From IMG/VR virus record IMGVR_UViG_3300023174_000074, positions 1 through 64,000 of that record: a stretch of DNA of 64,000 nt. One strand, 5' to 3'. Positions within the stretch are counted from its first letter, which is position 1. Every line of letters starts with the position of its first letter. The notes below the pieces were generated by a model. That model was not told the DNA's origin, did not search any database, and was given only the letters and a program-made list of their open reading frames with translations. A program made the position numbers and the translations under genes. The DNA comes from a virus. Positions 1 to 64,000 of the stretch are shown here, piece after piece.

Positions 1-710
1 GTGGAACTTCAGGTACTTCAGGATCAGCAGGATCAGCAGGATCAGCAGGAACTTCAGGAACTAGCGGTACCTCAGGATCAGCAGGAACTTCAGGATCAGC
101 GGGTACTTCAGGATCAGCAGGTACATCAGGATCAAGTGGATCATCCGGTTTAAGTGGTGTTTCTGTTTACCCATATAACATCAACAGACTTTCTGGTGGC
201 AAATATTACCCTGTTATAGCATCACACTGGGCAAATACAAATGGTGTTCTAACTATAAATCAATTAGTAGTTATGAAAGCTATAATAGGAGCAACACAAT
301 CGTTCACTGGCTTAGCTTGTTTATCAGCTGGAACAGCTTCTGCAATGGCAAGAATGGTTGTATATTTAGATAATGGCTCTGGTGGAATAGGTGCTCTTGA
401 TTTTGATTCAGGACAAGTTTCAATAAGTGGTTCTGGTATAAAAGACTTTTCATTTGGTGGAACAAAAACGTATAGTGGAATAATATGGGTAGGTTATGTT
501 CCTCAATCAGTTTCTGGTTCAGTTAATAAGTTTCCAGCTTCGTTACTAGGTACTGATTTATTCGTAGCAGTTTCAAGTCCTTATTCAGTAGGACCTGGTA
601 TAGCATATGCATTAACTAGTATCACAGGAGCACCACCAAATCCATGGGGCGCTACTTATACTGATGTATCACCTTCAAGTTGTCCAATAATTTACTTAAA
701 AACACTATAA
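1..710 (+). CDS. Collagen-like tail fibre protein, 5' truncated
   Basis: The reading frame is open from the window edge (first full codon at 3) to the stop at 710, so the start lies outside. The first 50 or so residues are Gly-X-Y triplets rich in Ser, Thr and Ala (GTSGSAG type), as in collagen-like phage fibre shafts. About 180 non-repetitive residues follow (from SVYPYNINRLS), probably the distal tip or trimerisation domain. An internal ATG at 273 lies in the same frame and is not needed as a start. Its neighbours are small virion-type proteins and a second collagen-like gene at 1441. The fibre role is inferred from the repeat and context; I do not recognise the C-terminal domain. Confidence 0.75.
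   Translation, partial: GTSGTSGSAGSAGSAGTSGTSGTSGSAGTSGSAGTSGSAGTSGSSGSSGLSGVSVYPYNINRLSGGKYYPVIASHWANTNGVLTINQLVVMKAIIGATQSFTGLACLSAGTASAMARMVVYLDNGSGGIGALDFDSGQVSISGSGIKDFSFGGTKTYSGIIWVGYVPQSVSGSVNKFPASLLGTDLFVAVSSPYSVGPGIAYALTSITGAPPNPWGATYTDVSPSSCPIIYLKTL
3..155 (+). repeat. Gly-X-Y coding repeat (collagen-like shaft)
   Basis: Tandem 9-nt units of the form GGA-TCA-GCA / GGA-ACT-TCA encode Gly-Ser-Ala and Gly-Thr-Ser triplets. The same repeat type recurs at 1465-1896, giving substrate for recombination between the two fibre genes. Confidence 0.85.
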
Positions 711-715
711 AAAAC

Positions 716-982
716 ATGAAACAATTTCAATTAGACAAACCTTATAAGTTTATTTACCAAAGAGAAATCATTAATGAGATTTCTAAAACTACAGATTTAC
801 TAGAACGTTCAGTAATAGACACAGGAACAGAAGTAAATGCACATATTTATTTTGAAGGGCAAACAGATCCTTTACAGTTAAGTCTATGGAACAGTGATAC
901 TACTCCAACTTATCAAACAATAGGAAACTGGACAGACGAACAAGTAAATAACAGAATTCTTGAAATATTACAATTAAGCTAA
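716..982 (+). CDS. Small hypothetical protein
   Basis: This 88-residue protein starts MKQFQLDKPYKFIYQ at ATG 716, six bases after the fibre stop. An upstream in-frame TTG at 680 would overlap the fibre gene and is less likely. No signal peptide, membrane segment or motif is visible. It sits between fibre genes and shares a TAATG overlap with the next gene, so it is probably translated with a virion gene set. Function unknown. Confidence 0.6.
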   Translation: MKQFQLDKPYKFIYQREIINEISKTTDLLERSVIDTGTEVNAHIYFEGQTDPLQLSLWNSDTTPTYQTIGNWTDEQVNNRILEILQLS

Positions 983-1176
983 TGCCTGTTCACACAACAA
1001 AAGACACAAAGGGATGTTATGCCCAATGGGGAGATCATGGAGCTAGATATTATTATGAATGTGGTAATAAAGAAGCTAGACAAAAAGCAAAAGCATCTGC
1101 ATACAAGCAAGGTCTTGCAACAGGAGAGTTTGTAGTAGAAATGGCTAATAAGGGAAACAAGAAAAGTAAATGTTAA
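982..1176 (+). CDS. Small hypothetical protein, basic C-terminus
   Basis: The 64-residue product begins MPVHTTKDTKGCYAQWGDHG and ends in a Lys-rich tail. The start ATG shares one base with the preceding TAA. Small 'MPVH...K.GY.WG..GK.Y' proteins occur in many T4-like and marine phages, and this one has a similar layout (Tyr/Trp/Gly-rich first half, Lys/Ala-rich second half). The role is unknown. It overlaps the next gene by seven bases. Confidence 0.6.
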   Translation: MPVHTTKDTKGCYAQWGDHGARYYYECGNKEARQKAKASAYKQGLATGEFVVEMANKGNKKSKC

Positions 1177-1529
1177 ACCAAGCACTTACTCAAGCATATA
1201 AACAAGTTATTCTTGATAACAGACTCTATGACACTGGAGCTCTTCATGCTTCTATTTCTGTTGATGCTACATTAAATGGTAATCAACTAGAGATAACAAT
1301 AAGTGCTCTTGATTACTTGAAATATCATCTAGAAAGTTATAGACTCACTGAAGATTTTACAAATAGGCCTGAATTTTCTAATGAAATAGGAAATATATAT
1401 GCTAAATATGTAGAAAATCAGGTGTTTAATGCAATAAGATATGGACTTATGTACATCAAGAAGATCAAGTGGTTCTTCAGGATCTTCCGGATCTTCCGGA
1501 TCTTCCGGATCTTCCGGTACTTCAGGTAG
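1170..1529 (+). CDS. Putative virion/tail-completion-like protein, 3' end runs into fibre repeat
   Basis: The first 90 or so residues look like a compact domain; the segment LYDTGALHASISVDA resembles the 'DTGxLrxSI' region of HK97 gp10-like tail-completion proteins, a weak match. From about residue 92 the frame enters the collagen-like repeat DNA out of phase and encodes an artificial Arg-Ile-Phe repeat until a stop at 1529. The natural C-terminus is therefore probably lost or altered, or the gene is meant to continue into the fibre frame by a +1 shift. The ATG at 1170 overlaps the upstream stop. Confidence 0.5.
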   Translation: MLNQALTQAYKQVILDNRLYDTGALHASISVDATLNGNQLEITISALDYLKYHLESYRLTEDFTNRPEFSNEIGNIYAKYVENQVFNAIRYGLMYIKKIKWFFRIFRIFRIFRIFRYFR

Positions 1530-2520
1530 TTCAGGATCATCCGGTTCAAGTGGATCTTCAGGTACAAGTGGATCAAGTGGTACTTCAGGATCAAGTGGAA
1601 GTAGTGGTACATCCGGTAGTTCAGGATCAAGTGGAACTTCTGGTTCATCCGGTTCAAGTGGTTCTGCTGGAACATCAGGTAGTTCAGGCTCAAGTGGCTC
1701 ATCAGGTAGCTCTGGTACAAGTGGTTCATCAGGATCTTCAGGTAGTTCAGGTACAAGCGGATCTTCCGGTAGTTCTGGATCAAGTGGATCATCCGGATCT
1801 AGTGGAACTTCTGGTTCTTCAGGATCAAGTGGTACATCAGGATCAAGTGGTTCTTCTGGAACTTCGGGATCATCAGGATCTGCTGGTACTTCGGGTGTAT
1901 CTGTGACAATACTGAATAACACGGATAACTACATCGTAACAGCAACAGGTACTGACAATCAGATTAACGGGGAATCTAAATTGACATTTGATGGTACTAT
2001 ATTAGCAGTTACGGGTAATAAAATTATCACAGGTACATCAACTTTTGGTAACGGAACATTTACAAAAGCAGGGTCCGCAACTGGGGATGTTATTTTAGAT
2101 AATAGTGGAACAGATACTCCTGGTGTTTTGTTTTATTACGGCAATAATTCAAATTATGGTATTGATAGCTGGAATGGGTCATTTGATGTTTTAAGTGGTC
2201 AGTTAGTTCATATCACAAATAAATTAAATGAAACTGGCGGAGCCGTAAAGATGGCGATAGACACATCAGGTAATCTGGTGATGACTGGTTTTATAAAAGC
2301 AAATGCATGGAGACCAGGTCAGGTAATTAATGATATTATTTTGAGTAATACCGAAGTAACTATCAGTACAACAACTATTGCAACTAGTAATTCTGATACC
2401 GATTTCTTAACTTATAGTTATACCCCATTAAGTGCTACAAGTTATTTAGTTATACATTATCATTTAGCTAGTTTTTCATTTGAGGGGGAACAGGTAATGA
2501 CTCATATTTTTCCAGAATAA
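1441..2520 (+). CDS. Collagen-like tail fibre protein, main frame
   Basis: From ATG 1441, the first Met after an in-frame TAA at 1435, the product reads MDLCTSRRSSG and then about 145 residues of Gly-Ser-Ser/Gly-Thr-Ser triplets. A fibre-like domain follows: VTATGTDNQINGESKLTFDG is typical of phage fibre segments, and later Gly/Asn/Thr-rich beta-type sequence appears. The frame ends early at 2520. A -1 shift in the G5 run at 2484-2488 restores about 80 more residues, ending at 2735. The start is uncertain because the repeat DNA overlaps the preceding gene by 89 bases. It probably forms a trimeric host-recognition fibre. Confidence 0.65.
   Translation: MDLCTSRRSSGSSGSSGSSGSSGSSGTSGSSGSSGSSGSSGTSGSSGTSGSSGSSGTSGSSGSSGTSGSSGSSGSAGTSGSSGSSGSSGSSGTSGSSGSSGSSGTSGSSGSSGSSGSSGSSGTSGSSGSSGTSGSSGSSGTSGSSGSAGTSGVSVTILNNTDNYIVTATGTDNQINGESKLTFDGTILAVTGNKIITGTSTFGNGTFTKAGSATGDVILDNSGTDTPGVLFYYGNNSNYGIDSWNGSFDVLSGQLVHITNKLNETGGAVKMAIDTSGNLVMTGFIKANAWRPGQVINDIILSNTEVTISTTTIATSNSDTDFLTYSYTPLSATSYLVIHYHLASFSFEGEQVMTHIFPE
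1465..1896 (+). repeat. Gly-X-Y coding repeat array
   Basis: About 144 codons of GGN-(TCN/AGY/ACN)-(TCN/AGY) encode GSS and GTS triplets with occasional GSA. Codons vary at synonymous positions, so the repeat is kept at the protein level. All three forward frames and two reverse frames stay open across it, which produces several spurious reading frames. Confidence 0.9.
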
Positions 2521-2735
2521 AAGTAGATGGTGGAGAAATAACATATTCTAGACAAAGTACTGTAAATGGTAACCGTACGGGAGTATTATTCCCTCTTACT
2601 GGTAGATATACAAACTCTAATACTACTGCTAAATCAATAGTTGTTGCCGCAAGAAGAGATTCTGCAGACGATAGCATTACTATAGTGAATTCAGCAACAT
2701 CAATGTGGCTAAGAATAACAGAAATTGCCCGATAA
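2487..2735 (+). pseudogene. Frameshifted C-terminal continuation of the fibre gene
   Basis: In the -1 frame relative to the fibre gene, the sequence from 2487 encodes GTGNDSYFSRIKVDGGEI and continues without a stop to ITEIAR at 2735. Its Gly/Ser/Thr-rich beta-type composition fits a fibre tip. The join falls at GAGGGGGAA (2482-2490): one extra G, or a -1 ribosomal slip on the G run, fuses it to the upstream frame. It may be a true frameshift mutation, programmed slippage or a homopolymer sequencing error; the sequence alone cannot decide. Confidence 0.65.
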
Positions 2736-2842
2736 ATATTATATTGGGCTGGGTTCAAACACTCAATCCATTATTCAGAAAATAGGATAATCCTTAGAAC
2801 TTTTCCGGATATTTCTGTATAATATCAATTAACACAAACTAA

Positions 2843-3250
2843 ATGGCAGTACAAATTTATTTACCAGAGAAAGTTTACGTGTCACCTAGCCCAATTCATG
2901 GCTATGGGGTTTTTGCTAAATCCCGAATTGGAAAAGGAGAGATTATAGAGGAATGCACAGTTATAGGTCTGGATCTTCATGTAAATGAATCGTGTTGGCA
3001 CGTGCTTGAACACTATCGATTTATGTGGCCTAGCTTTTCCCCGAATAAGCAGGTTATTCCAACCGGATATGGAGCACTTTACAATCACTCAAATTCACCA
3101 AACGCAACATGGAAAAGCTCTGAACAAAGGGAGACTTTTTTCTTCTATGCAATTAGAGATATAGAGCAGAACGAGGAGATCTTCACTTTTTATGGTGGTG
3201 AAGATTACTGGGGGCAAGGCAACCGCATGAAACCAGGAGAACTAAAGTAA
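2843..3250 (+). CDS. SET-domain protein (putative protein lysine methyltransferase)
   Basis: At 135 residues this is a minimal SET domain. The N-terminal motif SPIHGYGVFA (about 16-25), the cofactor/active-site motif NHSNSPN (81-87) and the C-terminal DIEQNEEIFTFYGG (106-119) with the expected aromatic residue are all present and in order. SET enzymes transfer methyl groups from S-adenosylmethionine to lysine side chains; stand-alone viral versions exist (for example chlorovirus vSET). No zinc-binding post-SET region is visible. The substrate is unknown. The gene begins a new unit after the fibre region. Confidence 0.8.
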   Translation: MAVQIYLPEKVYVSPSPIHGYGVFAKSRIGKGEIIEECTVIGLDLHVNESCWHVLEHYRFMWPSFSPNKQVIPTGYGALYNHSNSPNATWKSSEQRETFFFYAIRDIEQNEEIFTFYGGEDYWGQGNRMKPGELK

Positions 3251-3261
3251 ATATATAGTGT

Positions 3262-3687
3262 ATGAAGTACCTGCTAGAATATGAAAAATACAGCCCTGAC
3301 GAGGAATACAAATCCGATTCTAGAAGATCCCTTAATCTGGATCTTGTTAGGAAAACCGTTGATTATAAAAGACTAATAGATCTTGGATTCAAAGAGGATA
3401 CCTCGCATCAGCAAGAAATCAATAACACACTAAAATTTGTTAGATCAACAAATAATAAAAATGAGAAGGGCCACGATAAGGTATTCTACACTGTTCATCC
3501 AACGGGAAAGGTTAGAAGATACAACCCACTGAAAAACGAGGATAATCCGGGTGAAAGAATGGAGGGTAATGGCAACGACATAAAGGATTTCGGCAAGCCT
3601 TTTAGTAGACCATCAGAGTACGGAAAGGGTTTAAGATATCTTTGGCAGTATATTAAACGCAAACAAGAAAGAGGTAATTATAGATAA
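3262..3687 (+). CDS. Hypothetical protein with capsid-targeting-like N-terminus
   Basis: This 141-residue protein starts MKYLLEYEKYSPDEEY, close to the start of the protein at 17029 (MKHLLEYESYENQINE). Such leaders resemble T4 capsid-targeting propeptides, here with possible [I/L]-x-E cleavage after LLE. The rest is basic and hydrophilic with 'VFYTVHPTGKVRRYNP' in the middle; the gene at 3922 begins with the related MFHPTGKLPNG. An AATATATA element sits directly upstream (3250-3257). No known domain is recognised. Confidence 0.6.
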   Translation: MKYLLEYEKYSPDEEYKSDSRRSLNLDLVRKTVDYKRLIDLGFKEDTSHQQEINNTLKFVRSTNNKNEKGHDKVFYTVHPTGKVRRYNPLKNEDNPGERMEGNGNDIKDFGKPFSRPSEYGKGLRYLWQYIKRKQERGNYR

Positions 3688-3917
3688 TGTGTAATTGTAC
3701 ATCAAGCGGATTTGAATTTGAACCCATTAAAAGGGATATGTCAAAGGAGGAAAGTAAAATTCTAAATAAGTGGATATTAGACAATATGAACCGAAGGCTT
3801 CTGATACAGAATCCTATATACGATATATACAACGATATAATTGGATACATCACTAAGAATCCGGACGGCAATATCGTTCGTATTTTTAAAACCAATATAA
3901 AACAAATTTTAGATTAA
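3687..3917 (+). CDS. Small hypothetical protein
   Basis: The 76-residue product (MCNCTSSGFEFEPIKRDMS...) starts at an ATG that shares a base with the preceding TAA, so it is probably translationally coupled. The second half reads GYITKNPDGNIVRIFKTN, a beta-hairpin-like stretch. No recognised family. Confidence 0.55.
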   Translation: MCNCTSSGFEFEPIKRDMSKEESKILNKWILDNMNRRLLIQNPIYDIYNDIIGYITKNPDGNIVRIFKTNIKQILD

Positions 3918-3921
3918 TAAT

Positions 3922-4383
3922 ATGTTTCACCCAACAGGAAAATTACCAAACGGAAAAACCTTAATCTGTATGATGGATGAGGAAGAAGAATTAGATAGCA
4001 TCATAGATGAATGTGGATCTTCAAAACAATATGTTAAAGCCGTTACCGAATGGCTAAACGAAAATGATTACTGCGTAGAATGCTGGCAGTTAAAAGAATA
4101 CCTTAAAGCTAAAGGTATGGAGGAAGGAAAAATGAATGAGGATATGGTTGCAGCAGCAGCGCCAGCACCAGGATTAGCTACTTTAGGTAATGTGTCAGGA
4201 ATGGGTAATCCATCACCTCCTAGCTCTGCAGGTGCTACTAATAGCGGATTTTATAATCCTGCTAATAACGGATCAGGGGATAAATTCACTAGTCTTACAG
4301 CAGGAACAGGAGCAGCTAGGAATAAGAAAGCAAAGACCGTTGATAACTATTTAGAATTCGTAAAGAAAAGAAAGAAGAAATAA
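3922..4383 (+). CDS. Hypothetical protein, Ala/Gly/Pro-rich middle and basic tail
   Basis: It has 153 residues. The N-terminal 70 are acidic (DEEEELDSIIDECGS...), the middle is low-complexity (AAAAPAPGLATLGNVSGMGN) and the C-terminus is a short amphipathic segment with a Lys/Arg tail (VDNYLEFVKKRKKK). Proteins with this flexible middle often occur among T4-like head or scaffold components, but I do not recognise it. It ends just before a strong terminator. Confidence 0.55.
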   Translation: MFHPTGKLPNGKTLICMMDEEEELDSIIDECGSSKQYVKAVTEWLNENDYCVECWQLKEYLKAKGMEEGKMNEDMVAAAAPAPGLATLGNVSGMGNPSPPSSAGATNSGFYNPANNGSGDKFTSLTAGTGAARNKKAKTVDNYLEFVKKRKKK

Positions 4384-4404
4384 TATTTCCATTAATATGA
4401 CAAG

Positions 4405-4429
4405 CCCGGTCGAAAGATCGGGTTTTTTT
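4405..4429 (+). terminator. Rho-independent terminator
   Basis: CCCGGTC-GAAA-GATCGGG forms a 7-bp stem with one G-U pair and a GAAA loop, followed by seven T. It closes the 2843-4383 gene group. Confidence 0.85.
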
Positions 4430-4430
4430 C

Positions 4431-4438
4431 GATATATA
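4431..4438 (+). promoter_or_regulatory. GATATATA element upstream of the ferritin-like gene
   Basis: GATATATA lies 23 bases before the ATG at 4462 and directly after a terminator. The same octamer precedes many genes here, including most with capsid-targeting-like leaders. It resembles the T4 late promoter core (TATAAATA) in length and AT content. A late-promoter role is inferred. Confidence 0.5.
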
Positions 4439-4461
4439 GTATTGTAAAAAAAAGAAAATAG

Positions 4462-5034
4462 ATGAAAACATTTAAACATTTTAAAGGAGGTACTAACGAA
4501 GGTCTAGAGTTAGAAGGAGTAGAAATAACATCTACTCCTATGGTTTGCACACCGAAATCTCTTCCTGCTGATATCGTTGCAGTATTTGAAAAAAGATTAG
4601 CCGACGAATACACAGCACACTATACATATAGAAACGCAGCTAACTGGTGCAAGAACGCAAACTATAAAAAAGCAGCAGTTTATTTCGAAGGCGAAGCAGC
4701 CGAAGAATTAGAACATGCTAAAGGTTTACAGGATTACTTAACACAATGGAACATCCTTCCCCAGATTCCTGCAGTGATTGTACCTAACGAATTCGATTCT
4801 TTGGTTGGTATTATTGACGAGGCATATGATATCGAGTATAAATTACTTCAAAGCTATTCTGCTATGCAGCATGCTCTTTGTGACGTTCACCCAGCAACAT
4901 TTAACTTCATCCAAAAATATGTTGATATTCAGAATGAGTCAGTTGGAGTATATTCAGATTTATTAAATGCACTTATGCTGATCAACATCGATAACAAATT
5001 GGATCTTTTATTCTTCGAAGAAAGATACTTCTAA
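4462..5034 (+). CDS. Ferritin-like protein with N-terminal leader
   Basis: Residues 35-170 form a ferritin-type four-helix bundle with putative di-iron ligands: RLADEYTAHYTYRNAANW (45-62) supplies the helix A Glu, and FEGEAAEELEHAKG (75-88) holds the Glu-x-x-Glu and Glu-x-x-His pattern of helix B. Ferritins oxidise and store iron or protect DNA from oxidative damage. The ferritin core is preceded by a 30-residue extension that starts MKTFKHFKGGTNE, like the short leaders on several unrelated proteins in this window. The gene stands alone between two terminators behind a GATATATA element. Confidence 0.75.
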   Translation: MKTFKHFKGGTNEGLELEGVEITSTPMVCTPKSLPADIVAVFEKRLADEYTAHYTYRNAANWCKNANYKKAAVYFEGEAAEELEHAKGLQDYLTQWNILPQIPAVIVPNEFDSLVGIIDEAYDIEYKLLQSYSAMQHALCDVHPATFNFIQKYVDIQNESVGVYSDLLNALMLINIDNKLDLLFFEERYF

Positions 5035-5060
5035 TAACACATATAAATTATTTGATAGAT

Positions 5061-5090
5061 GCCGAGCTAATTAGCTCGGCTTTATTTTTT
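5061..5090 (+). terminator. Rho-independent terminator
   Basis: GCCGAGCT-AATT-AGCTCGGC is a perfect 8-bp stem with a 4-nt loop, followed by a T-rich tract. Confidence 0.9.
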
Positions 5091-5115
5091 ATCCCGGGAC
5101 TATTCATTATATTTG
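5091..5115 (+). promoter_or_regulatory. Promoter, ATCCCG-N11-TATATTTG
   Basis: ATCCCG (5091-5096) and TATATTTG (5108-5115) are separated by exactly 11 bases. Five sites in the window share CCG-N11-TAnnTTTG. TAnnTTTG is the established -7 element of Bacteroidota primary-sigma promoters. The site follows a terminator and drives 5126 and the DNA-repair genes behind it. Confidence 0.65.
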
Positions 5116-5125
5116 CTAAAAAATA

Positions 5126-5371
5126 ATGAATATGGAAATAGCAAAACAAAAATTAAAACAATTTATTGACTCAAATTTTAATGAATTTAGTAATTTAGGT
5201 AAATCTGAGGTAACAGAAATCAGTGCTGAAGAATTTGATACTGACGTAATTAACTATTTAAAAACGTGTATCGAAAATAGATTTGATTATGAGGATATTT
5301 GTATTTATTACGTCGATCGTAAAATTGGAAAGACCACTAACGAAATTTGGGTTGAAAATATGAATTCATAA
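5126..5371 (+). CDS. Small hypothetical protein
   Basis: The 81-residue acidic protein begins MNMEIAKQKLKQFIDSNFNE. It is the first gene after the promoter at 5091 and lies two bases before the mutM-like gene. No recognised domain; the position suggests early expression. Confidence 0.6.
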   Translation: MNMEIAKQKLKQFIDSNFNEFSNLGKSEVTEISAEEFDTDVINYLKTCIENRFDYEDICIYYVDRKIGKTTNEIWVENMNS

Positions 5372-5373
5372 AA

Positions 5374-6186
5374 ATGCCAGAAGGACCAGAAGTAAGAAGA
5401 ATGGCTGAGGGATTAGCCAAAAGAATAGTTAATAAAGAACTAACCGAGGCTGAAATACTTGGAGGAAAATGGATAAAGAAAGAACCCACCGGGATTTCAC
5501 TTATCAGGGAAGCATTATCAGCAGGACCACTTCAGGTTGACTGGGTTAAAGTCAAGGGTAAATTCATCTACGCTAAAATTGGTGACCTATACATGTGGAA
5601 TACATTAGGTATGAGCGGTGGATGGAGGGATCTTAGAGGAAAGCATTCCCATTTTGTACTTAGATTTTCCGACTCATCTGAGGTTTTCTTTGAGGATGTA
5701 AGAAGATTTGGCAACATATCCTTTTATCGCACCTACCAGGAGATTGAGAATAAATTGAAACAGGCAGGACCGGATATGCTGAATGAGAATGTCAGTCTGG
5801 AGACATTTATTAGCAGGCTACATAAAAGACCTAATAAAAATATCTGCCAATTGCTCATGGACCAGAAGGTTATCTCAGGAGTTGGCAACTATATAAAATC
5901 AGAAGCACTCTACCACTCTGGTATCAATCCACATATAACACCATCTGAGATGACTGATCCGCAGATAAAGTCGCTTTGGAGCTGGATATGTACCATAATA
6001 AAAACTTCGTATGAACAAGGAGGTGCAACACTAGCCACCTATACCGATATGGATAACAATCATGGGGACTTCGTTTTCTCATTCCGTGTATATCGTAAAG
6101 AATCAGATCCGCTAGGAAACAATGTTATCCACGAGATCACACCGGATGGTAGAATGACCCATTGGGTTCCCGAAATTCAAAAGTAA
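5374..6186 (+). CDS. mutM: Formamidopyrimidine-DNA glycosylase (MutM/Fpg family), zincless finger
   Basis: The 270-residue protein has the Fpg N-terminus MPEGPEV with catalytic Pro2 and Glu3, and the helix-two-turn-helix QKVISGVGNYIKSEALY (about 166-182). Fpg enzymes excise oxidised purines and cut the abasic site by beta/delta-elimination. The C-terminus keeps the beta-hairpin frame (FSFRVYRKESDP...DGRMTHWVPEIQ) but has none of the four zinc-binding cysteines, so this is probably a zincless finger as in NEIL1 or plant Fpg. The stop overlaps the next glycosylase start (TAATG), making a two-gene base-excision-repair unit. Confidence 0.85.
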   Translation: MPEGPEVRRMAEGLAKRIVNKELTEAEILGGKWIKKEPTGISLIREALSAGPLQVDWVKVKGKFIYAKIGDLYMWNTLGMSGGWRDLRGKHSHFVLRFSDSSEVFFEDVRRFGNISFYRTYQEIENKLKQAGPDMLNENVSLETFISRLHKRPNKNICQLLMDQKVISGVGNYIKSEALYHSGINPHITPSEMTDPQIKSLWSWICTIIKTSYEQGGATLATYTDMDNNHGDFVFSFRVYRKESDPLGNNVIHEITPDGRMTHWVPEIQK

Positions 6187-6587
6187 TGGGAGGAAGAGAG
6201 ATACTAATACAGGAGGATTATCTGAAAGAGCCCTGGAAAATCATGGTTTGCTGTATCCTCCTAAATCAAACAAACAACAAGCAGGTAAGACCAATTTTAA
6301 GCTCCGTATTTGAGCTTATACCCAATCCTTTATCTACTATTGGATGTGATCCTGAAATGCTGGCAGCGGTCATAAAAACAACAGGATTTCAGAATGTAAA
6401 AGCATCTCGTATAATAAAACTTAGTCAAAAATGGGTTGATGGATTTGATGATGCTATCGATCTACCTGGGATAGGTAAATACGGAAGAGATTCTTGGGAG
6501 ATATTCGTTAACGGTAATGTTAACCTGGAGGTTACCGATAAAAAGCTTGACGCTTACCTAAGGGCTATTAATATACCTTCCAATTAG
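6186..6587 (+). CDS. HhH-GPD DNA glycosylase, MBD4-like
   Basis: This is a compact 133-residue helix-hairpin-helix glycosylase. The segment EPWKIMVCCILLNQTNNKQV matches the first conserved block of MBD4-type thymine/uracil mismatch glycosylases, and LPGIGKYGRDSWEIF is the HhH motif. The following VTDKKLDAYL places an Asp where MBD4 has its catalytic Asp. No 4Fe-4S cysteine cluster is present, unlike endonuclease III. It probably removes T or U from mismatches. The start at 6186 is chosen because it overlaps the mutM stop; an earlier ATG at 6162 lies inside mutM. Confidence 0.75.
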   Translation: MGGREILIQEDYLKEPWKIMVCCILLNQTNNKQVRPILSSVFELIPNPLSTIGCDPEMLAAVIKTTGFQNVKASRIIKLSQKWVDGFDDAIDLPGIGKYGRDSWEIFVNGNVNLEVTDKKLDAYLRAINIPSN

Positions 6588-6668
6588 GAATAATTACTAT
6601 GCTTTTCATGTTACGCTTTTTAATAGGCATAACATACTCAACAAATTCTTCAAATAGTTTTATACGTC

Positions 6669-7667
6669 TCAAGCTTCGTCTATTATTTTTAAGCAAACTT
6701 CATTAACAAATTCTTCCATATCTTTTGGATCTATTGTGTCCACTGAGTCTGACATTTTGTGGCAGTTGAATAACATTTTGAAGTTTAGGTATTTACCATC
6801 CTTATTTATAACTGGGCTTTTTTCCTCAGTTACAGGAAGAGGATTAATCACAGTGCTGTTTATCCCATATTTCTTGAAGATTACTGAATCGTTAAATGGT
6901 ACGTTTACAATTGGACATTCGAATCTATTTGCGATCCAATCTGTTAAAGGTGTTCCCATTGCTCCTACAAAGAAACTTTTACCTCCTTTACCGGTTAGCT
7001 CTAAGTTAAGTACCCATTTACATTTGAAATCTCCTGCTTTGATTCTTTGTGCTAGCTGGTTAGATCCTATACCTCCGAATTCCTCGCCATCTAATATAAC
7101 GACATTTACTTCGGGTCTTAGCTTCTTAATCATTAAAGCGTTTATAACTGAGCAAGAATTATCATTGGCATTATCAGAATCTTTATTTACGATGTCATGA
7201 TGTGCTACGACAAATTTATCCGATGATCCAGGAAGAACGATATTGAAGTAGCTGTTAACATTTCTTTTAATCTCTCCTGCGATTGCTTTTAACTTTTCTG
7301 AATACTCGTCTTCTAATTGATAGAATTGTTCTTCGTGAAAATCATAAGCTTCTTCGTCGTCTTCTAATCCAGATTCTTTGAAGTCTGTATCTAGAGCTTC
7401 AACTTTTTCTCTAAATTCTTTATATAGATCTAAAGCTTCTTTTCTTTTTACCGGTGACAACGTATCTACGATATAACGGAAATCTCTCATCGTCACATCA
7501 GCTTCTCCGTTAGATTTGCTATCAGAGAAAGTATCTAACTCGTATTTAAGCCCCATCTGATCACAAAGATCAAGTATGAAATTTACTCTAGGTGTTGGAA
7601 GCTCTCCGTTTCTAAAGCAGTTTCCTAAATTTTTGACTTTACAAAAGTCGTATATCTTTGAATACAT
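6669..7667 (-). CDS. M28-type zinc metallopeptidase-like protein
   Basis: A reverse-strand gene of 332 residues. The zinc-peptidase signature is complete: AHHDI (155-159), NDNSCS (168-173, metal-bridging Asp), LDGEEFGGIGS (192-202, catalytic Glu pair), NLELTG (221-226) and a late His in NCHKMSD (301-307). This matches family M28 aminopeptidases/carboxypeptidases. About 100 N-terminal residues are charged and coiled-coil-like. There is no signal peptide, so it should act inside the cell. With the gene at 7709 it is one of only three genes here on the minus strand. Its substrate is unknown. Confidence 0.75.
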   Translation of the reverse strand: MYSKIYDFCKVKNLGNCFRNGELPTPRVNFILDLCDQMGLKYELDTFSDSKSNGEADVTMRDFRYIVDTLSPVKRKEALDLYKEFREKVEALDTDFKESGLEDDEEAYDFHEEQFYQLEDEYSEKLKAIAGEIKRNVNSYFNIVLPGSSDKFVVAHHDIVNKDSDNANDNSCSVINALMIKKLRPEVNVVILDGEEFGGIGSNQLAQRIKAGDFKCKWVLNLELTGKGGKSFFVGAMGTPLTDWIANRFECPIVNVPFNDSVIFKKYGINSTVINPLPVTEEKSPVINKDGKYLNFKMLFNCHKMSDSVDTIDPKDMEEFVNEVCLKIIDEA

Positions 7668-7708
7668 ATTGTTTTTTACAAATTTAATGAATTAATACGG
7701 GATAAAAA

Positions 7709-8014
7709 TTAATTTCTCTTTTTAGATGCTTTATCTTTAAATGAGTCTTTTATGTATCCTGTTATCTGAGCCCCTGATTTTTTACCTTCATTTAAAAATT
7801 TATTGAATTTCTCTGATTTACCCTCTTCGTCTAGAAAATCGTGAAAATATGCTGCCTCGAACATGGCGTCAAAAACTTCTGGAAGCTGCTGATTTTGTGT
7901 TTTGTAATTTCTTGAATTAACTCTAATTTCCGAATTTTGTCCTGGAACGTCTATGCTACCGGGTGAATCTAGCCATTCATTAATAAACATGTGGATATTT
8001 TTTAAATTTTTCAT
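7709..8014 (-). CDS. Hypothetical protein with capsid-targeting-like leader
   Basis: The 101-residue product starts MKNLKNIHMFINEWLDSPGS. The first 13 residues fit the leader pattern shared by several proteins here and contain Ile-Asn-Glu, a match to the T4 gp21 protease consensus [I/L]-x-E. The remainder is hydrophilic with a Lys-rich end. A reverse-strand GATATATA (8020-8027) lies only five bases before the ATG, so the mRNA may be leaderless. It probably shares a transcript with the M28 gene downstream. Confidence 0.6.
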   Translation of the reverse strand: MKNLKNIHMFINEWLDSPGSIDVPGQNSEIRVNSRNYKTQNQQLPEVFDAMFEAAYFHDFLDEEGKSEKFNKFLNEGKKSGAQITGYIKDSFKDKASKKRN

Positions 8015-8019
8015 CTTTT

Positions 8020-8027
8020 TATATATC
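8020..8027 (-). promoter_or_regulatory. GATATATA element, reverse strand
   Basis: On the minus strand the sequence reads GATATATAAAAAGATG into the start codon at 8014. It is the only promoter-like sequence seen for the reverse-strand pair and belongs to the recurrent GATATATA class. Confidence 0.5.
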
Positions 8028-8094
8028 TTACTGAAACTTAAATAAAGATTGAAATAAAAAGATAGTATCTATATAAAACATACACAAATAAAAA

Positions 8095-9492
8095 ATGATC
8101 GTAGACATTGAGAATAAAGGGGAATATCTTAAAGTATCACACTTCACGGAGGAAGGCGATTTATCTTTTTTAGATGTCCCTATTCCGGAATCAGAAAGAT
8201 TTGTTTGGGAAAAATGCAGTCCTAGCAATTCCTCTAAGGATAAAGAATGGAAAACCTGGACGGGTGACTCTGTAAAGAAACTAAAAACTAAAAAATACGA
8301 CAAATACAGGATGGCTCAGATTTTAATTGAGGCAGATCCTGAACTAACAGCTCCACTTTGGATATATCAAAATCCTAAGAAATATTTTGTCGATATTGAG
8401 GTTGAGATAACCGAGGATATGGCAGCAGCACTAGACACGGAGAATGCTAAAAATAGAGTCATTTCGATAGGTATTGCAACGGATAAATGTAAATTAATAG
8501 TTTTAGGTCTAGATCCACTGACTCCTGAACAGCAAGCTAGTATCTATAAGAAAACCAATGAATATTTCAAAAAGTTTGGCGACGAATGGTCTTTTAAATA
8601 TAAACAGTTTGAGACCGAATATGATATGTTGTACACATTCTTTAAAGAGCTTGGTCCTAAAATGCCAGTTATGACAGGATGGAACTGGCTAGGTTATGAC
8701 TGGCCCTATCTTATTAATAGAGCGAAGAAACTTGGGATTGATCCAAAAATTATTTCACCTGGCGGGTATCTTATAGGGAAACAACAGCTACCCGCTCATC
8801 TACTAATGTTTGACTACTTAGAAATCTACAAGAAGTGGGACAGAGTTATCAAGATTAAAGAAAGTAATAGATTGGATTACGTAGCAGACAAAGCAATAGG
8901 ACTTAAAAAAATTGAATATAATGGGACACTTCGAGACCTCTATCAATCAAACTTCGAAGACTTTATTTACTATAACGTAGTTGACTGCGCTTTAGTACAT
9001 TACATCGATCAGAAATTAAAGACAATGCAGACTTTCTTTAAAATAGCTATGATTAGCGGGGTGGAGATAAATAGATGCCTTTCTCCGGTTTGGTCAACAG
9101 AAGTATTAATGCTTAGGAAATTCTTAGATCGCAAACAGTTATTTGTCGTGGAAAACAGGGAGGAAGTACACGTAAAATTTGCGGGTGGATATGTTAAAGA
9201 ACCCATAACGGGACTACATGAATGGGTGGCATGCTATGACTTTGCGTCGCTATATCCAAATACAATGGTTCAGTGGAACATCTCACCAGAGGCATATAGA
9301 GGTAAAAATCCGGTAAATCCCAAAGATGATTGGATTAGGACAGCATCCGGAGCATGCTTTGCCTCCGACGAAGAAGATCCGATACTTAAAATAATTATTA
9401 AGGATTTGTACGCTAAACGTCGTAAAACGAAGGATAAAATGCTAGAGCTAGAATATGAAATCGATCAGCTGAAAAAAAAGATAGGTAAATAG
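8095..9492 (+). CDS. gp43: DNA polymerase family B (T4 gp43-like), N-terminal subunit
   Basis: The 465 residues cover the N-terminal and 3'-5' exonuclease domains and the first palm motif. Exo I is YFVDIEVEI (about 97-105), Exo II is TGWNWLGYDWPYL (about 193-205), Exo III is YNVVDCALVHYI (about 295-306) and polymerase motif A is YDFASLYPNTM (about 381-391). The protein stops in the fingers after a charged helix (LEYEIDQLKKKIGK). Motifs B and C are absent here and found at 28965-31809. A two-chain polymerase is implied, joined through the fingers helices. Split gp43 genes are known in some Aeromonas T4-like phages. Confidence 0.85.
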   Translation: MIVDIENKGEYLKVSHFTEEGDLSFLDVPIPESERFVWEKCSPSNSSKDKEWKTWTGDSVKKLKTKKYDKYRMAQILIEADPELTAPLWIYQNPKKYFVDIEVEITEDMAAALDTENAKNRVISIGIATDKCKLIVLGLDPLTPEQQASIYKKTNEYFKKFGDEWSFKYKQFETEYDMLYTFFKELGPKMPVMTGWNWLGYDWPYLINRAKKLGIDPKIISPGGYLIGKQQLPAHLLMFDYLEIYKKWDRVIKIKESNRLDYVADKAIGLKKIEYNGTLRDLYQSNFEDFIYYNVVDCALVHYIDQKLKTMQTFFKIAMISGVEINRCLSPVWSTEVLMLRKFLDRKQLFVVENREEVHVKFAGGYVKEPITGLHEWVACYDFASLYPNTMVQWNISPEAYRGKNPVNPKDDWIRTASGACFASDEEDPILKIIIKDLYAKRRKTKDKMLELEYEIDQLKKKIGK

Positions 9493-9526
9493 AAAATAAA
9501 GAACATCGAGCCGCTTAAACCATATC

Positions 9527-9534
9527 GATATATA
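9527..9534 (+). promoter_or_regulatory. GATATATA element upstream of dUTPase
   Basis: GATATATA lies 48 bases before the ATG at 9583, between short inverted CCGCT/AGCGG arms. It belongs to the recurrent GATATATA class; activity is inferred. Confidence 0.4.
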
Positions 9535-9582
9535 AAACCCAGCGGAAACACTCAAGTAAGTAAACAATTAAAAAAGACAAAT

Positions 9583-10062
9583 ATGGCAAACACAGACAAT
9601 CAATGCAAGGACCTTATTATTGAGGGGGATTACGTAAAGTCCACACACCACTTGGACACATTAATGACATTACAGAAGAATACTCAGGAGAATGTATATG
9701 GCTACGATTTCGCAAATCTCTCTTTGGGAGAAATTAAAGACTTTTGGCTTTGGAACACCAGAGCAATCGATGACGAAATTTCGGAAGCATATGACGCTCT
9801 AGGCGGGGTTTCAAATAATGGTGAAACATCAATAGGTAACGCAGTTTGGAAACCCTGGAAAAGTAATTACAAGAAAGGATATGAAATGAAAGTATCAGAT
9901 CTTTCTGAAGACGATGTTAAAGAGTTAAAAATGGAATTGGTGGATATCCAGCACTTTTTGTTCAATATGATGATTTCTGTTGGCATGAATGCGGAGGAGC
10001 TTTATGACTATTATTTAAGTAAGAATAAAGAGAATATCAGAAGAGCTAATAGCGGATACTAA
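9583..10062 (+). CDS. All-alpha (dimeric) dUTPase/dCTPase-like pyrophosphatase
   Basis: This 159-residue protein has the helical MazG/dUTPase signature: AIDDEISEAYDAL (about 61-73) with the metal-binding Glu residues, then ELVDIQHFLFNMMISVGM (about 121-138) and the C-terminal KNKENIRRANSGY (about 147-159). Such enzymes hydrolyse dUTP (and dCTP in T4 gp56) to the monophosphate, keeping uracil out of DNA and supplying dUMP to thymidylate synthase. It lies directly upstream of nrdB and nrdA, a nucleotide-metabolism group. Confidence 0.8.
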   Translation: MANTDNQCKDLIIEGDYVKSTHHLDTLMTLQKNTQENVYGYDFANLSLGEIKDFWLWNTRAIDDEISEAYDALGGVSNNGETSIGNAVWKPWKSNYKKGYEMKVSDLSEDDVKELKMELVDIQHFLFNMMISVGMNAEELYDYYLSKNKENIRRANSGY

Positions 10063-10107
10063 TTCTTTCTGATCTTAGCAAAATAAAAAATAAAAATAAA
10101 CATTATT

Positions 10108-11088
10108 ATGAATCGTAACATTTTCATGCCCAGAGTGAATATTCTTCCCTATGAATATCCATCTCTTTTGGCATACAAAGACGCAATCCGCCACTCATAT
10201 TGGATTGACACAGAATTTAACTTTACCACAGATATTGATGATTTTAAAACTAAAATATCAGATCAGGAGCGTGAAGTTATAAAAAGATCAATGCTTGCGA
10301 TTGCTCAGATAGAGGTAAACGTTAAGACCTTTTGGGCTGATCTTTATAAGAGAATGCCAATAACTGAAATTGGCGATGTTGGTATGACCTTTGCTGAATC
10401 TGAAGTAAGACACAAAGACGCATACGCTAGATTAATTCGAATACTTGGTCTGGAAGAGGAATTTATGCATGTTGTTGAAATTCCTGCAATTAAAGACAGA
10501 ATAGCTTACCTAACTAAATATTTAGACGGTACAAGAAGTAAGGACAATAAAATGTATACTAAATCCGTTCTTTTATTTTCTTTATTCATAGAACACGTTA
10601 GCTTATTTAGTCAATTTTTGATTATGATGTCTTTCAATAAAGAAAAAAATCTTTTTAAGGGAATTTCAAATGTCGTTGAAGCTACTTCAAAAGAAGAAGA
10701 AATACACGGTAATTTTGGTTCAGAACTTATTAACATTATTAAAGAGGAAAATCCTGAATGGTTCGATAAAGAATTCGAACAATTGATCGATTCAGCTTGC
10801 AAAAAAGCGTATATTGCTGAATGTAAAATACTAGACTGGATCTTTGAACAAGGTGAACTAAGTTTCTTAACAAAAAATACTATTAAGAGTTTTATACAAA
10901 ATAGATTTAATAATTCTCTACAACGAATTGGCATGAAACCAGTTTTTGAAGTGGATTTTGCTGAAATAGAAAAAACTTTATGGTTCGATATTGAGATACT
11001 TTCAACTAAGGAGGGGGACTTTTTTTACAAGAAGCAAATCGAGTATTTTAAGAAAGGTAAGTCAATAACTGAAGATGATTTATTTTAA
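10108..11088 (+). CDS. nrdB: Ribonucleotide reductase small subunit NrdB (class Ia)
   Basis: The 326-residue protein carries the di-iron/tyrosyl-radical ligands in order: AQIEVNVKTFW, ESEVRHKDAYARL (Glu-x-x-His and the radical Tyr four residues after the His), LFIEHVSLFSQF and SKEEEIHGNFG (Glu-x-x-His). The C-terminus ends acidic and aromatic (ITEDDLF), as needed to bind NrdA. With NrdA it reduces ribonucleoside diphosphates. It is intact, unlike nrdA. Confidence 0.9.
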   Translation: MNRNIFMPRVNILPYEYPSLLAYKDAIRHSYWIDTEFNFTTDIDDFKTKISDQEREVIKRSMLAIAQIEVNVKTFWADLYKRMPITEIGDVGMTFAESEVRHKDAYARLIRILGLEEEFMHVVEIPAIKDRIAYLTKYLDGTRSKDNKMYTKSVLLFSLFIEHVSLFSQFLIMMSFNKEKNLFKGISNVVEATSKEEEIHGNFGSELINIIKEENPEWFDKEFEQLIDSACKKAYIAECKILDWIFEQGELSFLTKNTIKSFIQNRFNNSLQRIGMKPVFEVDFAEIEKTLWFDIEILSTKEGDFFYKKQIEYFKKGKSITEDDLF

Positions 11089-11095
11089 GGACGAA

Positions 11096-11326
11096 ATGGA
11101 CGAAATCAATAGCCAGGATTTCGTACTAGGCGAATACCTATATATGGGAATGGCTAAATGTTCAAACGCAACAGTCGTAATTTCTATAGGATATAAAATA
11201 GATTATTGCTACAAGAAGGCAATGGAATTTCAAGCTTTAAATGAAAATATTGTTTTTTATAAAATTAATAAAGTTAAGGTTGGGAAATTAAAAAAATGTA
11301 AAGAATTTTTAATTGATAAAAAATAA
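11096..11326 (+). CDS. Small hypothetical protein between nrdB and nrdA
   Basis: I prefer the start MDEINSQDFVLGEY at 11096; an in-frame ATG at 11075 overlaps nrdB by 14 bases. The 76-residue product is small and Lys-rich at the end (KVGKLKKCKEFLIDKK). No domain is recognised. It probably shares the nrd transcript. Confidence 0.5.
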   Translation: MDEINSQDFVLGEYLYMGMAKCSNATVVISIGYKIDYCYKKAMEFQALNENIVFYKINKVKVGKLKKCKEFLIDKK

Positions 11327-11341
11327 AAAAAATAAAAATAA

Positions 11342-12409
11342 ATGAGTTACGAAAAAAATTACTGGCTAAATGAAGACAGTAGAACATTTTTATCCAGAGG
11401 ATATATTACTGAATCACCAGAACAACGGATTAAAGATGTAGCAAACACCGCAGAAAAGTATCTAAAAATTGAAGGGTTTGCAAAAAAGTTTGAAGACTAT
11501 ATGACTAGAGGATTCTATAGTTTATCAACTCCTGTTTGGATTAACTTCGGTAAAGACAAAGGACTTCCTGTTAGTTGTTACGGTAGTAATGTTGATGATA
11601 CTTTAGATAGTATCTTAAATGGAAGCAGAGAAGTTGGAATGATGTCAAAATACGGAGGTGGAACTTCTGCATTTTTAGGAAACATCAGAGCAAGGGGTAC
11701 TGCAATTTCAACAGGTGGAAGTGCAGATGGGCCAGTTCACTATGCTAGATTATATGATACTACAGTTGATGTTTGTAAACAATCAGAGGCAAGAAGAGGA
11801 GCATGTGCAGTGTGGTTACCTGTTGAGCATAATGACATTTTAGAATTCTTAGATATTGGAACAGAAGGTAATCCCATTCAGAATTTACAATATGGGGTTA
11901 CTGTTACCGATAAATGGTTAGATGAAATGAAGGGTGGAGACTCAGATAAAAGAAAAATATGGGCTAAAATAATACAAAGACGTAGTGAATTTGGATTTCC
12001 GTATATCATGTTTAAGGACTCGTCAAATAGTAATTCACCATACAAAGAATTAGGACTTGAAATTACTGCAAGTAATTTATGTGTTGCTCCTTGGACTGAA
12101 GTAGATGTTAAAGTAGATGGAATTAAAAAAACAATGCCAATAATCATGTTAGATTGTTTATTTCAATATAACATGTATAAAACACTTGAAGTTAAATCAT
12201 TCAATACTAAAACATCTGAGGCTGAATATAAAAGAGTATTAGATAGTGCTATGACATCTAGCAAAGCTAAAGTTATGAAAATAACTGACGAGAATACTGG
12301 AAAGTCAATAACATGTACGCCTGATCATAAAGTGTATACAAGCAATAGAGGATATGTTATGGCTAAAGATTTAAAGGAAGATGATGAATTAGTTATAAAA
12401 AGTTCCTAA
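11342..12409 (+). CDS. nrdA: Ribonucleotide reductase large subunit, N-extein plus split N-intein
   Basis: Residues 1-246 are NrdA, including the active-site Cys in LPVSCYGSNVDDT and SEARRGACAVWLPVEH, ending at ITASNL. Residue 247 is intein Cys1 (CVAPWTEVDV), and the intein N-half runs to the stop with the block B motif TCTPDHKVYTSNRG. NrdA proteins normally read SNLCxEI here, and the C-half at 13420 supplies CSEIQLP after its own intein half. A functional NrdA therefore needs protein trans-splicing. An HNH endonuclease gene lies between the halves. SNL/C is a known intein site in NrdA. Confidence 0.9.
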   Translation: MSYEKNYWLNEDSRTFLSRGYITESPEQRIKDVANTAEKYLKIEGFAKKFEDYMTRGFYSLSTPVWINFGKDKGLPVSCYGSNVDDTLDSILNGSREVGMMSKYGGGTSAFLGNIRARGTAISTGGSADGPVHYARLYDTTVDVCKQSEARRGACAVWLPVEHNDILEFLDIGTEGNPIQNLQYGVTVTDKWLDEMKGGDSDKRKIWAKIIQRRSEFGFPYIMFKDSSNSNSPYKELGLEITASNLCVAPWTEVDVKVDGIKKTMPIIMLDCLFQYNMYKTLEVKSFNTKTSEAEYKRVLDSAMTSSKAKVMKITDENTGKSITCTPDHKVYTSNRGYVMAKDLKEDDELVIKSS

Positions 12410-12423
12410 AGTTTTATGTTCTG

Positions 12424-12477
12424 AGATAAAGTTACTAAATTATTTAGATATATAATTAAATAAAAATAACTTTATCT
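12424..12477 (+). promoter_or_regulatory. Hairpin with GATATATA in its loop, upstream of nrdA endonuclease gene
   Basis: AGATAAAGTTA (12424-12434) pairs perfectly with TAACTTTATCT (12467-12477), one base before the ATG at 12479. GATATATA (12447-12454) sits in the loop. The stem would cover the ribosome-binding region in read-through RNA, while RNA started from the loop would lack the 5' arm. T4 I-TevI is controlled by the same logic. Confidence 0.65.
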
Positions 12478-12478
12478 T

Positions 12479-13426
12479 ATGGACTATGAAAAAATATATA
12501 AGAATTTATGTACTTTGTGCCAAACAAAAAATATTAAAGAACGAATATCCAATAGAAATTTGAACGATAAACGCTTAAATGAAGATTACATCTATACTGA
12601 AAAACACCATATTATACCAAGACATGCCGGAGGAAATGATAATGTTCTAAATTTGGCTGAAATGCTACCGGAGGAACATTATATGGCACATTTATTAAGA
12701 TATAAAGCGTATAATGATAGAAATGATTTTTTAGCTATTAGATTTATGGTTAATGGCTATATTAATAAAAAAATATTAGCGGATAAGATCGATCTAAAAT
12801 TAAAAAATAAATTAGCTGCATCATTCAAACAAAATATTGCAATGTTTAGGAAAAACAATTCATGGCATAGCACTGAAGGTATTAAAAATATATCAGAAGC
12901 AAGAAAGGGTACTATGGTAGTTAAAGATAGTATAGAAAATAAAATCATAGGTTCAGTAGATATAAATCACCCTAATATCATATCAGGAAAATGGGTACAT
13001 CATACTAAAGGAAAAATATCGGTAATTTGTAAAAAAACAGGAATTAAAAAAAATATAACAGCTAAGGAATATGAAGATAATAAAGATAATTATGCCTACA
13101 ATGGAGGAAAGGTTAATGGTAAAAATAATCCAAGATTTAGCGGATTTTCCGACGAAGATTTAATTAAAATAGTGTCTGATTTTTCAATTAAAATGGATAT
13201 AGGATTTTTACTTCCATACCGTACTGTAGCAAATCATTATAGAAAATATGAAAAATATGAAAAACTACCAAAATCATTTAGTTCATTTAGATTCAATGGA
13301 TTGGGCGTTGTAGAATTACATAGACTAGCATCAGAAAAAACAGGATTAGAACTTAATATCTATTACTATAATGATCCAAAAATTAAAAACAAAATTAAAA
13401 ACAAAATTAAAAACATATTATGTTAA
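12479..13426 (+). CDS. Free-standing HNH homing endonuclease
   Basis: The 315-residue protein has an HNH core, EKHHIIPRHAGGNDN...NLAEMLPEEHYMAHLL (about 41-78), with the double His, the Asn and the third His. A long Lys/Asn-rich C-terminus includes NUMOD-like elements (GKNNPRFSGF and KNITAKEY). It lies between the two nrdA pieces, is not fused to either intein half, and overlaps the C-intein ATG by seven bases. It probably cuts intein-free nrdA alleles to spread itself and the split intein. Composition is even more AT-rich than the flanking nrd genes. Confidence 0.85.
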   Translation: MDYEKIYKNLCTLCQTKNIKERISNRNLNDKRLNEDYIYTEKHHIIPRHAGGNDNVLNLAEMLPEEHYMAHLLRYKAYNDRNDFLAIRFMVNGYINKKILADKIDLKLKNKLAASFKQNIAMFRKNNSWHSTEGIKNISEARKGTMVVKDSIENKIIGSVDINHPNIISGKWVHHTKGKISVICKKTGIKKNITAKEYEDNKDNYAYNGGKVNGKNNPRFSGFSDEDLIKIVSDFSIKMDIGFLLPYRTVANHYRKYEKYEKLPKSFSSFRFNGLGVVELHRLASEKTGLELNIYYYNDPKIKNKIKNKIKNILC

Positions 13427-14406
13427 AAATAGAATATTTAGAAGAAGAAATACCAGTATACGATATTACTGTTGAAGATAATCATAACTTTTATGCTGAT
13501 GATATTTTAGTGCATAACTGTTCAGAAATTCAATTACCTACGGATTCATTCAATTCCTTTGTGTGCTGTTTAGGTTCTATTAATCTACTGCACTGGGATG
13601 AAATTAAGGAAACCGATGCAATTGAAATTTATACGATGTTCTTAAATGCAGTTATGGACGAATTCATAAACAAGTCATTTAATATGCCCGGGATGAAAAG
13701 AGCATGGAGATTTGCAAATGATCATAGAGCGTTAGGACTTGGAGTACTAGGATATCATTCATTGTTTCAATCTAAACTAATCTCATTCGATTCTCTTAGA
13801 GCAAAGCAGTTAAACCACGAAATATTTTCAATATTAAAAGAAAAAAGTGAAGCGGCTTCAAGATTATTGCATGATGAGAAAGGTTACAAATCAATCAGAC
13901 CCGGATATGCTAATACAACGCTTATCGCAATTGCTCCAACAAAGAGTAGTTCATTCATTCTAGGACAGGTAAGTATGGGAATTGAACCGATTAAATCTAA
14001 TTATTTTATTAAGGATTTGGCGAAATCAAAAACAATTTATAAAAATCCTTTTTTAATCCAAGAGTTAGATAAGTATGACTTAAATACTCCGGAAGTCTGG
14101 GAGAGTATTTTAAAGAGAGATGGATCAGTTCAACATTTGGACTTTCCAACAAAGGGAGTTTTTAAATCATTTATTGAAATTTCTCCAAAGGAGATAATTT
14201 TACAGGCTGCTCAAAGACAAAAGCATATCGATCAGTCACAGTCTCTTAACCTAATGATACACCCTTCAGTGTCAGCAAAAGATATTAATCAATTATATCT
14301 CTATGCGCATGAGGAGGGGATTAAAACACTATATTACCAATTTAGTCAAAGCTCTGCCCAATCTTTTGCTAGGAATATATTGGAATGCTCTAGCTGTGAG
14401 GCTTAA
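13420..14406 (+). CDS. nrdA: Split C-intein plus ribonucleotide reductase large subunit C-extein
   Basis: Residues 1-33 are the C-intein: PVYDITVEDNHNFYADDI and the terminal LVHN, followed by Cys+1. The extein (from 13519) reads CSEIQLPTDSFNSFVCCLG, the normal NrdA continuation with active-site cysteines, and ends LECSSCEA with the CxxC pair that relays electrons from thioredoxin or glutaredoxin. The total extein (246 + 295 residues) is compact for NrdA, with no N-terminal ATP-cone visible. The start codon sits inside the end of the endonuclease gene. Confidence 0.9.
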   Translation: MLKIEYLEEEIPVYDITVEDNHNFYADDILVHNCSEIQLPTDSFNSFVCCLGSINLLHWDEIKETDAIEIYTMFLNAVMDEFINKSFNMPGMKRAWRFANDHRALGLGVLGYHSLFQSKLISFDSLRAKQLNHEIFSILKEKSEAASRLLHDEKGYKSIRPGYANTTLIAIAPTKSSSFILGQVSMGIEPIKSNYFIKDLAKSKTIYKNPFLIQELDKYDLNTPEVWESILKRDGSVQHLDFPTKGVFKSFIEISPKEIILQAAQRQKHIDQSQSLNLMIHPSVSAKDINQLYLYAHEEGIKTLYYQFSQSSAQSFARNILECSSCEA

Positions 14407-14420
14407 AAAATATTACAGAA

Positions 14421-15047
14421 ATGGAAAGAATAAAAAATTTTCAGGATTTTGCTTTAAACGAAAGAGAACTTCCTGATAATCAAGGTAAAATACTGGTTAT
14501 TTTGGGATCACCTGGATCTGGTAAAGGTACATTATCGAAGGAATTGAAAAAAAAATATGATTTTATCCACTTATCAACTGGAGATCTTATAAGAAATTCA
14601 GAAGACGAGGATATTAAAAAAATCATAGATGCTGGTAATTTTTTACCTGACAATATGATGATAAAAATGCTCAGAAAAGAGTTAAGAAAAGTTGATCCTA
14701 GTTCTAATGTTATCCTGGATGGATTTCCTAGAACAATAAAGCAAGCTAAAAGATTAGATTCTCTTTTAGGTAGAATGGGATTAGGTTTAAATCATGCGAT
14801 TTATTTAGACCTCCCCGATAAGGTTGCTAAAGAGAGAATAAAAAGCAGAGCCAAAGAGGAGAACAGAAAGGATGATGCTAGTGAAGAAATTGTAGAGAAA
14901 AGGTTTAAAGAATACCACGAGAAAACATTTCCTCTTTTAGACTTCTATCAAAAAAGTCGTAAGCTTATAAAAATAGAGGCTAACGAGGGTAAGGATAAAG
15001 TTTTAAAACAAGTCAGAGAAAGACTTGGCTTAAAATCCAAAAAGTAA
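14421..15047 (+). CDS. adk: Adenylate kinase with N-terminal capsid-targeting-like leader
   Basis: Residues 24-208 form an adenylate kinase: P-loop GSPGSGKGT (29-37), NMP-binding LSTGDLIR, DGFPRT, and the LID/core region RKDDASEEIVEKRFKEYH. The LID is short and lacks zinc cysteines. It interconverts 2 ADP with ATP and AMP. The kinase core is preceded by MERIKNFQDFALNERELPD, whose first 14 residues match the leader of other proteins here and contain Leu-Asn-Glu, which fits the T4 prohead protease consensus. A nucleotide kinase would not need this extension, so packaging into the head is a reasonable inference. It closely follows nrdA. Confidence 0.85.
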   Translation: MERIKNFQDFALNERELPDNQGKILVILGSPGSGKGTLSKELKKKYDFIHLSTGDLIRNSEDEDIKKIIDAGNFLPDNMMIKMLRKELRKVDPSSNVILDGFPRTIKQAKRLDSLLGRMGLGLNHAIYLDLPDKVAKERIKSRAKEENRKDDASEEIVEKRFKEYHEKTFPLLDFYQKSRKLIKIEANEGKDKVLKQVRERLGLKSKK

Positions 15048-15057
15048 AATTTAGATC

Positions 15058-15708
15058 ATGTCAGAAAGCATAGCTGGGAATTTTGTGAGGTCTCTAAAAG
15101 AGAAGCTTTCAGAAGAAAAAAATCAAATACAAAGGAAAAGAATCCTATTACAGGATTCTTTTGATATCATTCTCGAAGTGTTTAGAACACATTCGGATCT
15201 CGAGATAAGAACTATTAGGGATTTTGAAACTTCAGAGATATCTTTTTTTGTTGACGTTTACTCACCGTCGGATCAATACGAATCTATAAAAATTGCATTA
15301 GAAAAATCTGGCATTCTAATAAATTCAACAATGCTTGGTGAATATAAGTGCCTGTTTATTGTAGATCTTGAAAATAGATTGATAGCATCAGGGAATCCGC
15401 ATAACATATTCTCTATTGAAATTTTCTCAAAAAGGCTTAGAACTTTTAAGCTTAAAATATCACACTGTGATCCTAATTTTACATATTCTGTTTTTGAAAA
15501 AAATTACCATGAAATAAAATACTGGTATTATGAGAATTGCTCAATAGAGGTTAAATCGATAAGACTTAAGGATTTTGATAGGGATAAGGAAAAAATTAAT
15601 ATATCTGATGATGAAACCAATCATGAGATAGAAATGACATTCAATGAAATAGGTGAGCTAAATAATTTTAATTTATTTCAGAAAAAGGGGAGAAAAAACA
15701 AGAAATAG
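15058..15708 (+). CDS. Hypothetical protein
   Basis: A 216-residue mixed alpha/beta protein, Lys-rich at the C-terminus (FQKKGRKNKK). The N-terminal 40 residues (VRSLKEKLSEEKNQIQRKR) look helical. No signal peptide, membrane segment or known motif is seen. It lies 10 bases after adk and 27 before a glycosyltransferase gene, probably in one transcript. Confidence 0.6.
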   Translation: MSESIAGNFVRSLKEKLSEEKNQIQRKRILLQDSFDIILEVFRTHSDLEIRTIRDFETSEISFFVDVYSPSDQYESIKIALEKSGILINSTMLGEYKCLFIVDLENRLIASGNPHNIFSIEIFSKRLRTFKLKISHCDPNFTYSVFEKNYHEIKYWYYENCSIEVKSIRLKDFDRDKEKINISDDETNHEIEMTFNEIGELNNFNLFQKKGRKNKK

Positions 15709-15735
15709 ATCTATAATAATTAAAATATACAACCA

Positions 15736-17001
15736 ATGAATAAATCTAAGAAAAAGGCAGTCCCCATGGGGAAAATAAACCCCATAACTGCATCAATGTC
15801 AAAACCACCATCTAACAGACAAGAGATAACTCTATGCTTGGTTATGATTGTAAAAGATGAGGAAGACACAATAGCCAAATGTTTAAAAGCTGTTGCACCA
15901 TATATTTCATACTGGGTTATAGTTGACACCGGATCAAAGGATAATACTCTAAATGTCATCAGAGAAACGATGGCTGAACTTAATATAGAAGGTGAACTTC
16001 ACGAGAGACCTTGGGTTAACTTCGAAGTTAACAGAACGGAAAGTTTAGAATTAGCAAAAGGCCGATGCGATTATAGATGGATTATAGATGCGGATGATAC
16101 ATTCTACCCGGAATTTCCCGGGACAAATCCATTTGCGGGATTAAATAAAGAGCCGGATGGGTATCAAATCCTTTACAGATTAAACGCTTTACAGTATCAC
16201 AGGGTTCAGATAGTTAAATCTGATCAGGACTGGGTTTATAAAGGTGTTCTGCATGAATATCTGCATTTGGATAAACCGAATATAATACAAGATATAGTAC
16301 CAAACTCTTTTGTTATTGCCGACATCTCACCACTAAAAAGAGCTAACTCATTACAGGAAAAATATGCTAATGACGCTGAAATTCTTGAGAAGGCACTAGT
16401 GGATGAACCAGGTAACACCAGGTATATGTTCTATTTAGCTCAAAGTTATAGGGATTCCGAACAACATGATAAAGCTATCGAAGCCTACGAAAAAAGAATC
16501 AACATGGGGGAATGGCCAGAGGAGGTTTATTACTCTATGTACATGATCGCTAAAATCAAAGAGAAAATCGGAGCATCTAACGAGGAAGTTACCGAGTGCT
16601 ATTCTAGAGCTTGGGAATACCGTCCGGAAAGGCTAGAAGCGGTTTTCCATACGATGAGAAAACTTAGGGATCAAAAAAGATTCTTAATAGCATTTGCATA
16701 CGGAGACGTTGCTATAAAAACTAGGGGAACCGGTGATATCCTATTTGTAGAGCCGGAAATTTGGCAGTGGAGACTTTTAGATGAATATTCATTATGTGCT
16801 TATTATATAGGAAACCCTGATCTATCGATGGAAAAAACATCAGCAATCATAAATGCACCATTCTTTAATTCATTACCTGAAGAGGAGAAGGTAAGATTAA
16901 AGAAGAATATGGATTTTTATAAAAAGGGATCAGATGAGAAAATGAAGAAAATCCAGCAAATGCAAGCAGCTGAAAAAGCTCAGAAAATGCAAAAAAGATA
17001 A
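15736..17001 (+). CDS. Glycosyltransferase family 2 with TPR-like C-terminal region
   Basis: Residues 30-180 are a GT-A domain: LVMIVKDEEDTIAKCL, VIVDTGSKDNT and the metal-binding DADDTF are typical of GT2 enzymes. Residues 210-400 contain helical repeats (NTRYMFYLAQSYRDSEQHDKA is TPR-like), and the tail is a Lys/Gln-rich coiled coil. GT2 enzymes move a sugar from a nucleotide-sugar donor. The phage carries several glycosyltransferase-type genes, so the target may be a virion protein, DNA or a host surface molecule. Confidence 0.8.
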   Translation: MNKSKKKAVPMGKINPITASMSKPPSNRQEITLCLVMIVKDEEDTIAKCLKAVAPYISYWVIVDTGSKDNTLNVIRETMAELNIEGELHERPWVNFEVNRTESLELAKGRCDYRWIIDADDTFYPEFPGTNPFAGLNKEPDGYQILYRLNALQYHRVQIVKSDQDWVYKGVLHEYLHLDKPNIIQDIVPNSFVIADISPLKRANSLQEKYANDAEILEKALVDEPGNTRYMFYLAQSYRDSEQHDKAIEAYEKRINMGEWPEEVYYSMYMIAKIKEKIGASNEEVTECYSRAWEYRPERLEAVFHTMRKLRDQKRFLIAFAYGDVAIKTRGTGDILFVEPEIWQWRLLDEYSLCAYYIGNPDLSMEKTSAIINAPFFNSLPEEEKVRLKKNMDFYKKGSDEKMKKIQQMQAAEKAQKMQKR

Positions 17002-17009
17002 GATATATA
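17002..17009 (+). promoter_or_regulatory. GATATATA element
   Basis: GATATATA lies 19 bases before the ATG at 17029, directly after the glycosyltransferase stop. It belongs to the recurrent class that precedes leader-bearing genes. Confidence 0.5.
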
Positions 17010-17028
17010 TAGAAAAAATATTAAATTA

Positions 17029-17565
17029 ATGAAGCATTTACTAGAATACGAATCGTACGAAAATCAGATAAACGAAGGCGCTATCCCTGTTTATGACGAG
17101 GTTGAATTTTTTAAAGATACCAAATCTAAGCCAGAAATGGAGATTAGATTTACCCAAATCCCTGCTGTTGTCGAGGGTCTTTTAGATAAAGTTGAAACCG
17201 GCGAATACTCTTCAGTTACTGTTACTGCAGATTTACCGTCTCAGGGTAAAAACGCTCCGGAATACGTCAGAGACATAATGACAAAGGAGAGAGAAAGAAT
17301 GGCAAAAAGACAACAAGCTATTCACGGTAGCAGAATCGAAAGAGCTGATAGACCAGAAGGTGAAGAATATAGGGATGAAATCAACGTTTTTGTTGACTCT
17401 GAATATACAGTCGAAGGTGTTGTTAAAGAGGACGGAAAAGATTATTTAATATGTATACCAGCTTCTTTTGTAAAAAAGGTTAAAAGAGAGCCAAGTTTAA
17501 AAGACTACTATACTGTTAAGATAGCACCACAGCAAATTATCGAGATTTATTTCACTAGAGCTTAA
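17029..17565 (+). CDS. Hypothetical protein with capsid-targeting-like leader
   Basis: It has 178 residues and starts MKHLLEYESYENQINEGAIP. It contains both Leu-Leu-Glu and Ile-Asn-Glu, the [I/L]-x-E consensus of T4 gp21 cleavage. The body is charged (TKERERMAKRQQAIHGS) with a beta-rich second half. No enzyme motif is visible. A GATATATA element precedes it and a terminator follows, so it is a single-gene unit. An internal head protein is possible. Confidence 0.6.
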   Translation: MKHLLEYESYENQINEGAIPVYDEVEFFKDTKSKPEMEIRFTQIPAVVEGLLDKVETGEYSSVTVTADLPSQGKNAPEYVRDIMTKERERMAKRQQAIHGSRIERADRPEGEEYRDEINVFVDSEYTVEGVVKEDGKDYLICIPASFVKKVKREPSLKDYYTVKIAPQQIIEIYFTRA

Positions 17566-17590
17566 TTACTTTATCGCTTTAAATATATTA

Positions 17591-17624
17591 AACCCCAGTA
17601 TTTTTCAAATATTGGGGTTTTTTG
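17591..17624 (+). terminator. Rho-independent terminator
   Basis: AACCCCAGTAT and ATATTGGGGTT (17609-17619) form an 11-bp stem with one G-U pair, followed by a T run. Confidence 0.85.
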
Positions 17625-17633
17625 TTGAAACTT

Positions 17634-17658
17634 TGACCGATCCGGTCATATAACTTTG
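17634..17658 (+). promoter_or_regulatory. Promoter, TGACCG-N11-TAACTTTG
   Basis: TGACCG (17634-17639) and TAACTTTG (17651-17658) have the same 11-base spacing as the sites at 5091, 21558, 38352 and 54578. It follows a terminator and is 32 bases upstream of the topoisomerase gene. Confidence 0.65.
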
Positions 17659-17689
17659 GCCGGATTAGCCGGACTTAATTATATAAAAT

Positions 17690-19420
17690 ATGAGTAAAGT
17701 TAATAAAACCATTGAAGTCCTTACAGATTTTGAACACATTATAAAAAGACCAACAATCTATGTTGGTAGTGTAAAAAGAAGCGAGGAGACACTTCCTATA
17801 ATTGAAGCAGGAATCATTAAAAGTGTCTTAAAAGAGCATTCAGTTGGAATGTATAAGTTGTTTGATGAAGTGTTTTCTAACTCAGTAGACGAAGCAAAAA
17901 GGATGTCTACGGCAATGAAGAAAATAATCGTCGATGTTGATATAAAGGAGAACTCAGTTTCTATTACAGATACTGGTGACGGATTTACCAACGGATCAGC
18001 AATAAACAAAAAGAGCGGGCTTAGCAATATCGAGACCGCTGTTTCAATGCTTAGAGCAGGATCAAATTTCGATAATGACTCAATTACGGAAACCCTTGTA
18101 GGAACTAATGGTATGGGTGTTAGCTTGGTTAATGCCTTATCTAATGTGTTTGAGATAGAAACTGCTAACTCGAAAGAGGTTTATTTGCAGACCTGGAAAA
18201 CTTTTAAGGCATCAGCTGCTAAGGTTACTTCAAAGGCAAAAAATAGACAAACAGGAACCCGTGTAACATTTACCCCCAACAACCAAGTTTTTGATAATTC
18301 CAAATGGGATTATCAGACAATAAAATCATATCTTTGTTTAAAGAAAAGAGTACTTGAGACCGAAGCTAAAACCGCAAACCTCAAGATAGATTTCACCTGG
18401 AACGGTAAAGCTGAAAACATAACAAGTTTACTTTCCCCTGATTGGACAGCAAAAACCCCTATTGGGGAAATTCTGATTTGGGAGAAGACCACAGAATCAG
18501 GATCATTCTCTTTTGTCAACAGTGCATTATGTACGGGTATCCATCAGAAGATAATCCTAGATAGAATCAATGGGCAACTGGAGGATTCTTTAGGTCACCA
18601 CTTCTATGACACTTTGATTATTCTAAATCTTTCTCCTGGTATAGTTCGATTCGGTGACCAGAATAAGACAAAGTTCGTTTCAAAGAGAGAAGAAGTGGAA
18701 CCAACAATTGCAAAACATTTTGATCCAATTTTAGGAAGATTCTTCAAGAGCGAAGTTTATAAGAACATCAAGAAGGCAGTTGATGCTAGAAAGAAAGAAA
18801 CAGAGTTAAAGAAGATTAGAAGGGATAAGAAATCAATTAGAATAAAACAATCGAATAAGTATTTTCCTTCAGCATCCTCCAGGCCAGAAACATTATTTAT
18901 TGTAGAAGGATTATGTATAGATGAAAATGAAAAAATAAATATATGGAGGGAAGGAAATCTTATAGAGACGACATTAAGAGATGTTATAATAGGCGATGAG
19001 GTGGTAACGCATGCTAATAGAATTAGAAAAATAGTAAATAAGCAGAGAAAATTAAAGGAATGTGTTTCTATTAAATTATCCGACGGTACTGTTATAAAAC
19101 AGCCTAAGACTCATCAATATTACACGTATAATAAAATCACAAAAGACTTCTCATTTAAAAGGATTGATCAAATTGACATTTCTCACGATTGCTTGGTTAA
19201 ATCCAATCTCGGCAGCTTTATAGGAACACTAGAGGTTGTTGATTTTGCTAAGTCAGGGGATGAAAAATATCCTAATATTATATTTCTAGAGGATAATTCT
19301 TGGTATCAATTCAGCGATACCCATAAATATTGTGTTTATGATATAAAAAGCTCTGGGTTTACTATGGAATTAGGTAAGGATATTTCAATTGGCAATCTTA
19401 TATGTGTTTTCGATTTTTAA
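17690..19420 (+). CDS. gp39: Type II topoisomerase large subunit (T4 gp39/GyrB-like), N-extein plus split N-intein
   Basis: Residues 1-408 are a GHKL ATPase/transducer and the beginning of TOPRIM: EVFSNSVDEAKR (Glu/Asn of the Bergerat fold), ITDTGDGF, TLVGTNGMGVSLVNALS and finally ETLFIVEGL. Residue 409 is intein Cys1 (CIDENEKINIW), and about 168 intein residues follow to the stop. The second half at 20844 restores EGL/SAMG, equivalent to the EGDSA motif of gyrases. The large N-intein contains two Thr-His motifs (QPKTHQYY and SDTHKYCVYD). Splicing with the C-intein is required to form the TOPRIM site. Confidence 0.85.
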   Translation: MSKVNKTIEVLTDFEHIIKRPTIYVGSVKRSEETLPIIEAGIIKSVLKEHSVGMYKLFDEVFSNSVDEAKRMSTAMKKIIVDVDIKENSVSITDTGDGFTNGSAINKKSGLSNIETAVSMLRAGSNFDNDSITETLVGTNGMGVSLVNALSNVFEIETANSKEVYLQTWKTFKASAAKVTSKAKNRQTGTRVTFTPNNQVFDNSKWDYQTIKSYLCLKKRVLETEAKTANLKIDFTWNGKAENITSLLSPDWTAKTPIGEILIWEKTTESGSFSFVNSALCTGIHQKIILDRINGQLEDSLGHHFYDTLIILNLSPGIVRFGDQNKTKFVSKREEVEPTIAKHFDPILGRFFKSEVYKNIKKAVDARKKETELKKIRRDKKSIRIKQSNKYFPSASSRPETLFIVEGLCIDENEKINIWREGNLIETTLRDVIIGDEVVTHANRIRKIVNKQRKLKECVSIKLSDGTVIKQPKTHQYYTYNKITKDFSFKRIDQIDISHDCLVKSNLGSFIGTLEVVDFAKSGDEKYPNIIFLEDNSWYQFSDTHKYCVYDIKSSGFTMELGKDISIGNLICVFDF

Positions 19421-19422
19421 GA

Positions 19423-19453
19423 TCGAGGGAGATATATAAAATAAAGCCTTCGA
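19423..19453 (+). promoter_or_regulatory. Hairpin with GATATATA loop upstream of the topoisomerase large-subunit endonuclease gene
   Basis: TCGAGGG (19423-19429) pairs with CCTTCGA (19447-19453), one G-U included. GATATATA (19431-19438) lies in the loop and the ATG at 19456 follows two bases after the stem. This is the same architecture as at 12424. Confidence 0.55.
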
Positions 19454-19455
19454 CT

Positions 19456-20850
19456 ATGAAAAAAATAAAATATGAAGTTAAAATAGGTCAATTTATTACA
19501 GATTTTAAAATTTCCGATCTTAATGATTCGTACAATGATCAAAAGATTCTTAGATACATGAAAGCATCTCTAATGAAAAGCGGGATTAATTATAATGATT
19601 TAATTAAAGAAAATCTAAATATTGACGTTGGAAAATGCCCGTTCTGTGGATCCGATAGTAAATATGAGATTTCATATTTAATAGATAGGCCTAAAAAAGT
19701 ACTAGATATACTCGGTATAGAGTACATAGTAAAAGGTGGAATGATAAATTATCATTGTAAGAGCGGGAAAAATAATTGTTCAGGCAGCCGTCTAAATTCA
19801 AATTCTATAGAATATATTTCTAATGCTTTTAAGATAAGCAAAGAAAAAGCTAGAGCATATATTATTGACCGTAATAAATCCCCCTTTTATGCGAAAAATC
19901 ACGATAGCAAGGAAGATTACAAGAAATTTCAAACCCGAAATTTGGATTGGTATATCTCTAAATATGGAGATTATGAGGGTAGATCAAGATATCAGAATTT
20001 TAAGGATAAAGTATCCAACGGGAATACAAAGGAATCTATAATAGCAAACCACGGAATAGATTCTTATAATGATATGATTAGAAGAAAGAAGGTTTGTACA
20101 ATTGAGCATTTTATTTCTAAATATGGCGAAGAATTAGGAAAATCTAAATTTGATGAATACAAGAAGTCTTTAGGGCTAACAAGAGATAATTATATAAAAA
20201 AATTTGGAAAGGATTCTTGGGATAAAAGAGCAGAAATCATAAAATATAAGAAATCTCTAGAATTCTATATTCAGAAGCTTGGAGAAGAAGAGGGGCGTAA
20301 AGATTTCAGAACTTTAAGGGAATCCTATAGCTTTAATAAGGAGAAGTATATTGAGAAGTACGGAGAAGAAAAATGGATAGAAAGATATAAGAATTTTAAT
20401 CTAAATTTTTATAGTAAAGAGGCATCGGTTTTCCTTAATAAGCTATTGGGTATGCTTATAGATCTAGAATTGCCGTTGAACAATATTAAGATGGAAAAGG
20501 ATGAGTTTTTTCTATGGGATACCGAATACAGAAGGATTTATTTTTATGATTTGTATTTCGAATGCTTTTCTAAAAAGATAATTGTTGAATATGATAATGA
20601 GTTTTGGCATCCAAAAAACGAAAATGATACCAGTGCTTGGGATAAACTTAAAATTGATCATAAATTTACAAAATCAGAAAAGATAGAGTATGACGAAAGA
20701 AAGAGAATGTTTGCTAAGTATAAGGGATATGATATAATAAATATTTCATACTCAGGACAAAAAAACCCACTAAGAAAAAATAACGAGGAACTTTGGGAGC
20801 CCTTATTGATAGAAGTTTTAAACAAAATAAAAAATATTATAAGATGTTAA
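19456..20850 (+). CDS. Free-standing homing endonuclease, Vsr/PD-(D/E)XK-like
   Basis: I start at MKKIKYEVKIGQFITD (19456), after the regulatory hairpin. There is an N-terminal zinc-type cluster (CPFCGSD...YHCKSGKNNC). Repeated ~30-residue modules with the pattern 'Y-I-x-K-Y/F-G-E-x-x-G/W' (WYISKYGDYEGRS, HFISKYGEELGKS, NYIKKFGKDSW, FYIQKLGEEEGRK, KYIEKYGEEKW) probably bind DNA. The C-terminal nuclease has RIYFYDLYFECFSKKIIVEY, EFWHP and YDERKRMFAKYKGYDIINIS, as in the Vsr-like endonucleases reported with fractured split-intein genes. It overlaps the C-intein start by seven bases. Confidence 0.75.
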   Translation: MKKIKYEVKIGQFITDFKISDLNDSYNDQKILRYMKASLMKSGINYNDLIKENLNIDVGKCPFCGSDSKYEISYLIDRPKKVLDILGIEYIVKGGMINYHCKSGKNNCSGSRLNSNSIEYISNAFKISKEKARAYIIDRNKSPFYAKNHDSKEDYKKFQTRNLDWYISKYGDYEGRSRYQNFKDKVSNGNTKESIIANHGIDSYNDMIRRKKVCTIEHFISKYGEELGKSKFDEYKKSLGLTRDNYIKKFGKDSWDKRAEIIKYKKSLEFYIQKLGEEEGRKDFRTLRESYSFNKEKYIEKYGEEKWIERYKNFNLNFYSKEASVFLNKLLGMLIDLELPLNNIKMEKDEFFLWDTEYRRIYFYDLYFECFSKKIIVEYDNEFWHPKNENDTSAWDKLKIDHKFTKSEKIEYDERKRMFAKYKGYDIINISYSGQKNPLRKNNEELWEPLLIEVLNKIKNIIRC

Positions 20851-21551
20851 CAATAGAACAAGAGAATTTTTTCCAGATTGTAGAAATTGAAAGTATATCC
20901 GAATCATTAGAAGTTTTAAATTGCATAGATTTAACAGTAGAGGATGACGAAAGCTTTGTTATCGGAAATGGCATTATTTCACATAATTCAGCTATGGGGT
21001 CTATACTACAGAAAAGAGATCCTAAGAAAGAAGCAGTCTATGCTCTAAAAGGAAAGATCAAGAATGCAAGGAGTTTATCAGATCTTTCAGACAACAGGGA
21101 GATATTAGAATTAATGCAGATCCTAAATCTAGATCCGGAGGGGCAAAATATACAATGTCCATTTGAGAGAGTCGTTATAGCTACCGATCAGGATCCTGAC
21201 GGAGCTCACATTACATCACTATTAATAAACCTATTTTATCTTTGGTTTCCCTGGATGATTAAGCAAGGTAGAATCCAATTCTTAGAAACACCATTGGTTA
21301 CCGTTGGGGATAAGGCTAAGAAATATTTTTATTCACTAGAGGAGTTTAAAAAAGGTACGGGAAGATCAGATAAAGGTAATGTCAGATACCTTAAGGGATT
21401 GGGATCTCTATCGTTGGAAGACTGGGATCATGTTATGAAGAATAAAAAAATAACAGTTCTAGTTGAGGACAAGAAAACTAAGTATCATTTAGATATGGCT
21501 TTTGGTAAGTCCTCAATGGAAAGAAAAAAGTGGTTAAGCTCAGTTGTTTAA
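20844..21551 (+). CDS. gp39: Split C-intein plus topoisomerase large subunit C-extein
   Basis: I start at MLTIEQENFF (20844), overlapping the endonuclease stop; an earlier in-frame ATG at 20793 lies inside that gene. Residues 1-48 are the C-intein, ending in VIGNGIISHN. The extein from 20988 begins SAMGSILQKRDPKKEAVYAL and carries the TOPRIM metal motif ATDQDPDGAHI and YLKGLGSLSLEDW (gyrase YKGLGE equivalent). It ends at 21551, making a short large subunit like T4 gp39 rather than full GyrB. Confidence 0.88.
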   Translation: MLTIEQENFFQIVEIESISESLEVLNCIDLTVEDDESFVIGNGIISHNSAMGSILQKRDPKKEAVYALKGKIKNARSLSDLSDNREILELMQILNLDPEGQNIQCPFERVVIATDQDPDGAHITSLLINLFYLWFPWMIKQGRIQFLETPLVTVGDKAKKYFYSLEEFKKGTGRSDKGNVRYLKGLGSLSLEDWDHVMKNKKITVLVEDKKTKYHLDMAFGKSSMERKKWLSSVV

Positions 21552-21557
21552 TTTTTA

Positions 21558-21582
21558 ATCCCGAGGGATTTTATTATATTTA
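21558..21582 (+). promoter_or_regulatory. Promoter, ATCCCG-N11-TATATTTA
   Basis: ATCCCG (21558-21563) and TATATTTA (21575-21582) have 11-base spacing and a T-rich tract just upstream, closely matching the sites at 5091 and 54578. The ATG at 21587 follows four bases after the core, so the message may be nearly leaderless. Confidence 0.6.
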
Positions 21583-21586
21583 CCGA

Positions 21587-22507
21587 ATGGAAAGAAGATA
21601 TGGTTATTGTTGTATAAATTTAAGTTTAGCTAAGGACAAAATCTCTACAAATAGAGGTATGGTCAAAAGGACATTTGAAGAAAAAGGTCTTCCTTATGCT
21701 TCCGAACTTGCACTAAAGAATGTTCAAGATCTCAAGAAAATCTTAGAGTGGAATAACGCTAACGACATTAGGATGTTCAGAATGTCAAGTGATATATTTC
21801 CCTGGTGTTCTGAATATGAAATAAGTGATCTTCACGATTACCAGGAGATCTCTCAAATTTTAAAGTCATGCGGGGATTATGCAAAGGAAACTAATCAGAG
21901 GATAACATTCCATCCATCTCCATATGGGGTTTTAGCATCAGAGAATCCTTCAGTTGTAAAAAAAGCACTAAAGGAGCTTAATCAGCATGGCGAGATATTC
22001 GATATTATGGGATTAGATAGAAATCACTTTTATCCTATAAACATACACGTAAACACTACAAAGCCAACCAAAGAAGCTGCTGCTATCAGATTCTGCGAAA
22101 ACTTCGAAATGTTATCGGAATCAACAAAATCTAGATTAGTCGTTGAGGTTGATGACAAGAAATCACAATATAATGCAGTTGATCTTTACCGTATGGTTTA
22201 CTCCAATATTAATATTCCAGTTACCTTCGACTACCTTCATAATAAATGTAATCCCTCACACTTAGACGAGAAACAAGCTCTTGCACTTTGTTTATCAACT
22301 TGGACAAAAGGAATCCCCGCTATTACACACTACTCGGATTCTAAAAAACTTTATGAGGATGAAACATCTAAGGAAGTTGCACACACTGACTGGATATGGG
22401 GTAATGTTGAAACTTATGGACTTGATTTCTCTATAGAATTTGAGGTAAAAATGAAGGATTTGGCTTTACTCAAATACATAAAAGAAAATAAAAAAATATT
22501 ATCATAA
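21587..22507 (+). CDS. uvsE: UV damage endonuclease (UvdE/UvsE family)
   Basis: From MERRYGYCCINLSL the 306-residue protein follows the UVDE TIM-barrel pattern: TNRGMVKRTFEEKG, LKNVQDLKKILEWN, IRMFRMSSDIFPW, RITFHPSPYGVL, NIHVNTTKPTKE, VVEVDDKK, VTFDYLHNKCNP and ITHYSDSKK, which together supply the metal-binding His, Glu and Asp residues. UVDE nicks DNA 5' to UV photoproducts and abasic sites. It extends the repair set that includes the two glycosylases at 5374-6587. An in-frame start at 21530 lies inside the topoisomerase gene and upstream of the promoter core. Confidence 0.88.
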   Translation: MERRYGYCCINLSLAKDKISTNRGMVKRTFEEKGLPYASELALKNVQDLKKILEWNNANDIRMFRMSSDIFPWCSEYEISDLHDYQEISQILKSCGDYAKETNQRITFHPSPYGVLASENPSVVKKALKELNQHGEIFDIMGLDRNHFYPINIHVNTTKPTKEAAAIRFCENFEMLSESTKSRLVVEVDDKKSQYNAVDLYRMVYSNINIPVTFDYLHNKCNPSHLDEKQALALCLSTWTKGIPAITHYSDSKKLYEDETSKEVAHTDWIWGNVETYGLDFSIEFEVKMKDLALLKYIKENKKILS

Positions 22508-22746
22508 TGAACGAAGAAGTACAGAACTTTGAGAATATGATTCTCGATAAAGAAAACACACAAGAGATTAAATATAATATCGATAGAGATATAGAGGCTT
22601 CAGTAAAGTATGAATATCTTTGTGAGAGTTTCGGTAAAGAAAAAGCAAATTCTGCTATTAAAGAAGCCGGATTGGAAATGGCAGATATCTATGATCTTGA
22701 TAATTTTAACATCATAGCAGAAATACTAAACAAATCTTCTATATAA
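22507..22746 (+). CDS. Small acidic hypothetical protein
   Basis: The 79-residue protein (MNEEVQNFENMILDKENTQE...) is mostly helical by composition. Its ATG shares a base with the uvsE stop, so it is likely translationally coupled. No family recognised. Confidence 0.55.
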   Translation: MNEEVQNFENMILDKENTQEIKYNIDRDIEASVKYEYLCESFGKEKANSAIKEAGLEMADIYDLDNFNIIAEILNKSSI

Positions 22747-22749
22747 GAT

Positions 22750-23091
22750 ATGCACAGTGGCGATTTTTACATGGGGGATTTTATGATGGGCGGAAAGCAT
22801 CCACAATTTGAAATCATAAAAAAACATATAGAGAGGGCAGTGCAAGATCTTTTTATAGATTCTCTAAGAAGCAAAACCAATGACTTACTTTACGTGTTCG
22901 ACGAAGAATCACAGATAGACGGATTCACTGAAAGAATCCTTAATTACTGGGAGGAATTAGAGAATTATGAAGTTTGTAAAGAAGTCGTCGACTTAAGTAA
23001 TGATTTTAAGGAGAGATGGAAAAGCAGAGAATATTTAGAAGAATCAGCAGGAATTTCCCGACTAAAAAACCTTTTTAAATCTGAAGAATAA
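22750..23091 (+). CDS. Hypothetical protein
   Basis: It has 113 residues: an N-terminal Met/Gly-rich stretch ([20 protein letters not shown]) followed by a charged helical body. Four bases separate it from dnaJ. No recognised motif; the position suggests the uvsE-dnaJ transcript. Confidence 0.55.
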
Positions 23092-23095
23092 TAAG

Positions 23096-24139
23096 ATGAA
23101 AGATTACTATCAAATACTAGGAGTTACCAAGGGGGCTTCGCTAGAAGAAATAAAAAAGGCCTACCGAAAGTTGGCTATAAAATATCATCCGGATAAAACT
23201 GGAAATGACCCAGCAGCGGAGGAAAAATTCAAAGAAGTCTCCGAAGCTTATGCTACACTATCAGACCCAAATAAAAAGAGCAAGTACGATAACCCCAATA
23301 CATTTGGTGGGATGGGTGGGGGAAATCCATTTGAACAATTCTGGAATGGAACGAATCCTTTCCAAAGTGGTGACTTCTCTTCTTTCTTTAACGGGCAAGG
23401 CAGAAGAACACAGGAGCCAATGATAAACAAAGGGAGAAACATAAACACTATAGTGGCTTTAACACTAGAAGAAATGATGACTGGTACAAATAAGAAGATC
23501 AAGCTTAATAGAAGAATTCATTGTGATCCATGCAAAGGCACAGGAGCAGAGAATGCAGATGTTATAAATTGTTCTGCATGCGGGGGAATAGGTAGGGTTA
23601 ATAAAACTGTTCAGTACCAATTTGGTGAAATGGTTACACAAGAAACATGTAGAGCTTGTGGAGGTCATGGATCTAAACCTAAAAAATCTTGCAATGAATG
23701 CTCAGGCACTGGAACTATTAGAAAAGACGAAGAGGTTGACTTCAATATACCTAAAGGATCTATATCCGGTGTTTCGTACGTACTTGCTGCTAAGGGAGAT
23801 TGGGCTAAGGCTCCTTCCAACCCAGGGGATCTCGTTATAACAGTAGAAGAATATGCTCATCCTGTTTATCGCAGAGATGGTGTAAATTTAATAAATGAAA
23901 AATATATTTCATTTAAGGAAATTTGTCTAGGTACCGAAATAGAATTTCCAAACTTAACTGGATCTAGCTTTAGAATAAAAATACCACCAGGAACACAGCC
24001 AGGCAAAATATTTAGATTAAAAGGTAAGGGGTTACCAGAATTTAATGGATTTGGAGCTGGTGATATACTGGTCCAGGTAAATGTAAAAATACCAGAATTC
24101 CTTACCGAAGAACAAATGAAAGCAATCGAACATTTTTAA
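23096..24139 (+). CDS. dnaJ: DnaJ-type co-chaperone
   Basis: A full type I DnaJ of 347 residues. The J domain has HPD at about 32-34 (IKYHPDKTG); a Gly/Phe linker follows ([15 protein letters not shown]). Four zinc repeats are complete: [24 protein letters not shown] and [10 protein letters not shown]-terminal substrate-binding domain follows ([19 protein letters not shown]). DnaJ stimulates DnaK ATPase and hands over unfolded proteins. Phages rarely encode the full zinc-containing form. It might help large virion assembly or control host DnaK. Confidence 0.92.
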
Positions 24140-24142
24140 ACT

Positions 24143-24460
24143 ATGACTATACTATTTTTATTTCTCGGATGGTCCTTAACATCTCTAATAGTTAACGGAT
24201 CTATATTTGCACCATTTAGAAACTATCTGCTGGTAAAATCGCCATTCTTTGGTAAACTAGTATCTTGTATACAATGTACTGGACTATGGGCAGGTGTTAT
24301 AATCTTTGTTCCGCTCCTAGCATTGGATGAGGTTTCCCAAATATCAAGTTACGAATGGATAGGCTATGTTGCTTATCCAATAATACAAAGCGGTGTGGCA
24401 GTAATATTAGAATCATTCATAATTTATTTAGTTAAAGGATCAAGAAGCAATCAACAATAA
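24143..24460 (+). CDS. Small membrane protein, DUF1360-like
   Basis: The 105-residue protein has about three hydrophobic segments (FLFLGWSLTSLIVNGSIFA; WAGVIIFVPLLAL; IIQSGVAVILESFIIYLV). The short motif SCIQCTGLWAGV between the first two matches the 'CxxCxGxW' signature of DUF1360 membrane proteins, seen in bacteria and phages. It should sit in the inner membrane; function unknown. Confidence 0.65.
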   Translation: MTILFLFLGWSLTSLIVNGSIFAPFRNYLLVKSPFFGKLVSCIQCTGLWAGVIIFVPLLALDEVSQISSYEWIGYVAYPIIQSGVAVILESFIIYLVKGSRSNQQ

Positions 24461-24469
24461 AAATCTATA

Positions 24470-24976
24470 ATGTCGACAAACTTAAACATATCAGACCAGA
24501 TAAATCAACAATACAGAACTTACGCATTGTATGTTTTGCAAAGTAGAGGTATACCAAATTTCTATGATGCTTTAACTCCTGTTCAAAGGTTAATCCTAGA
24601 AAATTCTCCAGGTAAATTCAACAAGACTATTGGCTTGGTCGGAGAGGTAATTAAAACAGGGCTATATCACCACGGGGATTGTTTTTTATATAACACAAAG
24701 ATAAACCTAGCAGACGGAACACAGGTTTCGATAGGAGATTGGGCGGAAAAATTTCCGGATATTAAATTATTCGTATATTGCGTAGACGAAAACGGAGAAA
24801 AAACAATATCTTTAGGGCATTCCCCAAGGGTGGGTCAGATTACTGATGAAATGTTTGAGATCGAACTTGAAAATGGGGAGATATTTAAGTGCACAAAAAA
24901 TCACCCGTTTCTAACTAATAGAGGATGGATTAAAGCTGAGGATTTATTAGGTTCGGATGAGATAGTAAGCATCTAA
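24470..24976 (+). CDS. gp52: Type II topoisomerase medium subunit (T4 gp52/GyrA-like), N-extein plus split N-intein
   Basis: Residues 1-70 are the start of a GyrA-type breakage-reunion domain (YALYVLQSRGIPNFYDALTP, VGEVIKTGLYHHGD). Residue 71 is intein Cys1; the N-intein (CFLYNTKINLADGTQVSIGD) has block B in FKCTKNHPFLTNRGWIKAED and stops at 24976. The other half at 25900 continues SSLSGAISKLARPFG, so the join restores the YHxHGDSS motif of gyrase A. Only 70 extein residues lie in this piece, so it has no activity without trans-splicing. Confidence 0.88.
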   Translation: MSTNLNISDQINQQYRTYALYVLQSRGIPNFYDALTPVQRLILENSPGKFNKTIGLVGEVIKTGLYHHGDCFLYNTKINLADGTQVSIGDWAEKFPDIKLFVYCVDENGEKTISLGHSPRVGQITDEMFEIELENGEIFKCTKNHPFLTNRGWIKAEDLLGSDEIVSI

Positions 24977-24983
24977 TAAATTT

Positions 24984-25023
24984 TTATCATCACGGGATAT
25001 ATAAAAATAAACCGTGATGATAA
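24984..25023 (+). promoter_or_regulatory. Hairpin with GATATATA loop upstream of the topoisomerase medium-subunit endonuclease gene
   Basis: TTATCATCACGG (24984-24995) and CCGTGATGATAA (25012-25023) form a perfect 12-bp stem. GATATATA (24996-25003) is in the loop. The endonuclease ATG (25017) is inside the 3' arm, so folding hides the start codon itself. Confidence 0.7.
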
Positions 25024-25916
25024 AGAAATGCTTATATTGTTCTAATAGATTTAAACAAAAAACTAGTTTTGTGAAATACTGTTCACCTAAATGCAAGTCT
25101 AGAGATAGATTTATAAAAATCCAATATGGAGAAAAATTTTTTAATATCTGGAAAGAAAATGCAATAAAATATCCAGATTTTTATAGTACGATAAAAAGAC
25201 CAAAGGATAGATTTAAAAATAAATGTCTAATGTGCGAAAAAGAATTTATCGAATTTAGAAAGTGCTGTAGTAGTGAATGTTCCCTGAAATTAAAAAAACA
25301 GACAACATTTAATTCTACTGGATCTGAGCATAATTTTGCAAAAAATTCAACATCAAGAACAGAGATGGATGATAATCTATTTAAAAATTTCGGAATAGTA
25401 AATATCTTTCAGAGGGAGGATGTAAAGTTGAAATTAAAAAATACGTGGATAGAAAATCACGGGGTTTCAAATCCTACCATTAATGCAAGCATTAGAAATA
25501 AGGTAAGAAAAACTAATGAAAATTCGGGGCGTTGGTTAAAAGCACACGAAAAAGATGAATTTGAGCTATATTGTTATCACGTAAAACAATTTACTAATTG
25601 GAATATGAATAGATTTGCATTAAAACTATGGGGGAATGAATTTTATAAGAATTGGGGATTTTATGAAAATCATCTAGATCATATATTTTCCAAAAAAGAA
25701 GGGTTTATGCAAAAAATCCCTGCTAATATAATAGGTAGCTTTGTAAATCTTAGAATGCTTCCACGTAAGGAAAATTTATCAAAGGGTATAAAATGTGATA
25801 TTACTAGCGAAGATTTATATAATCGTTATTTATTATTTGAAGAAGAGAATCCCGAAATATTAAGAGAAATAGAAACTATATTTAAAGAATCATTAAAATA
25901 TGTCAATAAAAATTAA
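25017..25916 (+). CDS. Free-standing HNH homing endonuclease with zinc-finger N-terminus
   Basis: From MIKKCLYCSNRF there are two Cys pairs of zinc-finger type (CLYCSNRF...KYCSPKC; CLMCEKEF...CCSSEC). The C-terminal HNH-type site is NHLDHIFSKKEGF followed by GSFVNLRMLPRKENLSKG. A GTG at 25014 is also possible but ATG 25017 is simpler. It lies between the two pieces of the topoisomerase medium subunit and overlaps the C-intein start by 17 bases, like the nrdA-linked endonuclease. Confidence 0.78.
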   Translation: MIKKCLYCSNRFKQKTSFVKYCSPKCKSRDRFIKIQYGEKFFNIWKENAIKYPDFYSTIKRPKDRFKNKCLMCEKEFIEFRKCCSSECSLKLKKQTTFNSTGSEHNFAKNSTSRTEMDDNLFKNFGIVNIFQREDVKLKLKNTWIENHGVSNPTINASIRNKVRKTNENSGRWLKAHEKDEFELYCYHVKQFTNWNMNRFALKLWGNEFYKNWGFYENHLDHIFSKKEGFMQKIPANIIGSFVNLRMLPRKENLSKGIKCDITSEDLYNRYLLFEEENPEILREIETIFKESLKYVNKN

Positions 25917-27219
25917 ATCAATAAAAAAAATTATCCTGGATTCTCCAAAGCCTTTTTATGATATAACGGTAGAAAAATATGCAAATTTTTCTATTGGTAA
26001 ATCTGGTATAGTAGTTCACAATTCATCTCTGTCCGGTGCTATATCAAAATTAGCTAGGCCTTTTGGCTGTGCTTTTAGCGTTCTTGAAGGTGATGGATTT
26101 TTTGGTTCACCCGTTAATCCAAGTCCATCTGCTCCCAGATACACGTCGGTTAAGATCAATAGCAGGATCAAAGATTTTTTATTCAAAAACTATGATCTTA
26201 ATGACAAGAACGAAGAGGGTGGACACGATTGGCTTCATGTTGAAGTTCCTATTGGATTACTAACTCACGTTGTTGGTATTGCAGTAGGGTACAGAAGTAA
26301 CATACTTCCTAGAAAATTAGAGGATATCATAGAGTATCTAAACGGATCTCCAAAATTGCTTAAGCCCTATTTTAAAGATTTCTCTGGTAAGATATCAAAA
26401 TTTAGAAATGAGGATAATACGTGGTTATTCGAAAGCGGATTTGATGTTGATGCTAAGAAAAAAACAATACACATCTATGATTTACCACCAGTAATGAGAT
26501 ATGATAGCTTTATTAATAAGCTAGATTCTAAATTAGAAAACTCTGGATGCGAATACAGAATAGAAAACAGATCACAAAGTAAGTGCGATCTGATAGTCTC
26601 ATTAAGAGGAATGGATAATGCAAGGTTTACCGAAATTGTTGAAATCATATCAAGACTATGTAAGATTATAGTTACCGAGGATGTTATATTTATTCGTGAC
26701 GGTGGAGTTATGGAATTCACTTCTGTCAAAGAGTACTTAGATCATTTCAAGGGTCATCTTGAATTGGTTAAATTAAAAAGGTTATTGAAGGATCTTAGCG
26801 ACTATTCTAAAGAGCTACAGTTTTTAGAAGCAAAACTAAAGTTTCTTAATTTCATGATATCTAAAAAAAGAACAAACGATGAGATCATAGCATTTCTCGG
26901 AGAATTTGAAAATTGGATATCACAGAGATTGCAGAGGATTGAAATAATAAGGCTAAGCTCTGACCACATTAAACAAACCGAGATTGATATCAAAGGGTTA
27001 AAAGAAAAAATAACCGAAGCTAAAAAGCTTGTAAAGGATCAGGAAAAAATACACAAAGAAGCGGCTAAGAAAATACAGGCATTGGGTAAAATTAGGTCAT
27101 TCAAACCCATGATAAATCTATTCGAAACAAATCAAATAGAAGGTATAGAGGTTTATCAGGTACCTGATGAAGAGGATACTGTAATTTCGGATGAAAATTT
27201 AGAAGAAAACGAAATTTAA
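25900..27219 (+). CDS. gp52: Split C-intein plus topoisomerase medium subunit C-extein
   Basis: Residues 1-41 are the C-intein (PFYDITVEKYANFSIGKSG, ending VVHN). The extein from 26023 begins SSLSGAISKLARPFG and contains the active-site Tyr in SAPRYTSVKINSRIKDF, which forms the covalent DNA link. The C-terminal third is a long coiled coil (QTEIDIKGLKEKITEAKK), as in T4 gp52, with an acidic tail. There is no GyrA beta-pinwheel, so the enzyme should be a T4-type topoisomerase rather than a supercoiling gyrase. Confidence 0.88.
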   Translation: MSIKIKSIKKIILDSPKPFYDITVEKYANFSIGKSGIVVHNSSLSGAISKLARPFGCAFSVLEGDGFFGSPVNPSPSAPRYTSVKINSRIKDFLFKNYDLNDKNEEGGHDWLHVEVPIGLLTHVVGIAVGYRSNILPRKLEDIIEYLNGSPKLLKPYFKDFSGKISKFRNEDNTWLFESGFDVDAKKKTIHIYDLPPVMRYDSFINKLDSKLENSGCEYRIENRSQSKCDLIVSLRGMDNARFTEIVEIISRLCKIIVTEDVIFIRDGGVMEFTSVKEYLDHFKGHLELVKLKRLLKDLSDYSKELQFLEAKLKFLNFMISKKRTNDEIIAFLGEFENWISQRLQRIEIIRLSSDHIKQTEIDIKGLKEKITEAKKLVKDQEKIHKEAAKKIQALGKIRSFKPMINLFETNQIEGIEVYQVPDEEDTVISDENLEENEI

Positions 27220-27256
27220 TTGCAAAATCAATCTAGAACTATTAAATAATAAGAAA

Positions 27257-28018
27257 ATGAAATTAAGAATAACAAGCACCCAAAATTTTCTAGTCTTTTT
27301 AAAAAGACTTAAATCAGTAGAAAAAAGCGTAATCCTTGAATTGACAAAGGATAGCTTATTCTCCAAGGTTCACACTGCAGATAAAGCTGTTATGAAATAC
27401 ACCTGTATTTCGCTATCTGATGTTATGGAGGGTGACATCGATTGGGCAAAATTAAAAACTGATAGAGTTAAGATTGGCATTCTGGATGTTACAAGATTGA
27501 TGGAGGCATTCAAGCACTTCAGACCAGAGGAGGATGTTTATCTGGAACTTACCACAGATAATGTAGATGGAGATTGTGTATCCACTGAGGTTAAACTAAT
27601 ATCTGCTTCATTAAACATCAGATTAAGGTGTGCAGATCTAGGATTATTATCTTATGTCGAAGACAAAATTTTAGAAATGGTGCATTCTCAAGAAGATGCT
27701 GTTGCACAGTTTAAAATATACCAATCAGACTTTACGACAATCCTTTCTTTATGTGGATTAGAGACAAATTCAGAAGAGATATTAGCATTTGAGATAAACG
27801 AAAAGAATGCACACGCATTCGGTGATTCATTCAGATACAAACTTAATCTAGGTGCTTCTGAGATAACTACATCAGATCCGGTTATCTCTAATATCTATAA
27901 AGGCCAATTATCATATATGGAAGCTGAAACTTGCCAAATTTTCGTACATGATAACAGATTGGTTATGTGTTCTGAACAATCATCAACTTCTATTGCAATC
28001 GGATTAGTTGAAAAATAA
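27257..28018 (+). CDS. Putative DNA sliding clamp (T4 gp45-like)
   Basis: At 253 residues the size and layout fit a PCNA/gp45 clamp. It starts MKLRITSTQNFLVFLKRLKS (clamps typically begin with a helix after a beta strand), has a two-domain pattern of beta strands, and contains FRYKLNLGASEI and LSYMEAETCQIFVHDNRLVM, which resemble the C-terminal clamp domain. It lies upstream of the polymerase C-terminal half, whose end (NLFLINALF) looks like a clamp-binding peptide. The assignment is by weak similarity and context. Confidence 0.5.
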   Translation: MKLRITSTQNFLVFLKRLKSVEKSVILELTKDSLFSKVHTADKAVMKYTCISLSDVMEGDIDWAKLKTDRVKIGILDVTRLMEAFKHFRPEEDVYLELTTDNVDGDCVSTEVKLISASLNIRLRCADLGLLSYVEDKILEMVHSQEDAVAQFKIYQSDFTTILSLCGLETNSEEILAFEINEKNAHAFGDSFRYKLNLGASEITTSDPVISNIYKGQLSYMEAETCQIFVHDNRLVMCSEQSSTSIAIGLVEK

Positions 28019-28031
28019 TAATTAATAATTA

Positions 28032-28964
28032 ATGAGCACAAGCAACATTTCATTTGTAACAGTATCTGATGACAGATATGGTCGTAAGGATGGTAAATAC
28101 TCATCAACTCAGGATTTTATTCTAGAAACTCTTAGAGGTAATTCCCATATGGGATTTTCTAATTTTTTCTTTTGGAAATTTAATGATATACTATCGACAG
28201 ATTTCTATAAGGATAATAAAAAGATGCTAGATAATTATGATCCTGCTATGAACGGTAGATGCTATAAGCCATTCACTATTCTAGAAGCTTTAAAGTCAAT
28301 AGGGGATGGAGATTTTTTAATATATAATGACGTTTCACCCGAGCATTGGACAAATCTATCATTCGATTCTTCGGTGTTTAGTCTTGACGTTATAAAAGAA
28401 CTGTGCAACTCAAACGGTGGTATACTTAGTACTGAAAGTGTTTGGATAGTTAATAACGAAGTTGCTCCACATACCCACGAGAACTTTACCACAGAGGCCT
28501 GTATGAATAGAATGGATATGCAAAAGTATCGCCATTCCATACAGCATGCTTCGGGTATGATAGTCTTTCAAAAATCCAAGAAAACCCTAGATTTTGTAAC
28601 AGAGTGGTTAAAATGGAATCTTATAGATGAGTGTGCTAGTTTATCATCATTGGACGAACCCATAAGGGATTTTTACGGAGTTGATGTTGGAAACTGCGGT
28701 AAGGTTGGGCACAGACACGATCAATCTATCTCCGGATTGCTTATAAATGATCTCAACGGGAAAATAGTTAAAAATCCAGGGGGATTTAATTTTCTGAATT
28801 TCTGCAGAAGAAATTTTGGATATGATTTCATTGAAACTAATCAGGGACCAAGTGATTATATTTACTGGAATACATTCGACGGAAGCAATTGGGTTTATCT
28901 AAAATCGCCAAGAAATCATGAAAATATAGCTAGGGTAACAAGTGATCCAACAAATTTAAGATAA
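28032..28964 (+). CDS. Glycosyltransferase-like protein
   Basis: A 310-residue protein with a GT-A-like pattern: an early FVTVSDDRYG strand, GDFLIYNDVSPEHW (a candidate nucleotide-sugar site) and GHRHDQSISGLLIND, similar to the 'HDQS' motif near the end of several glycosyltransferase families. A middle segment (IQHASGMIVFQKSKKT) is also typical. It sits between the clamp candidate and the polymerase gene with no gap before the latter. The sugar and acceptor are unknown. Confidence 0.5.
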   Translation: MSTSNISFVTVSDDRYGRKDGKYSSTQDFILETLRGNSHMGFSNFFFWKFNDILSTDFYKDNKKMLDNYDPAMNGRCYKPFTILEALKSIGDGDFLIYNDVSPEHWTNLSFDSSVFSLDVIKELCNSNGGILSTESVWIVNNEVAPHTHENFTTEACMNRMDMQKYRHSIQHASGMIVFQKSKKTLDFVTEWLKWNLIDECASLSSLDEPIRDFYGVDVGNCGKVGHRHDQSISGLLINDLNGKIVKNPGGFNFLNFCRRNFGYDFIETNQGPSDYIYWNTFDGSNWVYLKSPRNHENIARVTSDPTNLR

Positions 28965-29672
28965 ATGAATCAGGAAGAAATTAATGAAATAGAAGAAAGA
29001 ATAGAAAAACTCACTTCTCTAAAGAACGAGTTAAAGAACGAGGAACAGGCTGTAAAATTAACAATGAACTCGATATATGGGGCCATCGGAAACAATTGGT
29101 TTGTTTGTTTTAATCCTGACGTTGCCGAAGCTGTTACCTTACAGGGACAGGACCTGATTAAATATTCAGAAAAAGCGCTACATAAATACTTCCATGAGTA
29201 TTGGCATGTTGACAAGGAGCTTCATGAAAAGCTAGAATTAACTACAGTTAAAAGAGTTTCCAAACCTCTCGTAATCTATGGGGACACGGATTCAGTTTTT
29301 TCCGAGAGTATTCTTACGATACAGAATGGTTTGGGTGAGGAAAGAAAAATCCCGATTGGCTATTTATTTAACGAATTGAAAATAACTGAAGATGCATATT
29401 GTGACAATAGAGGTAATGAAATAATAGAACCAGATAATTTGGCATCTCTAAATTATATTAATGAATATCTAACATTTTCACCAATCAAAAAAATAATAAG
29501 ACATAAAGTCAGAAAAGCAAAATGGAAACTTGTTACTGAAACTGGTAAGGAAGTGATAGTAACTAATGACCATTCTCTTACTGTATTTAGAGACGGGATT
29601 AAGATCCACATAAAGGCAAGCGAAATTAATATTGATACCGATCTAGTTTTAGAGGTTTCTGTCGATATATAA
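28965..29672 (+). CDS. gp43: DNA polymerase family B, middle piece (motifs B and C) plus split N-intein
   Basis: It begins with a charged coiled-coil helix (EEINEIEERIEKLTSLKNEL) that should pair with the end of the 8095-9492 protein. Motif B KLTMNSIYGAIGNN and the start of motif C, VIYGDTD, follow. The intein begins right after GDTD with Ser1 (SVFSESILTIQNG, codon at 29292), the same site and same Ser-Val start as archaeal pol-c inteins. Block B is TNDHSLTVFRDG. The stop is at 29672. Exteins resume as SNYVTFQEV at 30988, giving YGDTDSNYV. Confidence 0.88.
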   Translation: MNQEEINEIEERIEKLTSLKNELKNEEQAVKLTMNSIYGAIGNNWFVCFNPDVAEAVTLQGQDLIKYSEKALHKYFHEYWHVDKELHEKLELTTVKRVSKPLVIYGDTDSVFSESILTIQNGLGEERKIPIGYLFNELKITEDAYCDNRGNEIIEPDNLASLNYINEYLTFSPIKKIIRHKVRKAKWKLVTETGKEVIVTNDHSLTVFRDGIKIHIKASEINIDTDLVLEVSVDI

Positions 29673-29699
29673 TACAAATTATATAATATATGGAGACAG
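29656..29699 (+). promoter_or_regulatory. Weak hairpin with GATATATA loop upstream of the polymerase endonuclease gene
   Basis: CTGTC (29659-29663) can pair with GACAG (29695-29699), with further partial pairing outside. GATATATA (29664-29671) directly follows the 5' arm and the ATG (29690) lies inside the enclosed region. The stem is weaker than at the other endonuclease genes. Confidence 0.35.
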
Positions 29700-30847
29700 C
29701 AATAATAAAAATGTTAATTACAAAATACAGAAGGGATAAAACAATAGAATCATGGAAGGTCCTCGAAAACCTAATAGAAGATAAATCATACTGTAGAGAT
29801 TGCAACGGATCTATATTCTATCCAAATTCATTAATTCGTTTAGGTAAAGACGGAAATGTAAAATATGAAACTAATAATCCCTGTTCAAGATCATTTAAGA
29901 ATGTAGGTGGTAATAAATATTATTTATCTGTATGTTCATTTTGTCTGGATAAAAAATTTGATGAATATTCGGGTATGAATAAATCTAGAGTATTCAATGT
30001 TATGAACAGAATAACCAGATATGCATATAATATTCCTGATGATGTTGCTAATGAATTTACTAAAACTACCGCAGTGACATTGGAAAATTTGGTGAAAAAA
30101 TATGGTGAAAATGACGGTAAACTTAGATGGGAAAAATATAGAAATTTACAGGCTGTTACTAATACATTCGAATATAAGAAAGAAAAATACGGATGGAACA
30201 AATCAGACTTTGATGAATTTAACCAATCTAGAGCTATAACAGAAAAGAACCTTGTAAATAGACATGGTGAGGAGAAAGGTAAAGAAATATTTAGCGAATA
30301 TTGTAAAAAACAAACAACTAACGGTAAGACACTGGAATGGTTCATAATGAAACATGGATATGCTGACGGTCTGGCTATTTTTGATAAGATGCTTAATGCT
30401 AAACTAAAGGGTATGGAAGGAATTGGTGCATATTCTAATATGTCCCAGGATTTTTTTGATTCATTAGATGCAGAATTCGGTAATATTTTTAAAACAATAT
30501 ATTATAGAAAAAACGGAGAAGAAAAGAGAATAGTGATAAATGTTGATGGTAAATATAAATTATATTACCTAGATTATTTTATACCTGAGCTGAATATAGC
30601 TGTAGAATTTTTTGGTAATTATTATCATGCAAATCCACAAAAGTATAAAGATCCAGAAGCTGTTATTAAATTTTCTAGACTTTATAATGTTGGCGAAATT
30701 TGGGAAAGAGATAGATTAAGAATAGAAAATTTAGAAAAACATCACGGAATAAGAACTATAGTTGTATGGGAATCAGATTACTATAAAAATAAAAATAATG
30801 ATAAATTTTATAAGAATATTGTTAAATTATGTATAGAGAAGAAATAA
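29690..30847 (+). CDS. Free-standing homing endonuclease, Vsr-like
   Basis: The 385-residue protein begins METAIIKMLITKYRRD. It has the same repeated modules as the endonuclease at 19456 (NLVKKYGENDGKLRWEKY, NLVNRHGEEKGKEIFSEY, WFIMKHGYADGLAIFDKM). The Vsr/PD-(D/E)XK-like nuclease at its C-terminus is clear: YYLDYFIPELNIAVEFFGN, YYHANP, WERDRLRIENLEKHHGI and TIVVWESDY. It lies between the intein halves and overlaps the next start by 19 bases. It probably drives homing of the polymerase split intein. Confidence 0.82.
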   Translation: METAIIKMLITKYRRDKTIESWKVLENLIEDKSYCRDCNGSIFYPNSLIRLGKDGNVKYETNNPCSRSFKNVGGNKYYLSVCSFCLDKKFDEYSGMNKSRVFNVMNRITRYAYNIPDDVANEFTKTTAVTLENLVKKYGENDGKLRWEKYRNLQAVTNTFEYKKEKYGWNKSDFDEFNQSRAITEKNLVNRHGEEKGKEIFSEYCKKQTTNGKTLEWFIMKHGYADGLAIFDKMLNAKLKGMEGIGAYSNMSQDFFDSLDAEFGNIFKTIYYRKNGEEKRIVINVDGKYKLYYLDYFIPELNIAVEFFGNYYHANPQKYKDPEAVIKFSRLYNVGEIWERDRLRIENLEKHHGIRTIVVWESDYYKNKNNDKFYKNIVKLCIEKK

Positions 30848-31809
30848 AAGCAACAACCAGATTTTCAAAAATAGTATCATGCGAACAAATTGGTGAATTT
30901 GAGGACGAGTATGTATATGATCTCGAAATAGACGAGGAGGGTTATGATAATCAAACTTTTTTTGCTAATGACATATTGGTGCATAATTCTAATTATGTGA
31001 CCTTTCAAGAGGTAGTAGATTCTTGTGATTGGAAAGGTGATCCTAAAGATCTTATCCTACAGATAAACGAACATAGGCTAGCAGAATATCTTAAGACATG
31101 TTTTGAAAAGTATTCTAAAAAATGGGGTACTCAAAACTACCAGGATTTTGAGATGGAGAACTTGGCTATAAATGGTATATTCTTAGGAAAGAAGAAGTAT
31201 GTTACTAATCTGGTTTATGCAGACGGCCTACATATGGAGCCGCTCTCACAAATGAAAACAGTAGGGGTGGAAATGATTAAAGGTGGAACCCCACCTTTCG
31301 TAAGAGATAAATTGATCTACCTGACAAAATTCATTTTCTCTAAAGGACGTAGTTTTGATATCAGAGAGTTTGTGAAGGAGCTTAAGGAGATTAAAAGGGA
31401 TTTTAAAATACAGGAACCTAGGAACATCTCTGCTGCAATAGCAATTAATAACTATGAAAAGTATATCCTCAATGACGTAACGGAATTAGAAGTCACAAAG
31501 GGGTGTCCTATTCAAGTTAGAGCAGCAGCTTACCATAACTATTTGCTGAATAGATCCAAATACAAAGACAAATACCCGTTAATTAGAAGTGGAGAAAAAA
31601 TCAACTATTATTTCGTTAAGACTAAGTCCATTATGGACAACAACGTTTTTGCATATTCCCAAGGAACATATCCTTATGAATATGCACCACCTATCGACCA
31701 CGATATGCAGTTTACAAAGACCATATTAGATCCAATCAATCGATTTATTGAGGTTATGGGATATAATAGTATAAGTCCAAATTTATTCCTAATAAACGCT
31801 CTATTTTAA
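30829..31809 (+). CDS. gp43: Split C-intein plus DNA polymerase family B C-terminal part
   Basis: Residues 1-53 form the C-intein (EYVYDLEIDEEG, TFFANDI, LVHN). The extein from 30988 reads SNYVTFQEVVDS, completing motif C (YGDTDSNYV), then continues through the palm and thumb: IFLGKKKYVTNLVY (the conserved KKRY-type motif) and GVEMIKGGTPPFVRD. It ends with SPNLFLINALF, which resembles the clamp-binding C-terminal peptide of T4 gp43. The complete enzyme therefore needs three primary products: 8095-9492, 28965-29672 and this one. Confidence 0.88.
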   Translation: MYREEIKATTRFSKIVSCEQIGEFEDEYVYDLEIDEEGYDNQTFFANDILVHNSNYVTFQEVVDSCDWKGDPKDLILQINEHRLAEYLKTCFEKYSKKWGTQNYQDFEMENLAINGIFLGKKKYVTNLVYADGLHMEPLSQMKTVGVEMIKGGTPPFVRDKLIYLTKFIFSKGRSFDIREFVKELKEIKRDFKIQEPRNISAAIAINNYEKYILNDVTELEVTKGCPIQVRAAAYHNYLLNRSKYKDKYPLIRSGEKINYYFVKTKSIMDNNVFAYSQGTYPYEYAPPIDHDMQFTKTILDPINRFIEVMGYNSISPNLFLINALF

Positions 31810-31813
31810 TATA

Positions 31814-32032
31814 ATGGGTTTCAACAAAAGATACATTCAGGAATTAGAAGTACTGAAGGAAAAAAGAAAGATGTACGCTTCTGATAATGAGTTTTTGGAT
31901 GCCGTTGTTGGAAAATCAGATGCACTAACAGGACCAAAGGAATCTGTGGATTATTTAGATTCTCTTTATGAAAAAATAAAATCCCTAGAGGAGAGGGAAC
32001 GCACCTATGGAGAACATACTAGAAAATTATGA
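31814..32032 (+). CDS. Small hypothetical protein
   Basis: It has 72 residues (MGFNKRYIQELEVLKEKRKM...), largely charged and helical. It follows the polymerase gene by four bases and overlaps the next gene by 26. No recognised family. Confidence 0.5.
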   Translation: MGFNKRYIQELEVLKEKRKMYASDNEFLDAVVGKSDALTGPKESVDYLDSLYEKIKSLEERERTYGEHTRKL

Positions 32033-32258
32033 TTCGTATCGTAGATTCATTTTAGAGGAGACCGAATTAGTACTTAGGGAAAGAAAAAGATATATTCAGA
32101 CAAACTCTATAGGCTCTGTAACCAAGCTATTTAATCTTGATCAAATGATCGATTTCTTTTATCTGGAGGAAGAATATGAAATTGTTCAGGAATTAAGCGA
32201 ATTAAAGAAGGCAATAATGGTTAAACACTTTTTAAGAGACCCGATAAGTGATATATAG
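32007..32258 (+). CDS. Small hypothetical protein
   Basis: The 83-residue helical protein begins MENILENYDSYRRFILEETE. The 'YDSYRRFILEE' start vaguely recalls the leader found on other proteins but lacks the Asn-Glu end. It overlaps the previous gene. Function unknown. Confidence 0.5.
   Translation: MENILENYDSYRRFILEETELVLRERKRYIQTNSIGSVTKLFNLDQMIDFFYLEEEYEIVQELSELKKAIMVKHFLRDPISDI
32250..32257 (+). promoter_or_regulatory. GATATATA element
   Basis: GATATATA lies 23 bases before the ATG at 32281, the same distance as at the ferritin-like gene (4431) and the acidic protein (52780). Confidence 0.5.
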
Positions 32259-32280
32259 CATAAAATAAATTACGCATTAG

Positions 32281-33741
32281 ATGGAATTAAATCGAATAAT
32301 GGACTTTTCGGAGTTTATAAACGAAGCTAGCTCAGTTAAGCCCCATGTTGTGATGCTAATAGGGGGTGGAACAAACGAATTCTCGAGATCTTTTGAAAAA
32401 GAGTGCAAAAGAAAAGGGATTCGTGTAAATGTCCTTGATATTGATTCTACTGAGGTTGAAATTGGCGAAAAAGGCCACATAATCAAAGAGGGTAAGCAGG
32501 TAGTTAAGATAGATCCAGCATCAACGGTAATTATAGCTAGATCTGGTGTTTTAAAATCGACCCACAACAAGGAGGTTCTTACAAAATTAGAAAATGCTAA
32601 ATATTTCGTTGTAAATAGGTTAAAACCTATGGAGGTGTGCGAGAACAAATTCATTACCTGCGACATACTAGAAGCTGCTGGTATACCTGTACCAAAATAC
32701 GCATTGGTAACCTCAGAAGATACCATGGAAGATGCGGTTAAAAAGATAGGTGGCAAATTCCCAGTGGTTATGAAGCTTCTTACCGGATCTAAAGGCATAG
32801 GTGTATCCATAGTGGATTCATTCAATTCCCTAAAATCGGTTTTCCAAACAATAAGAAAACTTGATGAAACCAGCGAGATTATGATACAGGAAAAGATCGA
32901 AGCTAAATACGATTTAAGAATACACGTTCTAATAAAAGATGTAGGTATAAAAGATCCAACCGATGCTGACAATTTTAAAATCATTGGAGCAATGAGAAGA
33001 AATGCGGTAGGAAAAGACTTTAGAACTAATTATTCTCTTGGTGGGACGGTTCAAAAGGTAAAGCTAACCAAAGAAATAGAAGAAGTCGCAATTAAATCAG
33101 CAAGTGTAACAGGGTGTAACTGGAGTGGGGTTGATATAATGATAGACGAAAAAGACGGAACACCATACGTTTTAGAAGTAAATTCTTCGCCAGGAACAGA
33201 GGGTATATCAAAAGCTTTAGGTACCCCTATTGTTAATGATGTTATCGAATTTGTTATGGATAGAGAGAATTGGGTATTACCTAAAACGCAAATAGGATAT
33301 TTGGAAGTGGTGGATATAGAAGGTCTTGGTGAAGTGGTAGGAAAATTTGATACAGGTAACGGAACTTTGTGCTGCTGCCTACATGGTGATAAAATAGAGC
33401 AAAAGGGTAAAATGCTTCATTTTGAAATAGGTCCTAAGAAATTCAACAAAAAAATAATAGGATACACTGATATTTCAGGTGGTATACATACTAAAGGCAC
33501 TAAAAAATACCCAACTATAGAGATGAATTTTAAATTTATGGGAATGGATATTACTGCTGAGGTAGCTGTATTAGACAGAGGACATAAAAGCACACCATTT
33601 TTGGTAAATAGAAAAACTATGTTGCCTATGAATATAATTATAAACCCCGATAATAAATTTATAGTTACTAAAAAACCAGAAGGATATAATCAATATAAGG
33701 CAAAAGGTAAACCCCATTCAGGCATAGAATTTAAAAAATAA
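32281..33741 (+). CDS. RimK-like ATP-grasp ligase fused to RimB-like retropepsin domain, with leader
   Basis: A 486-residue three-part protein. Residues 1-15 (MELNRIMDFSEFINE) are a capsid-targeting-like leader ending in Ile-Asn-Glu. Residues 20-325 are an ATP-grasp ligase of RimK type: FPVVMKLLTGSKGIGV and VLEVNSSPGTEGI carry the ATP and metal residues. Residues 335-486 resemble the RimB/ATP-dependent zinc protease domain (retropepsin fold): KFDTGNGTLCCCL matches its 'DTGAxTSAL' active site and VLDRGHKSTPFLVNRKTM the second conserved block. RimK adds glutamates to protein C-termini and RimB trims them, so one chain may both add and remove a tag. Confidence 0.75.
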   Translation: MELNRIMDFSEFINEASSVKPHVVMLIGGGTNEFSRSFEKECKRKGIRVNVLDIDSTEVEIGEKGHIIKEGKQVVKIDPASTVIIARSGVLKSTHNKEVLTKLENAKYFVVNRLKPMEVCENKFITCDILEAAGIPVPKYALVTSEDTMEDAVKKIGGKFPVVMKLLTGSKGIGVSIVDSFNSLKSVFQTIRKLDETSEIMIQEKIEAKYDLRIHVLIKDVGIKDPTDADNFKIIGAMRRNAVGKDFRTNYSLGGTVQKVKLTKEIEEVAIKSASVTGCNWSGVDIMIDEKDGTPYVLEVNSSPGTEGISKALGTPIVNDVIEFVMDRENWVLPKTQIGYLEVVDIEGLGEVVGKFDTGNGTLCCCLHGDKIEQKGKMLHFEIGPKKFNKKIIGYTDISGGIHTKGTKKYPTIEMNFKFMGMDITAEVAVLDRGHKSTPFLVNRKTMLPMNIIINPDNKFIVTKKPEGYNQYKAKGKPHSGIEFKK

Positions 33742-33752
33742 ATAAAAACAAT

Positions 33753-33935
33753 ATGAGCAGTCAACAAGAAAAAACGGAAAAGATACAGGTACTTCTATCT
33801 GAGGAGGATTTAACAGATCTTAGTAGAAAAATCGCAAAAAGAGCATTGGCTAAAGGCGATGCACCGGTATCCATATCTCACTATGTTAGAAAACTAATCA
33901 GAAGAGATTTAGGTAAAACTACTGATGAGGACTAA
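33753..33935 (+). CDS. Small ribbon-helix-helix-like protein
   Basis: A 60-residue basic protein: IQVLLSEEDLTDLSRKIAKR then SISHYVRKLIRRDLG. This is the strand-helix-helix pattern of small DNA-binding ribbon-helix-helix proteins, so a regulator is possible. Its stop overlaps that of the convergent gene at 33932. Confidence 0.55.
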   Translation: MSSQQEKTEKIQVLLSEEDLTDLSRKIAKRALAKGDAPVSISHYVRKLIRRDLGKTTDED

Positions 33936-34213
33936 TCCTTATTAAAGAAGTCTTTAAAAGATAATACCCTGTTTGGTTCGCCTTGCTGGGTATTTTTTTG
34001 TTCCGACCCTTCTTCCTCAGCTTCCCCGCCTTTAGTCTCTGGTTCGATGTCTTCCACTGTTTCCTGTCCAGCCTCTATTTCTGAGTTAGCATCTTCTTCA
34101 TGCTCTATCTCAAGCTGATCCCAAGATCCTTGACCTTCTTCCCTTCCTATTTCGGGATTTAATTGCGAGGCATCCGTAGATATCTCGTCTCCTTGTAATT
34201 GTTCGTCTTCCAT
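33932..34213 (-). CDS. Acidic low-complexity protein with C-terminal FxxFFN motif
   Basis: The reverse-strand 93-residue product is very acidic (WDQLEIEHEEDANSEIEAGQ) and probably disordered. Its last residues, NRVLSFKDFFNKD, resemble the 'h-x-x-F-x-x-F-h-N' leader found at the N-terminus of other proteins here, but placed at the C-terminus. Acidic small head-core proteins exist in T4 (gp67), so a prohead core role is conceivable but unproven. Confidence 0.5.
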   Translation of the reverse strand: MEDEQLQGDEISTDASQLNPEIGREEGQGSWDQLEIEHEEDANSEIEAGQETVEDIEPETKGGEAEEEGSEQKNTQQGEPNRVLSFKDFFNKD

Positions 34214-34230
34214 TTAGATATATTTTAGAT

Positions 34231-34238
34231 GATATATA
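34231..34238 (+). promoter_or_regulatory. GATATATA element
   Basis: GATATATA lies four bases before the ATG at 34243, in the divergent gap between the reverse-strand acidic gene and the leader-bearing gene. The short distance suggests a leaderless or near-leaderless message if it is a promoter. Confidence 0.45.
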
Positions 34239-34242
34239 TTGT

Positions 34243-34560
34243 ATGAAAAAAATACTGGAATTCTCCGACTACTTGGACGATTTGGATCTTAATCCAGAGG
34301 AACAAGCTGAAATTAGAAATTGGCTAAAGAAATATGAGAAGTATTTCAATTTCCATGATAGCGGGAATTTTATGGATTCTGTTGATCAGATTACCAATGA
34401 TGCACTTAATCAGCTAGGTATAGATAAATCTAAGAAAGATGAGGTTCAAAGTTATATAGAAAGCATATATGACTTGTCTGATGGAATTTCAGTCATAATG
34501 GCACCGAATCCGGAGATTAATTATAATGGTATTGATCAGGTTCAAAGATTTCAGTACTAG
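34243..34560 (+). CDS. Hypothetical protein with capsid-targeting-like start
   Basis: The 105-residue acidic helical protein begins MKKILEFSDYLDDLDLNPEE. The first 11 residues match the leader pattern, and Ile-Leu-Glu would fit an [I/L]-x-E cleavage. No enzyme motif is visible. It lies behind a GATATATA element and before a terminator, a single-gene unit like 4462 and 17029. Confidence 0.55.
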   Translation: MKKILEFSDYLDDLDLNPEEQAEIRNWLKKYEKYFNFHDSGNFMDSVDQITNDALNQLGIDKSKKDEVQSYIESIYDLSDGISVIMAPNPEINYNGIDQVQRFQY

Positions 34561-34613
34561 CATTTGTGTTTTACATTTTATTGTTCTAAGTAAAGAAAAA
34601 TAGAAATTATAAA

Positions 34614-34640
34614 AATTCAGATTCATCTGAATTTTTTTTT
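34614..34640 (+). terminator. Rho-independent terminator
   Basis: AATTCAGA-TTCA-TCTGAATT forms an 8-bp stem followed by a run of T. Confidence 0.85.
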
Positions 34641-34682
34641 GTTTTCTGACTACAATAGAAATTAACGAATAATTTTTAATAT

Positions 34683-35618
34683 ATGAGGCCTACTAAAGCA
34701 ATATATGTTGATTGGTTTATGCCAAGAAAAAAAAGAGGAGAGATTAGCAAATTCAAAAAACCTTGGGAGATCGCTATGATCATAAGATCAACACATTTCT
34801 GCAAGGAGTATAATAACTTAAGCCCTATTTTATACTGTGATTCTGAGATCTATGAATATTACAAGGAAGTTGGATTAGATAGATGCTTTGACGAAATCAG
34901 ACCTATATTACCAACTATCCCTGACTTTGACCCGTCAATATTTTGGTCGGCTGGAAAATTTATAGCGATAAATGATGTTGATGAAAATTTTCTGATGATA
35001 GATTTGGATGCTGAAGTTAGATTCGAGATTGATTTTTCCAATTGTGATGTTTTCTGTGCTCACGCCGAAGGAATATTAGAAAACGATCTTGTACACTATC
35101 CAGATCCTGGATTAATAGACACGAATGGATACTTTACAAGCAAATATGGATTTAATTGGGATAAAAAAGCTTATAACACTAGTTTACTTTACTTTAAAGA
35201 CCTCCAAATTGCAAAAGAATATGCTACAGAGGCTTTGAATTTCATTCGCGGTACGGACAAAATAAACCCATCATTTGAGATCGCCTACATATTGTTACCA
35301 GAGCAAAGATTTTTGTATGAATTTTGTAAGTATAATCAGCTTAAGGTTTCCCGTCTTATAAGCGGGATATATCAACCGGAAGATAAACTGAGAAAAACTA
35401 AATGCTTTTTTGATAATTCTAATATAGACGAAATAACTGATAGAGGATTCCTCCATGTATGGGGATTCAAGAAAAAAATATTCAATATCGAGGACGAAGA
35501 GCAAGCTCTTTTCGGTAAGCTAATATCTTCTAGACTAAACTTGAAGGATCATATAATAGAATGCGTGATTAAGAACAAAGAATTATATGGGTCCAAAAAT
35601 ATACATCTTGATGATTAG
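34683..35618 (+). CDS. Glycosyltransferase-like protein (DxD motif)
   Basis: In this 311-residue protein, FLMIDLDAEVRF contains an Asp-x-Asp in the position of a GT-A metal site, and KAYNTSLLYFKD resembles the 'N-x-G/S' block that follows the acceptor loop in sugar-transferase folds. The start (TKAIYVDWFMPRKKRGE) is distinctive, but I do not recognise a named family. It is one of five glycosyltransferase-type genes here. A role in decorating virion or host glycans is a guess. Confidence 0.45.
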   Translation: MRPTKAIYVDWFMPRKKRGEISKFKKPWEIAMIIRSTHFCKEYNNLSPILYCDSEIYEYYKEVGLDRCFDEIRPILPTIPDFDPSIFWSAGKFIAINDVDENFLMIDLDAEVRFEIDFSNCDVFCAHAEGILENDLVHYPDPGLIDTNGYFTSKYGFNWDKKAYNTSLLYFKDLQIAKEYATEALNFIRGTDKINPSFEIAYILLPEQRFLYEFCKYNQLKVSRLISGIYQPEDKLRKTKCFFDNSNIDEITDRGFLHVWGFKKKIFNIEDEEQALFGKLISSRLNLKDHIIECVIKNKELYGSKNIHLDD

Positions 35619-35625
35619 ATATATA
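35618..35625 (+). promoter_or_regulatory. GATATATA element before the leucine-rich-repeat region
   Basis: GATATATA begins at the glycosyltransferase-like stop and lies four bases before a remnant start codon (ATG 35630). It may now drive the intact gene at 35733. Confidence 0.4.
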
Positions 35626-35629
35626 CAAA

Positions 35630-35733
35630 ATGCGGTACTCTCAATATATAAAGATCACCCTTCACTATCACCAGAAGAGGTCAGAAAATATCAGGCGTTG
35701 GCCACAGTTAGCAGAATAAAAGGTTATTTATAA
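35630..35733 (+). pseudogene. Remnant of a leucine-rich-repeat gene copy
   Basis: ATG 35630 opens MRYSQYIK, like the MRYLKTYR start of the next gene. From about 35662, in another frame, LSPEEVRKYQALATVSRIKG is nearly identical to the C-terminus of the gene at 35733 (PPEEVRKYQALATVNRMKG). A former sister copy has lost its repeat-containing middle, joining its start to its end out of frame. Confidence 0.75.
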
Positions 35734-36533
35734 TGAGATATTTAAAAACATATCGGGTATTTGAATCTGCACCAACCCTTACTGAAGACCAGTTTGGATG
35801 GCTTAATAGGTGCACACAAGGAAGCTGGAAACTGAATCACACAACTGGACTACTTGATGTGGATGGTTATTTTGGTTGTGACCAACAAGATCTAACGGAT
35901 TTTAAAGGTGTTGCATTTGGTCATGTTAAAGGAAATTTCTATTGTTATAACAATCAGCTTACTAGCCTGGTGGGAGCACCTCAGACCGTTGGTGGGGGTT
36001 TCTATTGTAACAATAATCAGCTCACCAGTCTTGATGGAGCACCTCAGACCGTCAGTAGTTTCTCTTGTGAGAACAATCGCCTCACCAGTCTGAAGGGTGC
36101 ACCTCAGAGCGTTGACGGTGATTTCTATTGTTATAACAATCTCCTCACCAGCCTGGAGGGAGCACCTCGGACCGTTGGCAGGGGTTTCTCTTGTCACGAC
36201 AATCAGCTCACCAGTCTGGAGGGAGCACCTCAGACCGTTGATGGGAGTTTCTTTTGTTACCACAATCTCCTCACCAGTCTGGAGGGAGCACCTCAGACCG
36301 TTGTCTGGAATTTCTCTTGTAACGGTAATCCGGTATCTAAAGAAACATTAGCATCTATTTTTGCACTAATGAAGAAAGGAAAGAGTTATCAGCAAGCTTT
36401 AGAAGAGCACTGGCCTAAGATGGGAAATGATGATAGAGCTCTAATGTATAAGCAAATGCCTAATCTGCCACCAGAAGAGGTCAGGAAGTACCAGGCGTTG
36501 GCCACAGTTAACAGAATGAAAGGTTATTTATAA
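35733..36533 (+). CDS. Leucine-rich-repeat-like protein
   Basis: A 266-residue protein beginning MRYLKTYRVFESAPT, a leader-like start. Residues 60-205 hold about seven 20-residue repeats of the form 'F-x-C-x-x-N-x-L-T-S-L-x-G-A-P-Q-T-V', as in YCYNNQLTSLVGAPQTV. Such phage-type repeats form a solenoid and usually mediate protein contacts. The C-terminus is helical (ALMYKQMPNLPPEEVRKYQ). Repeat DNA is nearly identical between units, so repeat number can change by recombination. Remnant copies flank both sides. Confidence 0.7.
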   Translation: MRYLKTYRVFESAPTLTEDQFGWLNRCTQGSWKLNHTTGLLDVDGYFGCDQQDLTDFKGVAFGHVKGNFYCYNNQLTSLVGAPQTVGGGFYCNNNQLTSLDGAPQTVSSFSCENNRLTSLKGAPQSVDGDFYCYNNLLTSLEGAPRTVGRGFSCHDNQLTSLEGAPQTVDGSFFCYHNLLTSLEGAPQTVVWNFSCNGNPVSKETLASIFALMKKGKSYQQALEEHWPKMGNDDRALMYKQMPNLPPEEVRKYQALATVNRMKGYL

Positions 36534-36610
36534 TGAGATATTTAAAAACATATCGGGTATATTTATACATCTTCGAAACAAATAGTTTAACGCAATCTAT
36601 AGATACATAA
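36533..36610 (+). pseudogene. 5' remnant of a further leucine-rich-repeat gene copy
   Basis: The first 26 bases (ATGAGATATTTAAAAACATA and onward) copy the start of the gene at 35733 exactly, then diverge, leaving a 25-codon frame. Together with 35630-35733 it shows that at least three copies once stood in tandem. Confidence 0.7.
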
Positions 36611-36615
36611 TAAAC

Positions 36616-36996
36616 GGGTCATCAAGGTATTGATTGGCAGAGTTCGTTCTTTGAGATGCAGGCAGAGTTAGTATCGGAAACTCTTAAATAACCTATACGA
36701 AGCTTTAAACGGCAAAAAATCAGTTTGGGACGTTATCAACGCGTTTGGTACACCCGTAGCTGAGGTTGAGTTAGCTTACGCTGCATAACCTCCGGAGTCT
36801 CACTTACTCCGTTTAAAAAAATGTGAACACATTACTTCTTAGTGTCAGAAGCAAAATATCATTCAGTTAGTTGAAGAAAAGGAACTGCGTTAACCCAATC
36901 TTATATTTTGTAGAATTAGAAAATTTTACTAAGCCTGTGAATGAGTCCTTTGACTATCTGAGCAAGACGGGGGTTCAATTCCTCCATGATCCACCG
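36616..36996 (+). ncRNA. ssrA: tmRNA (ssrA)
   Basis: The ends form a tRNA-like acceptor: GGGTCAT (36616-36622) pairs with ATGATCC (36986-36992), followed by A-CC. A T-arm precedes the 3' end: GGGGG-TTCAATT-CCTCC (36969-36985) with a canonical TTCRA loop. No anticodon arm fits, and the ~380-nt length is right for tmRNA. An internal frame from GGC 36711 to TAA 36786-36788 encodes a possible 25-residue tag ending VELAYAA, like the hydrophobic xAA ends of degradation tags. TAAAC just before GGC is usual at resume sites. tmRNA rescues stalled ribosomes and tags the incomplete protein. The tag start is inferred. Confidence 0.75.
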
Positions 36997-37006
36997 ACGC
37001 GATTTC

Positions 37007-37048
37007 GTACTTTAGTTTAGATATATAAACTAAACTAAACTAAAGTAC
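37007..37048 (+). promoter_or_regulatory. Hairpin with GATATATA loop upstream of GIY-YIG endonuclease
   Basis: GTACTTTAGTTTA (37007-37019) and TAAACTAAAGTAC (37036-37048) are a perfect 13-bp inverted repeat. GATATATA (37020-37027) starts the loop. The ATG at 37053 follows four bases after the stem. Confidence 0.7.
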
Positions 37049-37052
37049 AGAA

Positions 37053-37895
37053 ATGGCAAGAAAGGAACACAAATATCACTTTATTTACAAAATAGTAAAT
37101 ATTAAGAGCGGTAAATATTACATAGGTATGCACTCAACTCATAATCCAGATGACGGTTATATGGGTGGGGGAAAAAGAATTACCAATTCAGTAAGAAGAC
37201 ATGGTAAGGAATCTCACACCAAAGAAATTTTGGAATATTTTGATGATAGAGAATCATTAAGACAACGAGAAATTGAATTAGTTAACGAGGAGCTTCTAAA
37301 TGATCCAATGTGTATGAATTTGCAACCAGGTGGCGGCGGAGGAATAAGTAGTCCTGAGCATATGCAAAAATTTTCTAAAGCTGGAACTAAAGCATTTCAG
37401 GAAAAGCTGAAAGATGAGGTGTACAGAAATAAATTTATTGAGAGCACGAAAGAATGTAGGGAAAGGGGACTTGCTAAATACAAAGAATTGATAGAATCAG
37501 GGGTTCTTAAAATGGATTCTTTTAAAGGTAAAACACATACCACTGAAACTATTTCAAAGATGAAAGAATCAAAAAAATTTCATGGCATAGGGAATAAAAA
37601 TTCTCAATTTGGGAAGAAATGGATAAAGAATATAGAAACTATGGAATGTATAAAAATAGATTCATCTGAATATGAAAAATATATAGATTTAGGATGGGAA
37701 AGTGGAAGATTCTCAGATTCAGCTGGATCTACTGCTAAATTGACAGAATCCCAAGTTATTGAAATAAAAAATATGTTATCTGGGAATATTAGGGTATCCG
37801 AGATAGCTAGAATTTTCCAAATATCAATAACAACAATTAGAAAAATAAATCGGGGTGATATCTGGACCCATGTTAATTTAAACAGGTTGAATTAA
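37053..37895 (+). CDS. GIY-YIG homing endonuclease
   Basis: This 280-residue protein has the GIY-YIG core near the N-terminus: HFIYKIVNIKSGKYYIGMHS (about 9-28), with a later catalytic-type Arg/His region (VRRHGKESHTKEILEYF) and a conserved Glu (REIELVNEE). The C-terminal half holds NUMOD3-type elements (HTTETISKMKESKKFHG) and a helix-turn-helix-like end (VSEIARIFQISITTIRKIN). It follows the tmRNA directly, so tmRNA-adjacent DNA may be its target or insertion site. Its regulatory hairpin is of the shared type. Confidence 0.85.
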   Translation: MARKEHKYHFIYKIVNIKSGKYYIGMHSTHNPDDGYMGGGKRITNSVRRHGKESHTKEILEYFDDRESLRQREIELVNEELLNDPMCMNLQPGGGGGISSPEHMQKFSKAGTKAFQEKLKDEVYRNKFIESTKECRERGLAKYKELIESGVLKMDSFKGKTHTTETISKMKESKKFHGIGNKNSQFGKKWIKNIETMECIKIDSSEYEKYIDLGWESGRFSDSAGSTAKLTESQVIEIKNMLSGNIRVSEIARIFQISITTIRKINRGDIWTHVNLNRLN

Positions 37896-37984
37896 AACAT
37901 AAGATTACTTTAATCGGAAGAATAATTTATGAAACAAATGTGTATAAGTAATATATAATAAACAAATTAAAAAAAAATAAATTT

Positions 37985-38284
37985 ATGCAAATTTTAATTG
38001 TCTTAGCAATTCTATTGGGCTCTTTCTTCATTGGATATTTGTTATTTAAGGGAAAGAAAAAACCAGCAGTAACCGTACCCGAGGTTGTAAAAGAAGAATC
38101 ACAAGTAACAGTAGAAACCCACACTATATCTACATCAGAATTAGAAAATCCGGAATCTGAAAAAAAGCAGCCAAAATTAAAAGCTGTAAAGAAGGCTAAG
38201 ACAAAATCGGTTAAAAAAGAGATTGTAGTTAAAAAAGAAAAAAAGTCAAAGGATAAAGAAAATGATATGCTTCTTTTAAGTTAA
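37985..38284 (+). CDS. Membrane-anchored Lys-rich protein
   Basis: Of 99 residues, 2-21 are a hydrophobic anchor (QILIVLAILLGSFFIGYLLF) followed by positive charges, so the C-terminus should face the cytoplasm. The rest is Lys/Glu-rich and low in complexity (KAVKKAKTKSVKKEIVVKK). A terminator follows at once. No recognised function. Confidence 0.6.
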   Translation: MQILIVLAILLGSFFIGYLLFKGKKKPAVTVPEVVKEESQVTVETHTISTSELENPESEKKQPKLKAVKKAKTKSVKKEIVVKKEKKSKDKENDMLLLS

Positions 38285-38306
38285 CAGATAAAGAAACTAT
38301 ATTAAA

Positions 38307-38336
38307 AATCCTGCTAACTTTTAGCAGGATTTTTTT
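38307..38336 (+). terminator. Rho-independent terminator
   Basis: AATCCTGCTA-ACTTT-TAGCAGGATT forms a perfect 10-bp stem that runs into a T tract. Confidence 0.9.
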
Positions 38337-38351
38337 ATGATAAATTTTTTT

Positions 38352-38376
38352 TAACCGGAATCTTAATATAGATTTG
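38352..38376 (+). promoter_or_regulatory. Promoter, TAACCG-N11-TAGATTTG
   Basis: TAACCG (38352-38357) and TAGATTTG (38369-38376) have the same 11-base spacing and upstream T tract as the other CCG-type sites. It follows a terminator and drives the gene at 38413. Confidence 0.6.
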
Positions 38377-38412
38377 TATAAAATAAAAATTGTACTAACT
38401 ATTAAAAAAGAA

Positions 38413-38808
38413 ATGGACAACAGAATTCACACATTAAGAAGGGCTACACAGAAAATGGGTATTAAATTTTCCCGTATGTTAAATCCGCGGGACAATTCAA
38501 AAATGGATCAAAGCGAAAGAAAAGCATCATATATTTTTAGAAAATTGTTAAACGATCCCGAATCGGAGCTTCTTATTTTTGGAAATTATTACATCAGGTC
38601 ACACGACAAGTCGATGCTTTTGGTTTTAGGCAACGGACAGATCTCTATAGTTGGATACAGCGTTCGGCTTTCACAAAAAACTGAAAATGTATTAGCAAAC
38701 ACATTCATTGAAGAGGTTGAAAAAAGGAAAAATCAAATGGAAACCGAAGATAATAATAATGTTCAACACAGCCTTAAGACGATAATAAAAAAGCTAAATG
38801 AAAAATAA
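38413..38808 (+). CDS. Hypothetical protein
   Basis: I start at MDNRIHTLRRATQKMG (38413); an in-frame ATG at 38374 overlaps the promoter core. The 131-residue basic protein has a central beta-rich part (LLIFGNYYIRSHDKSMLLVL) and a helical tail. It overlaps the next gene by 11 bases. Not recognised. Confidence 0.55.
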   Translation: MDNRIHTLRRATQKMGIKFSRMLNPRDNSKMDQSERKASYIFRKLLNDPESELLIFGNYYIRSHDKSMLLVLGNGQISIVGYSVRLSQKTENVLANTFIEEVEKRKNQMETEDNNNVQHSLKTIIKKLNEK

Positions 38809-39100
38809 TAAATTTAATGCGATATTCTGGGTTGGTGTAATTCCCATTATATTTAGCCTCATAATCATAACATCGGGTATATTATACTCTGCTTTCGGAA
38901 CAAAACAGAATCACTCAGTAACAGAAATCACTTCTGCAAAACAGGATCAGCATAAGCCGGAAAAAGTTTATATTCATGACACCGTATATGTAAAAGTACC
39001 CCAGGTTTGTCATAAAGAACACGTTGAAAATAAGCCAGTAACATCAGGGCAAACAAAAGATGTTACCGACACTAATGATGCGGGCAATTCAACCAATTAA
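38798..39100 (+). CDS. Small membrane protein with external domain
   Basis: Of 100 residues, 8-32 form one transmembrane segment (AIFWVGVIPIIFSLIIITSG). The following 65 residues are hydrophilic with a Pro/Val-rich stretch (KVYIHDTVYVKVPQVCHKEH). The layout recalls phage spanin or envelope-associated proteins, but no lysis partner was identified. Unrecognised. Confidence 0.5.
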   Translation: MKNNKFNAIFWVGVIPIIFSLIIITSGILYSAFGTKQNHSVTEITSAKQDQHKPEKVYIHDTVYVKVPQVCHKEHVENKPVTSGQTKDVTDTNDAGNSTN

Positions 39101-39117
39101 AATAAAGCTAGTAACTA

Positions 39118-39777
39118 ATGCCAACCTTAGTATTCATATCAGATACCCACACTAAGCACTATGAAATAGACAGCCAACTCAAAGAAATCCACCAAAATCA
39201 CCCCGATGCTATATTGGTTCATGCAGGTGATATTTCATACAGGGGGAGAGTTTGGGAAGTTGAAGAATTTATCGAGTGGTATGCAAGTTTACCATTTAAG
39301 AATAAAATCATGATCGCAGGAAATCATGATTTTTTATTTGAGACTGAACCTGATAAATACAAAGAAATTATCGATAGACTAGGTCAAGATATAATATATT
39401 TAGAAGATAGCGGGATAGAGCTAGAGGGTTTAAAATTTTGGGGTAGTCCAGTAACACCATGGTTTCATAATTGGGCATTTAATAGAGTTGCCGAGAAAAT
39501 AAATGCACATTGGAATCTTATTCCTAATGACATTAATGTTCTAATAACTCATGGCCCGCCATATCTAACACTCGATGCTACTAAAAGTGGGCTTAGAGTC
39601 GGATGTCGCAGTTTATCTGAAAAAATAAAGGATCTCACTGATTTAAAAATCCACGTTTTTGGACACATCCACGAGGCTTCAGGTATAGTTGAAAAGAATG
39701 GTGTAACATACATAAATGCAAGCATACTAGATCTTTACTACGAGGTAAGAAATTCTCCAGTAATTTTAAGCATATAG
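39118..39777 (+). CDS. Metallophosphoesterase (calcineurin-like, MPPED-type)
   Basis: The 219-residue protein contains all blocks: FISDTHTKH (Asp-x-His), LVHAGDISYRG (Gly-Asp), IMIAGNHDFLF (Gly-Asn-His-Asp), NVLITHGPP and HVFGHIHEASG (Gly-His-x-His). Two metal ions are expected. The arrangement is closest to MPPED1/2-type proteins; typical substrates are cyclic nucleotides, phosphodiesters or phosphoproteins. The target here is unknown. Confidence 0.85.
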   Translation: MPTLVFISDTHTKHYEIDSQLKEIHQNHPDAILVHAGDISYRGRVWEVEEFIEWYASLPFKNKIMIAGNHDFLFETEPDKYKEIIDRLGQDIIYLEDSGIELEGLKFWGSPVTPWFHNWAFNRVAEKINAHWNLIPNDINVLITHGPPYLTLDATKSGLRVGCRSLSEKIKDLTDLKIHVFGHIHEASGIVEKNGVTYINASILDLYYEVRNSPVILSI

Positions 39778-39823
39778 TGAAATTTATTTAATGAACTATT
39801 CTAGAACTATTATAACTTAAGTC

Positions 39824-40618
39824 ATGGCAGGCATAAAAACTTTTTATAAACCAGGAGAAGCAATTAAATGGACCAAGGAGGAACTATTTAATCACGGATA
39901 TGTTGTTAAAACAGAAAGGTGGCAGGGAATAGAATCACCTGATGATATGTGGGAAACAATGAATCATTCATTTCAGTTTTTTATGCCACACACAATAGAA
40001 GAGTTGGCAACTGAGATTAGACCCAATCTTCCTTGGGCAGATGAACATTTTGAGGAAAGAGTTGGCGGACAACCTTTGAATCCCCCGCCTTCTCATGTTA
40101 GATGGCCTTTTGCCCAGAAGAACAATTCTCAATTTGGTGGTCATGAACAATTTTCGCACACATACCCAGAAAGAATCTGGTCTAGGTTTGCTGGTGATAA
40201 ATTCGAACATATAGATGAACCACGCAAAGGGATCAGATACGAATATGGTGATTTTGGAGATGTGCTGGATCTGATGGAAAGGGAACCTTTCACAAGACAA
40301 GCATTTTTACCAATTTGGTTTCCTGAAGATACAGGAACAGTTCACGGAGAACGTGTACCTTGTACCTTGGGATATCAGTTTATTAGAAGAGGCAATTGGC
40401 TTCATGTGACATATTACATAAGATCGTGTGATTATATAAGACACTTTAGAGACGATGTTTATATGGCATGCAGAAAGCTTATGTGGTTGTTAGACAACCT
40501 AAAACAAAGGGATCCAGAAAGGTGGTCTGATGTTACCCCGGGATACTTTGTTATGCACATAACATCTTTACATTGTTTTAATAGCGAAAGGGGCATATTG
40601 AAACAGTCTAAGATGTAA
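39824..40618 (+). CDS. Thymidylate-synthase-family protein (TS or deoxypyrimidine hydroxymethylase-like)
   Basis: The 264 residues carry a divergent TS fold. RQAFLPIWFPEDTG gives the Arg that binds phosphate, GERVPCTLGYQFIRRG the catalytic Cys, IRSCDYIRHFRDDVYMACR the 'RSxD' phosphate and folate region, and MHITSLHCF the dUMP-binding His block. It is distinct from the split ThyA at 59758-62042. Many phages use such relatives to make modified pyrimidines. With a canonical TS already present, this one may act on another nucleotide or make a modified base. Confidence 0.7.
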   Translation: MAGIKTFYKPGEAIKWTKEELFNHGYVVKTERWQGIESPDDMWETMNHSFQFFMPHTIEELATEIRPNLPWADEHFEERVGGQPLNPPPSHVRWPFAQKNNSQFGGHEQFSHTYPERIWSRFAGDKFEHIDEPRKGIRYEYGDFGDVLDLMEREPFTRQAFLPIWFPEDTGTVHGERVPCTLGYQFIRRGNWLHVTYYIRSCDYIRHFRDDVYMACRKLMWLLDNLKQRDPERWSDVTPGYFVMHITSLHCFNSERGILKQSKM

Positions 40619-40637
40619 AAAAATAACTAAATTCACT

Positions 40638-40814
40638 ATGAACAAGGAACTACAAATTGCAAAAACTTATGAAGATCTTAAAAACTTTATCATTAAGATC
40701 TCACACGAAACACCAAATAATATAGAACTGGGTGATAAAATTAGAGAAATATCAAATTATCTGAAGGAAAACAAGTCTTCAGATATCAAAGAACCCAATA
40801 ATAACTCAATTTAA
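40638..40814 (+). CDS. Small hypothetical protein
   Basis: A 58-residue helical protein (MNKELQIAKTYEDLKNFI...). The start is the only Met near the preceding stop, and the stop is one base before the next ATG. Coding is supported by tight spacing. No function assigned. Confidence 0.5.
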   Translation: MNKELQIAKTYEDLKNFIIKISHETPNNIELGDKIREISNYLKENKSSDIKEPNNNSI

Positions 40815-40815
40815 T

Positions 40816-41100
40816 ATGGAAAACGCAGAAAATAAAAAATCGGAATTAATTGGATTTAAAGCTCCAAACAAAGAAATGCTTAAGTATTATGGTGATCTTT
40901 ACGAGAGAAATCAAGCCAAATGGATACGTAGATCTTCTTTAGAGGCTGAACATCTCGGTTCCGAATTCCAGTTCGAAGGTAAAGATATGAAGTTAATGGG
41001 AACTATAGATGCTGTGCTAATGCTTGTAAAAGACTCTGATGATAATTACTATCGTATGAATTGTAACACCATATCAGAAATAGTAACGGGGAAAAGATAA
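40816..41100 (+). CDS. Small hypothetical protein
   Basis: It has 94 residues (MENAENKKSELIGFKAPNKE...) with a charged helical N-terminus and a beta-type C-terminal half (DNYYRMNCNTISEIVTG). It shares a TAATG overlap with the next gene. Unrecognised. Confidence 0.55.
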   Translation: MENAENKKSELIGFKAPNKEMLKYYGDLYERNQAKWIRRSSLEAEHLGSEFQFEGKDMKLMGTIDAVLMLVKDSDDNYYRMNCNTISEIVTGKR

Positions 41101-41324
41101 TGGTCGAGTTCTACGTAAAAACACAGGATCCTAAATCACACATAGAAGCTTGTTCTTTAATCAATTACTTTAACTGTAAAATAATAACCGATAGAGTTTG
41201 TGAAAAGAATGAGTCTTTTTATGGTGTTTTTTACGTTAGCACCACAGAAGAAGCATTTGAGGTATTTAGCGAAATCTCCATTGGAATAACCGTACAATAT
41301 CCTAAGGGAAAAACCCTACGATAA
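41100..41324 (+). CDS. Small hypothetical protein
   Basis: The 74-residue alpha/beta protein (MVEFYVKTQDPKSHIEACSL...) begins at an ATG that overlaps the previous stop. No recognised family. Confidence 0.5.
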   Translation: MVEFYVKTQDPKSHIEACSLINYFNCKIITDRVCEKNESFYGVFYVSTTEEAFEVFSEISIGITVQYPKGKTLR

Positions 41325-41358
41325 TTTACAAAAATCTTTAAATACTTAAATTCTTCCG

Positions 41359-41366
41359 GATATATA
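41359..41366 (+). promoter_or_regulatory. GATATATA element
   Basis: GATATATA lies 43 bases before the ATG at 41410. Confidence 0.4.
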
Positions 41367-41409
41367 ATTAGCCATTTTTTGAAAATCTGGTAAAATTAAC
41401 CAAAAGACC

Positions 41410-41793
41410 ATGGAAGAAAAAGATATAACGAGCACGTTTTTAATGAAACAGATCTTAGATGAGCTGAATCATCTTAAAACTAACATGCCTAATGGCGAAC
41501 TTAAGCATCTGCAAACTACCATGGAGGATTTAAAAAAAGATCAAAAATCGATGAAAGATGACATTTCTGATATGAAGAAAAAGCTTCTTGATCCAGAAAC
41601 GGGGGTTATAGTTAAAGTTAACGAAAACACTAAATTTAGATTAGCTGAAGAAAACCGATACGACGATTATATGAAATTTAATATTGATGTCGATTCTCTT
41701 AAGAAATGGCAGGGCGGAGTTAATAAAGCTCTTTGGATTATATTTGGAGCTATATTGGCAATTGCACTAAAAGTTATTTTTGCGGTAGGATAA
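41410..41793 (+). CDS. Coiled-coil protein with C-terminal membrane anchor (XhlA/holin-accessory-like)
   Basis: Of 127 residues, about 20-70 are a coiled coil (LQTTMEDLKKDQKSMKDDIS) and the last 20 are one hydrophobic anchor (ALWIIFGAILAIALKVIFAV). This layout matches XhlA-like hemolysin/holin-accessory proteins. A lysis role is plausible but no endolysin sits next to it. A terminator follows. Confidence 0.5.
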   Translation: MEEKDITSTFLMKQILDELNHLKTNMPNGELKHLQTTMEDLKKDQKSMKDDISDMKKKLLDPETGVIVKVNENTKFRLAEENRYDDYMKFNIDVDSLKKWQGGVNKALWIIFGAILAIALKVIFAVG

Positions 41794-41816
41794 ATTCGAC
41801 CACCATTTATAAACAG

Positions 41817-41849
41817 CCCTCATGTTAATATATAGTGTGAGGGTTTTTT
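41817..41849 (+). terminator. Rho-independent terminator
   Basis: CCCTCA (41817-41822) pairs with TGAGGG (41838-41843) around a 15-nt loop, followed by six T. Confidence 0.75.
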
Positions 41850-41927
41850 GTTTATAAAAATACAGATCCTACTATGTCCAGAACCGCTATAATTTAGCAA
41901 ATTAAATAAACATCAGATAATGATCCA

Positions 41928-42113
41928 GTGAAAGAAAATGAGAAAAAAACATATAACAAGAACTTAGAACTTTATTCGTTGATACTAAAAGGGAAAATCA
42001 AGGGTAAGACTGAAATATTAGAGTGTATAAGATTGCTTGAATATTTTGAGGATTATGAAAAATGTGAGCATCTGATTAATGTAATAAAAGAGATAGATAA
42101 TCCAACAACATAA
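41928..42113 (+). CDS. Small hypothetical protein (GTG start)
   Basis: The 61-residue helical protein starts at GTG 41928 (VKENEKKTYNKNLELYSLI...). An alternative ATG at 41938 is out of frame. It is the first of two small genes before the TnpB-like gene. Unrecognised. Confidence 0.45.
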   Translation: MKENEKKTYNKNLELYSLILKGKIKGKTEILECIRLLEYFEDYEKCEHLINVIKEIDNPTT

Positions 42114-42132
42114 GAAGAACTTGGAAAGAAAA

Positions 42133-42300
42133 ATGGATAGAGTTATATTTGAAAATGCAATAGCTACCATGAAAAAATATGGAGTCGGCAGTATATTGTC
42201 AACAAAGATATATCATTTTAGCATGAAAATGTATTCAAACAGAAGGAAAGAACTAAATGCTTTAAAAAAAGTGTTGCAACAGGAAAATGAAAACGATTAA
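42133..42300 (+). CDS. Small basic protein overlapping the TnpB-like gene
   Basis: It has 55 residues (MDRVIFENAIATMKKYGVGS...RRKELNALKKVLQQ). It overlaps the TnpB-like start at 42287 by 14 bases, so translation may be coupled. Helical and basic; no recognised domain. Confidence 0.5.
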   Translation: MDRVIFENAIATMKKYGVGSILSTKIYHFSMKMYSNRRKELNALKKVLQQENEND

Positions 42301-43588
42301 ACTTCCATATAAAACCAGCGAAGATCTAACTTCTGTACTTAAGCAATATTCGTCTATTGTCAGGTATAGTTATAATCGGTTTCTTGAAGGTAAAACCGAA
42401 AAGAATATAAGGGAATTAACCAAATCATTAAATAACATTAATACACTAAACTCTTGGTTAGTTCAATGCGGGATTAAAGAGGCTAAAGCAATACAAACAA
42501 GATTTAAGAATGAAAAAGTTACATTTGGGGGTAAGTTTAATCTTATCAACAGACTTAAAAATAAGATAACTAATGATGAATATCGGCTTAAAAGATTAAG
42601 TCCTATAAACATTCAGGGCGAAGAACTTAAACAGGGGAATCGCTTATTTAAGCTGGATATAATTGAAAATAATCAAATCATTTTTAAATTAAATAGGTTA
42701 ACCCATATAAAATTAGAATTGCCTAATTTAAGAAATAACATAAAGAAAGAATTGTTTAAACTTCAACAACTTAATGAAGTCAAACAAAACCAAAAAGGAT
42801 ATACATATTCGATTAGATTTGACTTAAACAATATCTACATAAGTTTTGAAGAATTTAAAACAGAAAAAGTTAAAATACTAAACGAAAATAGATGCATAGG
42901 TATAGATTTAAACCCAGATACAATAGGAATTTCTATTTTAGATAGGGGAAATGTAATTTATACCCATGAATTTAGCTTGAAACCAATATTTAACAAAATA
43001 TTGAATGAAAAATTAAGCTCTAAATCGGATAGAATGAAGTTTTTTCAGAATAAATTAAAGTTTGAAACATTTGAAATAAGTAAATCGATAACTAAATTAG
43101 CAAAACAATTTAATTGTAAATCTGTTTTTATTGAGGATTTAGATTTTAAAAGTTCTTCAACTATTAAACTATCAAACAGAAAGAATAAAAATCTTTGGAA
43201 AAGAGAATTGTTTATTAATAACTTAACCAAAAGATTAAATATAGAAGGGATTAAACTATATTCAGTTAATCCGGCTTATTCGAGTTTTATCGGGAATTTA
43301 ATGCACGACTATACTGATGCAGTAAATGCTTCAATAGAAATAGCAAGAAGAGGATTTGAATATAGAATAAAGAAAAACAAGACAGGATTTTATCCAAATC
43401 TGTTGGTAAAACACCAATGGAAGGAAATGGCTACCAAATATACAGATTGGAAAAAATTCTTTATTGAAATAAAAAACTTGAAATTGAAATATCGGGTTTC
43501 ATTAGAAGATTGTAAAAAATCATTTAATGTTTTTCAGCAAAATTCAGCATCAAAAAGCATGGTCTTAAATTATGTTTTTTATGATTAA
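42287..43588 (+). CDS. TnpB-like RuvC nuclease without a visible zinc ribbon
   Basis: A 433-residue protein with a TnpB-type RuvC core: IGIDLNPDTIGISILDRG (RuvC-I Asp, about 204-221), KSVFIEDLDFKSS (RuvC-II Glu, about 278-290) and DYTDAVNASIEIARRG (RuvC-III Asp, about 341-356). The usual zinc ribbon between II and III is missing; VNPAYSSFIGNLMHDYTDA is cysteine-free. No TnpA gene is adjacent. TnpB proteins are RNA-guided nucleases whose guide RNA usually overlaps the 3' end of the gene. It may act as a homing-type element in this phage. Confidence 0.7.
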   Translation: MKTIKLPYKTSEDLTSVLKQYSSIVRYSYNRFLEGKTEKNIRELTKSLNNINTLNSWLVQCGIKEAKAIQTRFKNEKVTFGGKFNLINRLKNKITNDEYRLKRLSPINIQGEELKQGNRLFKLDIIENNQIIFKLNRLTHIKLELPNLRNNIKKELFKLQQLNEVKQNQKGYTYSIRFDLNNIYISFEEFKTEKVKILNENRCIGIDLNPDTIGISILDRGNVIYTHEFSLKPIFNKILNEKLSSKSDRMKFFQNKLKFETFEISKSITKLAKQFNCKSVFIEDLDFKSSSTIKLSNRKNKNLWKRELFINNLTKRLNIEGIKLYSVNPAYSSFIGNLMHDYTDAVNASIEIARRGFEYRIKKNKTGFYPNLLVKHQWKEMATKYTDWKKFFIEIKNLKLKYRVSLEDCKKSFNVFQQNSASKSMVLNYVFYD

Positions 43589-43600
43589 CTATTTAATTTA

Positions 43601-43765
43601 ATGAATTTTGTATTTTATTATGAATCTACAGAGGAATTTGAAAAGTGTACATACATAAAGAAATTCTTTGAAGAGCTAGAAAAAGAGGGCAAAGAATCCA
43701 AAATATATGAAGATATAGCAGGAGCTACAGGAGAAAGTTTTTCAGATAAAGCCTATAATTTTTAA
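43601..43765 (+). CDS. Small acidic hypothetical protein
   Basis: A 54-residue protein (MNFVFYYESTEEFEKCTYIK...) that begins 12 bases after the TnpB-like gene. Acidic and helical. If a TnpB guide RNA exists it would overlap this region, so its coding status is uncertain. Confidence 0.4.
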   Translation: MNFVFYYESTEEFEKCTYIKKFFEELEKEGKESKIYEDIAGATGESFSDKAYNF

Positions 43766-43841
43766 TCACTCATTCCTTGTTATATAATCGAAACCTTTGA
43801 TTAAAAAAGAATATAACAAAGAATAAACTTAACACTTGCTA

Positions 43842-45398
43842 ATGAAGTTTGAAGAATTAAACGACGAGCAAATATCTAAAATGTCAGATATTTACTGGAA
43901 TAGAGATTTGACATGGGATCAGAGAATGAAAAGCCTAAGTGATCTTATTGGAAAATCAGAACGAACTATCCAAAATTGGATTTCCAAATTAGGTATAACG
44001 GAAAAAGCATTAACAGAGTCACCGCAGTACATAAGGGCCAAAGAAAAAAAATTCGATAAGAAGAAGAAAAGGTTTATAATTACCTGGGCACAAAATGATA
44101 CTCCTGTTAATGAGGATTTTATACTAAACATAGAGGCTTACGCCAAAGTAATAGATGCAGATATTCACGTTATTGCAGGAAGATATAAAAACCCAACTTC
44201 GGTTTTCTCTGATAAAAGTTACGATGAGTGGTCAAATAGAATCTCAATATATCTTGATGCCAATCGCCACGAGGTTCATAAACATATGTGGATCATGTCA
44301 GATGTTAAAATCCAACCTACCGCAGTAGATCCGATGACAGGATTACAGGGTATGAGTGGAATTAATTCCTGTGTCTTTGGATCACCGAAAGTTCACATGG
44401 AAACAATTCCAGTTCTTGAAGGGAATCTACCTAAGATGATGATGACCACAGGGGCATGTACTCTTAAGAACTACACAGATTCCAAATCAGGAAAGAAAGG
44501 TGAATTCCATCATACACTAGGTTTTGTCGTTGTAGAGATAAAGGATGTGAATATATTTTTTGCCAGACAGGTTACAGCTACGGATAATGGCGATTTCTGT
44601 GATTTATATTACAAAGTTGAGAAGGGTGAGGTTTCTAAAATTAATTCAATTGCAGCTGCTGTACTCGGTGATATTCACTATGGTCAACATGACGAAAGAG
44701 TAATCTCCAAAACACTAGAGCTATTCAAAAATTTAAAACCAGATCATGTAATCCTACATGACGTTTTTGATGGCCTGTCTATTAACCACCACGAATCAAA
44801 AGATCCCTTTATACAATATCAAAGGGAAATAGACGGAACAAATTCACTGAGAGGCGAAGTTGAGGTAATGCTTAATGGATTAAAAAGTTTCGAAGATTAT
44901 AACGTTGTAATAGTTAGAAGTAACCACGACGACTTCTTAGATAGATGGCTAAAAGGAACAGATTGGAGGAAGACTGCCACTATGAAAAATTCCATTGAGT
45001 ACATGGAATATAGCGCATTGCTTCTTAAAGGAGCAGCGCCAAACGGTGTTATCCCATATTTAATAAATCAGGAGTATCCTAAATATAGAACTTTAGGCAG
45101 AAGTGATAGCTTTGTTATTAATGGCTGGGAATTAGCTCAACATGGTGATGTAGGATCAAACGGATCTAGGGGTTCTTTATTACAGTTCAGAAAATTAAAC
45201 ACTAAGATCGTAGTTGGACATTACCATTCGCCAGGAAGAAAGGACGGAGCACTTGCAGTCGGTACTTCAACTAAACTAAGAGTTAACTATAACATTGGAC
45301 CAAGTGGATGGCTTCAGTCGCATGTGATAATCCACCATGATGGTAAAGCTCAGCACATTAGTTTCATCAAAGGTGAATTCACCACGCTTAAATCATAA
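43842..45398 (+). CDS. Phage calcineurin-like phosphoesterase with HTH N-terminus
   Basis: It has 518 residues from MKFEELNDEQISKMSDIYW (an in-frame TTG at 43836 is less likely). Residues 5-60 resemble a helix-turn-helix (LIGKSERTIQNWISKLGI). The C-terminal half is a metallophosphoesterase: AAVLGDIHYGQHD, ILHDVFDGLSINHHESKDP, VVIVRSNHDDFLDRW and VVGHYHSPGRKDG. Large DNA-associated phosphoesterases of this layout occur in phages; T5 A1, needed for host DNA breakdown, is a possible relative, by weak resemblance. It lies 57 bases upstream of RNase HII. Confidence 0.65.
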   Translation: MKFEELNDEQISKMSDIYWNRDLTWDQRMKSLSDLIGKSERTIQNWISKLGITEKALTESPQYIRAKEKKFDKKKKRFIITWAQNDTPVNEDFILNIEAYAKVIDADIHVIAGRYKNPTSVFSDKSYDEWSNRISIYLDANRHEVHKHMWIMSDVKIQPTAVDPMTGLQGMSGINSCVFGSPKVHMETIPVLEGNLPKMMMTTGACTLKNYTDSKSGKKGEFHHTLGFVVVEIKDVNIFFARQVTATDNGDFCDLYYKVEKGEVSKINSIAAAVLGDIHYGQHDERVISKTLELFKNLKPDHVILHDVFDGLSINHHESKDPFIQYQREIDGTNSLRGEVEVMLNGLKSFEDYNVVIVRSNHDDFLDRWLKGTDWRKTATMKNSIEYMEYSALLLKGAAPNGVIPYLINQEYPKYRTLGRSDSFVINGWELAQHGDVGSNGSRGSLLQFRKLNTKIVVGHYHSPGRKDGALAVGTSTKLRVNYNIGPSGWLQSHVIIHHDGKAQHISFIKGEFTTLKS

Positions 45399-45454
45399 AA
45401 AAAGGATCAGATAGATCATAGATAAAATAAAAAAATCAATTAATAATAAAAATA

Positions 45455-46058
45455 ATGATAGAAAATAATAATCCACCTCTTCTACGCGAGCTAAAATTTA
45501 TAGCTGGCGTAGACGAGGTGGGCTGAAGGAAGAGGATGTTTAAGCGGACCTGTTGTTGCTGCGGTAGTTATTATGCCAAAGGATTTTTATGATTCTAGAA
45601 TTAAAGATAGCAAAGCTATCAAAAGTTTAAAGAAAAGAGAAGAGGCAGAAGCTCTAATAAAAGAGTATGCAATATCATGGGGTATAGGTGCTGCATCTCC
45701 ACAGGAGATAGATCAAATGAATATTTTACAAGCCACATTTCTAGCAATGAAAAGAGCTATAGATTCATGTAAGATAGTTCCTGATTTTCTCTATGTTGAC
45801 GGCGATAGATTTCCTGGACATAAAGAAATAAATTATGAATGCGTTATAAAAGGAGACTCTAAGGTTCCTTGCATATCAGCAGCATCAATACTAGCTAAAG
45901 TCCACCGGGATAGACTGATGAAATCAATTAGCCAGGAATTTCCGAATTATTTATGGGAGAAGAACGTTGGATACGGTACTCCAGAACACATCTCAGCAAT
46001 AAAAGAAGTTGGCTTATCTAAGCATCACAGAAAAACATTTTGTCAAAACTTTATATAA
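45455..46058 (+). CDS. rnhB: Ribonuclease HII with in-frame TGA inside the active-site motif (possible recoding or frameshift)
   Basis: ATG 45455 opens MIENNNPPLLRELKF then IAGVDEVG and meets TGA at 45524-45526. In the +1 frame from 45528 the sequence continues GRGCLSGPVVAAVVIMP and keeps every later RNase HII block: DSKAIKSLKKREE, FLYVDGDRFP, IKGDSKVPCISAASILAKVH and YGTPEHISAIKEVG. The expected motif is GVDEVGRG, so the two halves meet at the catalytic centre with about seven extra bases (45521-45527). The rest shows no decay. It may use a +1 frameshift or short bypass, or carry an indel. RNase HII removes ribonucleotides from DNA. Confidence 0.75.
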
Positions 46059-46059
46059 T

Positions 46060-46344
46060 ATGGAAGATAATGCAATAGAACTAAAAGGAGAAAAAGCTAC
46101 GATAGCAGATCCACACGAAAATTTCAAAGACGCCGAATGGGTTTTCCAATTCGATGACGAAGCTCCGGTGGTATTTGCATGGAGCGACAGCTCAGAAGAA
46201 CCGGGAGATGTTACCATCACACTTAAGCCAAATGTGAAAAGTAGAATTACTTTTACTAATATAGACGGAAATAAGGTAATGAGTCTTTACTCTCGACCGA
46301 TAACAGGGGAAACTGTAAAAATTAGGGAGAGTCAAATAAAATAG
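46060..46344 (+). CDS. Small hypothetical protein
   Basis: I start at MEDNAIELKGEKATIADP (46060), after the rnhB stop; an upstream in-frame ATG at 46009 lies inside rnhB. The 94-residue acidic beta-rich protein includes PVVFAWSDSSEEPGDVTI. Unrecognised. Confidence 0.55.
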   Translation: MEDNAIELKGEKATIADPHENFKDAEWVFQFDDEAPVVFAWSDSSEEPGDVTITLKPNVKSRITFTNIDGNKVMSLYSRPITGETVKIRESQIK

Positions 46345-46354
46345 AGAAGCATTT

Positions 46355-46840
46355 ATGGTATATACAACTAAAAAAATAATGCAGAATTATATTTTAAATG
46401 CGGAGATAATGTCCAATAGAAAATTCACGTCTAGAGAGATGTTGGACATTAAATCAGTAATGGAATTAAGGGAAGATTTCATTATCTTGTATAGCATCTT
46501 TATTGATTGTATGGAATCTAACTTTAATGGATGCTTAGAAATCTATGTTGAGGATCTCGAATTAGACACAGATCTACAAAACGATCTGGAAAAAGTAGTT
46601 AAAGATCTGGATTCAATTATACCAGGTGGTTTATCAAACGATTCAAAAATAGAGTGGACGACAGGAACCCCTGCCATAAACACGGTTTGGTATAAAGATA
46701 ATGGTAATTGGTTCGAAAGAATTTCTGAATCGGAAAGAGAATTCTTTAGTGATTCGAATTTCGAAGACGATGACTATGATAATCCATTTAGAGGTTATAA
46801 TGATCTTTCAAATGGACAAGAAGGAGATGATTTCTGGTAA
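46355..46840 (+). CDS. Hypothetical acidic protein
   Basis: A 161-residue protein with a helical N-terminal half (REMLDIKSVMELREDFIIL) and a strongly acidic, Asn/Gly-rich C-terminus (NFEDDDYDNPFRGYNDLS). No recognised domain. Confidence 0.55.
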   Translation: MVYTTKKIMQNYILNAEIMSNRKFTSREMLDIKSVMELREDFIILYSIFIDCMESNFNGCLEIYVEDLELDTDLQNDLEKVVKDLDSIIPGGLSNDSKIEWTTGTPAINTVWYKDNGNWFERISESEREFFSDSNFEDDDYDNPFRGYNDLSNGQEGDDFW

Positions 46841-46864
46841 TAAACAAGTGATTATATATAAAAC

Positions 46865-46887
46865 GTATTGAAGGGTGCCTTTCGTAC
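46865..46887. repeat. Left arm of inverted repeat flanking the zinc-ribbon gene
   Basis: GTATTGAAGGGTGCCTTTCG (46865-46884, then TAC) is the inverted counterpart of 47780-47802, with one bulge on each side. The arms enclose 46965-47774. Confidence 0.7.
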
Positions 46888-46964
46888 TTAGTGTCCCGGG
46901 TCAAAATGACCTTAGAGTTGTTAGCAATAGCAGCGATGGGATTTTAAAAAAAAGAAAAAGGTAA

Positions 46965-47774
46965 ATGAAAAACAACACAATCGGAGTACAGAGTACTCCA
47001 AAACCACAAGCTTGGGTAGCCGTATCCAACAACAGACAAAAAATCTACGGCGCAAAGGATGATCTAGTTTATCTAGACAGCGGACAGGAGTTTCAAATCG
47101 AGCTCTATAATCCAACACCAACATCCTATTTAGCTAAAATCTATCTCAATGACAAGGTTATCAGTAACTCGGGTTTAGTACTTAGACCTGGACAAAGATA
47201 CTTCTTGGATCGTTTCATCGATGAGAAGAAGAAATTCTTATTTTCGACTTACGATGTTGATGCTACAGATGAGGTTAAAGAGGCAATTAAAAACAACGGT
47301 AAGGTAAAGGTTGAGTTCTACCCAGAACAAACAAATTACAGTTTCACGCTTTCGACTGGCACAACCTATGTTCCTTACCATCAAACTTGGATAAACAATC
47401 CAGGAACAGTAAATCCAACTATTTTCGGGGGAACTACTGCACCTAATGTTTACTTTACACAAACTTCATCAATCGGGGGTAATCCAATTATCTACTCTTC
47501 TAACAGCTTATCTGGGGTAGTTAACTGCTCAACTGCGGGTTCATTTGAAACTGGTAGAGTAGAAAAAGGTGAAAAATCCGATCAGGACTTTGGAAAAGAT
47601 TCGGGTAGTTACTCCTGGTATTGTTGTTACACATCAGAGTATCAAATTCTTCCGAGATCAGTTAAACCAGTAGAGGTTACTGAGATTAGAGATTATTGTA
47701 CAGTATGTGGAACAAGATCAAAGAAAAAAACATGGAAATTCTGCCCTAACTGTGGCGAATCTCTAGATCAATAA
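46965..47774 (+). CDS. Zinc-ribbon protein of unknown function, possibly virion-associated
   Basis: The 269-residue protein starts MKNNTIGVQSTPKPQAWVAV. The N-terminal 120 residues are beta-rich (YLDSGQEFQIELYNPTPTSY; GLVLRPGQRYFLDRF), and the middle is Gly/Asn/Thr-rich with FTLSTGTTYVPYHQTW. The C-terminus is a four-Cys zinc ribbon: YCTVCGTRSKKKTWKFCPNC. I do not recognise a named family, but the beta-rich, Gly-rich body suggests a structural role. The gene lies alone between the arms of a 23-bp inverted repeat. Confidence 0.6.
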   Translation: MKNNTIGVQSTPKPQAWVAVSNNRQKIYGAKDDLVYLDSGQEFQIELYNPTPTSYLAKIYLNDKVISNSGLVLRPGQRYFLDRFIDEKKKFLFSTYDVDATDEVKEAIKNNGKVKVEFYPEQTNYSFTLSTGTTYVPYHQTWINNPGTVNPTIFGGTTAPNVYFTQTSSIGGNPIIYSSNSLSGVVNCSTAGSFETGRVEKGEKSDQDFGKDSGSYSWYCCYTSEYQILPRSVKPVEVTEIRDYCTVCGTRSKKKTWKFCPNCGESLDQ

Positions 47775-47779
47775 ATTTC

Positions 47780-47802
47780 GTACAAAGGCACCCATTCAAT
47801 AC
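47780..47802. repeat. Right arm of inverted repeat flanking the zinc-ribbon gene
   Basis: GTACAAAGGCACCCATTCAA (47780-47799, then TAC) is the near-perfect reverse complement of 46865-46887. Arms about 890 bp apart could fold the whole transcript or mark the ends of a transferred unit. Confidence 0.7.
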
Positions 47803-47856
47803 TTTTTACACGAAATTTTATTTGGCTTTTACAGTAGAACCTATAAATACAAAACA

Positions 47857-49791
47857 TTGAGAGTTTTTTACATTGTACCACATCTGTCTACCGGTGGGAT
47901 GCCTGAGTATCTAAAGAATAAAATAGACAAAATTAAAGACGAAGCGGAAGTTTGGGTGTTTGAACAAAAACACGAAGTTTCTTATATTACCATTAGGAAA
48001 AGAATAGAATCCATAATAGGCCGAGAAAGAATAGTAACCTGGGGAGACAAGCCAGAGGACATCTTGATTAGGGCTATCAAAGAAATGAAGCCTGATATTA
48101 TCCACTTTGAAGAACCCTGTGAGCAATTCTTAAGTCACCATTTGCTGGATATTATATTCTCTGATGATAGAGAATATAAGATATTCGAAACAATGCATGA
48201 CTCGTCAGTTTCATCTAGAGAAAAAATATACCTACCTGATAAATTCATAGTTATTAGTCCTTGGCAGGTTAGTCTTCTAAAAGATCTTAATGTACCGATA
48301 GAGGTTGTCGAGCATGCGATATCCAAGAAACCTGGAAGGGATTACCATGAAAGCAGGGCGAAATTAGGCCTAGATCCCAATAAAAAACACATAATCCAAA
48401 TTGGTATATTTACTCCAAGAAAGAACCAGAGAGAAACTGCTGAACTCGCTAAATTACTACCAGAGATAGAATTCCATTTCATCGGAACCTTAGCCGATAA
48501 CTTTAAATGGTATTGGGAACCGGTTACAAGTAATCTTCCTGCTAATTGTAAAATATGGGGAGAAAGAGATGACGTTGATTTATTCTATCAGGCAGCAGAT
48601 CTTGTTATATTTCCTTCGATACCTTTATTCAATGATAAAGAAACAAGTCCACTCGTTATAAAGGAAGCTATATCTTGGAAATCACCATTGCTTCTAAGGA
48701 ATCTTTCAGTATACGTTGACATGTATCAGGAATCAAACACTCTGAAATTCTTCAGAAGTGAAGATAAGAGTGAAATATTAAACCAGATAAGAGAAATATT
48801 AGAAATCAAAAAAGAATTAAAGATAAGCAATAAGAGCGATATGTTTGTGCATAGATTCTCCCCTGAAAATAATAGAATTGATATAGTTTACATTGGGGAT
48901 AGCAGAAACATAAACGAGATTGAATGTGACGTTTATGTTAAAGACATAGACAGTGGATCTAATATATTCCATTGTGGAATAAGATTTAATCTGGGTGGAT
49001 CGTACTGGATAATTCCCATTCCGATTCACATCTACGATTTCCAAAATAATCCAAACTTTGGAGGATTTCTCATTGAATATAGACAGGAAAACGATGTAAT
49101 CTCTGAATCTGTAATTAGATTCAGAAACGTAAGCAAGAAGATCTGTAGACTTGATACAAAAGATCCAATATTTAGAAACTATGAAGAATTCTTTACCGAT
49201 CGAATATATGGAACTATGACCGACTGTATATCCAGGAAAGGGGTTGCTATAGATGTTGGTGCTAATGTTGGATTGTTTACTGAATTCTGTCTAGACGCAG
49301 GATTTGCAAAAGTTTATTCAATCGAACCAAATCCACTAGCTGCAAATGAATTCAGAAAGATGCACTCCGATAATCCCAATGTTATTTTTGAAGAAATAGC
49401 TTTAACTGGTAACGGAGAGGATGTTAGTCTTAGCGTAGATCCAGGAAACACTCTGGTTTCGAGTATAGCAAAAACAATAAGCAATAATACTGTCTTAGTA
49501 AAATCAGAAACACTGAATTCTCTAATCGAAAGAGTCGGTGAGATAGATTTACTTAAAATCGATATCGAAGGTGCTGAGTATGATTTGCTAGAGGTGACAG
49601 ATATTGGATTGCTAGCTAAAGCTAATAACATAATTTTAGAATTCCATGATAATAATGACGGTAGAGTTAATAAGCTAACAGAGAAATTAATCAGTGCAGA
49701 TTTTGAGGTTAAGCTTTATAATGAATTAATACAGTATGAGGTTGATGACAGCGCAGATCATGGGGTAATATTTGCAAAAAAGAAAATATAA
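47857..49791 (+). CDS. Glycosyltransferase (GT4-type) fused to FkbM-type methyltransferase
   Basis: A 644-residue fusion with probable TTG start (MRVFYIVPHLSTGGMPEYL). Residues 1-330 are a GT-B glycosyltransferase: HIIQIGIFTPRKNQRETAEL is the donor-side strand, and LVIFPSIP with ETSPLVIKEAISWKSPLLLR holds the 'E-x7-E'-like nucleotide-sugar site. Residues about 440-640 are an FkbM methyltransferase: GVAIDVGANVGLFTEFC binds S-adenosylmethionine and IDLLKIDIEGAEYDLLEV is the second hallmark. It may add a methylated sugar. The next gene begins five bases later. Confidence 0.75.
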   Translation: MRVFYIVPHLSTGGMPEYLKNKIDKIKDEAEVWVFEQKHEVSYITIRKRIESIIGRERIVTWGDKPEDILIRAIKEMKPDIIHFEEPCEQFLSHHLLDIIFSDDREYKIFETMHDSSVSSREKIYLPDKFIVISPWQVSLLKDLNVPIEVVEHAISKKPGRDYHESRAKLGLDPNKKHIIQIGIFTPRKNQRETAELAKLLPEIEFHFIGTLADNFKWYWEPVTSNLPANCKIWGERDDVDLFYQAADLVIFPSIPLFNDKETSPLVIKEAISWKSPLLLRNLSVYVDMYQESNTLKFFRSEDKSEILNQIREILEIKKELKISNKSDMFVHRFSPENNRIDIVYIGDSRNINEIECDVYVKDIDSGSNIFHCGIRFNLGGSYWIIPIPIHIYDFQNNPNFGGFLIEYRQENDVISESVIRFRNVSKKICRLDTKDPIFRNYEEFFTDRIYGTMTDCISRKGVAIDVGANVGLFTEFCLDAGFAKVYSIEPNPLAANEFRKMHSDNPNVIFEEIALTGNGEDVSLSVDPGNTLVSSIAKTISNNTVLVKSETLNSLIERVGEIDLLKIDIEGAEYDLLEVTDIGLLAKANNIILEFHDNNDGRVNKLTEKLISADFEVKLYNELIQYEVDDSADHGVIFAKKKI

Positions 49792-49795
49792 AAAA

Positions 49796-52153
49796 ATGAG
49801 AATAGCACAAATAACCCCCGGAATAATACAGATTCCACCAAATGGATGGGGAGCAGTAGAAAAGATAATCTGGGAATATACAAAGGTATTAAGAAGACTC
49901 GGACATGGGGTCGAAATCATTTATACTGATGATGTTAAACCAGGAGAGTGGGATATCGTTCACGTACATGTGGCCAACCTAGCTTTATTACTAAAGGAGA
50001 GAGGAATACCTTATGTGTTTTCACATCACGATCATCATGCTTATTATCTAGGGAAAGACTCTGAAGTTTATAGACAAAATCTAGAAGCTATAAAAGGATC
50101 AGTTCTATCTTTTGTACATGCTAAATATCTTATAGATTATTTTGGATCATTACCACAATTAAGATATCTTAGCCATGGGGCTAATCTTAAGGATTATTAT
50201 TTTGAAGACAGGTCTATCGATCTTCTTGATAATGGACCAAGCCTAATTATGATGGCAAACAATGGTTTACTTGTAGATCCTTTATTTGATAGAAAGGGAT
50301 TCATACCAGGAATAGAATGCGCTAGCATATTAGATCTTCCGATTACTATAATCTGTCCTAGTAAAAATAACAAAGAGTTCTTTGAGAAGAATGCAGGCGT
50401 TGCTTCGTACCGTAAGCTAAATGTGATCTACGACATGAATTATGAAGATTCACTAGCAGAGATGAGAAAGCACCATGTCTTTTTGAATCCTGGAGCTATT
50501 GAGGCTGGGCATCCAAATCTAACAGTTACCGAAAGTATCGCCATGGGTATTCCTGTAGTTGGACTAATGGAATCTAATTTAAGAGGGATGAAAAGAATAG
50601 AGTCTGCAGATACTAAAGATTTAGTAGATGGAGTTGAAGAAGTTCTACAAAAGTATTCTCAGTATGTTCTAGAGTGTAGGGATCAAAGAAGCTTAATATC
50701 ATGGGAGGTTGTCGTTTCGAGAATGCTTATGGATTACGCATCATTTGGTAAGATATCTCAGAAGGATCTCATACTCAACGATTATAGGGGCATACCGAAA
50801 AGAATAGAAAAGAAGGAGGATCACGGATTCTACTCTTGGTTTAAAAGAGATCCGCATTTTTATAAATGCTCATATCCAGAAGGTGAAGGCCAAGCTATAT
50901 TTTTCAGAGATGCTAGAACTGGATCAATTAAATCTTTTCTTAATGTAGGTAAAAGTAAAAGAGCATGGTCAACCGTTCCCGATGATCGAGCTAAGTACAT
51001 TGATTGGGAAATAGTTATAAAAGACGGATCTGATGTTCTTAAAACTATTAAGATGGATTTAAGCAATCAGCATGTTCTGATCGAGGATGGAAACATAAGA
51101 AGAAATGACATCAAGGACATTATCAAGGACTTTGTGTCTTTGACTAAGTGCATTCCTTCGATATCTGAAAAGTCTAAATACTTAGAGGATATTCATATCC
51201 CGCATTTTAAATATAGCGGTGATGATGAATCTGGTTTTTATAGGGTTTTAAATACAGATCAGATCATATCTTTCTTTAGTCCCAATTATGTTAAGGATAA
51301 TAATCCGCTTATAATTTTAAAAACTTCGGCACTGGGAGACACTATATCTTTCATGCCTTATGCAGACGAATATGCTAGAAGACTAGGAATTAAATGTGAC
51401 GTGGTCAGTAACTTTGGATTTCTCTATGAAGATTTATATCAGAATGTGAACACAATACAGATGCCGACTGATTTAAGCACGTATACTGACATTATATGCT
51501 GTGACTATATCTATGACTTGCCTTTACAATTAGGCTTTGCTAAACAGCTAGGATTAGCCGATATGGGCAAGATCAGACCTCGGTTAAAGAAGTCTGGTAA
51601 GTCATCTCCTCTGAATAAGAAATATGTTTGCTTTTCCAGCCATAGTACTGCACAGGCTAAGCACTGGAACAATAACAATTCTTGGGAAAAGCTATGTGAT
51701 ATGCTACAGAAGAAAGGTCTTGTCCCTGTTTGCATAGATCGATATTACAGCTTTGGTAGCGAGGGTAATTGGAACGAGATTCCTAAGAACTGTATGAATA
51801 AGACCGGCATGGATCTTACTGAAATGATGCACTGGATCGAACACTGCGAATTCTTTGTTGGCCTTTCTAGTGGGCTTTCTTGGGTAGCACATGCACTAGA
51901 CAAAAAGGTGGTTGTGATATCGGGAGTAACCACAAAGGACAATGAATTTGATGATGATTGCATTAGAATCCATAGAGATGACGTTTGTAATTCCTGCTTT
52001 AATACACCCGAAAGATTCCCATTTGACCCGGGTGATTGGTTTTGGTGTCCAGTACACAAAGGAACAGCCAGACAATTTGAGTGCACCAAGAGAATCTCTG
52101 CAAAACAGGTTATGGATGCGATAGATTCTAGGGGCTGGTCAAAAATAAAGTAG
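49796..52153 (+). CDS. Two-domain glycosyltransferase: GT4-like N-terminus, heptosyltransferase-like C-terminus
   Basis: A 785-residue protein from MRIAQITPGIIQIPPNGWGA. Residues 1-310 are GT-B type: YVFSHHDHHAYYLG and a donor region VFLNPGAIEAGHPNLTVTES. Residues 430-785 resemble GT9-like (autotransporter) heptosyltransferases: LKTSALGDTISFMPYADEYA, FSSHSTAQAKHWNNN and FVGLSSGLSWVAHALDKK. They end with a Cys-rich block (CNSCFNTPERF, FWCPVHKG, FECTKRIS) typical of that family. Two active sites in one chain suggest sequential sugar additions, perhaps to Ser/Thr-rich fibre proteins. Confidence 0.75.
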   Translation: MRIAQITPGIIQIPPNGWGAVEKIIWEYTKVLRRLGHGVEIIYTDDVKPGEWDIVHVHVANLALLLKERGIPYVFSHHDHHAYYLGKDSEVYRQNLEAIKGSVLSFVHAKYLIDYFGSLPQLRYLSHGANLKDYYFEDRSIDLLDNGPSLIMMANNGLLVDPLFDRKGFIPGIECASILDLPITIICPSKNNKEFFEKNAGVASYRKLNVIYDMNYEDSLAEMRKHHVFLNPGAIEAGHPNLTVTESIAMGIPVVGLMESNLRGMKRIESADTKDLVDGVEEVLQKYSQYVLECRDQRSLISWEVVVSRMLMDYASFGKISQKDLILNDYRGIPKRIEKKEDHGFYSWFKRDPHFYKCSYPEGEGQAIFFRDARTGSIKSFLNVGKSKRAWSTVPDDRAKYIDWEIVIKDGSDVLKTIKMDLSNQHVLIEDGNIRRNDIKDIIKDFVSLTKCIPSISEKSKYLEDIHIPHFKYSGDDESGFYRVLNTDQIISFFSPNYVKDNNPLIILKTSALGDTISFMPYADEYARRLGIKCDVVSNFGFLYEDLYQNVNTIQMPTDLSTYTDIICCDYIYDLPLQLGFAKQLGLADMGKIRPRLKKSGKSSPLNKKYVCFSSHSTAQAKHWNNNNSWEKLCDMLQKKGLVPVCIDRYYSFGSEGNWNEIPKNCMNKTGMDLTEMMHWIEHCEFFVGLSSGLSWVAHALDKKVVVISGVTTKDNEFDDDCIRIHRDDVCNSCFNTPERFPFDPGDWFWCPVHKGTARQFECTKRISAKQVMDAIDSRGWSKIK

Positions 52154-52189
52154 GCTCACCGAGGATAAATAGTAGTAAAAAAAACGTTA

Positions 52190-52771
52190 ATGAAAAAATT
52201 AATATTACTATTATTACCGACCTTAGTATTTGGTCAGAAACTTAGAGAGTCGGTTAAGGTAAAAACACCGATATATGAAGTAATATATAATGAAAAATTA
52301 GAGCAGCCAACTTGGATCAAGTACACGGTTCAATGCCCGGCAGGAACAGCTTCTAGAACAGGTATTGACTTTTACACCAATGATTCTATTAAAACTTCAG
52401 ATGCAGCTGATTACGTGAATAATGTCTATGATAAAGGCCATTTAGCTCCAGCAGCTGATTTTAATTGCACCAAAGAGCTTTTATATCAAACTTTTAGCTA
52501 CTTAAACTGCGCTTTACAGAATCAATACCTAAATAGAGGAGTATGGAGAATGCTAGAAGAACATGAAAGAGAATTGGCTAAGACTGAAAAGGTTACTGTT
52601 ACTATAACCCTTGTTTTTGATAAAAAATCGATCTTATTGCCATCAGGAGCCACTGTACCTAGTGGATTTTATAAAACAATCCACTTAAAAAAGTCTAAAA
52701 AGACGATAAAGTATTATTTTCCTAATGAGGCCCCGGTTAAGTCTAAATACACCGAATACATAATTAAATAA
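52190..52771 (+). CDS. Exported DNA/RNA non-specific endonuclease (NUC family)
   Basis: A Sec signal peptide is clear (MKKLILLLLPTLVFGQ). The mature part has YDKGHLAPAADF, the catalytic 'D-R/K-G-H' motif of the NucA/EndoG (beta-beta-alpha metal) nucleases, and YLNCALQNQYLNRGVWRMLE carrying the metal-binding Asn. At 193 residues it is short for the family. Export suggests action in the periplasm or outside, for example on competing DNA. Confidence 0.8.
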   Translation: MKKLILLLLPTLVFGQKLRESVKVKTPIYEVIYNEKLEQPTWIKYTVQCPAGTASRTGIDFYTNDSIKTSDAADYVNNVYDKGHLAPAADFNCTKELLYQTFSYLNCALQNQYLNRGVWRMLEEHERELAKTEKVTVTITLVFDKKSILLPSGATVPSGFYKTIHLKKSKKTIKYYFPNEAPVKSKYTEYIIK

Positions 52772-52779
52772 ACGAAAAG

Positions 52780-52787
52780 GATATATA
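52780..52787 (+). promoter_or_regulatory. GATATATA element
   Basis: GATATATA lies 23 bases before the ATG at 52811, the same spacing as at 4431 and 32250. Confidence 0.5.
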
Positions 52788-52810
52788 CATAAACATAAAA
52801 AACACAGAAA

Positions 52811-53224
52811 ATGGAAAGAATAGTATCATTTGAAGACTTTAAGAAAAAAGCTATGGAAATAGCGGAGGACGACAACATGGAGGGAGGACAAGAAAAACAA
52901 CACTACATGTTTTTCGCAAACTTAACTTCCATCAAACATTACATAGAAGAGATTCTTAAAATGGATCCAGGAGAAGTTGATAAACACCTTAAGAATGGTC
53001 ACGATTGGGCTGCTGATCATATTGCTACTTCTAAAGACGATATTCAAGAAGTTGCTGATTGGATCAGAAACGAAATGGAAGGTGAAGGATCATCCGAAGA
53101 ATCAGGAGAAGAATCAGGAGAAGAATCAGGAGAAGAAATGATCGAACCAGAAAACATAGAAGTTGAAGTAGAAGACGAGGAAAAACCCGAAGAAGACGAA
53201 GAGGGTGAAGAAGACGAAGACTAA
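52811..53224 (+). CDS. Acidic protein with leader-like N-terminus
   Basis: The 137-residue protein starts MERIVSFEDFKKKAMEIAED, which resembles the adenylate kinase leader (MERIKNFQDFALNE). A helical middle follows, and the last 50 residues are a Glu/Asp/Ser repeat (EESGEESGEESGEE then an acidic tail). An internal head or scaffold-like protein is possible. A GATATATA element precedes and a terminator follows. Confidence 0.55.
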   Translation: MERIVSFEDFKKKAMEIAEDDNMEGGQEKQHYMFFANLTSIKHYIEEILKMDPGEVDKHLKNGHDWAADHIATSKDDIQEVADWIRNEMEGEGSSEESGEESGEESGEEMIEPENIEVEVEDEEKPEEDEEGEEDED

Positions 53225-53245
53225 TTAAAATCAGATAATATTTAA

Positions 53246-53273
53246 AGCCAGATATAACTATCTGGCTTTTTTT
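53246..53273 (+). terminator. Rho-independent terminator
   Basis: AGCCAGATA-TAAC-TATCTGGCT forms a perfect 9-bp stem followed by seven T. Confidence 0.9.
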
Positions 53274-53319
53274 GTGGAACTTTGTACCGATAGAGTTCTA
53301 TGAAAAATAAATCATTTTT

Positions 53320-53955
53320 ATGGAAATAGGATTCGCAGAAAGCTTTGGTGATAGCATCAAAAAATTAATAAGACACAACACATGGTGGTATAAAACCTAC
53401 TCGCTCTTCAGATACGACATTCCAAGATTTTTGAAGAATGTTTGGAAATTCAGAAAGCCCCTAGCAAATCACTACTGGTGGGATCATCATGCTTTACTAG
53501 AGTTCATGGAAATTGGATTAGCCGATATGGGGGACAAGATGGAAAAGTATGGAATGGAGGTTGACATCAGCAGGCTCAAAAAAGTTAAAGCTATGAAGAG
53601 AGCTGCAGAGCTTATTAGGAACTATAATGAGGATCTTTATATCGAAATGGCAGAGGCAGAATTAGGTGAGGTTATACACCGCGAATGGGAATTTGAAGAA
53701 GTAGAGGATAAACCCGGGTATTCAAGATTAGTTGATAACGAAACCGAAGAAGAGAAGGTCCACAACAGAAAGGTATTTGAAAGATCTAGGGAAATAGGTG
53801 AGCAAGAATGGAAAGAACTCTGGAGGATCTTACAAGGGCAAGAGAATGAGGGATATCAGAAAATATTCAAATCTCTGGCAGAGGAAGAGAAAAAAGAGGA
53901 AGATCACTACTATAAATGGTTTGACGGAACGGATCTTCGTGGATGGTGGGATTAA
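53320..53955 (+). CDS. Hypothetical protein, Trp/Glu-rich
   Basis: A 211-residue protein. The N-terminus is basic and aromatic (LIRHNTWWYKTYSLFRYDIP), the middle helical (HALLEFMEIGLADMGDKMEK) and the end acidic (LAEEEKKEEDHYYKWFDG). It resembles uncharacterised proteins common in T4-like phages, but I cannot name a family. Confidence 0.55.
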   Translation: MEIGFAESFGDSIKKLIRHNTWWYKTYSLFRYDIPRFLKNVWKFRKPLANHYWWDHHALLEFMEIGLADMGDKMEKYGMEVDISRLKKVKAMKRAAELIRNYNEDLYIEMAEAELGEVIHREWEFEEVEDKPGYSRLVDNETEEEKVHNRKVFERSREIGEQEWKELWRILQGQENEGYQKIFKSLAEEEKKEEDHYYKWFDGTDLRGWWD

Positions 53956-53964
53956 ATAATAGAC

Positions 53965-54570
53965 ATGTCTGATATTAAGCACACTGAAAAAACAATACAG
54001 AAGAATCTGGAGAAAAGATTCGATAGCGGAAATATTAAATACACCGCAGGGAATCTTTATCTCTTCAAGGACGACTGGGAAACCGATTTTTTGGTAGTTC
54101 AGAAAAGCGGGTACTGCTATGAGATAGAAATAAAAATAAGCAGATCTGATTTCTTCAATGATTTTAAAAAGAAGAATAAGCACCTTATACTGAATGAGGG
54201 TATCTTCATGAAGAAAAAGTATAAATACCACACTGATCAGGTAACAAAAAAAAGAATATCTGAGCATTACTACGGCCCAATAGAATGGAAATTCAGGCCA
54301 AATAAGTTTTATTATTGCGTTCCTGAGGGATTGGTTAAAAAAGAAGAAGTCCCAGATTATGCCGGGTTAATGTACGTAAGTTCTTATGGTGTGGTTACTA
54401 CTATAAAGGAGCCAAGATTTTTACACAAAGAAAAAATTGAACTAACAAAAAAACTTTGCGATAAATTCTATCACTATTGGAAAAACACGAGGTGCAGTCT
54501 CAGATTACTTGAGGATCAGAATAAACTATATGAAGCTCAAATAAAAAATTTAAAAGAATCCAGTGTTTAA
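53965..54570 (+). CDS. PD-(D/E)XK nuclease-like protein (MmcB-type)
   Basis: In this 201-residue protein, WETDFLVVQKSGYCYEIEIK has the Asp...Glu-x-Lys spacing of PD-(D/E)XK enzymes, followed by ISRSDFFNDFKKKNKH, typical of the MmcB/DUF group of DNA-repair-related proteins. The rest (FRPNKFYYCVPEGLVKKEEV) supports that match. It may nick or bind damaged DNA. The promoter at 54578 lies just after its stop. Confidence 0.6.
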   Translation: MSDIKHTEKTIQKNLEKRFDSGNIKYTAGNLYLFKDDWETDFLVVQKSGYCYEIEIKISRSDFFNDFKKKNKHLILNEGIFMKKKYKYHTDQVTKKRISEHYYGPIEWKFRPNKFYYCVPEGLVKKEEVPDYAGLMYVSSYGVVTTIKEPRFLHKEKIELTKKLCDKFYHYWKNTRCSLRLLEDQNKLYEAQIKNLKESSV

Positions 54571-54577
54571 TTTTTTA

Positions 54578-54602
54578 ATCCCGTGATTGGTTATTACATT
54601 TG
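54578..54602 (+). promoter_or_regulatory. Promoter, ATCCCG-N11-TACATTTG
   Basis: ATCCCG (54578-54583) and TACATTTG (54595-54602) with 11-base spacing, after a T-rich tract, match the sites at 5091 and 21558. The ATG at 54610 is seven bases downstream, arguing against a GTG start at 54583. Confidence 0.65.
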
Positions 54603-54609
54603 TAAAAAG

Positions 54610-54942
54610 ATGGAAGAAAAGAGTAGAAAGAAAAAGGTTACCACAATCAATAAGATAGTTAAGGAATATAAAGATGCTACCACAAAGGAAATTTGGGAGG
54701 GGGTAAGGGATAACTTTCTTTTTGGATTTATCGGAGCTACACTTGTGGTTTTTATATCAACAAGGGTTGATTTTGCGGTATTGATTGGATATCTTGTTTA
54801 TTATTCTTATATGGGGCGAATCGTAAATAGGCCCAAGTATGTAACGGATTTAGGCAAGCTAATAGTTTTCCCCTTCCCGTCAGCTTTAGGTGCATTTACC
54901 GGATATAAGATATCATATTTACTAGTCAATTATCTATCATAA
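54610..54942 (+). CDS. Small membrane protein
   Basis: A 110-residue protein from MEEKSRKKKVTTINKIVKEY. Three hydrophobic segments follow a basic N-terminus (FLFGFIGATLVVFIST, FAVLIGYLVYYSYMG, VFPFPSALGAFTGYKI). It should lie in the inner membrane. Not recognised. Confidence 0.55.
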   Translation: MEEKSRKKKVTTINKIVKEYKDATTKEIWEGVRDNFLFGFIGATLVVFISTRVDFAVLIGYLVYYSYMGRIVNRPKYVTDLGKLIVFPFPSALGAFTGYKISYLLVNYLS

Positions 54943-54943
54943 A

Positions 54944-55681
54944 ATGTTAATAAAAAATCAAACCCCTTATTTAGGAAAGATCAAATTGAAATTTGAAAAG
55001 TCACCCTGGTATTCTTCAGGAAACAACAAACTTAATAAAATCCACTTAAATCTGGGATTCACTAAGTTGGTCTCTAGGATTTATATTAGAAGGGATCTTA
55101 ATGGGTTTATTTCTGATCCCGAGAAGGTTAAACTCATTAATCTGTATACTGGAGGAATTATAGGAGAGCATAAATTCAATAATGACGAATACATTTTAGA
55201 AAACTCGTTTCTAGCTCCAGATGGAACATATCTAGGTGATCTGTCCGATGGATGGAGATATTACAAAAATCTGATGATTGTAACTCTGAAAAAACCGAAT
55301 GGAGTTGCTTTACTTTTAGAAAAAAATTTTTTCCATATCCCTTCTGGAAGAAAGGGTGTGGTTGAAGATTATTTTTTATCTTTTGTAAAGGGATATTATG
55401 GATATAGCCACAGAGGTGGAAACACATTTAGATTAGGCGACAGGTTATTTGATGAAAATTACGTTCCTGTTGAATCTGATTACATTAAGAAAGAGTGGGA
55501 CAAGTATAAAAAATTAGCTAATAAGGCGGAGATCAGAAACAGAAAAGACGGATGGCTAAAGGATGGTGACGCGTTTGAAATAGCATCGATTATACCATTT
55601 AATAGAAGAGGAAAGATAACGATAAGTACATGGGGAGAAGCTGAACAAGCCGCTATCAACATGTCAAATTATTTAAGCTAA
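54944..55681 (+). CDS. Hypothetical protein
   Basis: The 245-residue beta-rich, basic protein begins MLIKNQTPYLGKIKLKFEKS one base after the previous stop. Segments such as DGTYLGDLSDGWRYYKNLMI look like beta-sheet repeats. No signal peptide or catalytic motif is visible. Confidence 0.55.
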   Translation: MLIKNQTPYLGKIKLKFEKSPWYSSGNNKLNKIHLNLGFTKLVSRIYIRRDLNGFISDPEKVKLINLYTGGIIGEHKFNNDEYILENSFLAPDGTYLGDLSDGWRYYKNLMIVTLKKPNGVALLLEKNFFHIPSGRKGVVEDYFLSFVKGYYGYSHRGGNTFRLGDRLFDENYVPVESDYIKKEWDKYKKLANKAEIRNRKDGWLKDGDAFEIASIIPFNRRGKITISTWGEAEQAAINMSNYLS

Positions 55682-55731
55682 ACGAAACTAAACAATATTT
55701 AAAAATATAAAATAATATAATCTAAAATAAA

Positions 55732-56718
55732 ATGAAAACCAGGGAAATTGGGAAAAGAGTAAGGGAAAAACTAGGTCTGCAGGAAGACATTGGGATAGAG
55801 TTTAATGAAGTTGATTACCATCACATTTTAGAAGATGAAGAAAAAAAGATGGATTTTGATCAATGGTCTGTGATGGGAGACGGGAGTTATCTCCCAGCAC
55901 CAAAGGCTGAAAAACGACTCCCTGCAGGTCTATATGAATTTGAATGGAGTAACCGGGCTAATGAGTGGTGTGTAATGAGACAAGCCATTAACACCGACGA
56001 GCTATACGAGCTACCAACTGCAGAAATTGGGGAGATTCTAACCGATATAAAAGCATTCTGGAAAAAGGCAGAGCTCTATAAATCATATAAGCTTATGCAC
56101 AAAAGGGGTATTCTTTTATACGGCGATCCCGGATGTGGTAAATCAGGCATTTTACAGCTTTGTATGATCCACATCATCAGAGAGTTATCTGGGATTGTTA
56201 TTAATATCAAAAACGAAGACTCAATTAAAGCATATATTGAAATGGTTCCTAAATTAAGACAGATTGAACCAGATAGACCCCTTGTCGTTATGATAGAAGA
56301 TATTGATAGCGTTGCAGGGGATAGCAATTATTCAACTTCTGTTTTGCTTAATATACTTGACGGAATTAAGCAAATTGAAAATGTTGTCTACATAGCAACT
56401 ACAAACTACCCAGAAAAATTAGAAGAGAGAATCACAAATAGACCTTCTCGTTTTGATAGGAGATATTACGTGGCTCCTCCTTCTAGAGAAGTAAGAAAAT
56501 CTTATCTTTTAAATAAGATAGGGGAGAATAAAATTACAATCGATATCGAAAAATGGTTAGATGATACAGCGGATCTCTCGATGTCTCATTTAAAGGAGCT
56601 ATTTATTTCTGTTGTTTTATTAGATAATAAATACGAGAATGCAATAGAACATCTAAAAGGAATGAAAAAAACACCAAGAGGAAAAAATCAAAAACAAGTT
56701 GGGTTCACTTCATATTAA
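55732..56718 (+). CDS. AAA+ ATPase (FtsH/proteasomal/BCS1-like module)
   Basis: The 328 residues contain one AAA domain: Walker A LLYGDPGCGKSG (about 127-138), Walker B LVVMIEDIDSVAGD (about 184-197), the LLNILDGI linker, sensor-1 YIATTNYPEKLEERI and the arginine finger region RPSRFDRRYYV. The N-terminal 110 residues are unlike FtsH and may bind substrate. There is no protease domain or membrane anchor. It probably remodels proteins or complexes. Confidence 0.8.
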   Translation: MKTREIGKRVREKLGLQEDIGIEFNEVDYHHILEDEEKKMDFDQWSVMGDGSYLPAPKAEKRLPAGLYEFEWSNRANEWCVMRQAINTDELYELPTAEIGEILTDIKAFWKKAELYKSYKLMHKRGILLYGDPGCGKSGILQLCMIHIIRELSGIVINIKNEDSIKAYIEMVPKLRQIEPDRPLVVMIEDIDSVAGDSNYSTSVLLNILDGIKQIENVVYIATTNYPEKLEERITNRPSRFDRRYYVAPPSREVRKSYLLNKIGENKITIDIEKWLDDTADLSMSHLKELFISVVLLDNKYENAIEHLKGMKKTPRGKNQKQVGFTSY

Positions 56719-56720
56719 AT

Positions 56721-56843
56721 ATGAAAAACAGGGATCACATACTAATAAGAATAGCGAGAAATATAGCTGATATCAATCACCAACGAGCTAAAAAATTGTT
56801 ATTTAAAGTATTAGAGACACATATTGAATCATGGTGGAATTAA
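56721..56843 (+). CDS. Small hypothetical peptide
   Basis: A 40-residue basic peptide (MKNRDHILIRIARNIADINH...) that begins two bases after the AAA+ stop and ends just before the cassette-like region. Tight spacing supports coding; function unknown. Confidence 0.4.
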   Translation: MKNRDHILIRIARNIADINHQRAKKLLFKVLETHIESWWN

Positions 56844-56871
56844 AAATATCATAAAATTTTTGATATTGAAT

Positions 56872-56967
56872 ATAACGGTGGCGATTGGCGAAGTAAAAGC
56901 CTTGCACTACCGTTGATGTTCAGCACTACACTTGATGGCTTTTATTTTGCCAATTGCGTGTTAGCGG
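56872..56967. other. attC-like site, left of the cassette
   Basis: The site starts ATAACGG (56872-56878) and ends GTTAGCGG (56960-56967). Between them GATTGGCGAAGTAAAAGCC (56883-56901) pairs with GGCTTTTATTTTGCCAATT (56937-56955): a 19-bp stem whose only departures are three G-U pairs. Palindromic folding with an AAC...G/TT core is the hallmark of integron attC sites. No integrase gene is in the window. Confidence 0.5.
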
Positions 56968-57300
56968 TTCGGGCTTCTCCGCTTTTAGAAGTCCAAAATT
57001 TAATAACAAAAAAAAATGAAAAGAGAATTTAATGTTTACAAAAGTTGGTTCGCTGGATTTAGAGCAAAAGATTTGTTTCCAATATTCAGTTTTACCAAAA
57101 ATGTTCAAGGCTGGTTTTTTACTCGTGTATGGTCATTGAATTGGTTTACTTACGCTTTGTCGTTTAGTTTGACAAAAACAAGCGATTTGAACGAAGATAG
57201 AAGTTTGTCACACGAGAAAAATGTCAAACGGTATATGCTGTCTTAGCCTGACCGCTAACGGATTGCAGCTATGCGCTCGTTTTAATGGCGCATAGGTGCT
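56961..57300. mobile_element. Integron-cassette-like unit
   Basis: A 340-bp unit runs from the base after G56960 to G... before TTATGTG at 57301. It starts TTAGCGG and near its end carries CCGCTAAC (57252-57259), the exact complement of GTTAGCGG, as expected when one cassette supplies both R' and R'' of its own attC. It holds one small promoterless gene. Base composition is more GC-rich than its surroundings. Confidence 0.45.
57016..57246 (+). CDS. Cassette-borne small hypothetical protein
   Basis: A 76-residue aromatic, basic protein (MKREFNVYKSWFAGFRAKDL...). The gene fills the cassette-like unit, ending five bases before its CCGCTAAC site, as cassette genes usually do. No known family. 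Confidence 0.5.
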   Translation: MKREFNVYKSWFAGFRAKDLFPIFSFTKNVQGWFFTRVWSLNWFTYALSFSLTKTSDLNEDRSLSHEKNVKRYMLS

Positions 57301-57308
57301 GTTATGTG
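57252..57308. other. attC-like site, right end of the cassette
   Basis: CCGCTAAC (57252-57259) and GTTATGTG (57301-57308) bound a foldable segment: AGC-TATGCGC (57268-57277) pairs with GCGCATA-GG-TGCT (57288-57300), leaving two extrahelical bases as in true attC sites. GTTAT matches the ATAAC at 56872, as if the cassette had been inserted into one earlier site. Confidence 0.45.
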
Positions 57309-57339
57309 ATGTGCTTTTATTAACCGAAAATAAATTATT

Positions 57340-57678
57340 ATGAACAAATCAATAGAAATAACCGATTGTAAAAACAGGACACCGGAACAGGTTGTGCTGG
57401 GTTATAAAACGGCATTGGTTGAAGATGTGTTTCATCAAGGTATGAAAAAAACAGCAATGCAACAACTAATTGATGAAATAGTTGAACATCTTACTTATGA
57501 TGATGATTTAACTGATGATAATAGAACAACTCTTGAAACTATTAGATTGAGATGTTTAGGAAAATTATCAATGGAGAAAGATCAAATAATTAACACCTTT
57601 AAAGATGCGCAAGTTTTTAAAGTTATGAATGATGAAACAAGAGCAGAACAATACTACTACAAAATATATGGAAAATAA
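57340..57678 (+). CDS. Hypothetical protein of the 'KTAMQxL' phage family
   Basis: The 112-residue protein contains MKKTAMQQLIDEIVEHL in its middle and MEKDQIINTFKDAQ near the end. The genes at 57876 and 59119 share the KTAMQELF start and the 'EKEKxQIxDxF' motif, so this looks like a distant paralogue with an N-terminal extension. Such proteins are frequent in Bacteroidota phages by my recollection. Function unknown. Confidence 0.55.
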   Translation: MNKSIEITDCKNRTPEQVVLGYKTALVEDVFHQGMKKTAMQQLIDEIVEHLTYDDDLTDDNRTTLETIRLRCLGKLSMEKDQIINTFKDAQVFKVMNDETRAEQYYYKIYGK

Positions 57679-57886
57679 CATAGAAACAATTGCAAAAAGA
57701 TATTGGGAAATATACAACTCTTTTGAAGGACAAACCCATTTAATTGATGTAGAAATGGAAGTAATTAATATGTTAGCAGAAGAGTTATTCTACAATGGGA
57801 ATATGGATAACATGCCAAAAGTATTAACTCATATGTATTTTTTAGGAAAAATTAATCAACAATTTGAAAAAGAAAATGGACAATAG
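57668..57886 (+). CDS. Small hypothetical protein
   Basis: The 72-residue protein starts MENNIETIAKRYWEIYNSFE at 57668, overlapping the previous gene by 11 bases; an in-frame ATG at 57629 is deeper inside that gene. Acidic and helical; unrecognised. Confidence 0.5.
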   Translation: MENNIETIAKRYWEIYNSFEGQTHLIDVEMEVINMLAEELFYNGNMDNMPKVLTHMYFLGKINQQFEKENGQ

Positions 57887-58295
57887 AAAAACCGCAATGC
57901 AAGAATTGTTTGATAATTTAGAATCAATTGATATAAAAGTACCAATTGGAGTTAAACAAATATTCCTTGAAAAAGAGAAAGAGCAAATAGCTGACACTTT
58001 CTACTCAGGTTATGAAGATAGAGATTTGTTCCAACACGGACATGATTATTACGATAAAATGTATGAAAGAAACGGTTGGCAAGGTATTATATTTCTTGGA
58101 GAAGTTGATGATGTAAAAATCTATTATGATAGTTATCATCCTGAACAAACATTGACAGTTGAATTAAATGAAGATAAAACGGAAATGGTTTATATCATTA
58201 GTCCGTATGATGATATTGAAATATTTGATGGAATTAAAAAAAATATTATTGTATCTGAAAAACCGACCACACTAGAAAAAACAATTAAAATATGA
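57876..58295 (+). CDS. 'KTAMQELF' family protein, copy 1
   Basis: I start at MDNRKTAMQELFDNLES (57876), overlapping the previous stop. The 139 residues are about 85-90% identical, by eye, to the protein at 59119, with the last 70 nearly unchanged (GWQGIIFLGEVDDVKIYYDS onward). A conserved helical N-terminus (EKEKEQIADTFYSGYEDRD) and a beta-rich C-terminus are visible. No function known. Confidence 0.6.
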   Translation: MDNRKTAMQELFDNLESIDIKVPIGVKQIFLEKEKEQIADTFYSGYEDRDLFQHGHDYYDKMYERNGWQGIIFLGEVDDVKIYYDSYHPEQTLTVELNEDKTEMVYIISPYDDIEIFDGIKKNIIVSEKPTTLEKTIKI

Positions 58296-58702
58296 ACAAA
58301 AAAGAAATCATCAAAAAATGGAAAAAAAGCGGTCTATTAGATAACCTTACTAAAATGGATAAAGATAGTCCGATGTTAAAAGTTATTGAATCAATTAAAG
58401 AACAACGAATAAACGAATTTCCAAATATAGAACCAATGAATAAAGTAAACGAGGCTGGTTACAATGAATCAACCAAATTTGGTCCTTCAGAAAACAACCC
58501 ACCATACATCTCAGACGACTTTCAAATAGGTCCTGATGGTGCCTATGAACACAATGAAATAGTTCATATACAACAACAGTTAATCGATTTGTTATACTCA
58601 CAAGTAATAGACTTATCAATGATGTCTAAAATTGAATTAGGTGATAATGTCATTGCTGAGATTAAACGATTAAAATCTATTATAGATGAAAAGACTACTT
58701 AG
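58292..58702 (+). CDS. Hypothetical protein
   Basis: A 136-residue protein (MNKKEIIKKWKKSGLLDNLT...). The start overlaps the previous stop by four bases. The middle (SENNPPYISDDFQIGPDGAY) looks unstructured and the end is helical. Not recognised. Confidence 0.5.
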   Translation: MNKKEIIKKWKKSGLLDNLTKMDKDSPMLKVIESIKEQRINEFPNIEPMNKVNEAGYNESTKFGPSENNPPYISDDFQIGPDGAYEHNEIVHIQQQLIDLLYSQVIDLSMMSKIELGDNVIAEIKRLKSIIDEKTT

Positions 58703-58853
58703 AATTATTATTGGACTTCCGCTATGTCCAGTTCCGATGTTTTTAGGAACTTGGATATGGCTATTTTCAAACACTAAAGATTCATGGATAGAGAGTATTG
58801 GGTATCTTACTTGGAATTTAGCATCGGGAGATTGGGATAAATTACCAGAATAA
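58686..58853 (+). CDS. Small hydrophobic protein
   Basis: A 55-residue protein starting MKRLLRIIIGLPLCPVPMFL. Residues 4-28 are hydrophobic, probably one membrane segment after a basic start. It overlaps the previous gene by 17 bases. Confidence 0.5.
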   Translation: MKRLLRIIIGLPLCPVPMFLGTWIWLFSNTKDSWIESIGYLTWNLASGDWDKLPE

Positions 58854-58877
58854 AAACAATTAAAATAAAAAATAAAC

Positions 58878-59108
58878 ATGGCAGATTTTTCAAAACAATG
58901 GTGTGAAATTAATGATACTAGTATGCCTAGTGATTTCGACATTTTAGAAGAGGCAAATAATATTAAACCTAATCATTATATTCCTATGATATGTGAAGGA
59001 TATGGTTTTGTAGCAATAGGTAAAGATGAGCATGATGATATTATATTAGCATTTAAAGATAATGAAGGTAATATTAAATGGGAAACTTATAACAGCGTTA
59101 TTAAATAA
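58878..59108 (+). CDS. Small hypothetical protein
   Basis: The 76-residue acidic protein (MADFSKQWCEINDTSMPSDF...) lies between two copies of the KTAMQ family. Unrecognised. Confidence 0.5.
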   Translation: MADFSKQWCEINDTSMPSDFDILEEANNIKPNHYIPMICEGYGFVAIGKDEHDDIILAFKDNEGNIKWETYNSVIK

Positions 59109-59118
59109 AACAAAAATT

Positions 59119-59541
59119 ATGGACAATAGAAAAACATCAATGCAAGAATTGTTTGATAATTTACAAGCAATTGATATATCTGTACCAAATGGAGTTAAAC
59201 AAATATTCATTGAAAAAGAAAAACAACAAATAGAAGATGCTTTTTACTCAGGTTATGAGGATAGAGATTTGTTTAAACATGGTGATGATTACTACAATAA
59301 AATGTATGAAAAAAATGGTTGGCAAGGTATTATATTTCTTGGAGAAGTTGATGATGTAAAAATATACTATGATAGTTATCATCCTGACCAAACGCTGACA
59401 GTTGAATTAAATGAAGATAAAACGGAAATGGTTTATATCATTAGTCCGTATGATGATATTGAAATATTTGATGGAATTAAAAAAAATATTATTGTATCTG
59501 AAAAGCCAACTACATTGGAAAAAATAATTACAAATGAATAA
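59119..59541 (+). CDS. 'KTAMQELF' family protein, copy 2
   Basis: From MDNRKTSMQELFDNLQA (59119), 140 residues. It is a close paralogue of 57876. The nucleotide sequence of the 3' half is almost the same (58071-58250 against 59310-59490), which points to recent duplication or gene conversion. The start at 59119 is chosen by alignment with copy 1. Confidence 0.6.
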   Translation: MDNRKTSMQELFDNLQAIDISVPNGVKQIFIEKEKQQIEDAFYSGYEDRDLFKHGDDYYNKMYEKNGWQGIIFLGEVDDVKIYYDSYHPDQTLTVELNEDKTEMVYIISPYDDIEIFDGIKKNIIVSEKPTTLEKIITNE

Positions 59542-59755
59542 TCTAGATAACAAACTACCCTGTCAAAAAGAATATGTTTTTGACAACAGAGAAGTTAAAA
59601 CCTCATTACCCGGGGCTGAACTATCTGATGTTGATAGTTTGAAATATTTTTTTCAAAAATACATATCTTCAGTTGAAAATACAAAACCAAGTCAAAGTAT
59701 GGCGAATATACTGAAAGCATGGATTGATATTATACAGCAAAAATCAAATAAATAA
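59534..59755 (+). CDS. Small hypothetical protein
   Basis: A 73-residue protein (MNNLDNKLPCQKEYVFDNRE...), overlapping copy 2 by eight bases and two bases before thyA. Unrecognised. Confidence 0.5.
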   Translation: MNNLDNKLPCQKEYVFDNREVKTSLPGAELSDVDSLKYFFQKYISSVENTKPSQSMANILKAWIDIIQQKSNK

Positions 59756-59757
59756 AA

Positions 59758-60399
59758 ATGAATAAATTAGATAAAGATTATTGTAACCTACTTCAAGATA
59801 TCTTGGATAATGGTGTACAAAAAGAAACTAGAAATGGTGGTACTTTGAGTGTATTTGGAAGACAAATACGTCACAAAATGAGCGATGGGTTTCCGTTGCT
59901 AACTTCAAAACACATAAAGTTCGATTTGATCGTTTCCGAGCTCATTTGGTTCCTTCAAGGTCGAACTGATTTAAGATGGTTACTGGAGCAAGGAAATACT
60001 ATCTGGGTGGGGGACGCTCACAAGCGATTTATATTAGCAACGTCTGAAGATGAATATCAAGAGCCGACAGAAGATGCAAGAAAAAGATTTATTGATAAAA
60101 TCAAAAATGATAAAGAATTTAGTGATAGATTCGGGGATCTTGGTCCAATTTACGGATTTCAGTGGAGAAATTGGGGTAAAGATTTTAAACAAGTATTAAA
60201 TGAAACGGGAGATAAGGTTTATGATATAACAACAACTGGTATAGACCAAATCGCAAACCTAATCCACGACCTTAAAACAAATCCAGACTCAAGACGATTA
60301 ATGGTTAATGCTTGGAACGTTGCAGATTTGCCGGTTACTGATTATAAAACAGACGACGAACTCTATCAAGATTACTTAAAAGATATAGGAAAATCATAA
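59758..60399 (+). CDS. thyA: Thymidylate synthase, N-terminal piece
   Basis: The 213 residues cover the TS N-terminal half: ETRNGGTLSVFGRQIRHKMS, the folate/dUMP region FDLIVSELIWFLQGRTDLRW, LGPIYGFQWRNWG and the phosphate-binding PDSRRLMVNAWNVADLP. The protein stops in an insert loop (DDELYQDYLKDIGKS) just before the catalytic-Cys segment, which is encoded at 61323. TS makes dTMP from dUMP. The break has no intein sequence, so the two pieces must associate non-covalently, or one gene is inactive. Confidence 0.85.
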   Translation: MNKLDKDYCNLLQDILDNGVQKETRNGGTLSVFGRQIRHKMSDGFPLLTSKHIKFDLIVSELIWFLQGRTDLRWLLEQGNTIWVGDAHKRFILATSEDEYQEPTEDARKRFIDKIKNDKEFSDRFGDLGPIYGFQWRNWGKDFKQVLNETGDKVYDITTTGIDQIANLIHDLKTNPDSRRLMVNAWNVADLPVTDYKTDDELYQDYLKDIGKS

Positions 60400-60403
60400 A
60401 AAC

Positions 60404-60443
60404 TATTACCCTCCTTAGATATATAAATAAAAAGGAGGTAATA
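60404..60443 (+). promoter_or_regulatory. Hairpin with GATATATA loop and sequestered Shine-Dalgarno, upstream of the thyA endonuclease gene
   Basis: TATTACCCTCCTT (60404-60416) pairs with AAGGAGGTAATA (60432-60443), with one bulged C. GATATATA (60418-60425) is in the loop. The 3' arm contains AAGGAGGT, a perfect Shine-Dalgarno sequence, so the hairpin directly masks the ribosome site of the ATG at 60449. Confidence 0.72.
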
Positions 60444-60448
60444 CCATT

Positions 60449-61339
60449 ATGATTATATATAAGACAACAAATTTAGTGAACGGTAAGATTTACATAGGAC
60501 AGGACAAATATAACAATCCAAGATATCTTGGATCTGGAAAAATTTTACATCTTGCTTTTAAAAAATATAGCGTTGAAAACTTTATCAAAGAAATAATTGA
60601 AGAGTGTGAATCAAAAGAACACTTGGATGAAAGAGAAAGGTATTGGATAAACTTTTACAAGTCAACTGATAGAAATATTGGATATAATATAGCGTTAGGT
60701 GGAAATGGCGGGGACACTATTTCAAATCATCCGGATAAAGATTTAATTAGACAAAAACATTCAGAATGGATGCAAGAAAACAATCCAACCAGAGGTAGAA
60801 AGAGGAGTGAAGATGAAATGGAAAGATGGAAAGATTCTTTTGTTGGAAAATATAAAGGTGAAAACAGTCTAAACTTTGGAAAAAAACATAATGGTGATTC
60901 AAAGATTAAAATGTCAGAAGCTAGAAAAAAATGGCATGAAACCTTAACAGAAGAAGAAAGAAATAGCATTAGCGATAAAATAAGCAAATTAAATAAAGGT
61001 AAAGAAGGTTATTGGAAAGGAAAAGATAATACTAATCATTCCGACTGGATGAAACAAAATAACCCGATGAAAGGTAGAACCCACACTGATGAAATTAAGC
61101 AAAGAATATCTGATGCTAATAAAAAACCTAAGTCTGATGAAACGAAAAGAAAACTTAGTGAAGCTAACAAAGGTAAAAAACCAGGAAACATAGTTAAGGT
61201 TGAAATAGGGGGAATTGTTTATGAAAGTCTAACAGAAGCTTCTATTAAAACTGAGATAAATTTATCAACATTAAGAAATCGAATTAAATCAAAAAATGTT
61301 AAATACTTAAATTACAAAATATATGAATCAGCTAAGTAA
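60449..61339 (+). CDS. GIY-YIG homing endonuclease inserted in thyA
   Basis: A 296-residue protein. The GIY-YIG core is at the start: MIIYKTTNLVNGKIYIGQDK, then RYLGSGKILHLAFKKY and HLDERERYWINFYKS with the catalytic Glu. NUMOD3 repeats (NPTRGRKRSEDEMERW, MKGRTHTDEIKQRIS) and a NUMOD1-like end (GGIVYESLTEASIKTEIN) bind DNA. T4 places I-TevI, also GIY-YIG, in its own td gene, but there inside a group I intron. Here no intron core fits; the gene fills the gap. It overlaps the C-terminal thyA start by 17 bases. Confidence 0.85.
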   Translation: MIIYKTTNLVNGKIYIGQDKYNNPRYLGSGKILHLAFKKYSVENFIKEIIEECESKEHLDERERYWINFYKSTDRNIGYNIALGGNGGDTISNHPDKDLIRQKHSEWMQENNPTRGRKRSEDEMERWKDSFVGKYKGENSLNFGKKHNGDSKIKMSEARKKWHETLTEEERNSISDKISKLNKGKEGYWKGKDNTNHSDWMKQNNPMKGRTHTDEIKQRISDANKKPKSDETKRKLSEANKGKKPGNIVKVEIGGIVYESLTEASIKTEINLSTLRNRIKSKNVKYLNYKIYESAK

Positions 61340-62042
61340 AGAAGAGTTTTTAGAAAAACTAAAAACTGACAAAGATTTTAATTTCAGATATGGAAGAAAA
61401 CATATTACAGAAGGAAAAATGGTACTTCCTCCTTGTCACTATGGATTTCAAGTTTATACAAGAGAAATGTCAGTTCAAGAAAGACAGAAGTATGATAATC
61501 ATTTTGATAGTTTAATTGGTGAATACCCAGACCATCATATTACATTAGATAAAAGAGGAGTACCTCGTAGAGCAATCTCGTTAATGTGGAATCAACGAAG
61601 TTGTGATGTGGGTCTCGGCATCCCCTTTAATATAGCATCTTACGGGTTGTTATTAGAGATAATCGCTAAAGCAGTTAATATGGTTCCTGATGAATTGATT
61701 GGAAATTTAGGTGACACACACTTATACTTAAACCATATTGAACAAGCAAAGGAGCAGATTGGTAGAGAGTTGAGTTTGGAAGAAAGGTTATCTTTAGTTA
61801 AAAATAATGTAATGAGTTTTGATGAATTATCCAAAGCAAATTATGATGAATTTTTTAAAAAGAATAATATACCGAACAGAACTAGAGAACCATACCCATT
61901 ACCAACATTAAAAATTGTGGGTTACCCTGAAGAATATAAGCATCCAAATGACGAACGACTATTTGAAGAGTTTGACATATCTGACTTTCAACTTGAAAAT
62001 TACCAATCACACTCAACTATTAAAATGCCTTTATCAAACTAA
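61323..62042 (+). CDS. thyA: Thymidylate synthase, C-terminal piece
   Basis: The 239 residues begin MNQLSKEEFLEKLKTDKDFN and reach the active site at MVLPPCHYGFQVYT (catalytic Cys). WNQRSCDVGLGIPFNIASYG and GNLGDTHLYLNHIEQAKEQ follow, both canonical TS blocks, and the end (HSTIKMPLSN) is normal. The first 35 residues look like the other side of the same insert loop. Every known TS motif is present when both pieces are combined. Confidence 0.87.
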   Translation: MNQLSKEEFLEKLKTDKDFNFRYGRKHITEGKMVLPPCHYGFQVYTREMSVQERQKYDNHFDSLIGEYPDHHITLDKRGVPRRAISLMWNQRSCDVGLGIPFNIASYGLLLEIIAKAVNMVPDELIGNLGDTHLYLNHIEQAKEQIGRELSLEERLSLVKNNVMSFDELSKANYDEFFKKNNIPNRTREPYPLPTLKIVGYPEEYKHPNDERLFEEFDISDFQLENYQSHSTIKMPLSN

Positions 62043-62055
62043 AAAAATATAAATT

Positions 62056-62292
62056 ATGGAAAACTACAAATCGGATTACTACAATCCAGAAACACTTAAA
62101 AAATCAGAAGTTGAAACTAAAATACCTGTTAGTTTAGTTAATAAGGTTAAGCAAACACTAGATAAATTGGAAGGCTACATGATAACACCAACGATGGTTA
62201 ATCCCAAATATGATTCAGTAACATTCGGGATCATGGATATGACTAATAGAACATTAAAATATAGAGTTTCAATCACACCAAATTACCTTTAA
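62056..62292 (+). CDS. Small hypothetical protein
   Basis: A 78-residue protein (MENYKSDYYNPETLKKSEVE...) with a beta-type C-terminus (TFGIMDMTNRTLKYRVSITP). It directly follows thyA. Unrecognised. Confidence 0.5.
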   Translation: MENYKSDYYNPETLKKSEVETKIPVSLVNKVKQTLDKLEGYMITPTMVNPKYDSVTFGIMDMTNRTLKYRVSITPNYL

Positions 62293-62315
62293 GTAATTAA
62301 TACATATATATAACC

Positions 62316-62780
62316 ATGAAAAAACTAATTATTACAGCACTGCTGTGTTTACTTAGTCTAACCGACTATAGCCAAACATCCAAATTAGACTCATTTATCA
62401 ATACATGGGTGGGTGCTCCATATCGCTATGGTGGAACTACACTTAAAGGTATTGATTGTTCGGGTTTTGTACAGAAAATGTATGAGGAGGTATTTAATAT
62501 ACTTATTCCCCGAACAGCTAAAACACAATACAAAGTAGCTACCAAAGTATCTAAAGATGAGATATCTATTGGTGACTTGTTGTTCTTTATAAGTCCCAAC
62601 AGTCCATCAGGATGGCATGTGGCTATTTATTTAGGTAATAATTTATATGCACACGCTGCTAATAAACGAAAAGGAGTAGTGATGAGTGAATTAACAACGA
62701 ATGTGAGGAAACGAATATACTCTGTTGGTAGATTTGAGAGTCCAAAAGTCGATTTGTATTTTTATTTAAAAGAAATTTAA
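62316..62780 (+). CDS. Exported NlpC/P60 cysteine peptidase (peptidoglycan hydrolase)
   Basis: The signal peptide is MKKLIITALLCLLSLTDYSQ. The catalytic Cys lies in KGIDCSGFVQKMYEE, the first His in SGWHVAIYLGNN and a third polar residue in LYAHAANKRKG, the Cys-His-His order of NlpC/P60 enzymes. YRYGGTTLKG before the Cys is also typical. It cuts peptide stems of peptidoglycan and could act in lysis or in blocking superinfection. Confidence 0.85.
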   Translation: MKKLIITALLCLLSLTDYSQTSKLDSFINTWVGAPYRYGGTTLKGIDCSGFVQKMYEEVFNILIPRTAKTQYKVATKVSKDEISIGDLLFFISPNSPSGWHVAIYLGNNLYAHAANKRKGVVMSELTTNVRKRIYSVGRFESPKVDLYFYLKEI

Positions 62781-62784
62781 AGTT

Positions 62785-63219
62785 ATGAGATACGCAATTA
62801 CATCAATGTATGCTAACCCAATTCATCCTGGACACATCGAGTGTCTTAAATTATCTAAAGAAATAGCGGATGAGGTATGGGTTATAGTGAACAACGATAA
62901 ACAAGCTGAATTAAAACGTGGTGTCCCATCATTCCAAGATGAACAATATAGGAAGGAAATAGTGGGAGCAATACGGTATGTGGATTATTCCTTTGTATCA
63001 ACTGATGAGGATGAGTCAGTATGTAAATCAATACGGGCACTACATAGTGCTATTTTAAATATTGACCATGATGCTGAGATTGTCTTTACAAAAGGTGGAG
63101 ACAGGTTCGCTGATGAAATACCTGAGAAAAAAGTATGTGACGAACTGAGTATCCAAATCATTGATAAGTTAGGAGAAAAAACACACCACTCGAGTCAAAT
63201 TATAAAAGTATTCAATTAA
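62785..63219 (+). CDS. Cytidylyltransferase-like nucleotidyltransferase
   Basis: The 144-residue protein has a Rossmann-like start with the HxGH signature (SMYANPIHPGHIECLKLS, about 7-24). Later come VWVIVNNDKQAELKRG and the end motif KTHHSSQIIKVF, which resembles the 'ISSTxIR' block. This is the TagD/RfaE-C/CoaD type. It probably activates a sugar- or polyol-phosphate with CTP or ATP, which fits the nearby sugar-related cupin and the glycosyltransferases. Confidence 0.75.
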   Translation: MRYAITSMYANPIHPGHIECLKLSKEIADEVWVIVNNDKQAELKRGVPSFQDEQYRKEIVGAIRYVDYSFVSTDEDESVCKSIRALHSAILNIDHDAEIVFTKGGDRFADEIPEKKVCDELSIQIIDKLGEKTHHSSQIIKVFN

Positions 63220-63261
63220 CGAAAAAAACCCAACAGTAAATAAAATTGTGGCATTAAAACT

Positions 63262-63495
63262 ATGAAAATAATAAATACAAAATTTAAAATAGGAGACAAA
63301 GCATATAAGCCGAAAGGATATAAATTTCCTTGTACCATCGTCTCTGTATTTAAAACTTCTGGTGGCGATATTAGGGTTGTTGCAGAAATGGAAGGATATG
63401 GGTTGTTACATATATTCAACGAAAATCAACTAGAAATTAAAGACAGCTATGAACAAATTGAAGAAGATCTCAGAATCCCAGGAGCCGGTTGTTAA
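63262..63495 (+). CDS. Small hypothetical protein
   Basis: The 77-residue beta-rich protein (MKIINTKFKIGDKAYKPKGY...) resembles small SH3-like barrel proteins, with FKIGDKAYKPKG and a turn at VFKTSGGDIRVVAEME. Not assigned to a family. Confidence 0.5.
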   Translation: MKIINTKFKIGDKAYKPKGYKFPCTIVSVFKTSGGDIRVVAEMEGYGLLHIFNENQLEIKDSYEQIEEDLRIPGAGC

Positions 63496-63524
63496 CAAAA
63501 ATATCTAAACACAAAAAGTTATAA

Positions 63525-63887
63525 ATGATAGAAGAAAGGCCATGGGGATTTTACGAGATCCTACTTGAAACCGAATACACCAAGGTAAAACAGATAACGG
63601 TAAACCCCGGGCAGAAACTGTCGTATCAATACCACTCAAAAAGAAAAGAGTTCTGGACGATAGTTAAGGGAACAGCAACGATAATTTTGGACGATGAAAA
63701 TATTCTTGTTTTTCAAGGAGAATCTATCGATATCCCTTTGCGGGCTAAGCACAGAATCATAAACGAAACAGCCCAACCAATAATTTTTATAGAGGTTCAA
63801 ACAGGAAGTTATTTTGGAGAGGATGATATAATCAGAATCGATGATGAATACGGAAGAGAAATAAATATATCAAATTTATCTAGATAA
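63525..63887 (+). CDS. Cupin, mannose-6-phosphate isomerase type II-like
   Basis: A 120-residue single cupin: RPWGFYEILLETEYTKVKQI, PGQKLSYQYHSKRKEFWTIV (metal-binding His and Glu), KHRIINETAQPIIFIEVQTG and YFGEDDIIRIDDEYGR. This matches the C-terminal isomerase domain of ManC/AlgA, which converts mannose-6-phosphate and fructose-6-phosphate. The partner guanylyltransferase domain is absent. It may feed nucleotide-sugar synthesis for the phage glycosyltransferases. Confidence 0.82.
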   Translation: MIEERPWGFYEILLETEYTKVKQITVNPGQKLSYQYHSKRKEFWTIVKGTATIILDDENILVFQGESIDIPLRAKHRIINETAQPIIFIEVQTGSYFGEDDIIRIDDEYGREINISNLSR

Positions 63888-63888
63888 C

Positions 63889-64000
63889 ATGGAAAATAAT
63901 GTAAATCAAAATAAAACGGAAATGGATATTTTAACCTTTCACCCAATTAAAAAGTCGGATCTTGGATTTCATGGAAATCTTTTTGGTGGGCAACTATTAA
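63889..64000 (+). CDS. Acyl-CoA thioesterase-like (hotdog) protein, 3' truncated
   Basis: The gene starts at ATG 63889, one base after the cupin stop, and is open at the window edge. The visible 37 residues include FHPIKKSDLGFHGNLFGGQL, which matches the N-terminal substrate-loop motif of YciA-type thioesterases ('D.N..G.IFGG'). They cleave acyl-CoA. With only the N-terminus visible the assignment is tentative. Confidence 0.5.
   Translation, partial: MENNVNQNKTEMDILTFHPIKKSDLGFHGNLFGGQLL

Follow-up and report, generated by a model that had tools for sequence, protein, structure and literature searches.

In phage T4, the internal proteins IPI, IPII and IPIII bear a capsid targeting sequence (CTS; Mullaney and Black 1996, reviewed in PMC9026906). 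Suppressor experiments with IPIII showed targeting to depend on residues 4 and 7, and processing on residues 8 and 10; the prohead protease gp21 cleaves after L/I-X-E (PMC9026906). T4 Alt is processed at its C-terminus too (PMC9026906), and gp21 removes a 65-residue propeptide from gp23 (PMC5694885). Phage P1 DarB likewise has a short N-terminal signal, which is sufficient to package a foreign protein, but unlike the leader described below, no consensus shared by the Dar proteins has been found, and P1 belongs to another phage lineage (PMC9024508). In phiKZ and SPN3US, a gp21-like protease (gp175/gp245) works at A/S/G-x-E, cleaving behind the Glu in many head and ejection proteins; unlike the leader here, the propeptides are mostly longer than 100 residues, contain no shared short motif and follow another cleavage rule (PMC5694885). 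Several neighboring head-module proteins of Sphingomonas phage PAU share the N-terminus MKT[LI]xxLYEA, some with LNEA, which resembles the leader here but has another consensus and few members, encoded mostly beside the protease gene. PTm1 and Lak-B5 have an S77 domain fused to the scaffold and a gp23-type capsid protein, as in the phages analyzed here, but without YxxYhxE repeats or an enriched leader. A literature search found no report of the leader or the scaffold repeats in the present phage group.

The DNA analyzed here (the window; 64,000 nucleotides) corresponds to bases 1-64000, about half, of a 126,808-base virus record. A comparison with 50,697 phage records gave no near match to bases 30000-50000 of the window. 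Uncultured jumbo phages are the nearest relatives that were found, and three of them (G001, G003 and G007; 319-373 kb) were read whole. As these three relatives encode a gp23-type capsid protein and an S77 prohead protease, the 126.8-kb record is a fragment of a T4-related jumbo phage; by comparison with them, the protease-scaffold and full-length capsid genes of this phage probably lie outside the fragment. Similar capsid proteins are encoded, among others, by the named phages LR756500 (uncultured, 462 kb), the Prevotella Lak phages, Flavobacterium phage MaF61 and Tenacibaculum phage PTm1.

An earlier note on the window described nine proteins with related N-termini and read them as capsid-targeting leaders. 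All nine ORFs and N-termini are present as described:

3262..3306 (+): leader MKYLLEYEKYSPDEE of ORF 3262-3687, unknown function; profile score 11.1
4462..4500 (+): leader MKTFKHFKGGTNE of the ferritin-like protein 4462-5034; aromatics at 4 and 7 as in T4
7976..8014 (-): leader MKNLKNIHMFINE of ORF 7709-8014(-); weak profile score, 4.0
14421..14462 (+): leader MERIKNFQDFALNE of the adenylate kinase 14421-15047
17029..17076 (+): leader MKHLLEYESYENQINE of ORF 17029-17565; leader in 4/4 genomes
32281..32325 (+): leader MELNRIMDFSEFINE of the RimK-like ATP-grasp protein 32281-33741; leader in 4/4 genomes
34243..34281 (+): leader MKKILEFSDYLDD of ORF 34243-34560; leader in 4/4 genomes
35733..35768 (+): leader MRYLKTYRVFES of the LRR-like repeat protein 35733-36533
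52811..52849 (+): leader MERIVSFEDFKKK of the acidic ORF 52811-53224; leader in 4/4 genomes

These leaders are probably T4-type capsid targeting sequences that have been greatly expanded and possibly mimic scaffold repeats; from their sequences, we infer packaging, cleavage and docking of the proteins that carry them. The earlier reading is supported by several features taken up below: the match to T4 residues 4/7 and 8/10, the enrichment of h-x-E, the LNE/S sequence of the capsid protein (the slash marking the putative cut), an S77 protease with His and Ser in the relatives, and a shared late-type promoter. What is observed is that the leader is real, is selected at the protein level, is transferable, has the anatomy of the T4 sequence and stands on late-type genes, in phages with a matching protease and scaffold.

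The common pattern that had been claimed for all nine, aromatic-x-x-aromatic, holds for eight of them (YEKY, FKHF, FQDF, YESY, FSEF, FSDY, YRVF and FEDF); the N-terminus at 8014(-) has only IHMF. Orthologues of this last protein read NFSNF in G001 and NFKDC in G003, and the G001 orthologue, MKNVKNFSNFISIEVNEW, is a clear leader. Ile/Leu-Asn-Glu is found, as claimed, in four leaders (8014(-), 14421, 17029 and 32281); the leader at 4462 has TNE, and those at 3262, 34243, 35733 and 52811 have no NE. The leader of ORF 3262-3687 is present also in the orthologues of G003, G007 and G001 (7.9 bits). The ferritin-like protein 4462-5034 has no homologue in the three relatives. The LRR-like family of 35733-36533 comprises 21 proteins across the four genomes, 18 with the leader, 11 of them in G001. 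These LTSLEGAPQTV-repeat proteins form an expanded family, with 11 tandem copies in G001 at 38668-48374 and further copies at window 35733-36533 and record 103670-105216, nearly all with the leader.

Placed on the T4 grid, the leaders put [FY]xx[FY] and then [ILV]-N-E at the corresponding positions, and the leader at 4462 (MKTFKHF) shares the T4 numbering. The T4 sequence that the earlier note had cited, MKTYQEFIAEA, occurs on two proteins in the T4 record, with MKTFKEFIKED on a third. Common to both systems are a 10-19-residue N-terminal peptide, aromatics at the targeting positions, hydrophobic-x-Glu at the processing positions and carriers that are otherwise unrelated, to which the relatives add an S77 protease and the late-type promoter a probable late expression. 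Unlike T4, which has a handful of cargos, the present phages have dozens of putative ones per genome, including metabolic enzymes, and have C-terminal versions; also unlike T4, there is an extra conserved hydrophobic residue three before the first aromatic, Asn is preferred before Glu, and the scaffold has repeats of the same pattern.

The nine leaders proved to be a sample of a larger set when the search was extended genome-wide: about 15 more are found elsewhere in the record, and C-terminal versions exist too. Genes were called in the record, G001, G003 and G007, and a leader profile trained on three genomes was scored on the fourth, held out. At the middle cut-off, it detected 9.2-13.2% of N-termini, compared with 0.8-0.9% of internal windows and 0.6-1.2% of shuffled N-termini, an enrichment of about 12-15-fold. 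With the profile from the three relatives only, 22 of 195 N-termini of this record (11.3%) scored, compared with 9 of 1056 internal windows (0.85%) and 0.8% of shuffled N-termini. Constraint is strongest at the two aromatics three apart and at the hydrophobic residue before them; the first motif position is aromatic in all families and the second in 91%, figures to which the profile contributes by itself favoring aromatics there. Altogether, 185 leader proteins in the four genomes fall into 91 families without mutual similarity once the first 25 residues are removed, and MAFFT alignment of 71 of the 91 families yields hardly more than MxxIxxFxxFxxxE as a consensus. Judged by the internal-window rate, chance would account for about 13-15 of the 185, likely including the leaders called on a sliding clamp and an SbcC-like protein; these two, and the leaders of a few membrane proteins, are probably spurious.

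Processing positions are enriched as well. The sequence hNE[SAGRKN] follows the motif in 31% of leader proteins, compared with 0.9% of others (p 4e-43) and none of the matched internal windows. Just after the motif, hxE is present in 75% vs 34% and hNE in 40% vs 3.4%, and with one protein per family, Glu stands three residues past the second aromatic in 26%, against a background of 7.5%. A clear h-x-E within 15 residues is missing in about one quarter of leader families, so that, if targeting is real, the leader would be kept on those proteins.

Consistent with the earlier statement that the leaders precede complete domains, the adenylate kinase, RimK and ferritin domains all begin after the leader. 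The Pfam ADK match of the adenylate kinase 14421-15047 (1e-39) starts at residue 27, and solved adenylate kinases in the PDB align only from residue ~20-26. In its AlphaFold model, pLDDT is 41 for residues 1-10, and strand structure begins only at residue 24; the leader is therefore predicted to be disordered, ahead of a complete domain. F7, F10 and L12-N13-E14 are invariant in eight adenylate kinases of the relatives. The ferritin-like protein 4462-5034 matches Pfam Ferritin (PF00210, 7.6e-18) from residue 43, and PDB ferritins align from residue 32-34 onward. In the RimK-like protein 32281-33741, RimK (PF08443, 7.2e-35) covers residues 121-324, and RimK enzymes align from residue 30 at the earliest. 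Besides these three domains, Pfam finds YkuD transpeptidase, pterin-4a-carbinolamine dehydratase, GDPD, CHAP, SLT, OmpA and peptidoglycan-binding domains among the leader proteins, and PHROGs adds endolysin-like matches; most have no known function.

T4 core proteins are in part building or filling material. The leader proteins might similarly build or fill the core, either staying there or being lost, rather than being delivered enzymes, and several of them are indeed encoded in the head module adjoining the capsid gene and many have no known domain. Complete enzymes with conserved sequence, such as the adenylate kinase and the RimK-like ligase, would however make poor filler, and core material is a rather unlikely explanation.

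The putative machinery for capsid targeting is best seen in the relatives. Their capsid protein has MKLINEQEIY at its start and HSLNE/SAGAY at the end of its propeptide, LNES being present there in 44 of 44 distinct versions; by analogy with T4 gp23, LNE/S would be the cut site. A Pfam search of the 126.8-kb record for S77 gave no match, and the control set was silent too, so that absence does not follow; the S77 protease turned up in six of the seven other records tested, as well as in 80 loci. In GELDHP and SISSRAAG, the relatives keep the catalytic His and Ser, which align with the two residues of T4 gp21 that are Ala in the structure 5jbl. The scaffold fused to the protease bears 12-17 tandem repeats in 67 of 67 complete versions, nearly all of the repeats spaced by 14 residues. 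The unit, e.g., YSEYLAE-NLDKNIS, reads aromatic-x-x-aromatic-hydrophobic-x-Glu, the same pattern as the leader, and any other protein of the genomes has at most three such motifs. The conserved hydrophobic residue stands three before the first aromatic in the leader and two before it in the scaffold repeat, and a profile trained on scaffold repeats alone is selective only at the strictest cut (6 of 1476 N-termini vs 3 of 9824 internal windows), finding few leaders otherwise. The likeness between leader and scaffold is therefore one of pattern, not of close sequence. An AlphaFold model of the whole protease-scaffold, with repeats as long helices, has a mean pLDDT of 46, too poor for fold search.

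Among other phages, LR756500 has about 40 leaders (MKYIKEYEEF), and its scaffold has a few degenerate repeats, only three of them matching the pattern, which counts against capsid targeting as read here. The leader is absent from MaF61 and Lak-B5 and shows no enrichment in PTm1, which counts in its favor: the Lak-B5 and PTm1 scaffolds are without repeats; in MaF61, no protein has more than two such motifs and no S77 protein was found.

A short, amphipathic-looking, unstructured leader might instead direct proteins to another virion part, the membrane or an intracellular phage compartment, and several of the cargos act on peptidoglycan or membranes. Such destinations are improbable, because the hNE signature, the LNE/S of the capsid protein and the head-scaffold repeats all point to the head, and the tail and neck genes that were checked share the promoter of leader genes without having a leader.

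The motif can also be found at C-termini, in two proteins of the window:

33935..33970 (-): C-terminal motif RVLSFKDFFNKD of ORF 33932-34213(-)
4345..4380 (+): C-terminal motif NYLEFVKKRKKK of ORF 3922-4383

In the former, the motif is kept in G003 and G007 while the remainder diverges to ~33% identity in G003, and a G001 protein ending RRVLSYSDYISSLNQ matches the motif. Orthologues of the latter end KTVDNYLEF (G007), KKLKSYLEF (G003) and KTLLSYLDF (G001). Similar C-terminal motifs are present in a family ending NLKDYRDW and in an FMN-reductase-like protein at record 122943-123770(-). Among leaderless genes, the C-terminal motif occurs in 7 of 97 behind GATATATA and in 16 of 1169 otherwise (p 0.001). 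This is modest evidence that the motif may also work at the C-terminus, which would suit a docking peptide. A third such copy, at record 100018-100272(-), was dropped because the gene is split by an HNH-type insert and the motif lies, in the relatives, inside one 192-residue protein. The split of this 192-residue family, at record 98591-100272(-), is caused by an HNH-type gene on the opposite strand.

The octamer GATATATA is the candidate late promoter. Most of the nine genes had been described as lying behind it, and six have it 12-31 nt upstream:

4431..4438 (+): GATATATA, candidate late promoter of 4462, 31 nt upstream
8020..8027 (-): GATATATA of 8014(-), 13 nt upstream
17002..17009 (+): GATATATA of 17029, 27 nt upstream
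32250..32257 (+): GATATATA of 32281, 31 nt upstream
34231..34238 (+): GATATATA of 34243, 12 nt upstream
52780..52787 (+): GATATATA of 52811, 31 nt upstream

It is absent within 120 nt of 3262 and 14421, and is 115 nt away for 35733. Within the 60 nt preceding a gene, GATATATA is present for 59%, 47%, 31% and 53% of leader genes in the four genomes, compared with 11%, 9%, 6% and 6% of others, a 5-9-fold excess (Fisher p 1e-6 to 1e-18). As a TATA-like octamer near -10, with no conserved block 15-30 nt upstream and hence no conserved -35 element, it fits a T4-like late promoter, although its sequence differs from that of T4, TATAAATA. The octamer is present also before the protease-scaffold gene, a neck gene (head-closure Hc2) and tail fibre genes, none of which has a leader; because these late genes have the octamer alone, the leader is not merely a late-gene feature. 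The spacing of GATATATA to the start codon falls into two classes, ~25-38 nt and 12-15 nt, the latter of which (window 8014(-) and 34243, and genes of G003 and G007) may give leaderless mRNAs.

The sharing of GATATATA by leader genes could suggest that the common N-terminus is a DNA- or mRNA-level signal of late genes, i.e., a translation enhancer or a promoter-coupled cassette. However, synonymous codons at motif positions are used at about the genome average and F/Y and I/L/V interchange freely, therefore selection acts on the protein; on the basis of this ordinary codon use, a DNA-level signal was tested and rejected. The late protease, neck and tail genes with promoter but without leader, and the C-terminal copies far from the promoter, likewise leave it very improbable. 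Chance or compositional bias of N-termini, conceivable in an AT-rich genome where F, Y, I, K and E are common, was rejected on the held-out N-terminal enrichment and the 91 unrelated families and has a negligible probability, as shuffled N-termini of equal composition score ~10-20 times less often and the control phages MaF61, Lak-B5 and PTm1 have no leader excess comparable to that of the four genomes.

For capsid targeting, the following scheme can be proposed. Through the two aromatics three apart, a freshly synthesized protein would dock on the prohead core, the partner probably being the protease-fused scaffold with its 12-17 repeats. In the simplest mechanism, the leader would resemble a single free scaffold repeat that enters the core and is cleaved together with it, and the phage's S77 prohead protease would cut after the following hydrophobic-x-Glu, freeing the cargo inside the head. 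Cargo genes would be late genes scattered over the genome, about half with their own GATATATA promoter, and the cargo would include adenylate kinase, the RimK-like ligase, the ferritin-like protein, peptidoglycan-active enzymes and many unknowns. Injection of the cargo, which the earlier note had raised, is a guess from the T4 precedent. More tentatively, and with some doubt, the leaders might constitute a general head address system, in which a tag copying the repeat unit of the phage's own scaffold works at either protein end and loads several dozen proteins, including metabolic enzymes, for delivery to the host. If so, capsid targeting in T4 would either preserve a remnant of this scaffold-mimic principle or have converged on it.

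If capsid targeting is correct, the few internal proteins of T4 would be extended to a genome-scale packaging code readable from sequence alone, and tagged proteins of uncultured phages, many of them of unknown function, could be predicted as virion cargo. It would also answer what the capsid targeting sequence binds, namely scaffold repeats, with many natural variants at hand, and the tags could be used as building blocks to load proteins into phage heads.

Several minor observations concern head proteins and other genes of the record. Residues 87-125 of the small ORF 3922-4383(+), preceded by MNE, resemble the capsid protein just after LNE/S (54-56% identity over ~45 residues in G001 and G003, 46% in G007), and it is possible that this protein mimics the capsid protein N-arm. 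A short gp23-like paralogue (PF07068, 3e-15) is encoded at record 108609-109993 (L003:7610-8994), next to a gp21-like protein without the catalytic His and Ser; a similar pair is found in G007, and this is possibly a dead protease with a partial capsid protein. A long SSG/TSG collagen-like repeat protein at window 1441-2520 is probably a fibre. Genes for DNA polymerase, ribonucleotide reductase and two topoisomerase-like proteins look split by intein or homing-endonuclease insertions (window 8095-9492 with 28965-31809, 11342-14406, 17690-21551 and 24470-27219). A TnpB-like protein (window 42287-43588) and an IS200-like transposase (record 125935-126348(-)), both recognized by eye, suggest insertion elements in the phage.

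What the first reader, a model, noticed from the sequence alone, without database searches (positions are those of the whole stretch)
11342..14406. nrdA fractured by a split intein with an HNH endonuclease gene between the halves
Seen: the NrdA frame ends SNL + CVAPWTEVDV... stop; a separate HNH gene follows; a third frame begins with a C-intein ending LVHN and continues CSEIQLP. Joining the exteins restores SNLCSEI exactly. Known: fractured genes with split inteins and free-standing endonucleases were described from marine metagenomes. Inferred: trans-splicing makes the active enzyme. An N-intein of about 109 and a C-intein of 33 residues is a compact pair of possible biochemical interest.
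Basis: partly seen in the sequence, partly recalled or inferred. Interest (0 to 1): 0.8.

Follow-up and report, generated by a model that had tools for sequence, protein, structure and literature searches.

The report
Phage enzyme gene split by intein
A phage gene for the DNA-building enzyme ribonucleotide reductase is cut in two by a homing-endonuclease gene, and the halves carry matching intein pieces expected to join the protein again; three more genes in the same phage are broken the same way, and a relative shows one of these inteins still in one piece, which helps explain how split inteins form.

Summary
nrdA is split before its catalytic cysteine (SNL^CSEI). A 109-aa N-intein and a 33-aa C-intein flank a free-standing HNH endonuclease gene. 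More than 60 distinct related alleles lack the insert and join exactly there. The kind is known ("fractured genes", Dassa 2009; about 7 nrdA cases cited in PMC3653736). The same HNH element occurs in other contigs and in the sequenced Yersinia phage TG1; elsewhere the same nrdA site holds the intein contiguous, split without endonuclease, or split with a GIY-YIG gene.

For the polymerase, a relative (L300) carries the same intein uninterrupted. The window's version equals it plus a clean 1,171-nt endonuclease insertion, no bases lost or duplicated, with near-identity centred on the insertion point. This fits an endonuclease gene homing into a contiguous intein and splitting it.

In all four genes the endonuclease stop overlaps the downstream half's start codon. 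A predicted RNA hairpin covers the HNH start, as in I-TevI and Aeh1 mobE. Trans-splicing is inferred, not shown. Verdict: a new member of a known kind, useful mainly because intermediates of split-intein formation are visible.

The parts
11342..12409 (+). nrdA N-half: N-extein 11342-12079 (246 aa, ends SNL) + N-intein 12080-12406 (109 aa) + stop
   Evidence: NCBIfam NrdE-prime 2.2e-85; TIGR01445 over cut-off
12412..12491 (+). predicted RNA hairpin (-21 kcal/mol, z -4.1) that buries the HNH start codon
   Evidence: same position, different sequence, in L002, L005, L087, L177 and TG1 (z -5.6 to -7.8)
12479..13426 (+). free-standing HNH homing-endonuclease gene, 315 aa (HH43-44, N58, H67 invariant in 6 relatives)
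   Evidence: (PHROG 655, 1.3e-22); dN/dS about 0.2
13420..14406 (+). nrdA C-half: C-intein 13420-13518 (33 aa, ends VHN) + C-extein 13519-14403 (295 aa, starts CSEI); start codon overlaps HNH stop by 7 nt
   Evidence: TIGR01443 39.8 bits
10108..11088 (+). nrdB (small subunit) upstream
   Evidence: PF00268 2.4e-57
17690..19420 (+). fractured topoisomerase II large subunit, N-half: extein 17690-18913 (ends VEGL) + N-intein 18914-19417
   Evidence: (phrog_543)
19402..20850 (+). endonuclease-like gene between the topo II large-subunit halves (phrog_22677)
20844..21551 (+). topo II large subunit, C-half: C-intein 20844-20987 + extein from 20988 (SAMGSI)
24470..24976 (+). fractured topoisomerase II medium (GyrA-like) subunit, N-half: extein 24470-24679 (ends YHHGD) + N-intein 24680-24973
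   Evidence: phrog_551
25014..25916 (+). endonuclease-like gene between the topo II medium-subunit halves (GTG start)
   Evidence: phrog_3339, phrog_12131 homing endonuclease, weak
25900..27219 (+). topo II medium subunit, C-half: C-intein 25900-26022 + extein from 26023 (SSLSG)
28965..29672 (+). fractured DNA polymerase B, N-half: extein 28965-29291 (ends YGDTD) + N-intein 29292-29669
29668..30838 (+). clean 1,171-nt insertion into the polymerase intein relative to contiguous L300; carries endonuclease gene 29690-30847, whose stop lies in intein DNA
30829..31809 (+). DNA polymerase C-half: C-intein 30829-30987 + extein from 30988 (SNYVTF)

Best explanation
nrdA is a fractured gene. The N-half protein ends in an N-intein and the C-half protein begins with the matching C-intein. 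The two pieces associate after translation and splice in trans, joining SNL to CSEI to give a normal 541-residue NrdA. Splicing places the catalytic (E. coli C439-equivalent) cysteine, which is also the intein's +1 nucleophile, into an intact active site. The HNH gene between them is a homing endonuclease with its own start and stop; it is expected to cut intein-free or endonuclease-free alleles in co-infecting phages so that the element is copied in. Its start is held shut by an RNA hairpin, and its stop overlaps the start of the C-half, so translation of the C-half is probably coupled to it. Shown: anatomy, conserved splicing residues, exact intein-free alleles, purifying selection, repeated gain or loss on the nrdA tree, and (by prediction) hairpin conservation. 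Inferred: splicing, cleavage, mobility, hairpin function, translational coupling.
For: Both intein halves recognised by curated models. Nearest solved relative of the N-intein is the natural split intein NrdJ-1, E 1.2e-13. Exact extein junction in 68 distinct intein-free rows. Same layout in L002, L003, L004, L005, L024, L087/L088, L177 and sequenced phage TG1, C-halves 35-87% identical. dN/dS: N-extein 0.06, N-intein 0.13, HNH 0.21. The window allele nests within intein-free alleles; at least 3 gains or losses are forced by starred branches. HNH matches PHROG 655 homing endonuclease. Hairpin in all six examined members. No second nrdA in the record.
Against: No splicing, cleavage or homing was measured. 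The record may be incomplete, so an intact nrdA elsewhere is not excluded. The HNH target site is unknown; a sequence resembling the nrdA insertion site upstream of the HNH gene gave only suggestive statistics and is explained at least as well by pairing with the HNH start. The tree was a quick search with a single support measure.
Confidence: 0.9

Rival explanations
1. Genes-in-pieces without splicing: the two NrdA halves assemble non-covalently, as in Aeromonas phage Aeh1 where mobE splits nrdA without an intein, and the intein pieces are inert tails.
For: Aeh1 shows a split nrdA can work unspliced (PMC2988022; PMC3653736).
Against: Complete set of splicing residues, curated intein models hit at both junctions, low dN/dS in the intein, exact extein junction in intein-free alleles. 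Without splicing the catalytic cysteine would keep a 33-residue C-intein fused to it.
Confidence: 0.05
2. The gene is decaying: a broken, non-functional nrdA with intein and endonuclease remnants.
For: Some related sites do show eroded endonuclease genes, e.g. L276 and L399.
Against: All frames are intact over 3 kb in several contigs, and exteins, intein and HNH gene are under purifying selection.
Confidence: 0.03
3. Assembly or frameshift artefact.
For: None found.
Against: Same arrangement in independent contigs and in the separately sequenced phage TG1.
Confidence: 0.01
4. The sequence GTTTTATGTTCTGAGATA just after the N-intein stop (12411-12428) is an operator resembling the homing site, so the HNH protein represses its own gene as I-TevI does.
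For: 12/15 match to the nrdA insertion site in the window (shuffle p 0.0085) and 14/15 in L087 (no shuffle of 2,000 matched); I-TevI precedent of a homing-site-like operator (PMC2988022).
Against: No significance in L177 (p 0.12) or TG1 (p 0.49). The same bases form the base of the hairpin that pairs with the HNH start codon, which would conserve them anyway. The comparison was chosen after seeing the data.
Confidence: 0.15

Closest known systems
Fractured genes with split inteins and free-standing endonucleases (Dassa et al. 2009, NAR 37:2560; text not held here; cited in PMC3653736 as reporting 7 nrdA and 2 nrdJ)
   Same: Enzyme gene cut in two by a split intein with an endonuclease gene between the halves, in phage DNA-metabolism genes.
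   Different: Here the endonuclease is a T4 Mob-like HNH; four such genes lie in one phage genome; contiguous, endonuclease-free and intein-free alleles are found for some of the same sites.
Yersinia phage vB_YenM_TG1 nrdA (KP202158)
   Same: Same site, N-intein 40%, C-half 35% and HNH 38% identical over their alignments, same hairpin position.
   Different: Annotated only as two NrdA pieces and an HNH endonuclease; its NrdA is a distant relative with additional N-terminal sequence.
Pseudomonas phage MIJ3 split PolB intein with HNH gene, compared by its authors with the contiguous SCTP-2 PolB mini-intein (PMC6892783)
   Same: DNA polymerase interrupted by a split intein with endonuclease; a contiguous counterpart in another phage.
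   Different: In the present case contiguous L300 and the fractured window copy are near-identical at the DNA level around the break, so the insertion junction is resolved to the base.
Aeromonas phage Aeh1 nrdA split by mobE
   Same: HNH gene inside nrdA, hairpin control of the endonuclease.
   Different: No intein; halves work without ligation.
NrdJ-1 split intein (PDB 8ubs)
   Same: Closest solved sequence to the N-intein.
   Different: Sits in another ribonucleotide reductase class.

Membership tests
Fractured gene (split intein + free-standing endonuclease) | Conserved enzyme gene broken in two at an intein site | tested here: met
Fractured gene (split intein + free-standing endonuclease) | N- and C-halves end and begin with intein halves bearing splicing residues | tested here: met
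   Cys1, TxxH, His-Asn, Cys+1
Fractured gene (split intein + free-standing endonuclease) | Endonuclease gene with its own start and stop between the halves | tested here: met
Fractured gene (split intein + free-standing endonuclease) | Uninterrupted homologues join exactly at the junction | tested here: met
   gap 0 in 68 distinct rows
Fractured gene (split intein + free-standing endonuclease) | Trans-splicing gives the ligated enzyme | not testable with these tools
   needs co-expression
HNH homing endonuclease (T4 Mob-like, PHROG 655) | Sequence membership and HNH residues | tested here: met
   (1.3e-22); HH43-44, N58, H67 invariant
HNH homing endonuclease (T4 Mob-like, PHROG 655) | Site-specific cleavage and homing | not testable with these tools
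   only indirect: patchy distribution on the nrdA tree
I-TevI/mobE-type control of endonuclease | Hairpin sequestering the start or ribosome-binding site | tested here: met
   by prediction in six members
I-TevI/mobE-type control of endonuclease | Late promoter in the hairpin loop | tested here: inconclusive
   TATAAATA in TG1 and TTAAATACTATT in L177; none clear in the window
I-TevI/mobE-type control of endonuclease | Homing-site-like operator | tested here: inconclusive
Aeh1-type genes-in-pieces | No intein or intron at the break | tested here: not met

The most novel reading that the evidence does not exclude
Phage split inteins arise when an ordinary endonuclease gene homes into the inside of a contiguous mini-intein, with intein DNA itself as the target. 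The inserted gene supplies the stop for the N-half and the start for the C-half, and the process can reverse or erode. This window's polymerase locus with L300, and the several states of the nrdA site, would be direct snapshots of the cycle, with four mutually divergent split inteins working in one infected cell.
Probability: 0.45. Interest if true: 0.7.

Novelty: new member of a known kind. Interest (0 to 1): 0.52.

Why it matters
How continuous inteins become split ones is an open question. Here the before and after forms of one intein differ, at the break, by a single clean endonuclease insertion, so the step can be rebuilt and tested. The four divergent split inteins in one phage are also candidates for a naturally non-cross-reacting set for protein ligation, and the nrdA pair could be produced for testing at once.

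Tried and rejected
A copied homing site as operator or relic after the N-intein stop: looked striking by eye, but only two of four lineages pass a shuffle test and the hairpin explains the same bases; kept as a lead only. HNH relatives in cellular genomes: one scan of genome contigs found none. AlphaFold model of the HNH protein: mean pLDDT 60, not used. A PDB sequence search with the polymerase endonuclease gave only weak matches to photosystem II CP47, taken as chance. Dassa et al. 2009 is not held, so details of it rest on citing papers or memory. The phages nearest by topoisomerase and polymerase carry a different NrdA, about 33% identical, so they cannot serve as the intein-free control for nrdA; the intein-free nrdA alleles come from other contigs. 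Calling four fractured genes unique was rejected: the L087 contig also has four C-intein hits.

Full report
Check of the observation. The three frames are present at the stated coordinates. The first frame is an NrdA N-terminal part followed by an intein N-terminal splicing region; the third is an intein C-terminal splicing region followed by the NrdA C-terminal part. The exteins are 246 and 295 residues. The N-intein has 109 residues and the C-intein 33. The ligated sequence SNL-CSEI is what uninterrupted relatives have: in 68 distinct relatives the two exteins are exactly adjacent. The +1 cysteine is, from established knowledge of NrdA, the counterpart of the E. coli C439 thiyl-radical cysteine, so the enzyme should not work until the C-intein is removed. 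Only one nrdA lies in the 126,808-base viral record, which may be a fragment.

The endonuclease. The middle gene matches PHROG 655, homing endonuclease, at 1.3e-22, and has no Pfam hit. HH43-44, N58 and H67 are invariant in six relatives. Comparison with L002 gives dN/dS of about 0.21 for HNH, 0.13 for the N-intein and 0.06 for the N-extein, so all parts are maintained.

Where else the element occurs. The same layout is in L002, L003, L004, L005 and L024 (exteins about 87% identical), in L087/L088 (58% and 49%), in L177, whose NrdA is a longer type, and in the sequenced T4-like Yersinia phage TG1, where it is annotated as two NrdA pieces and an HNH gene. A quick nrdA tree places the window allele among 11 intein-free alleles, away from the L002 group, which itself holds an intein-free allele; at least three gains or losses are forced by starred branches. 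A different, contiguous intein with a LAGLIDADG-like body occupies the same site in other relatives (the LAGLIDADG assignment is by eye). One split intein at one site can therefore be associated with different endonucleases.

Control of the HNH gene. Between the N-half stop and the HNH start there is a strong predicted hairpin in all six members tested (z -4.1 to -7.8), with the start codon inside or beside the stem, or the Shine-Dalgarno sequence inside it in TG1 and L177. The stems differ in sequence between lineages but not in position. TG1 has TATAAATA in the loop. This is the arrangement described for I-TevI and Aeh1 mobE (PMC2988022). A stretch at 12411-12428 resembles the nrdA insertion site and could be an I-TevI-like operator, but the statistics are mixed and the stretch also forms the base of the hairpin. 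The HNH stop overlaps the C-half ATG by 7 nt, so the C-half is probably translated by coupling.

Three more fractured genes. Intein searches of the record gave four C-intein sites, all in this window. Besides nrdA they are in the topoisomerase II large subunit (VEGL^SAMG), the topoisomerase II medium subunit (YHHGD^SSL) and DNA polymerase B (YGDTD^S). Each has an endonuclease-like gene between the halves, and in each its stop overlaps the start of the C-half, by 7, 17 and 19 nt. Nearly all relatives lack these insertions, several at 93-98% extein identity. The four N-inteins are 19-30% identical to each other and the C-inteins 32-50%, so the pairs may not cross-react; this was not tested. The topo II large-subunit N-intein has no clear TxxH block and no Pfam intein hit, so it is the least certain. 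Multiple fractured genes are not unique to this phage: the L087 contig has two in a replicative helicase plus nrdA and a clamp-loader gene, and the L005 contig has nrdA, a ClpB-like and a RecA-like gene (identities read by eye).

The polymerase pair. Relative L300 has the polymerase intein as one uninterrupted 174-residue mini-intein in a single frame. At the break, the window copy equals it with a 1,171-nt insertion: L300 reads GTCGATA-AAGAAATAAAAGC, the window reads GTCGATA-[insert]-AAGAAATAAAAGC, without loss or duplication. The insert supplies the N-half stop and the C-half ATG, and the endonuclease's last codons and stop are read from intein DNA. Identity to L300 is 40-45 of 45 per block from about 160 nt left to about 240 nt right of the insertion, 20-23 of 45 over the first 135 nt of the intein, and mostly 34-44 of 45 in the exteins. 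Synonymous differences are 0.11-0.22 near the insertion against 0.58 in the C-extein and 0.31 in the N-extein. This is what co-conversion around a break inside the intein would leave, and suggests that the endonuclease gene homes into the contiguous intein. The alternatives are precise loss of the gene in L300, or selection on the DNA sequence near the insertion. At the topo II medium-subunit site, L276 keeps a split intein with only the tail of the endonuclease left, a later stage.

Comparison with the known. Fractured genes of this kind were described by Dassa et al. 2009 (not held; cited in PMC3653736 as finding 7 nrdA and 2 nrdJ). A split PolB intein with an HNH gene is reported in phage MIJ3, compared there with a contiguous mini-intein in phage SCTP-2 (PMC6892783). 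The nearest solved intein is NrdJ-1. The nrdA finding is therefore a new member of a known kind. What adds value is the four-fold occurrence in one genome, the element's presence in a sequenced phage, and above all the resolved junction between a contiguous intein and its fractured form.

Noticed in passing
window 8095-9492 and 28965-31809: DNA polymerase B is also divided into two unlinked genes about 19 kb apart (exonuclease/early palm piece, and later palm piece), with no intein at that break; the second gene starts at the same point in relatives L301, L302, L304, recalling gene 43A/43B splits in Aeromonas phages. With the intein break the polymerase is in three pieces.
   Followed up: partly
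L300:707-2374: Contiguous polymerase mini-intein, the uninterrupted counterpart of the window's fractured one.
   Followed up: yes
L276 around 8891-9435: Topo II medium subunit with a split intein and only the C-terminal tail of the endonuclease left (decay stage).
   Followed up: partly
L353, L354, L399: nrdA split intein at the same site with no endonuclease: 57-78 nt from the N-half stop to the C-intein motif; L399 keeps part of a regulatory hairpin arm.
   Followed up: partly
L168 (Klebsiella phage KP13-7) and L169 (Campylobacter phage WX1): nrdA appears fractured twice, near the NLC site (GIY-YIG gene in KP13-7) and again at a second intein site downstream, with different genes between the pieces.
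   Followed up: partly
L002:3083-3937: A second HNH gene ends where nrdA begins in relatives L002, L003 and L024; the window has only a small ORF (11075-11326) there.
   Followed up: no
G000:98986-99171 (outside the window): A second HNH-like stretch (E 1.1e-7) elsewhere in the phage record.
   Followed up: no
window 29292-29430: First ~45 codons of the polymerase intein are highly divergent between the window, L303 and L300 (28-40% aa identity) while the rest is nearly identical.
   Followed up: partly
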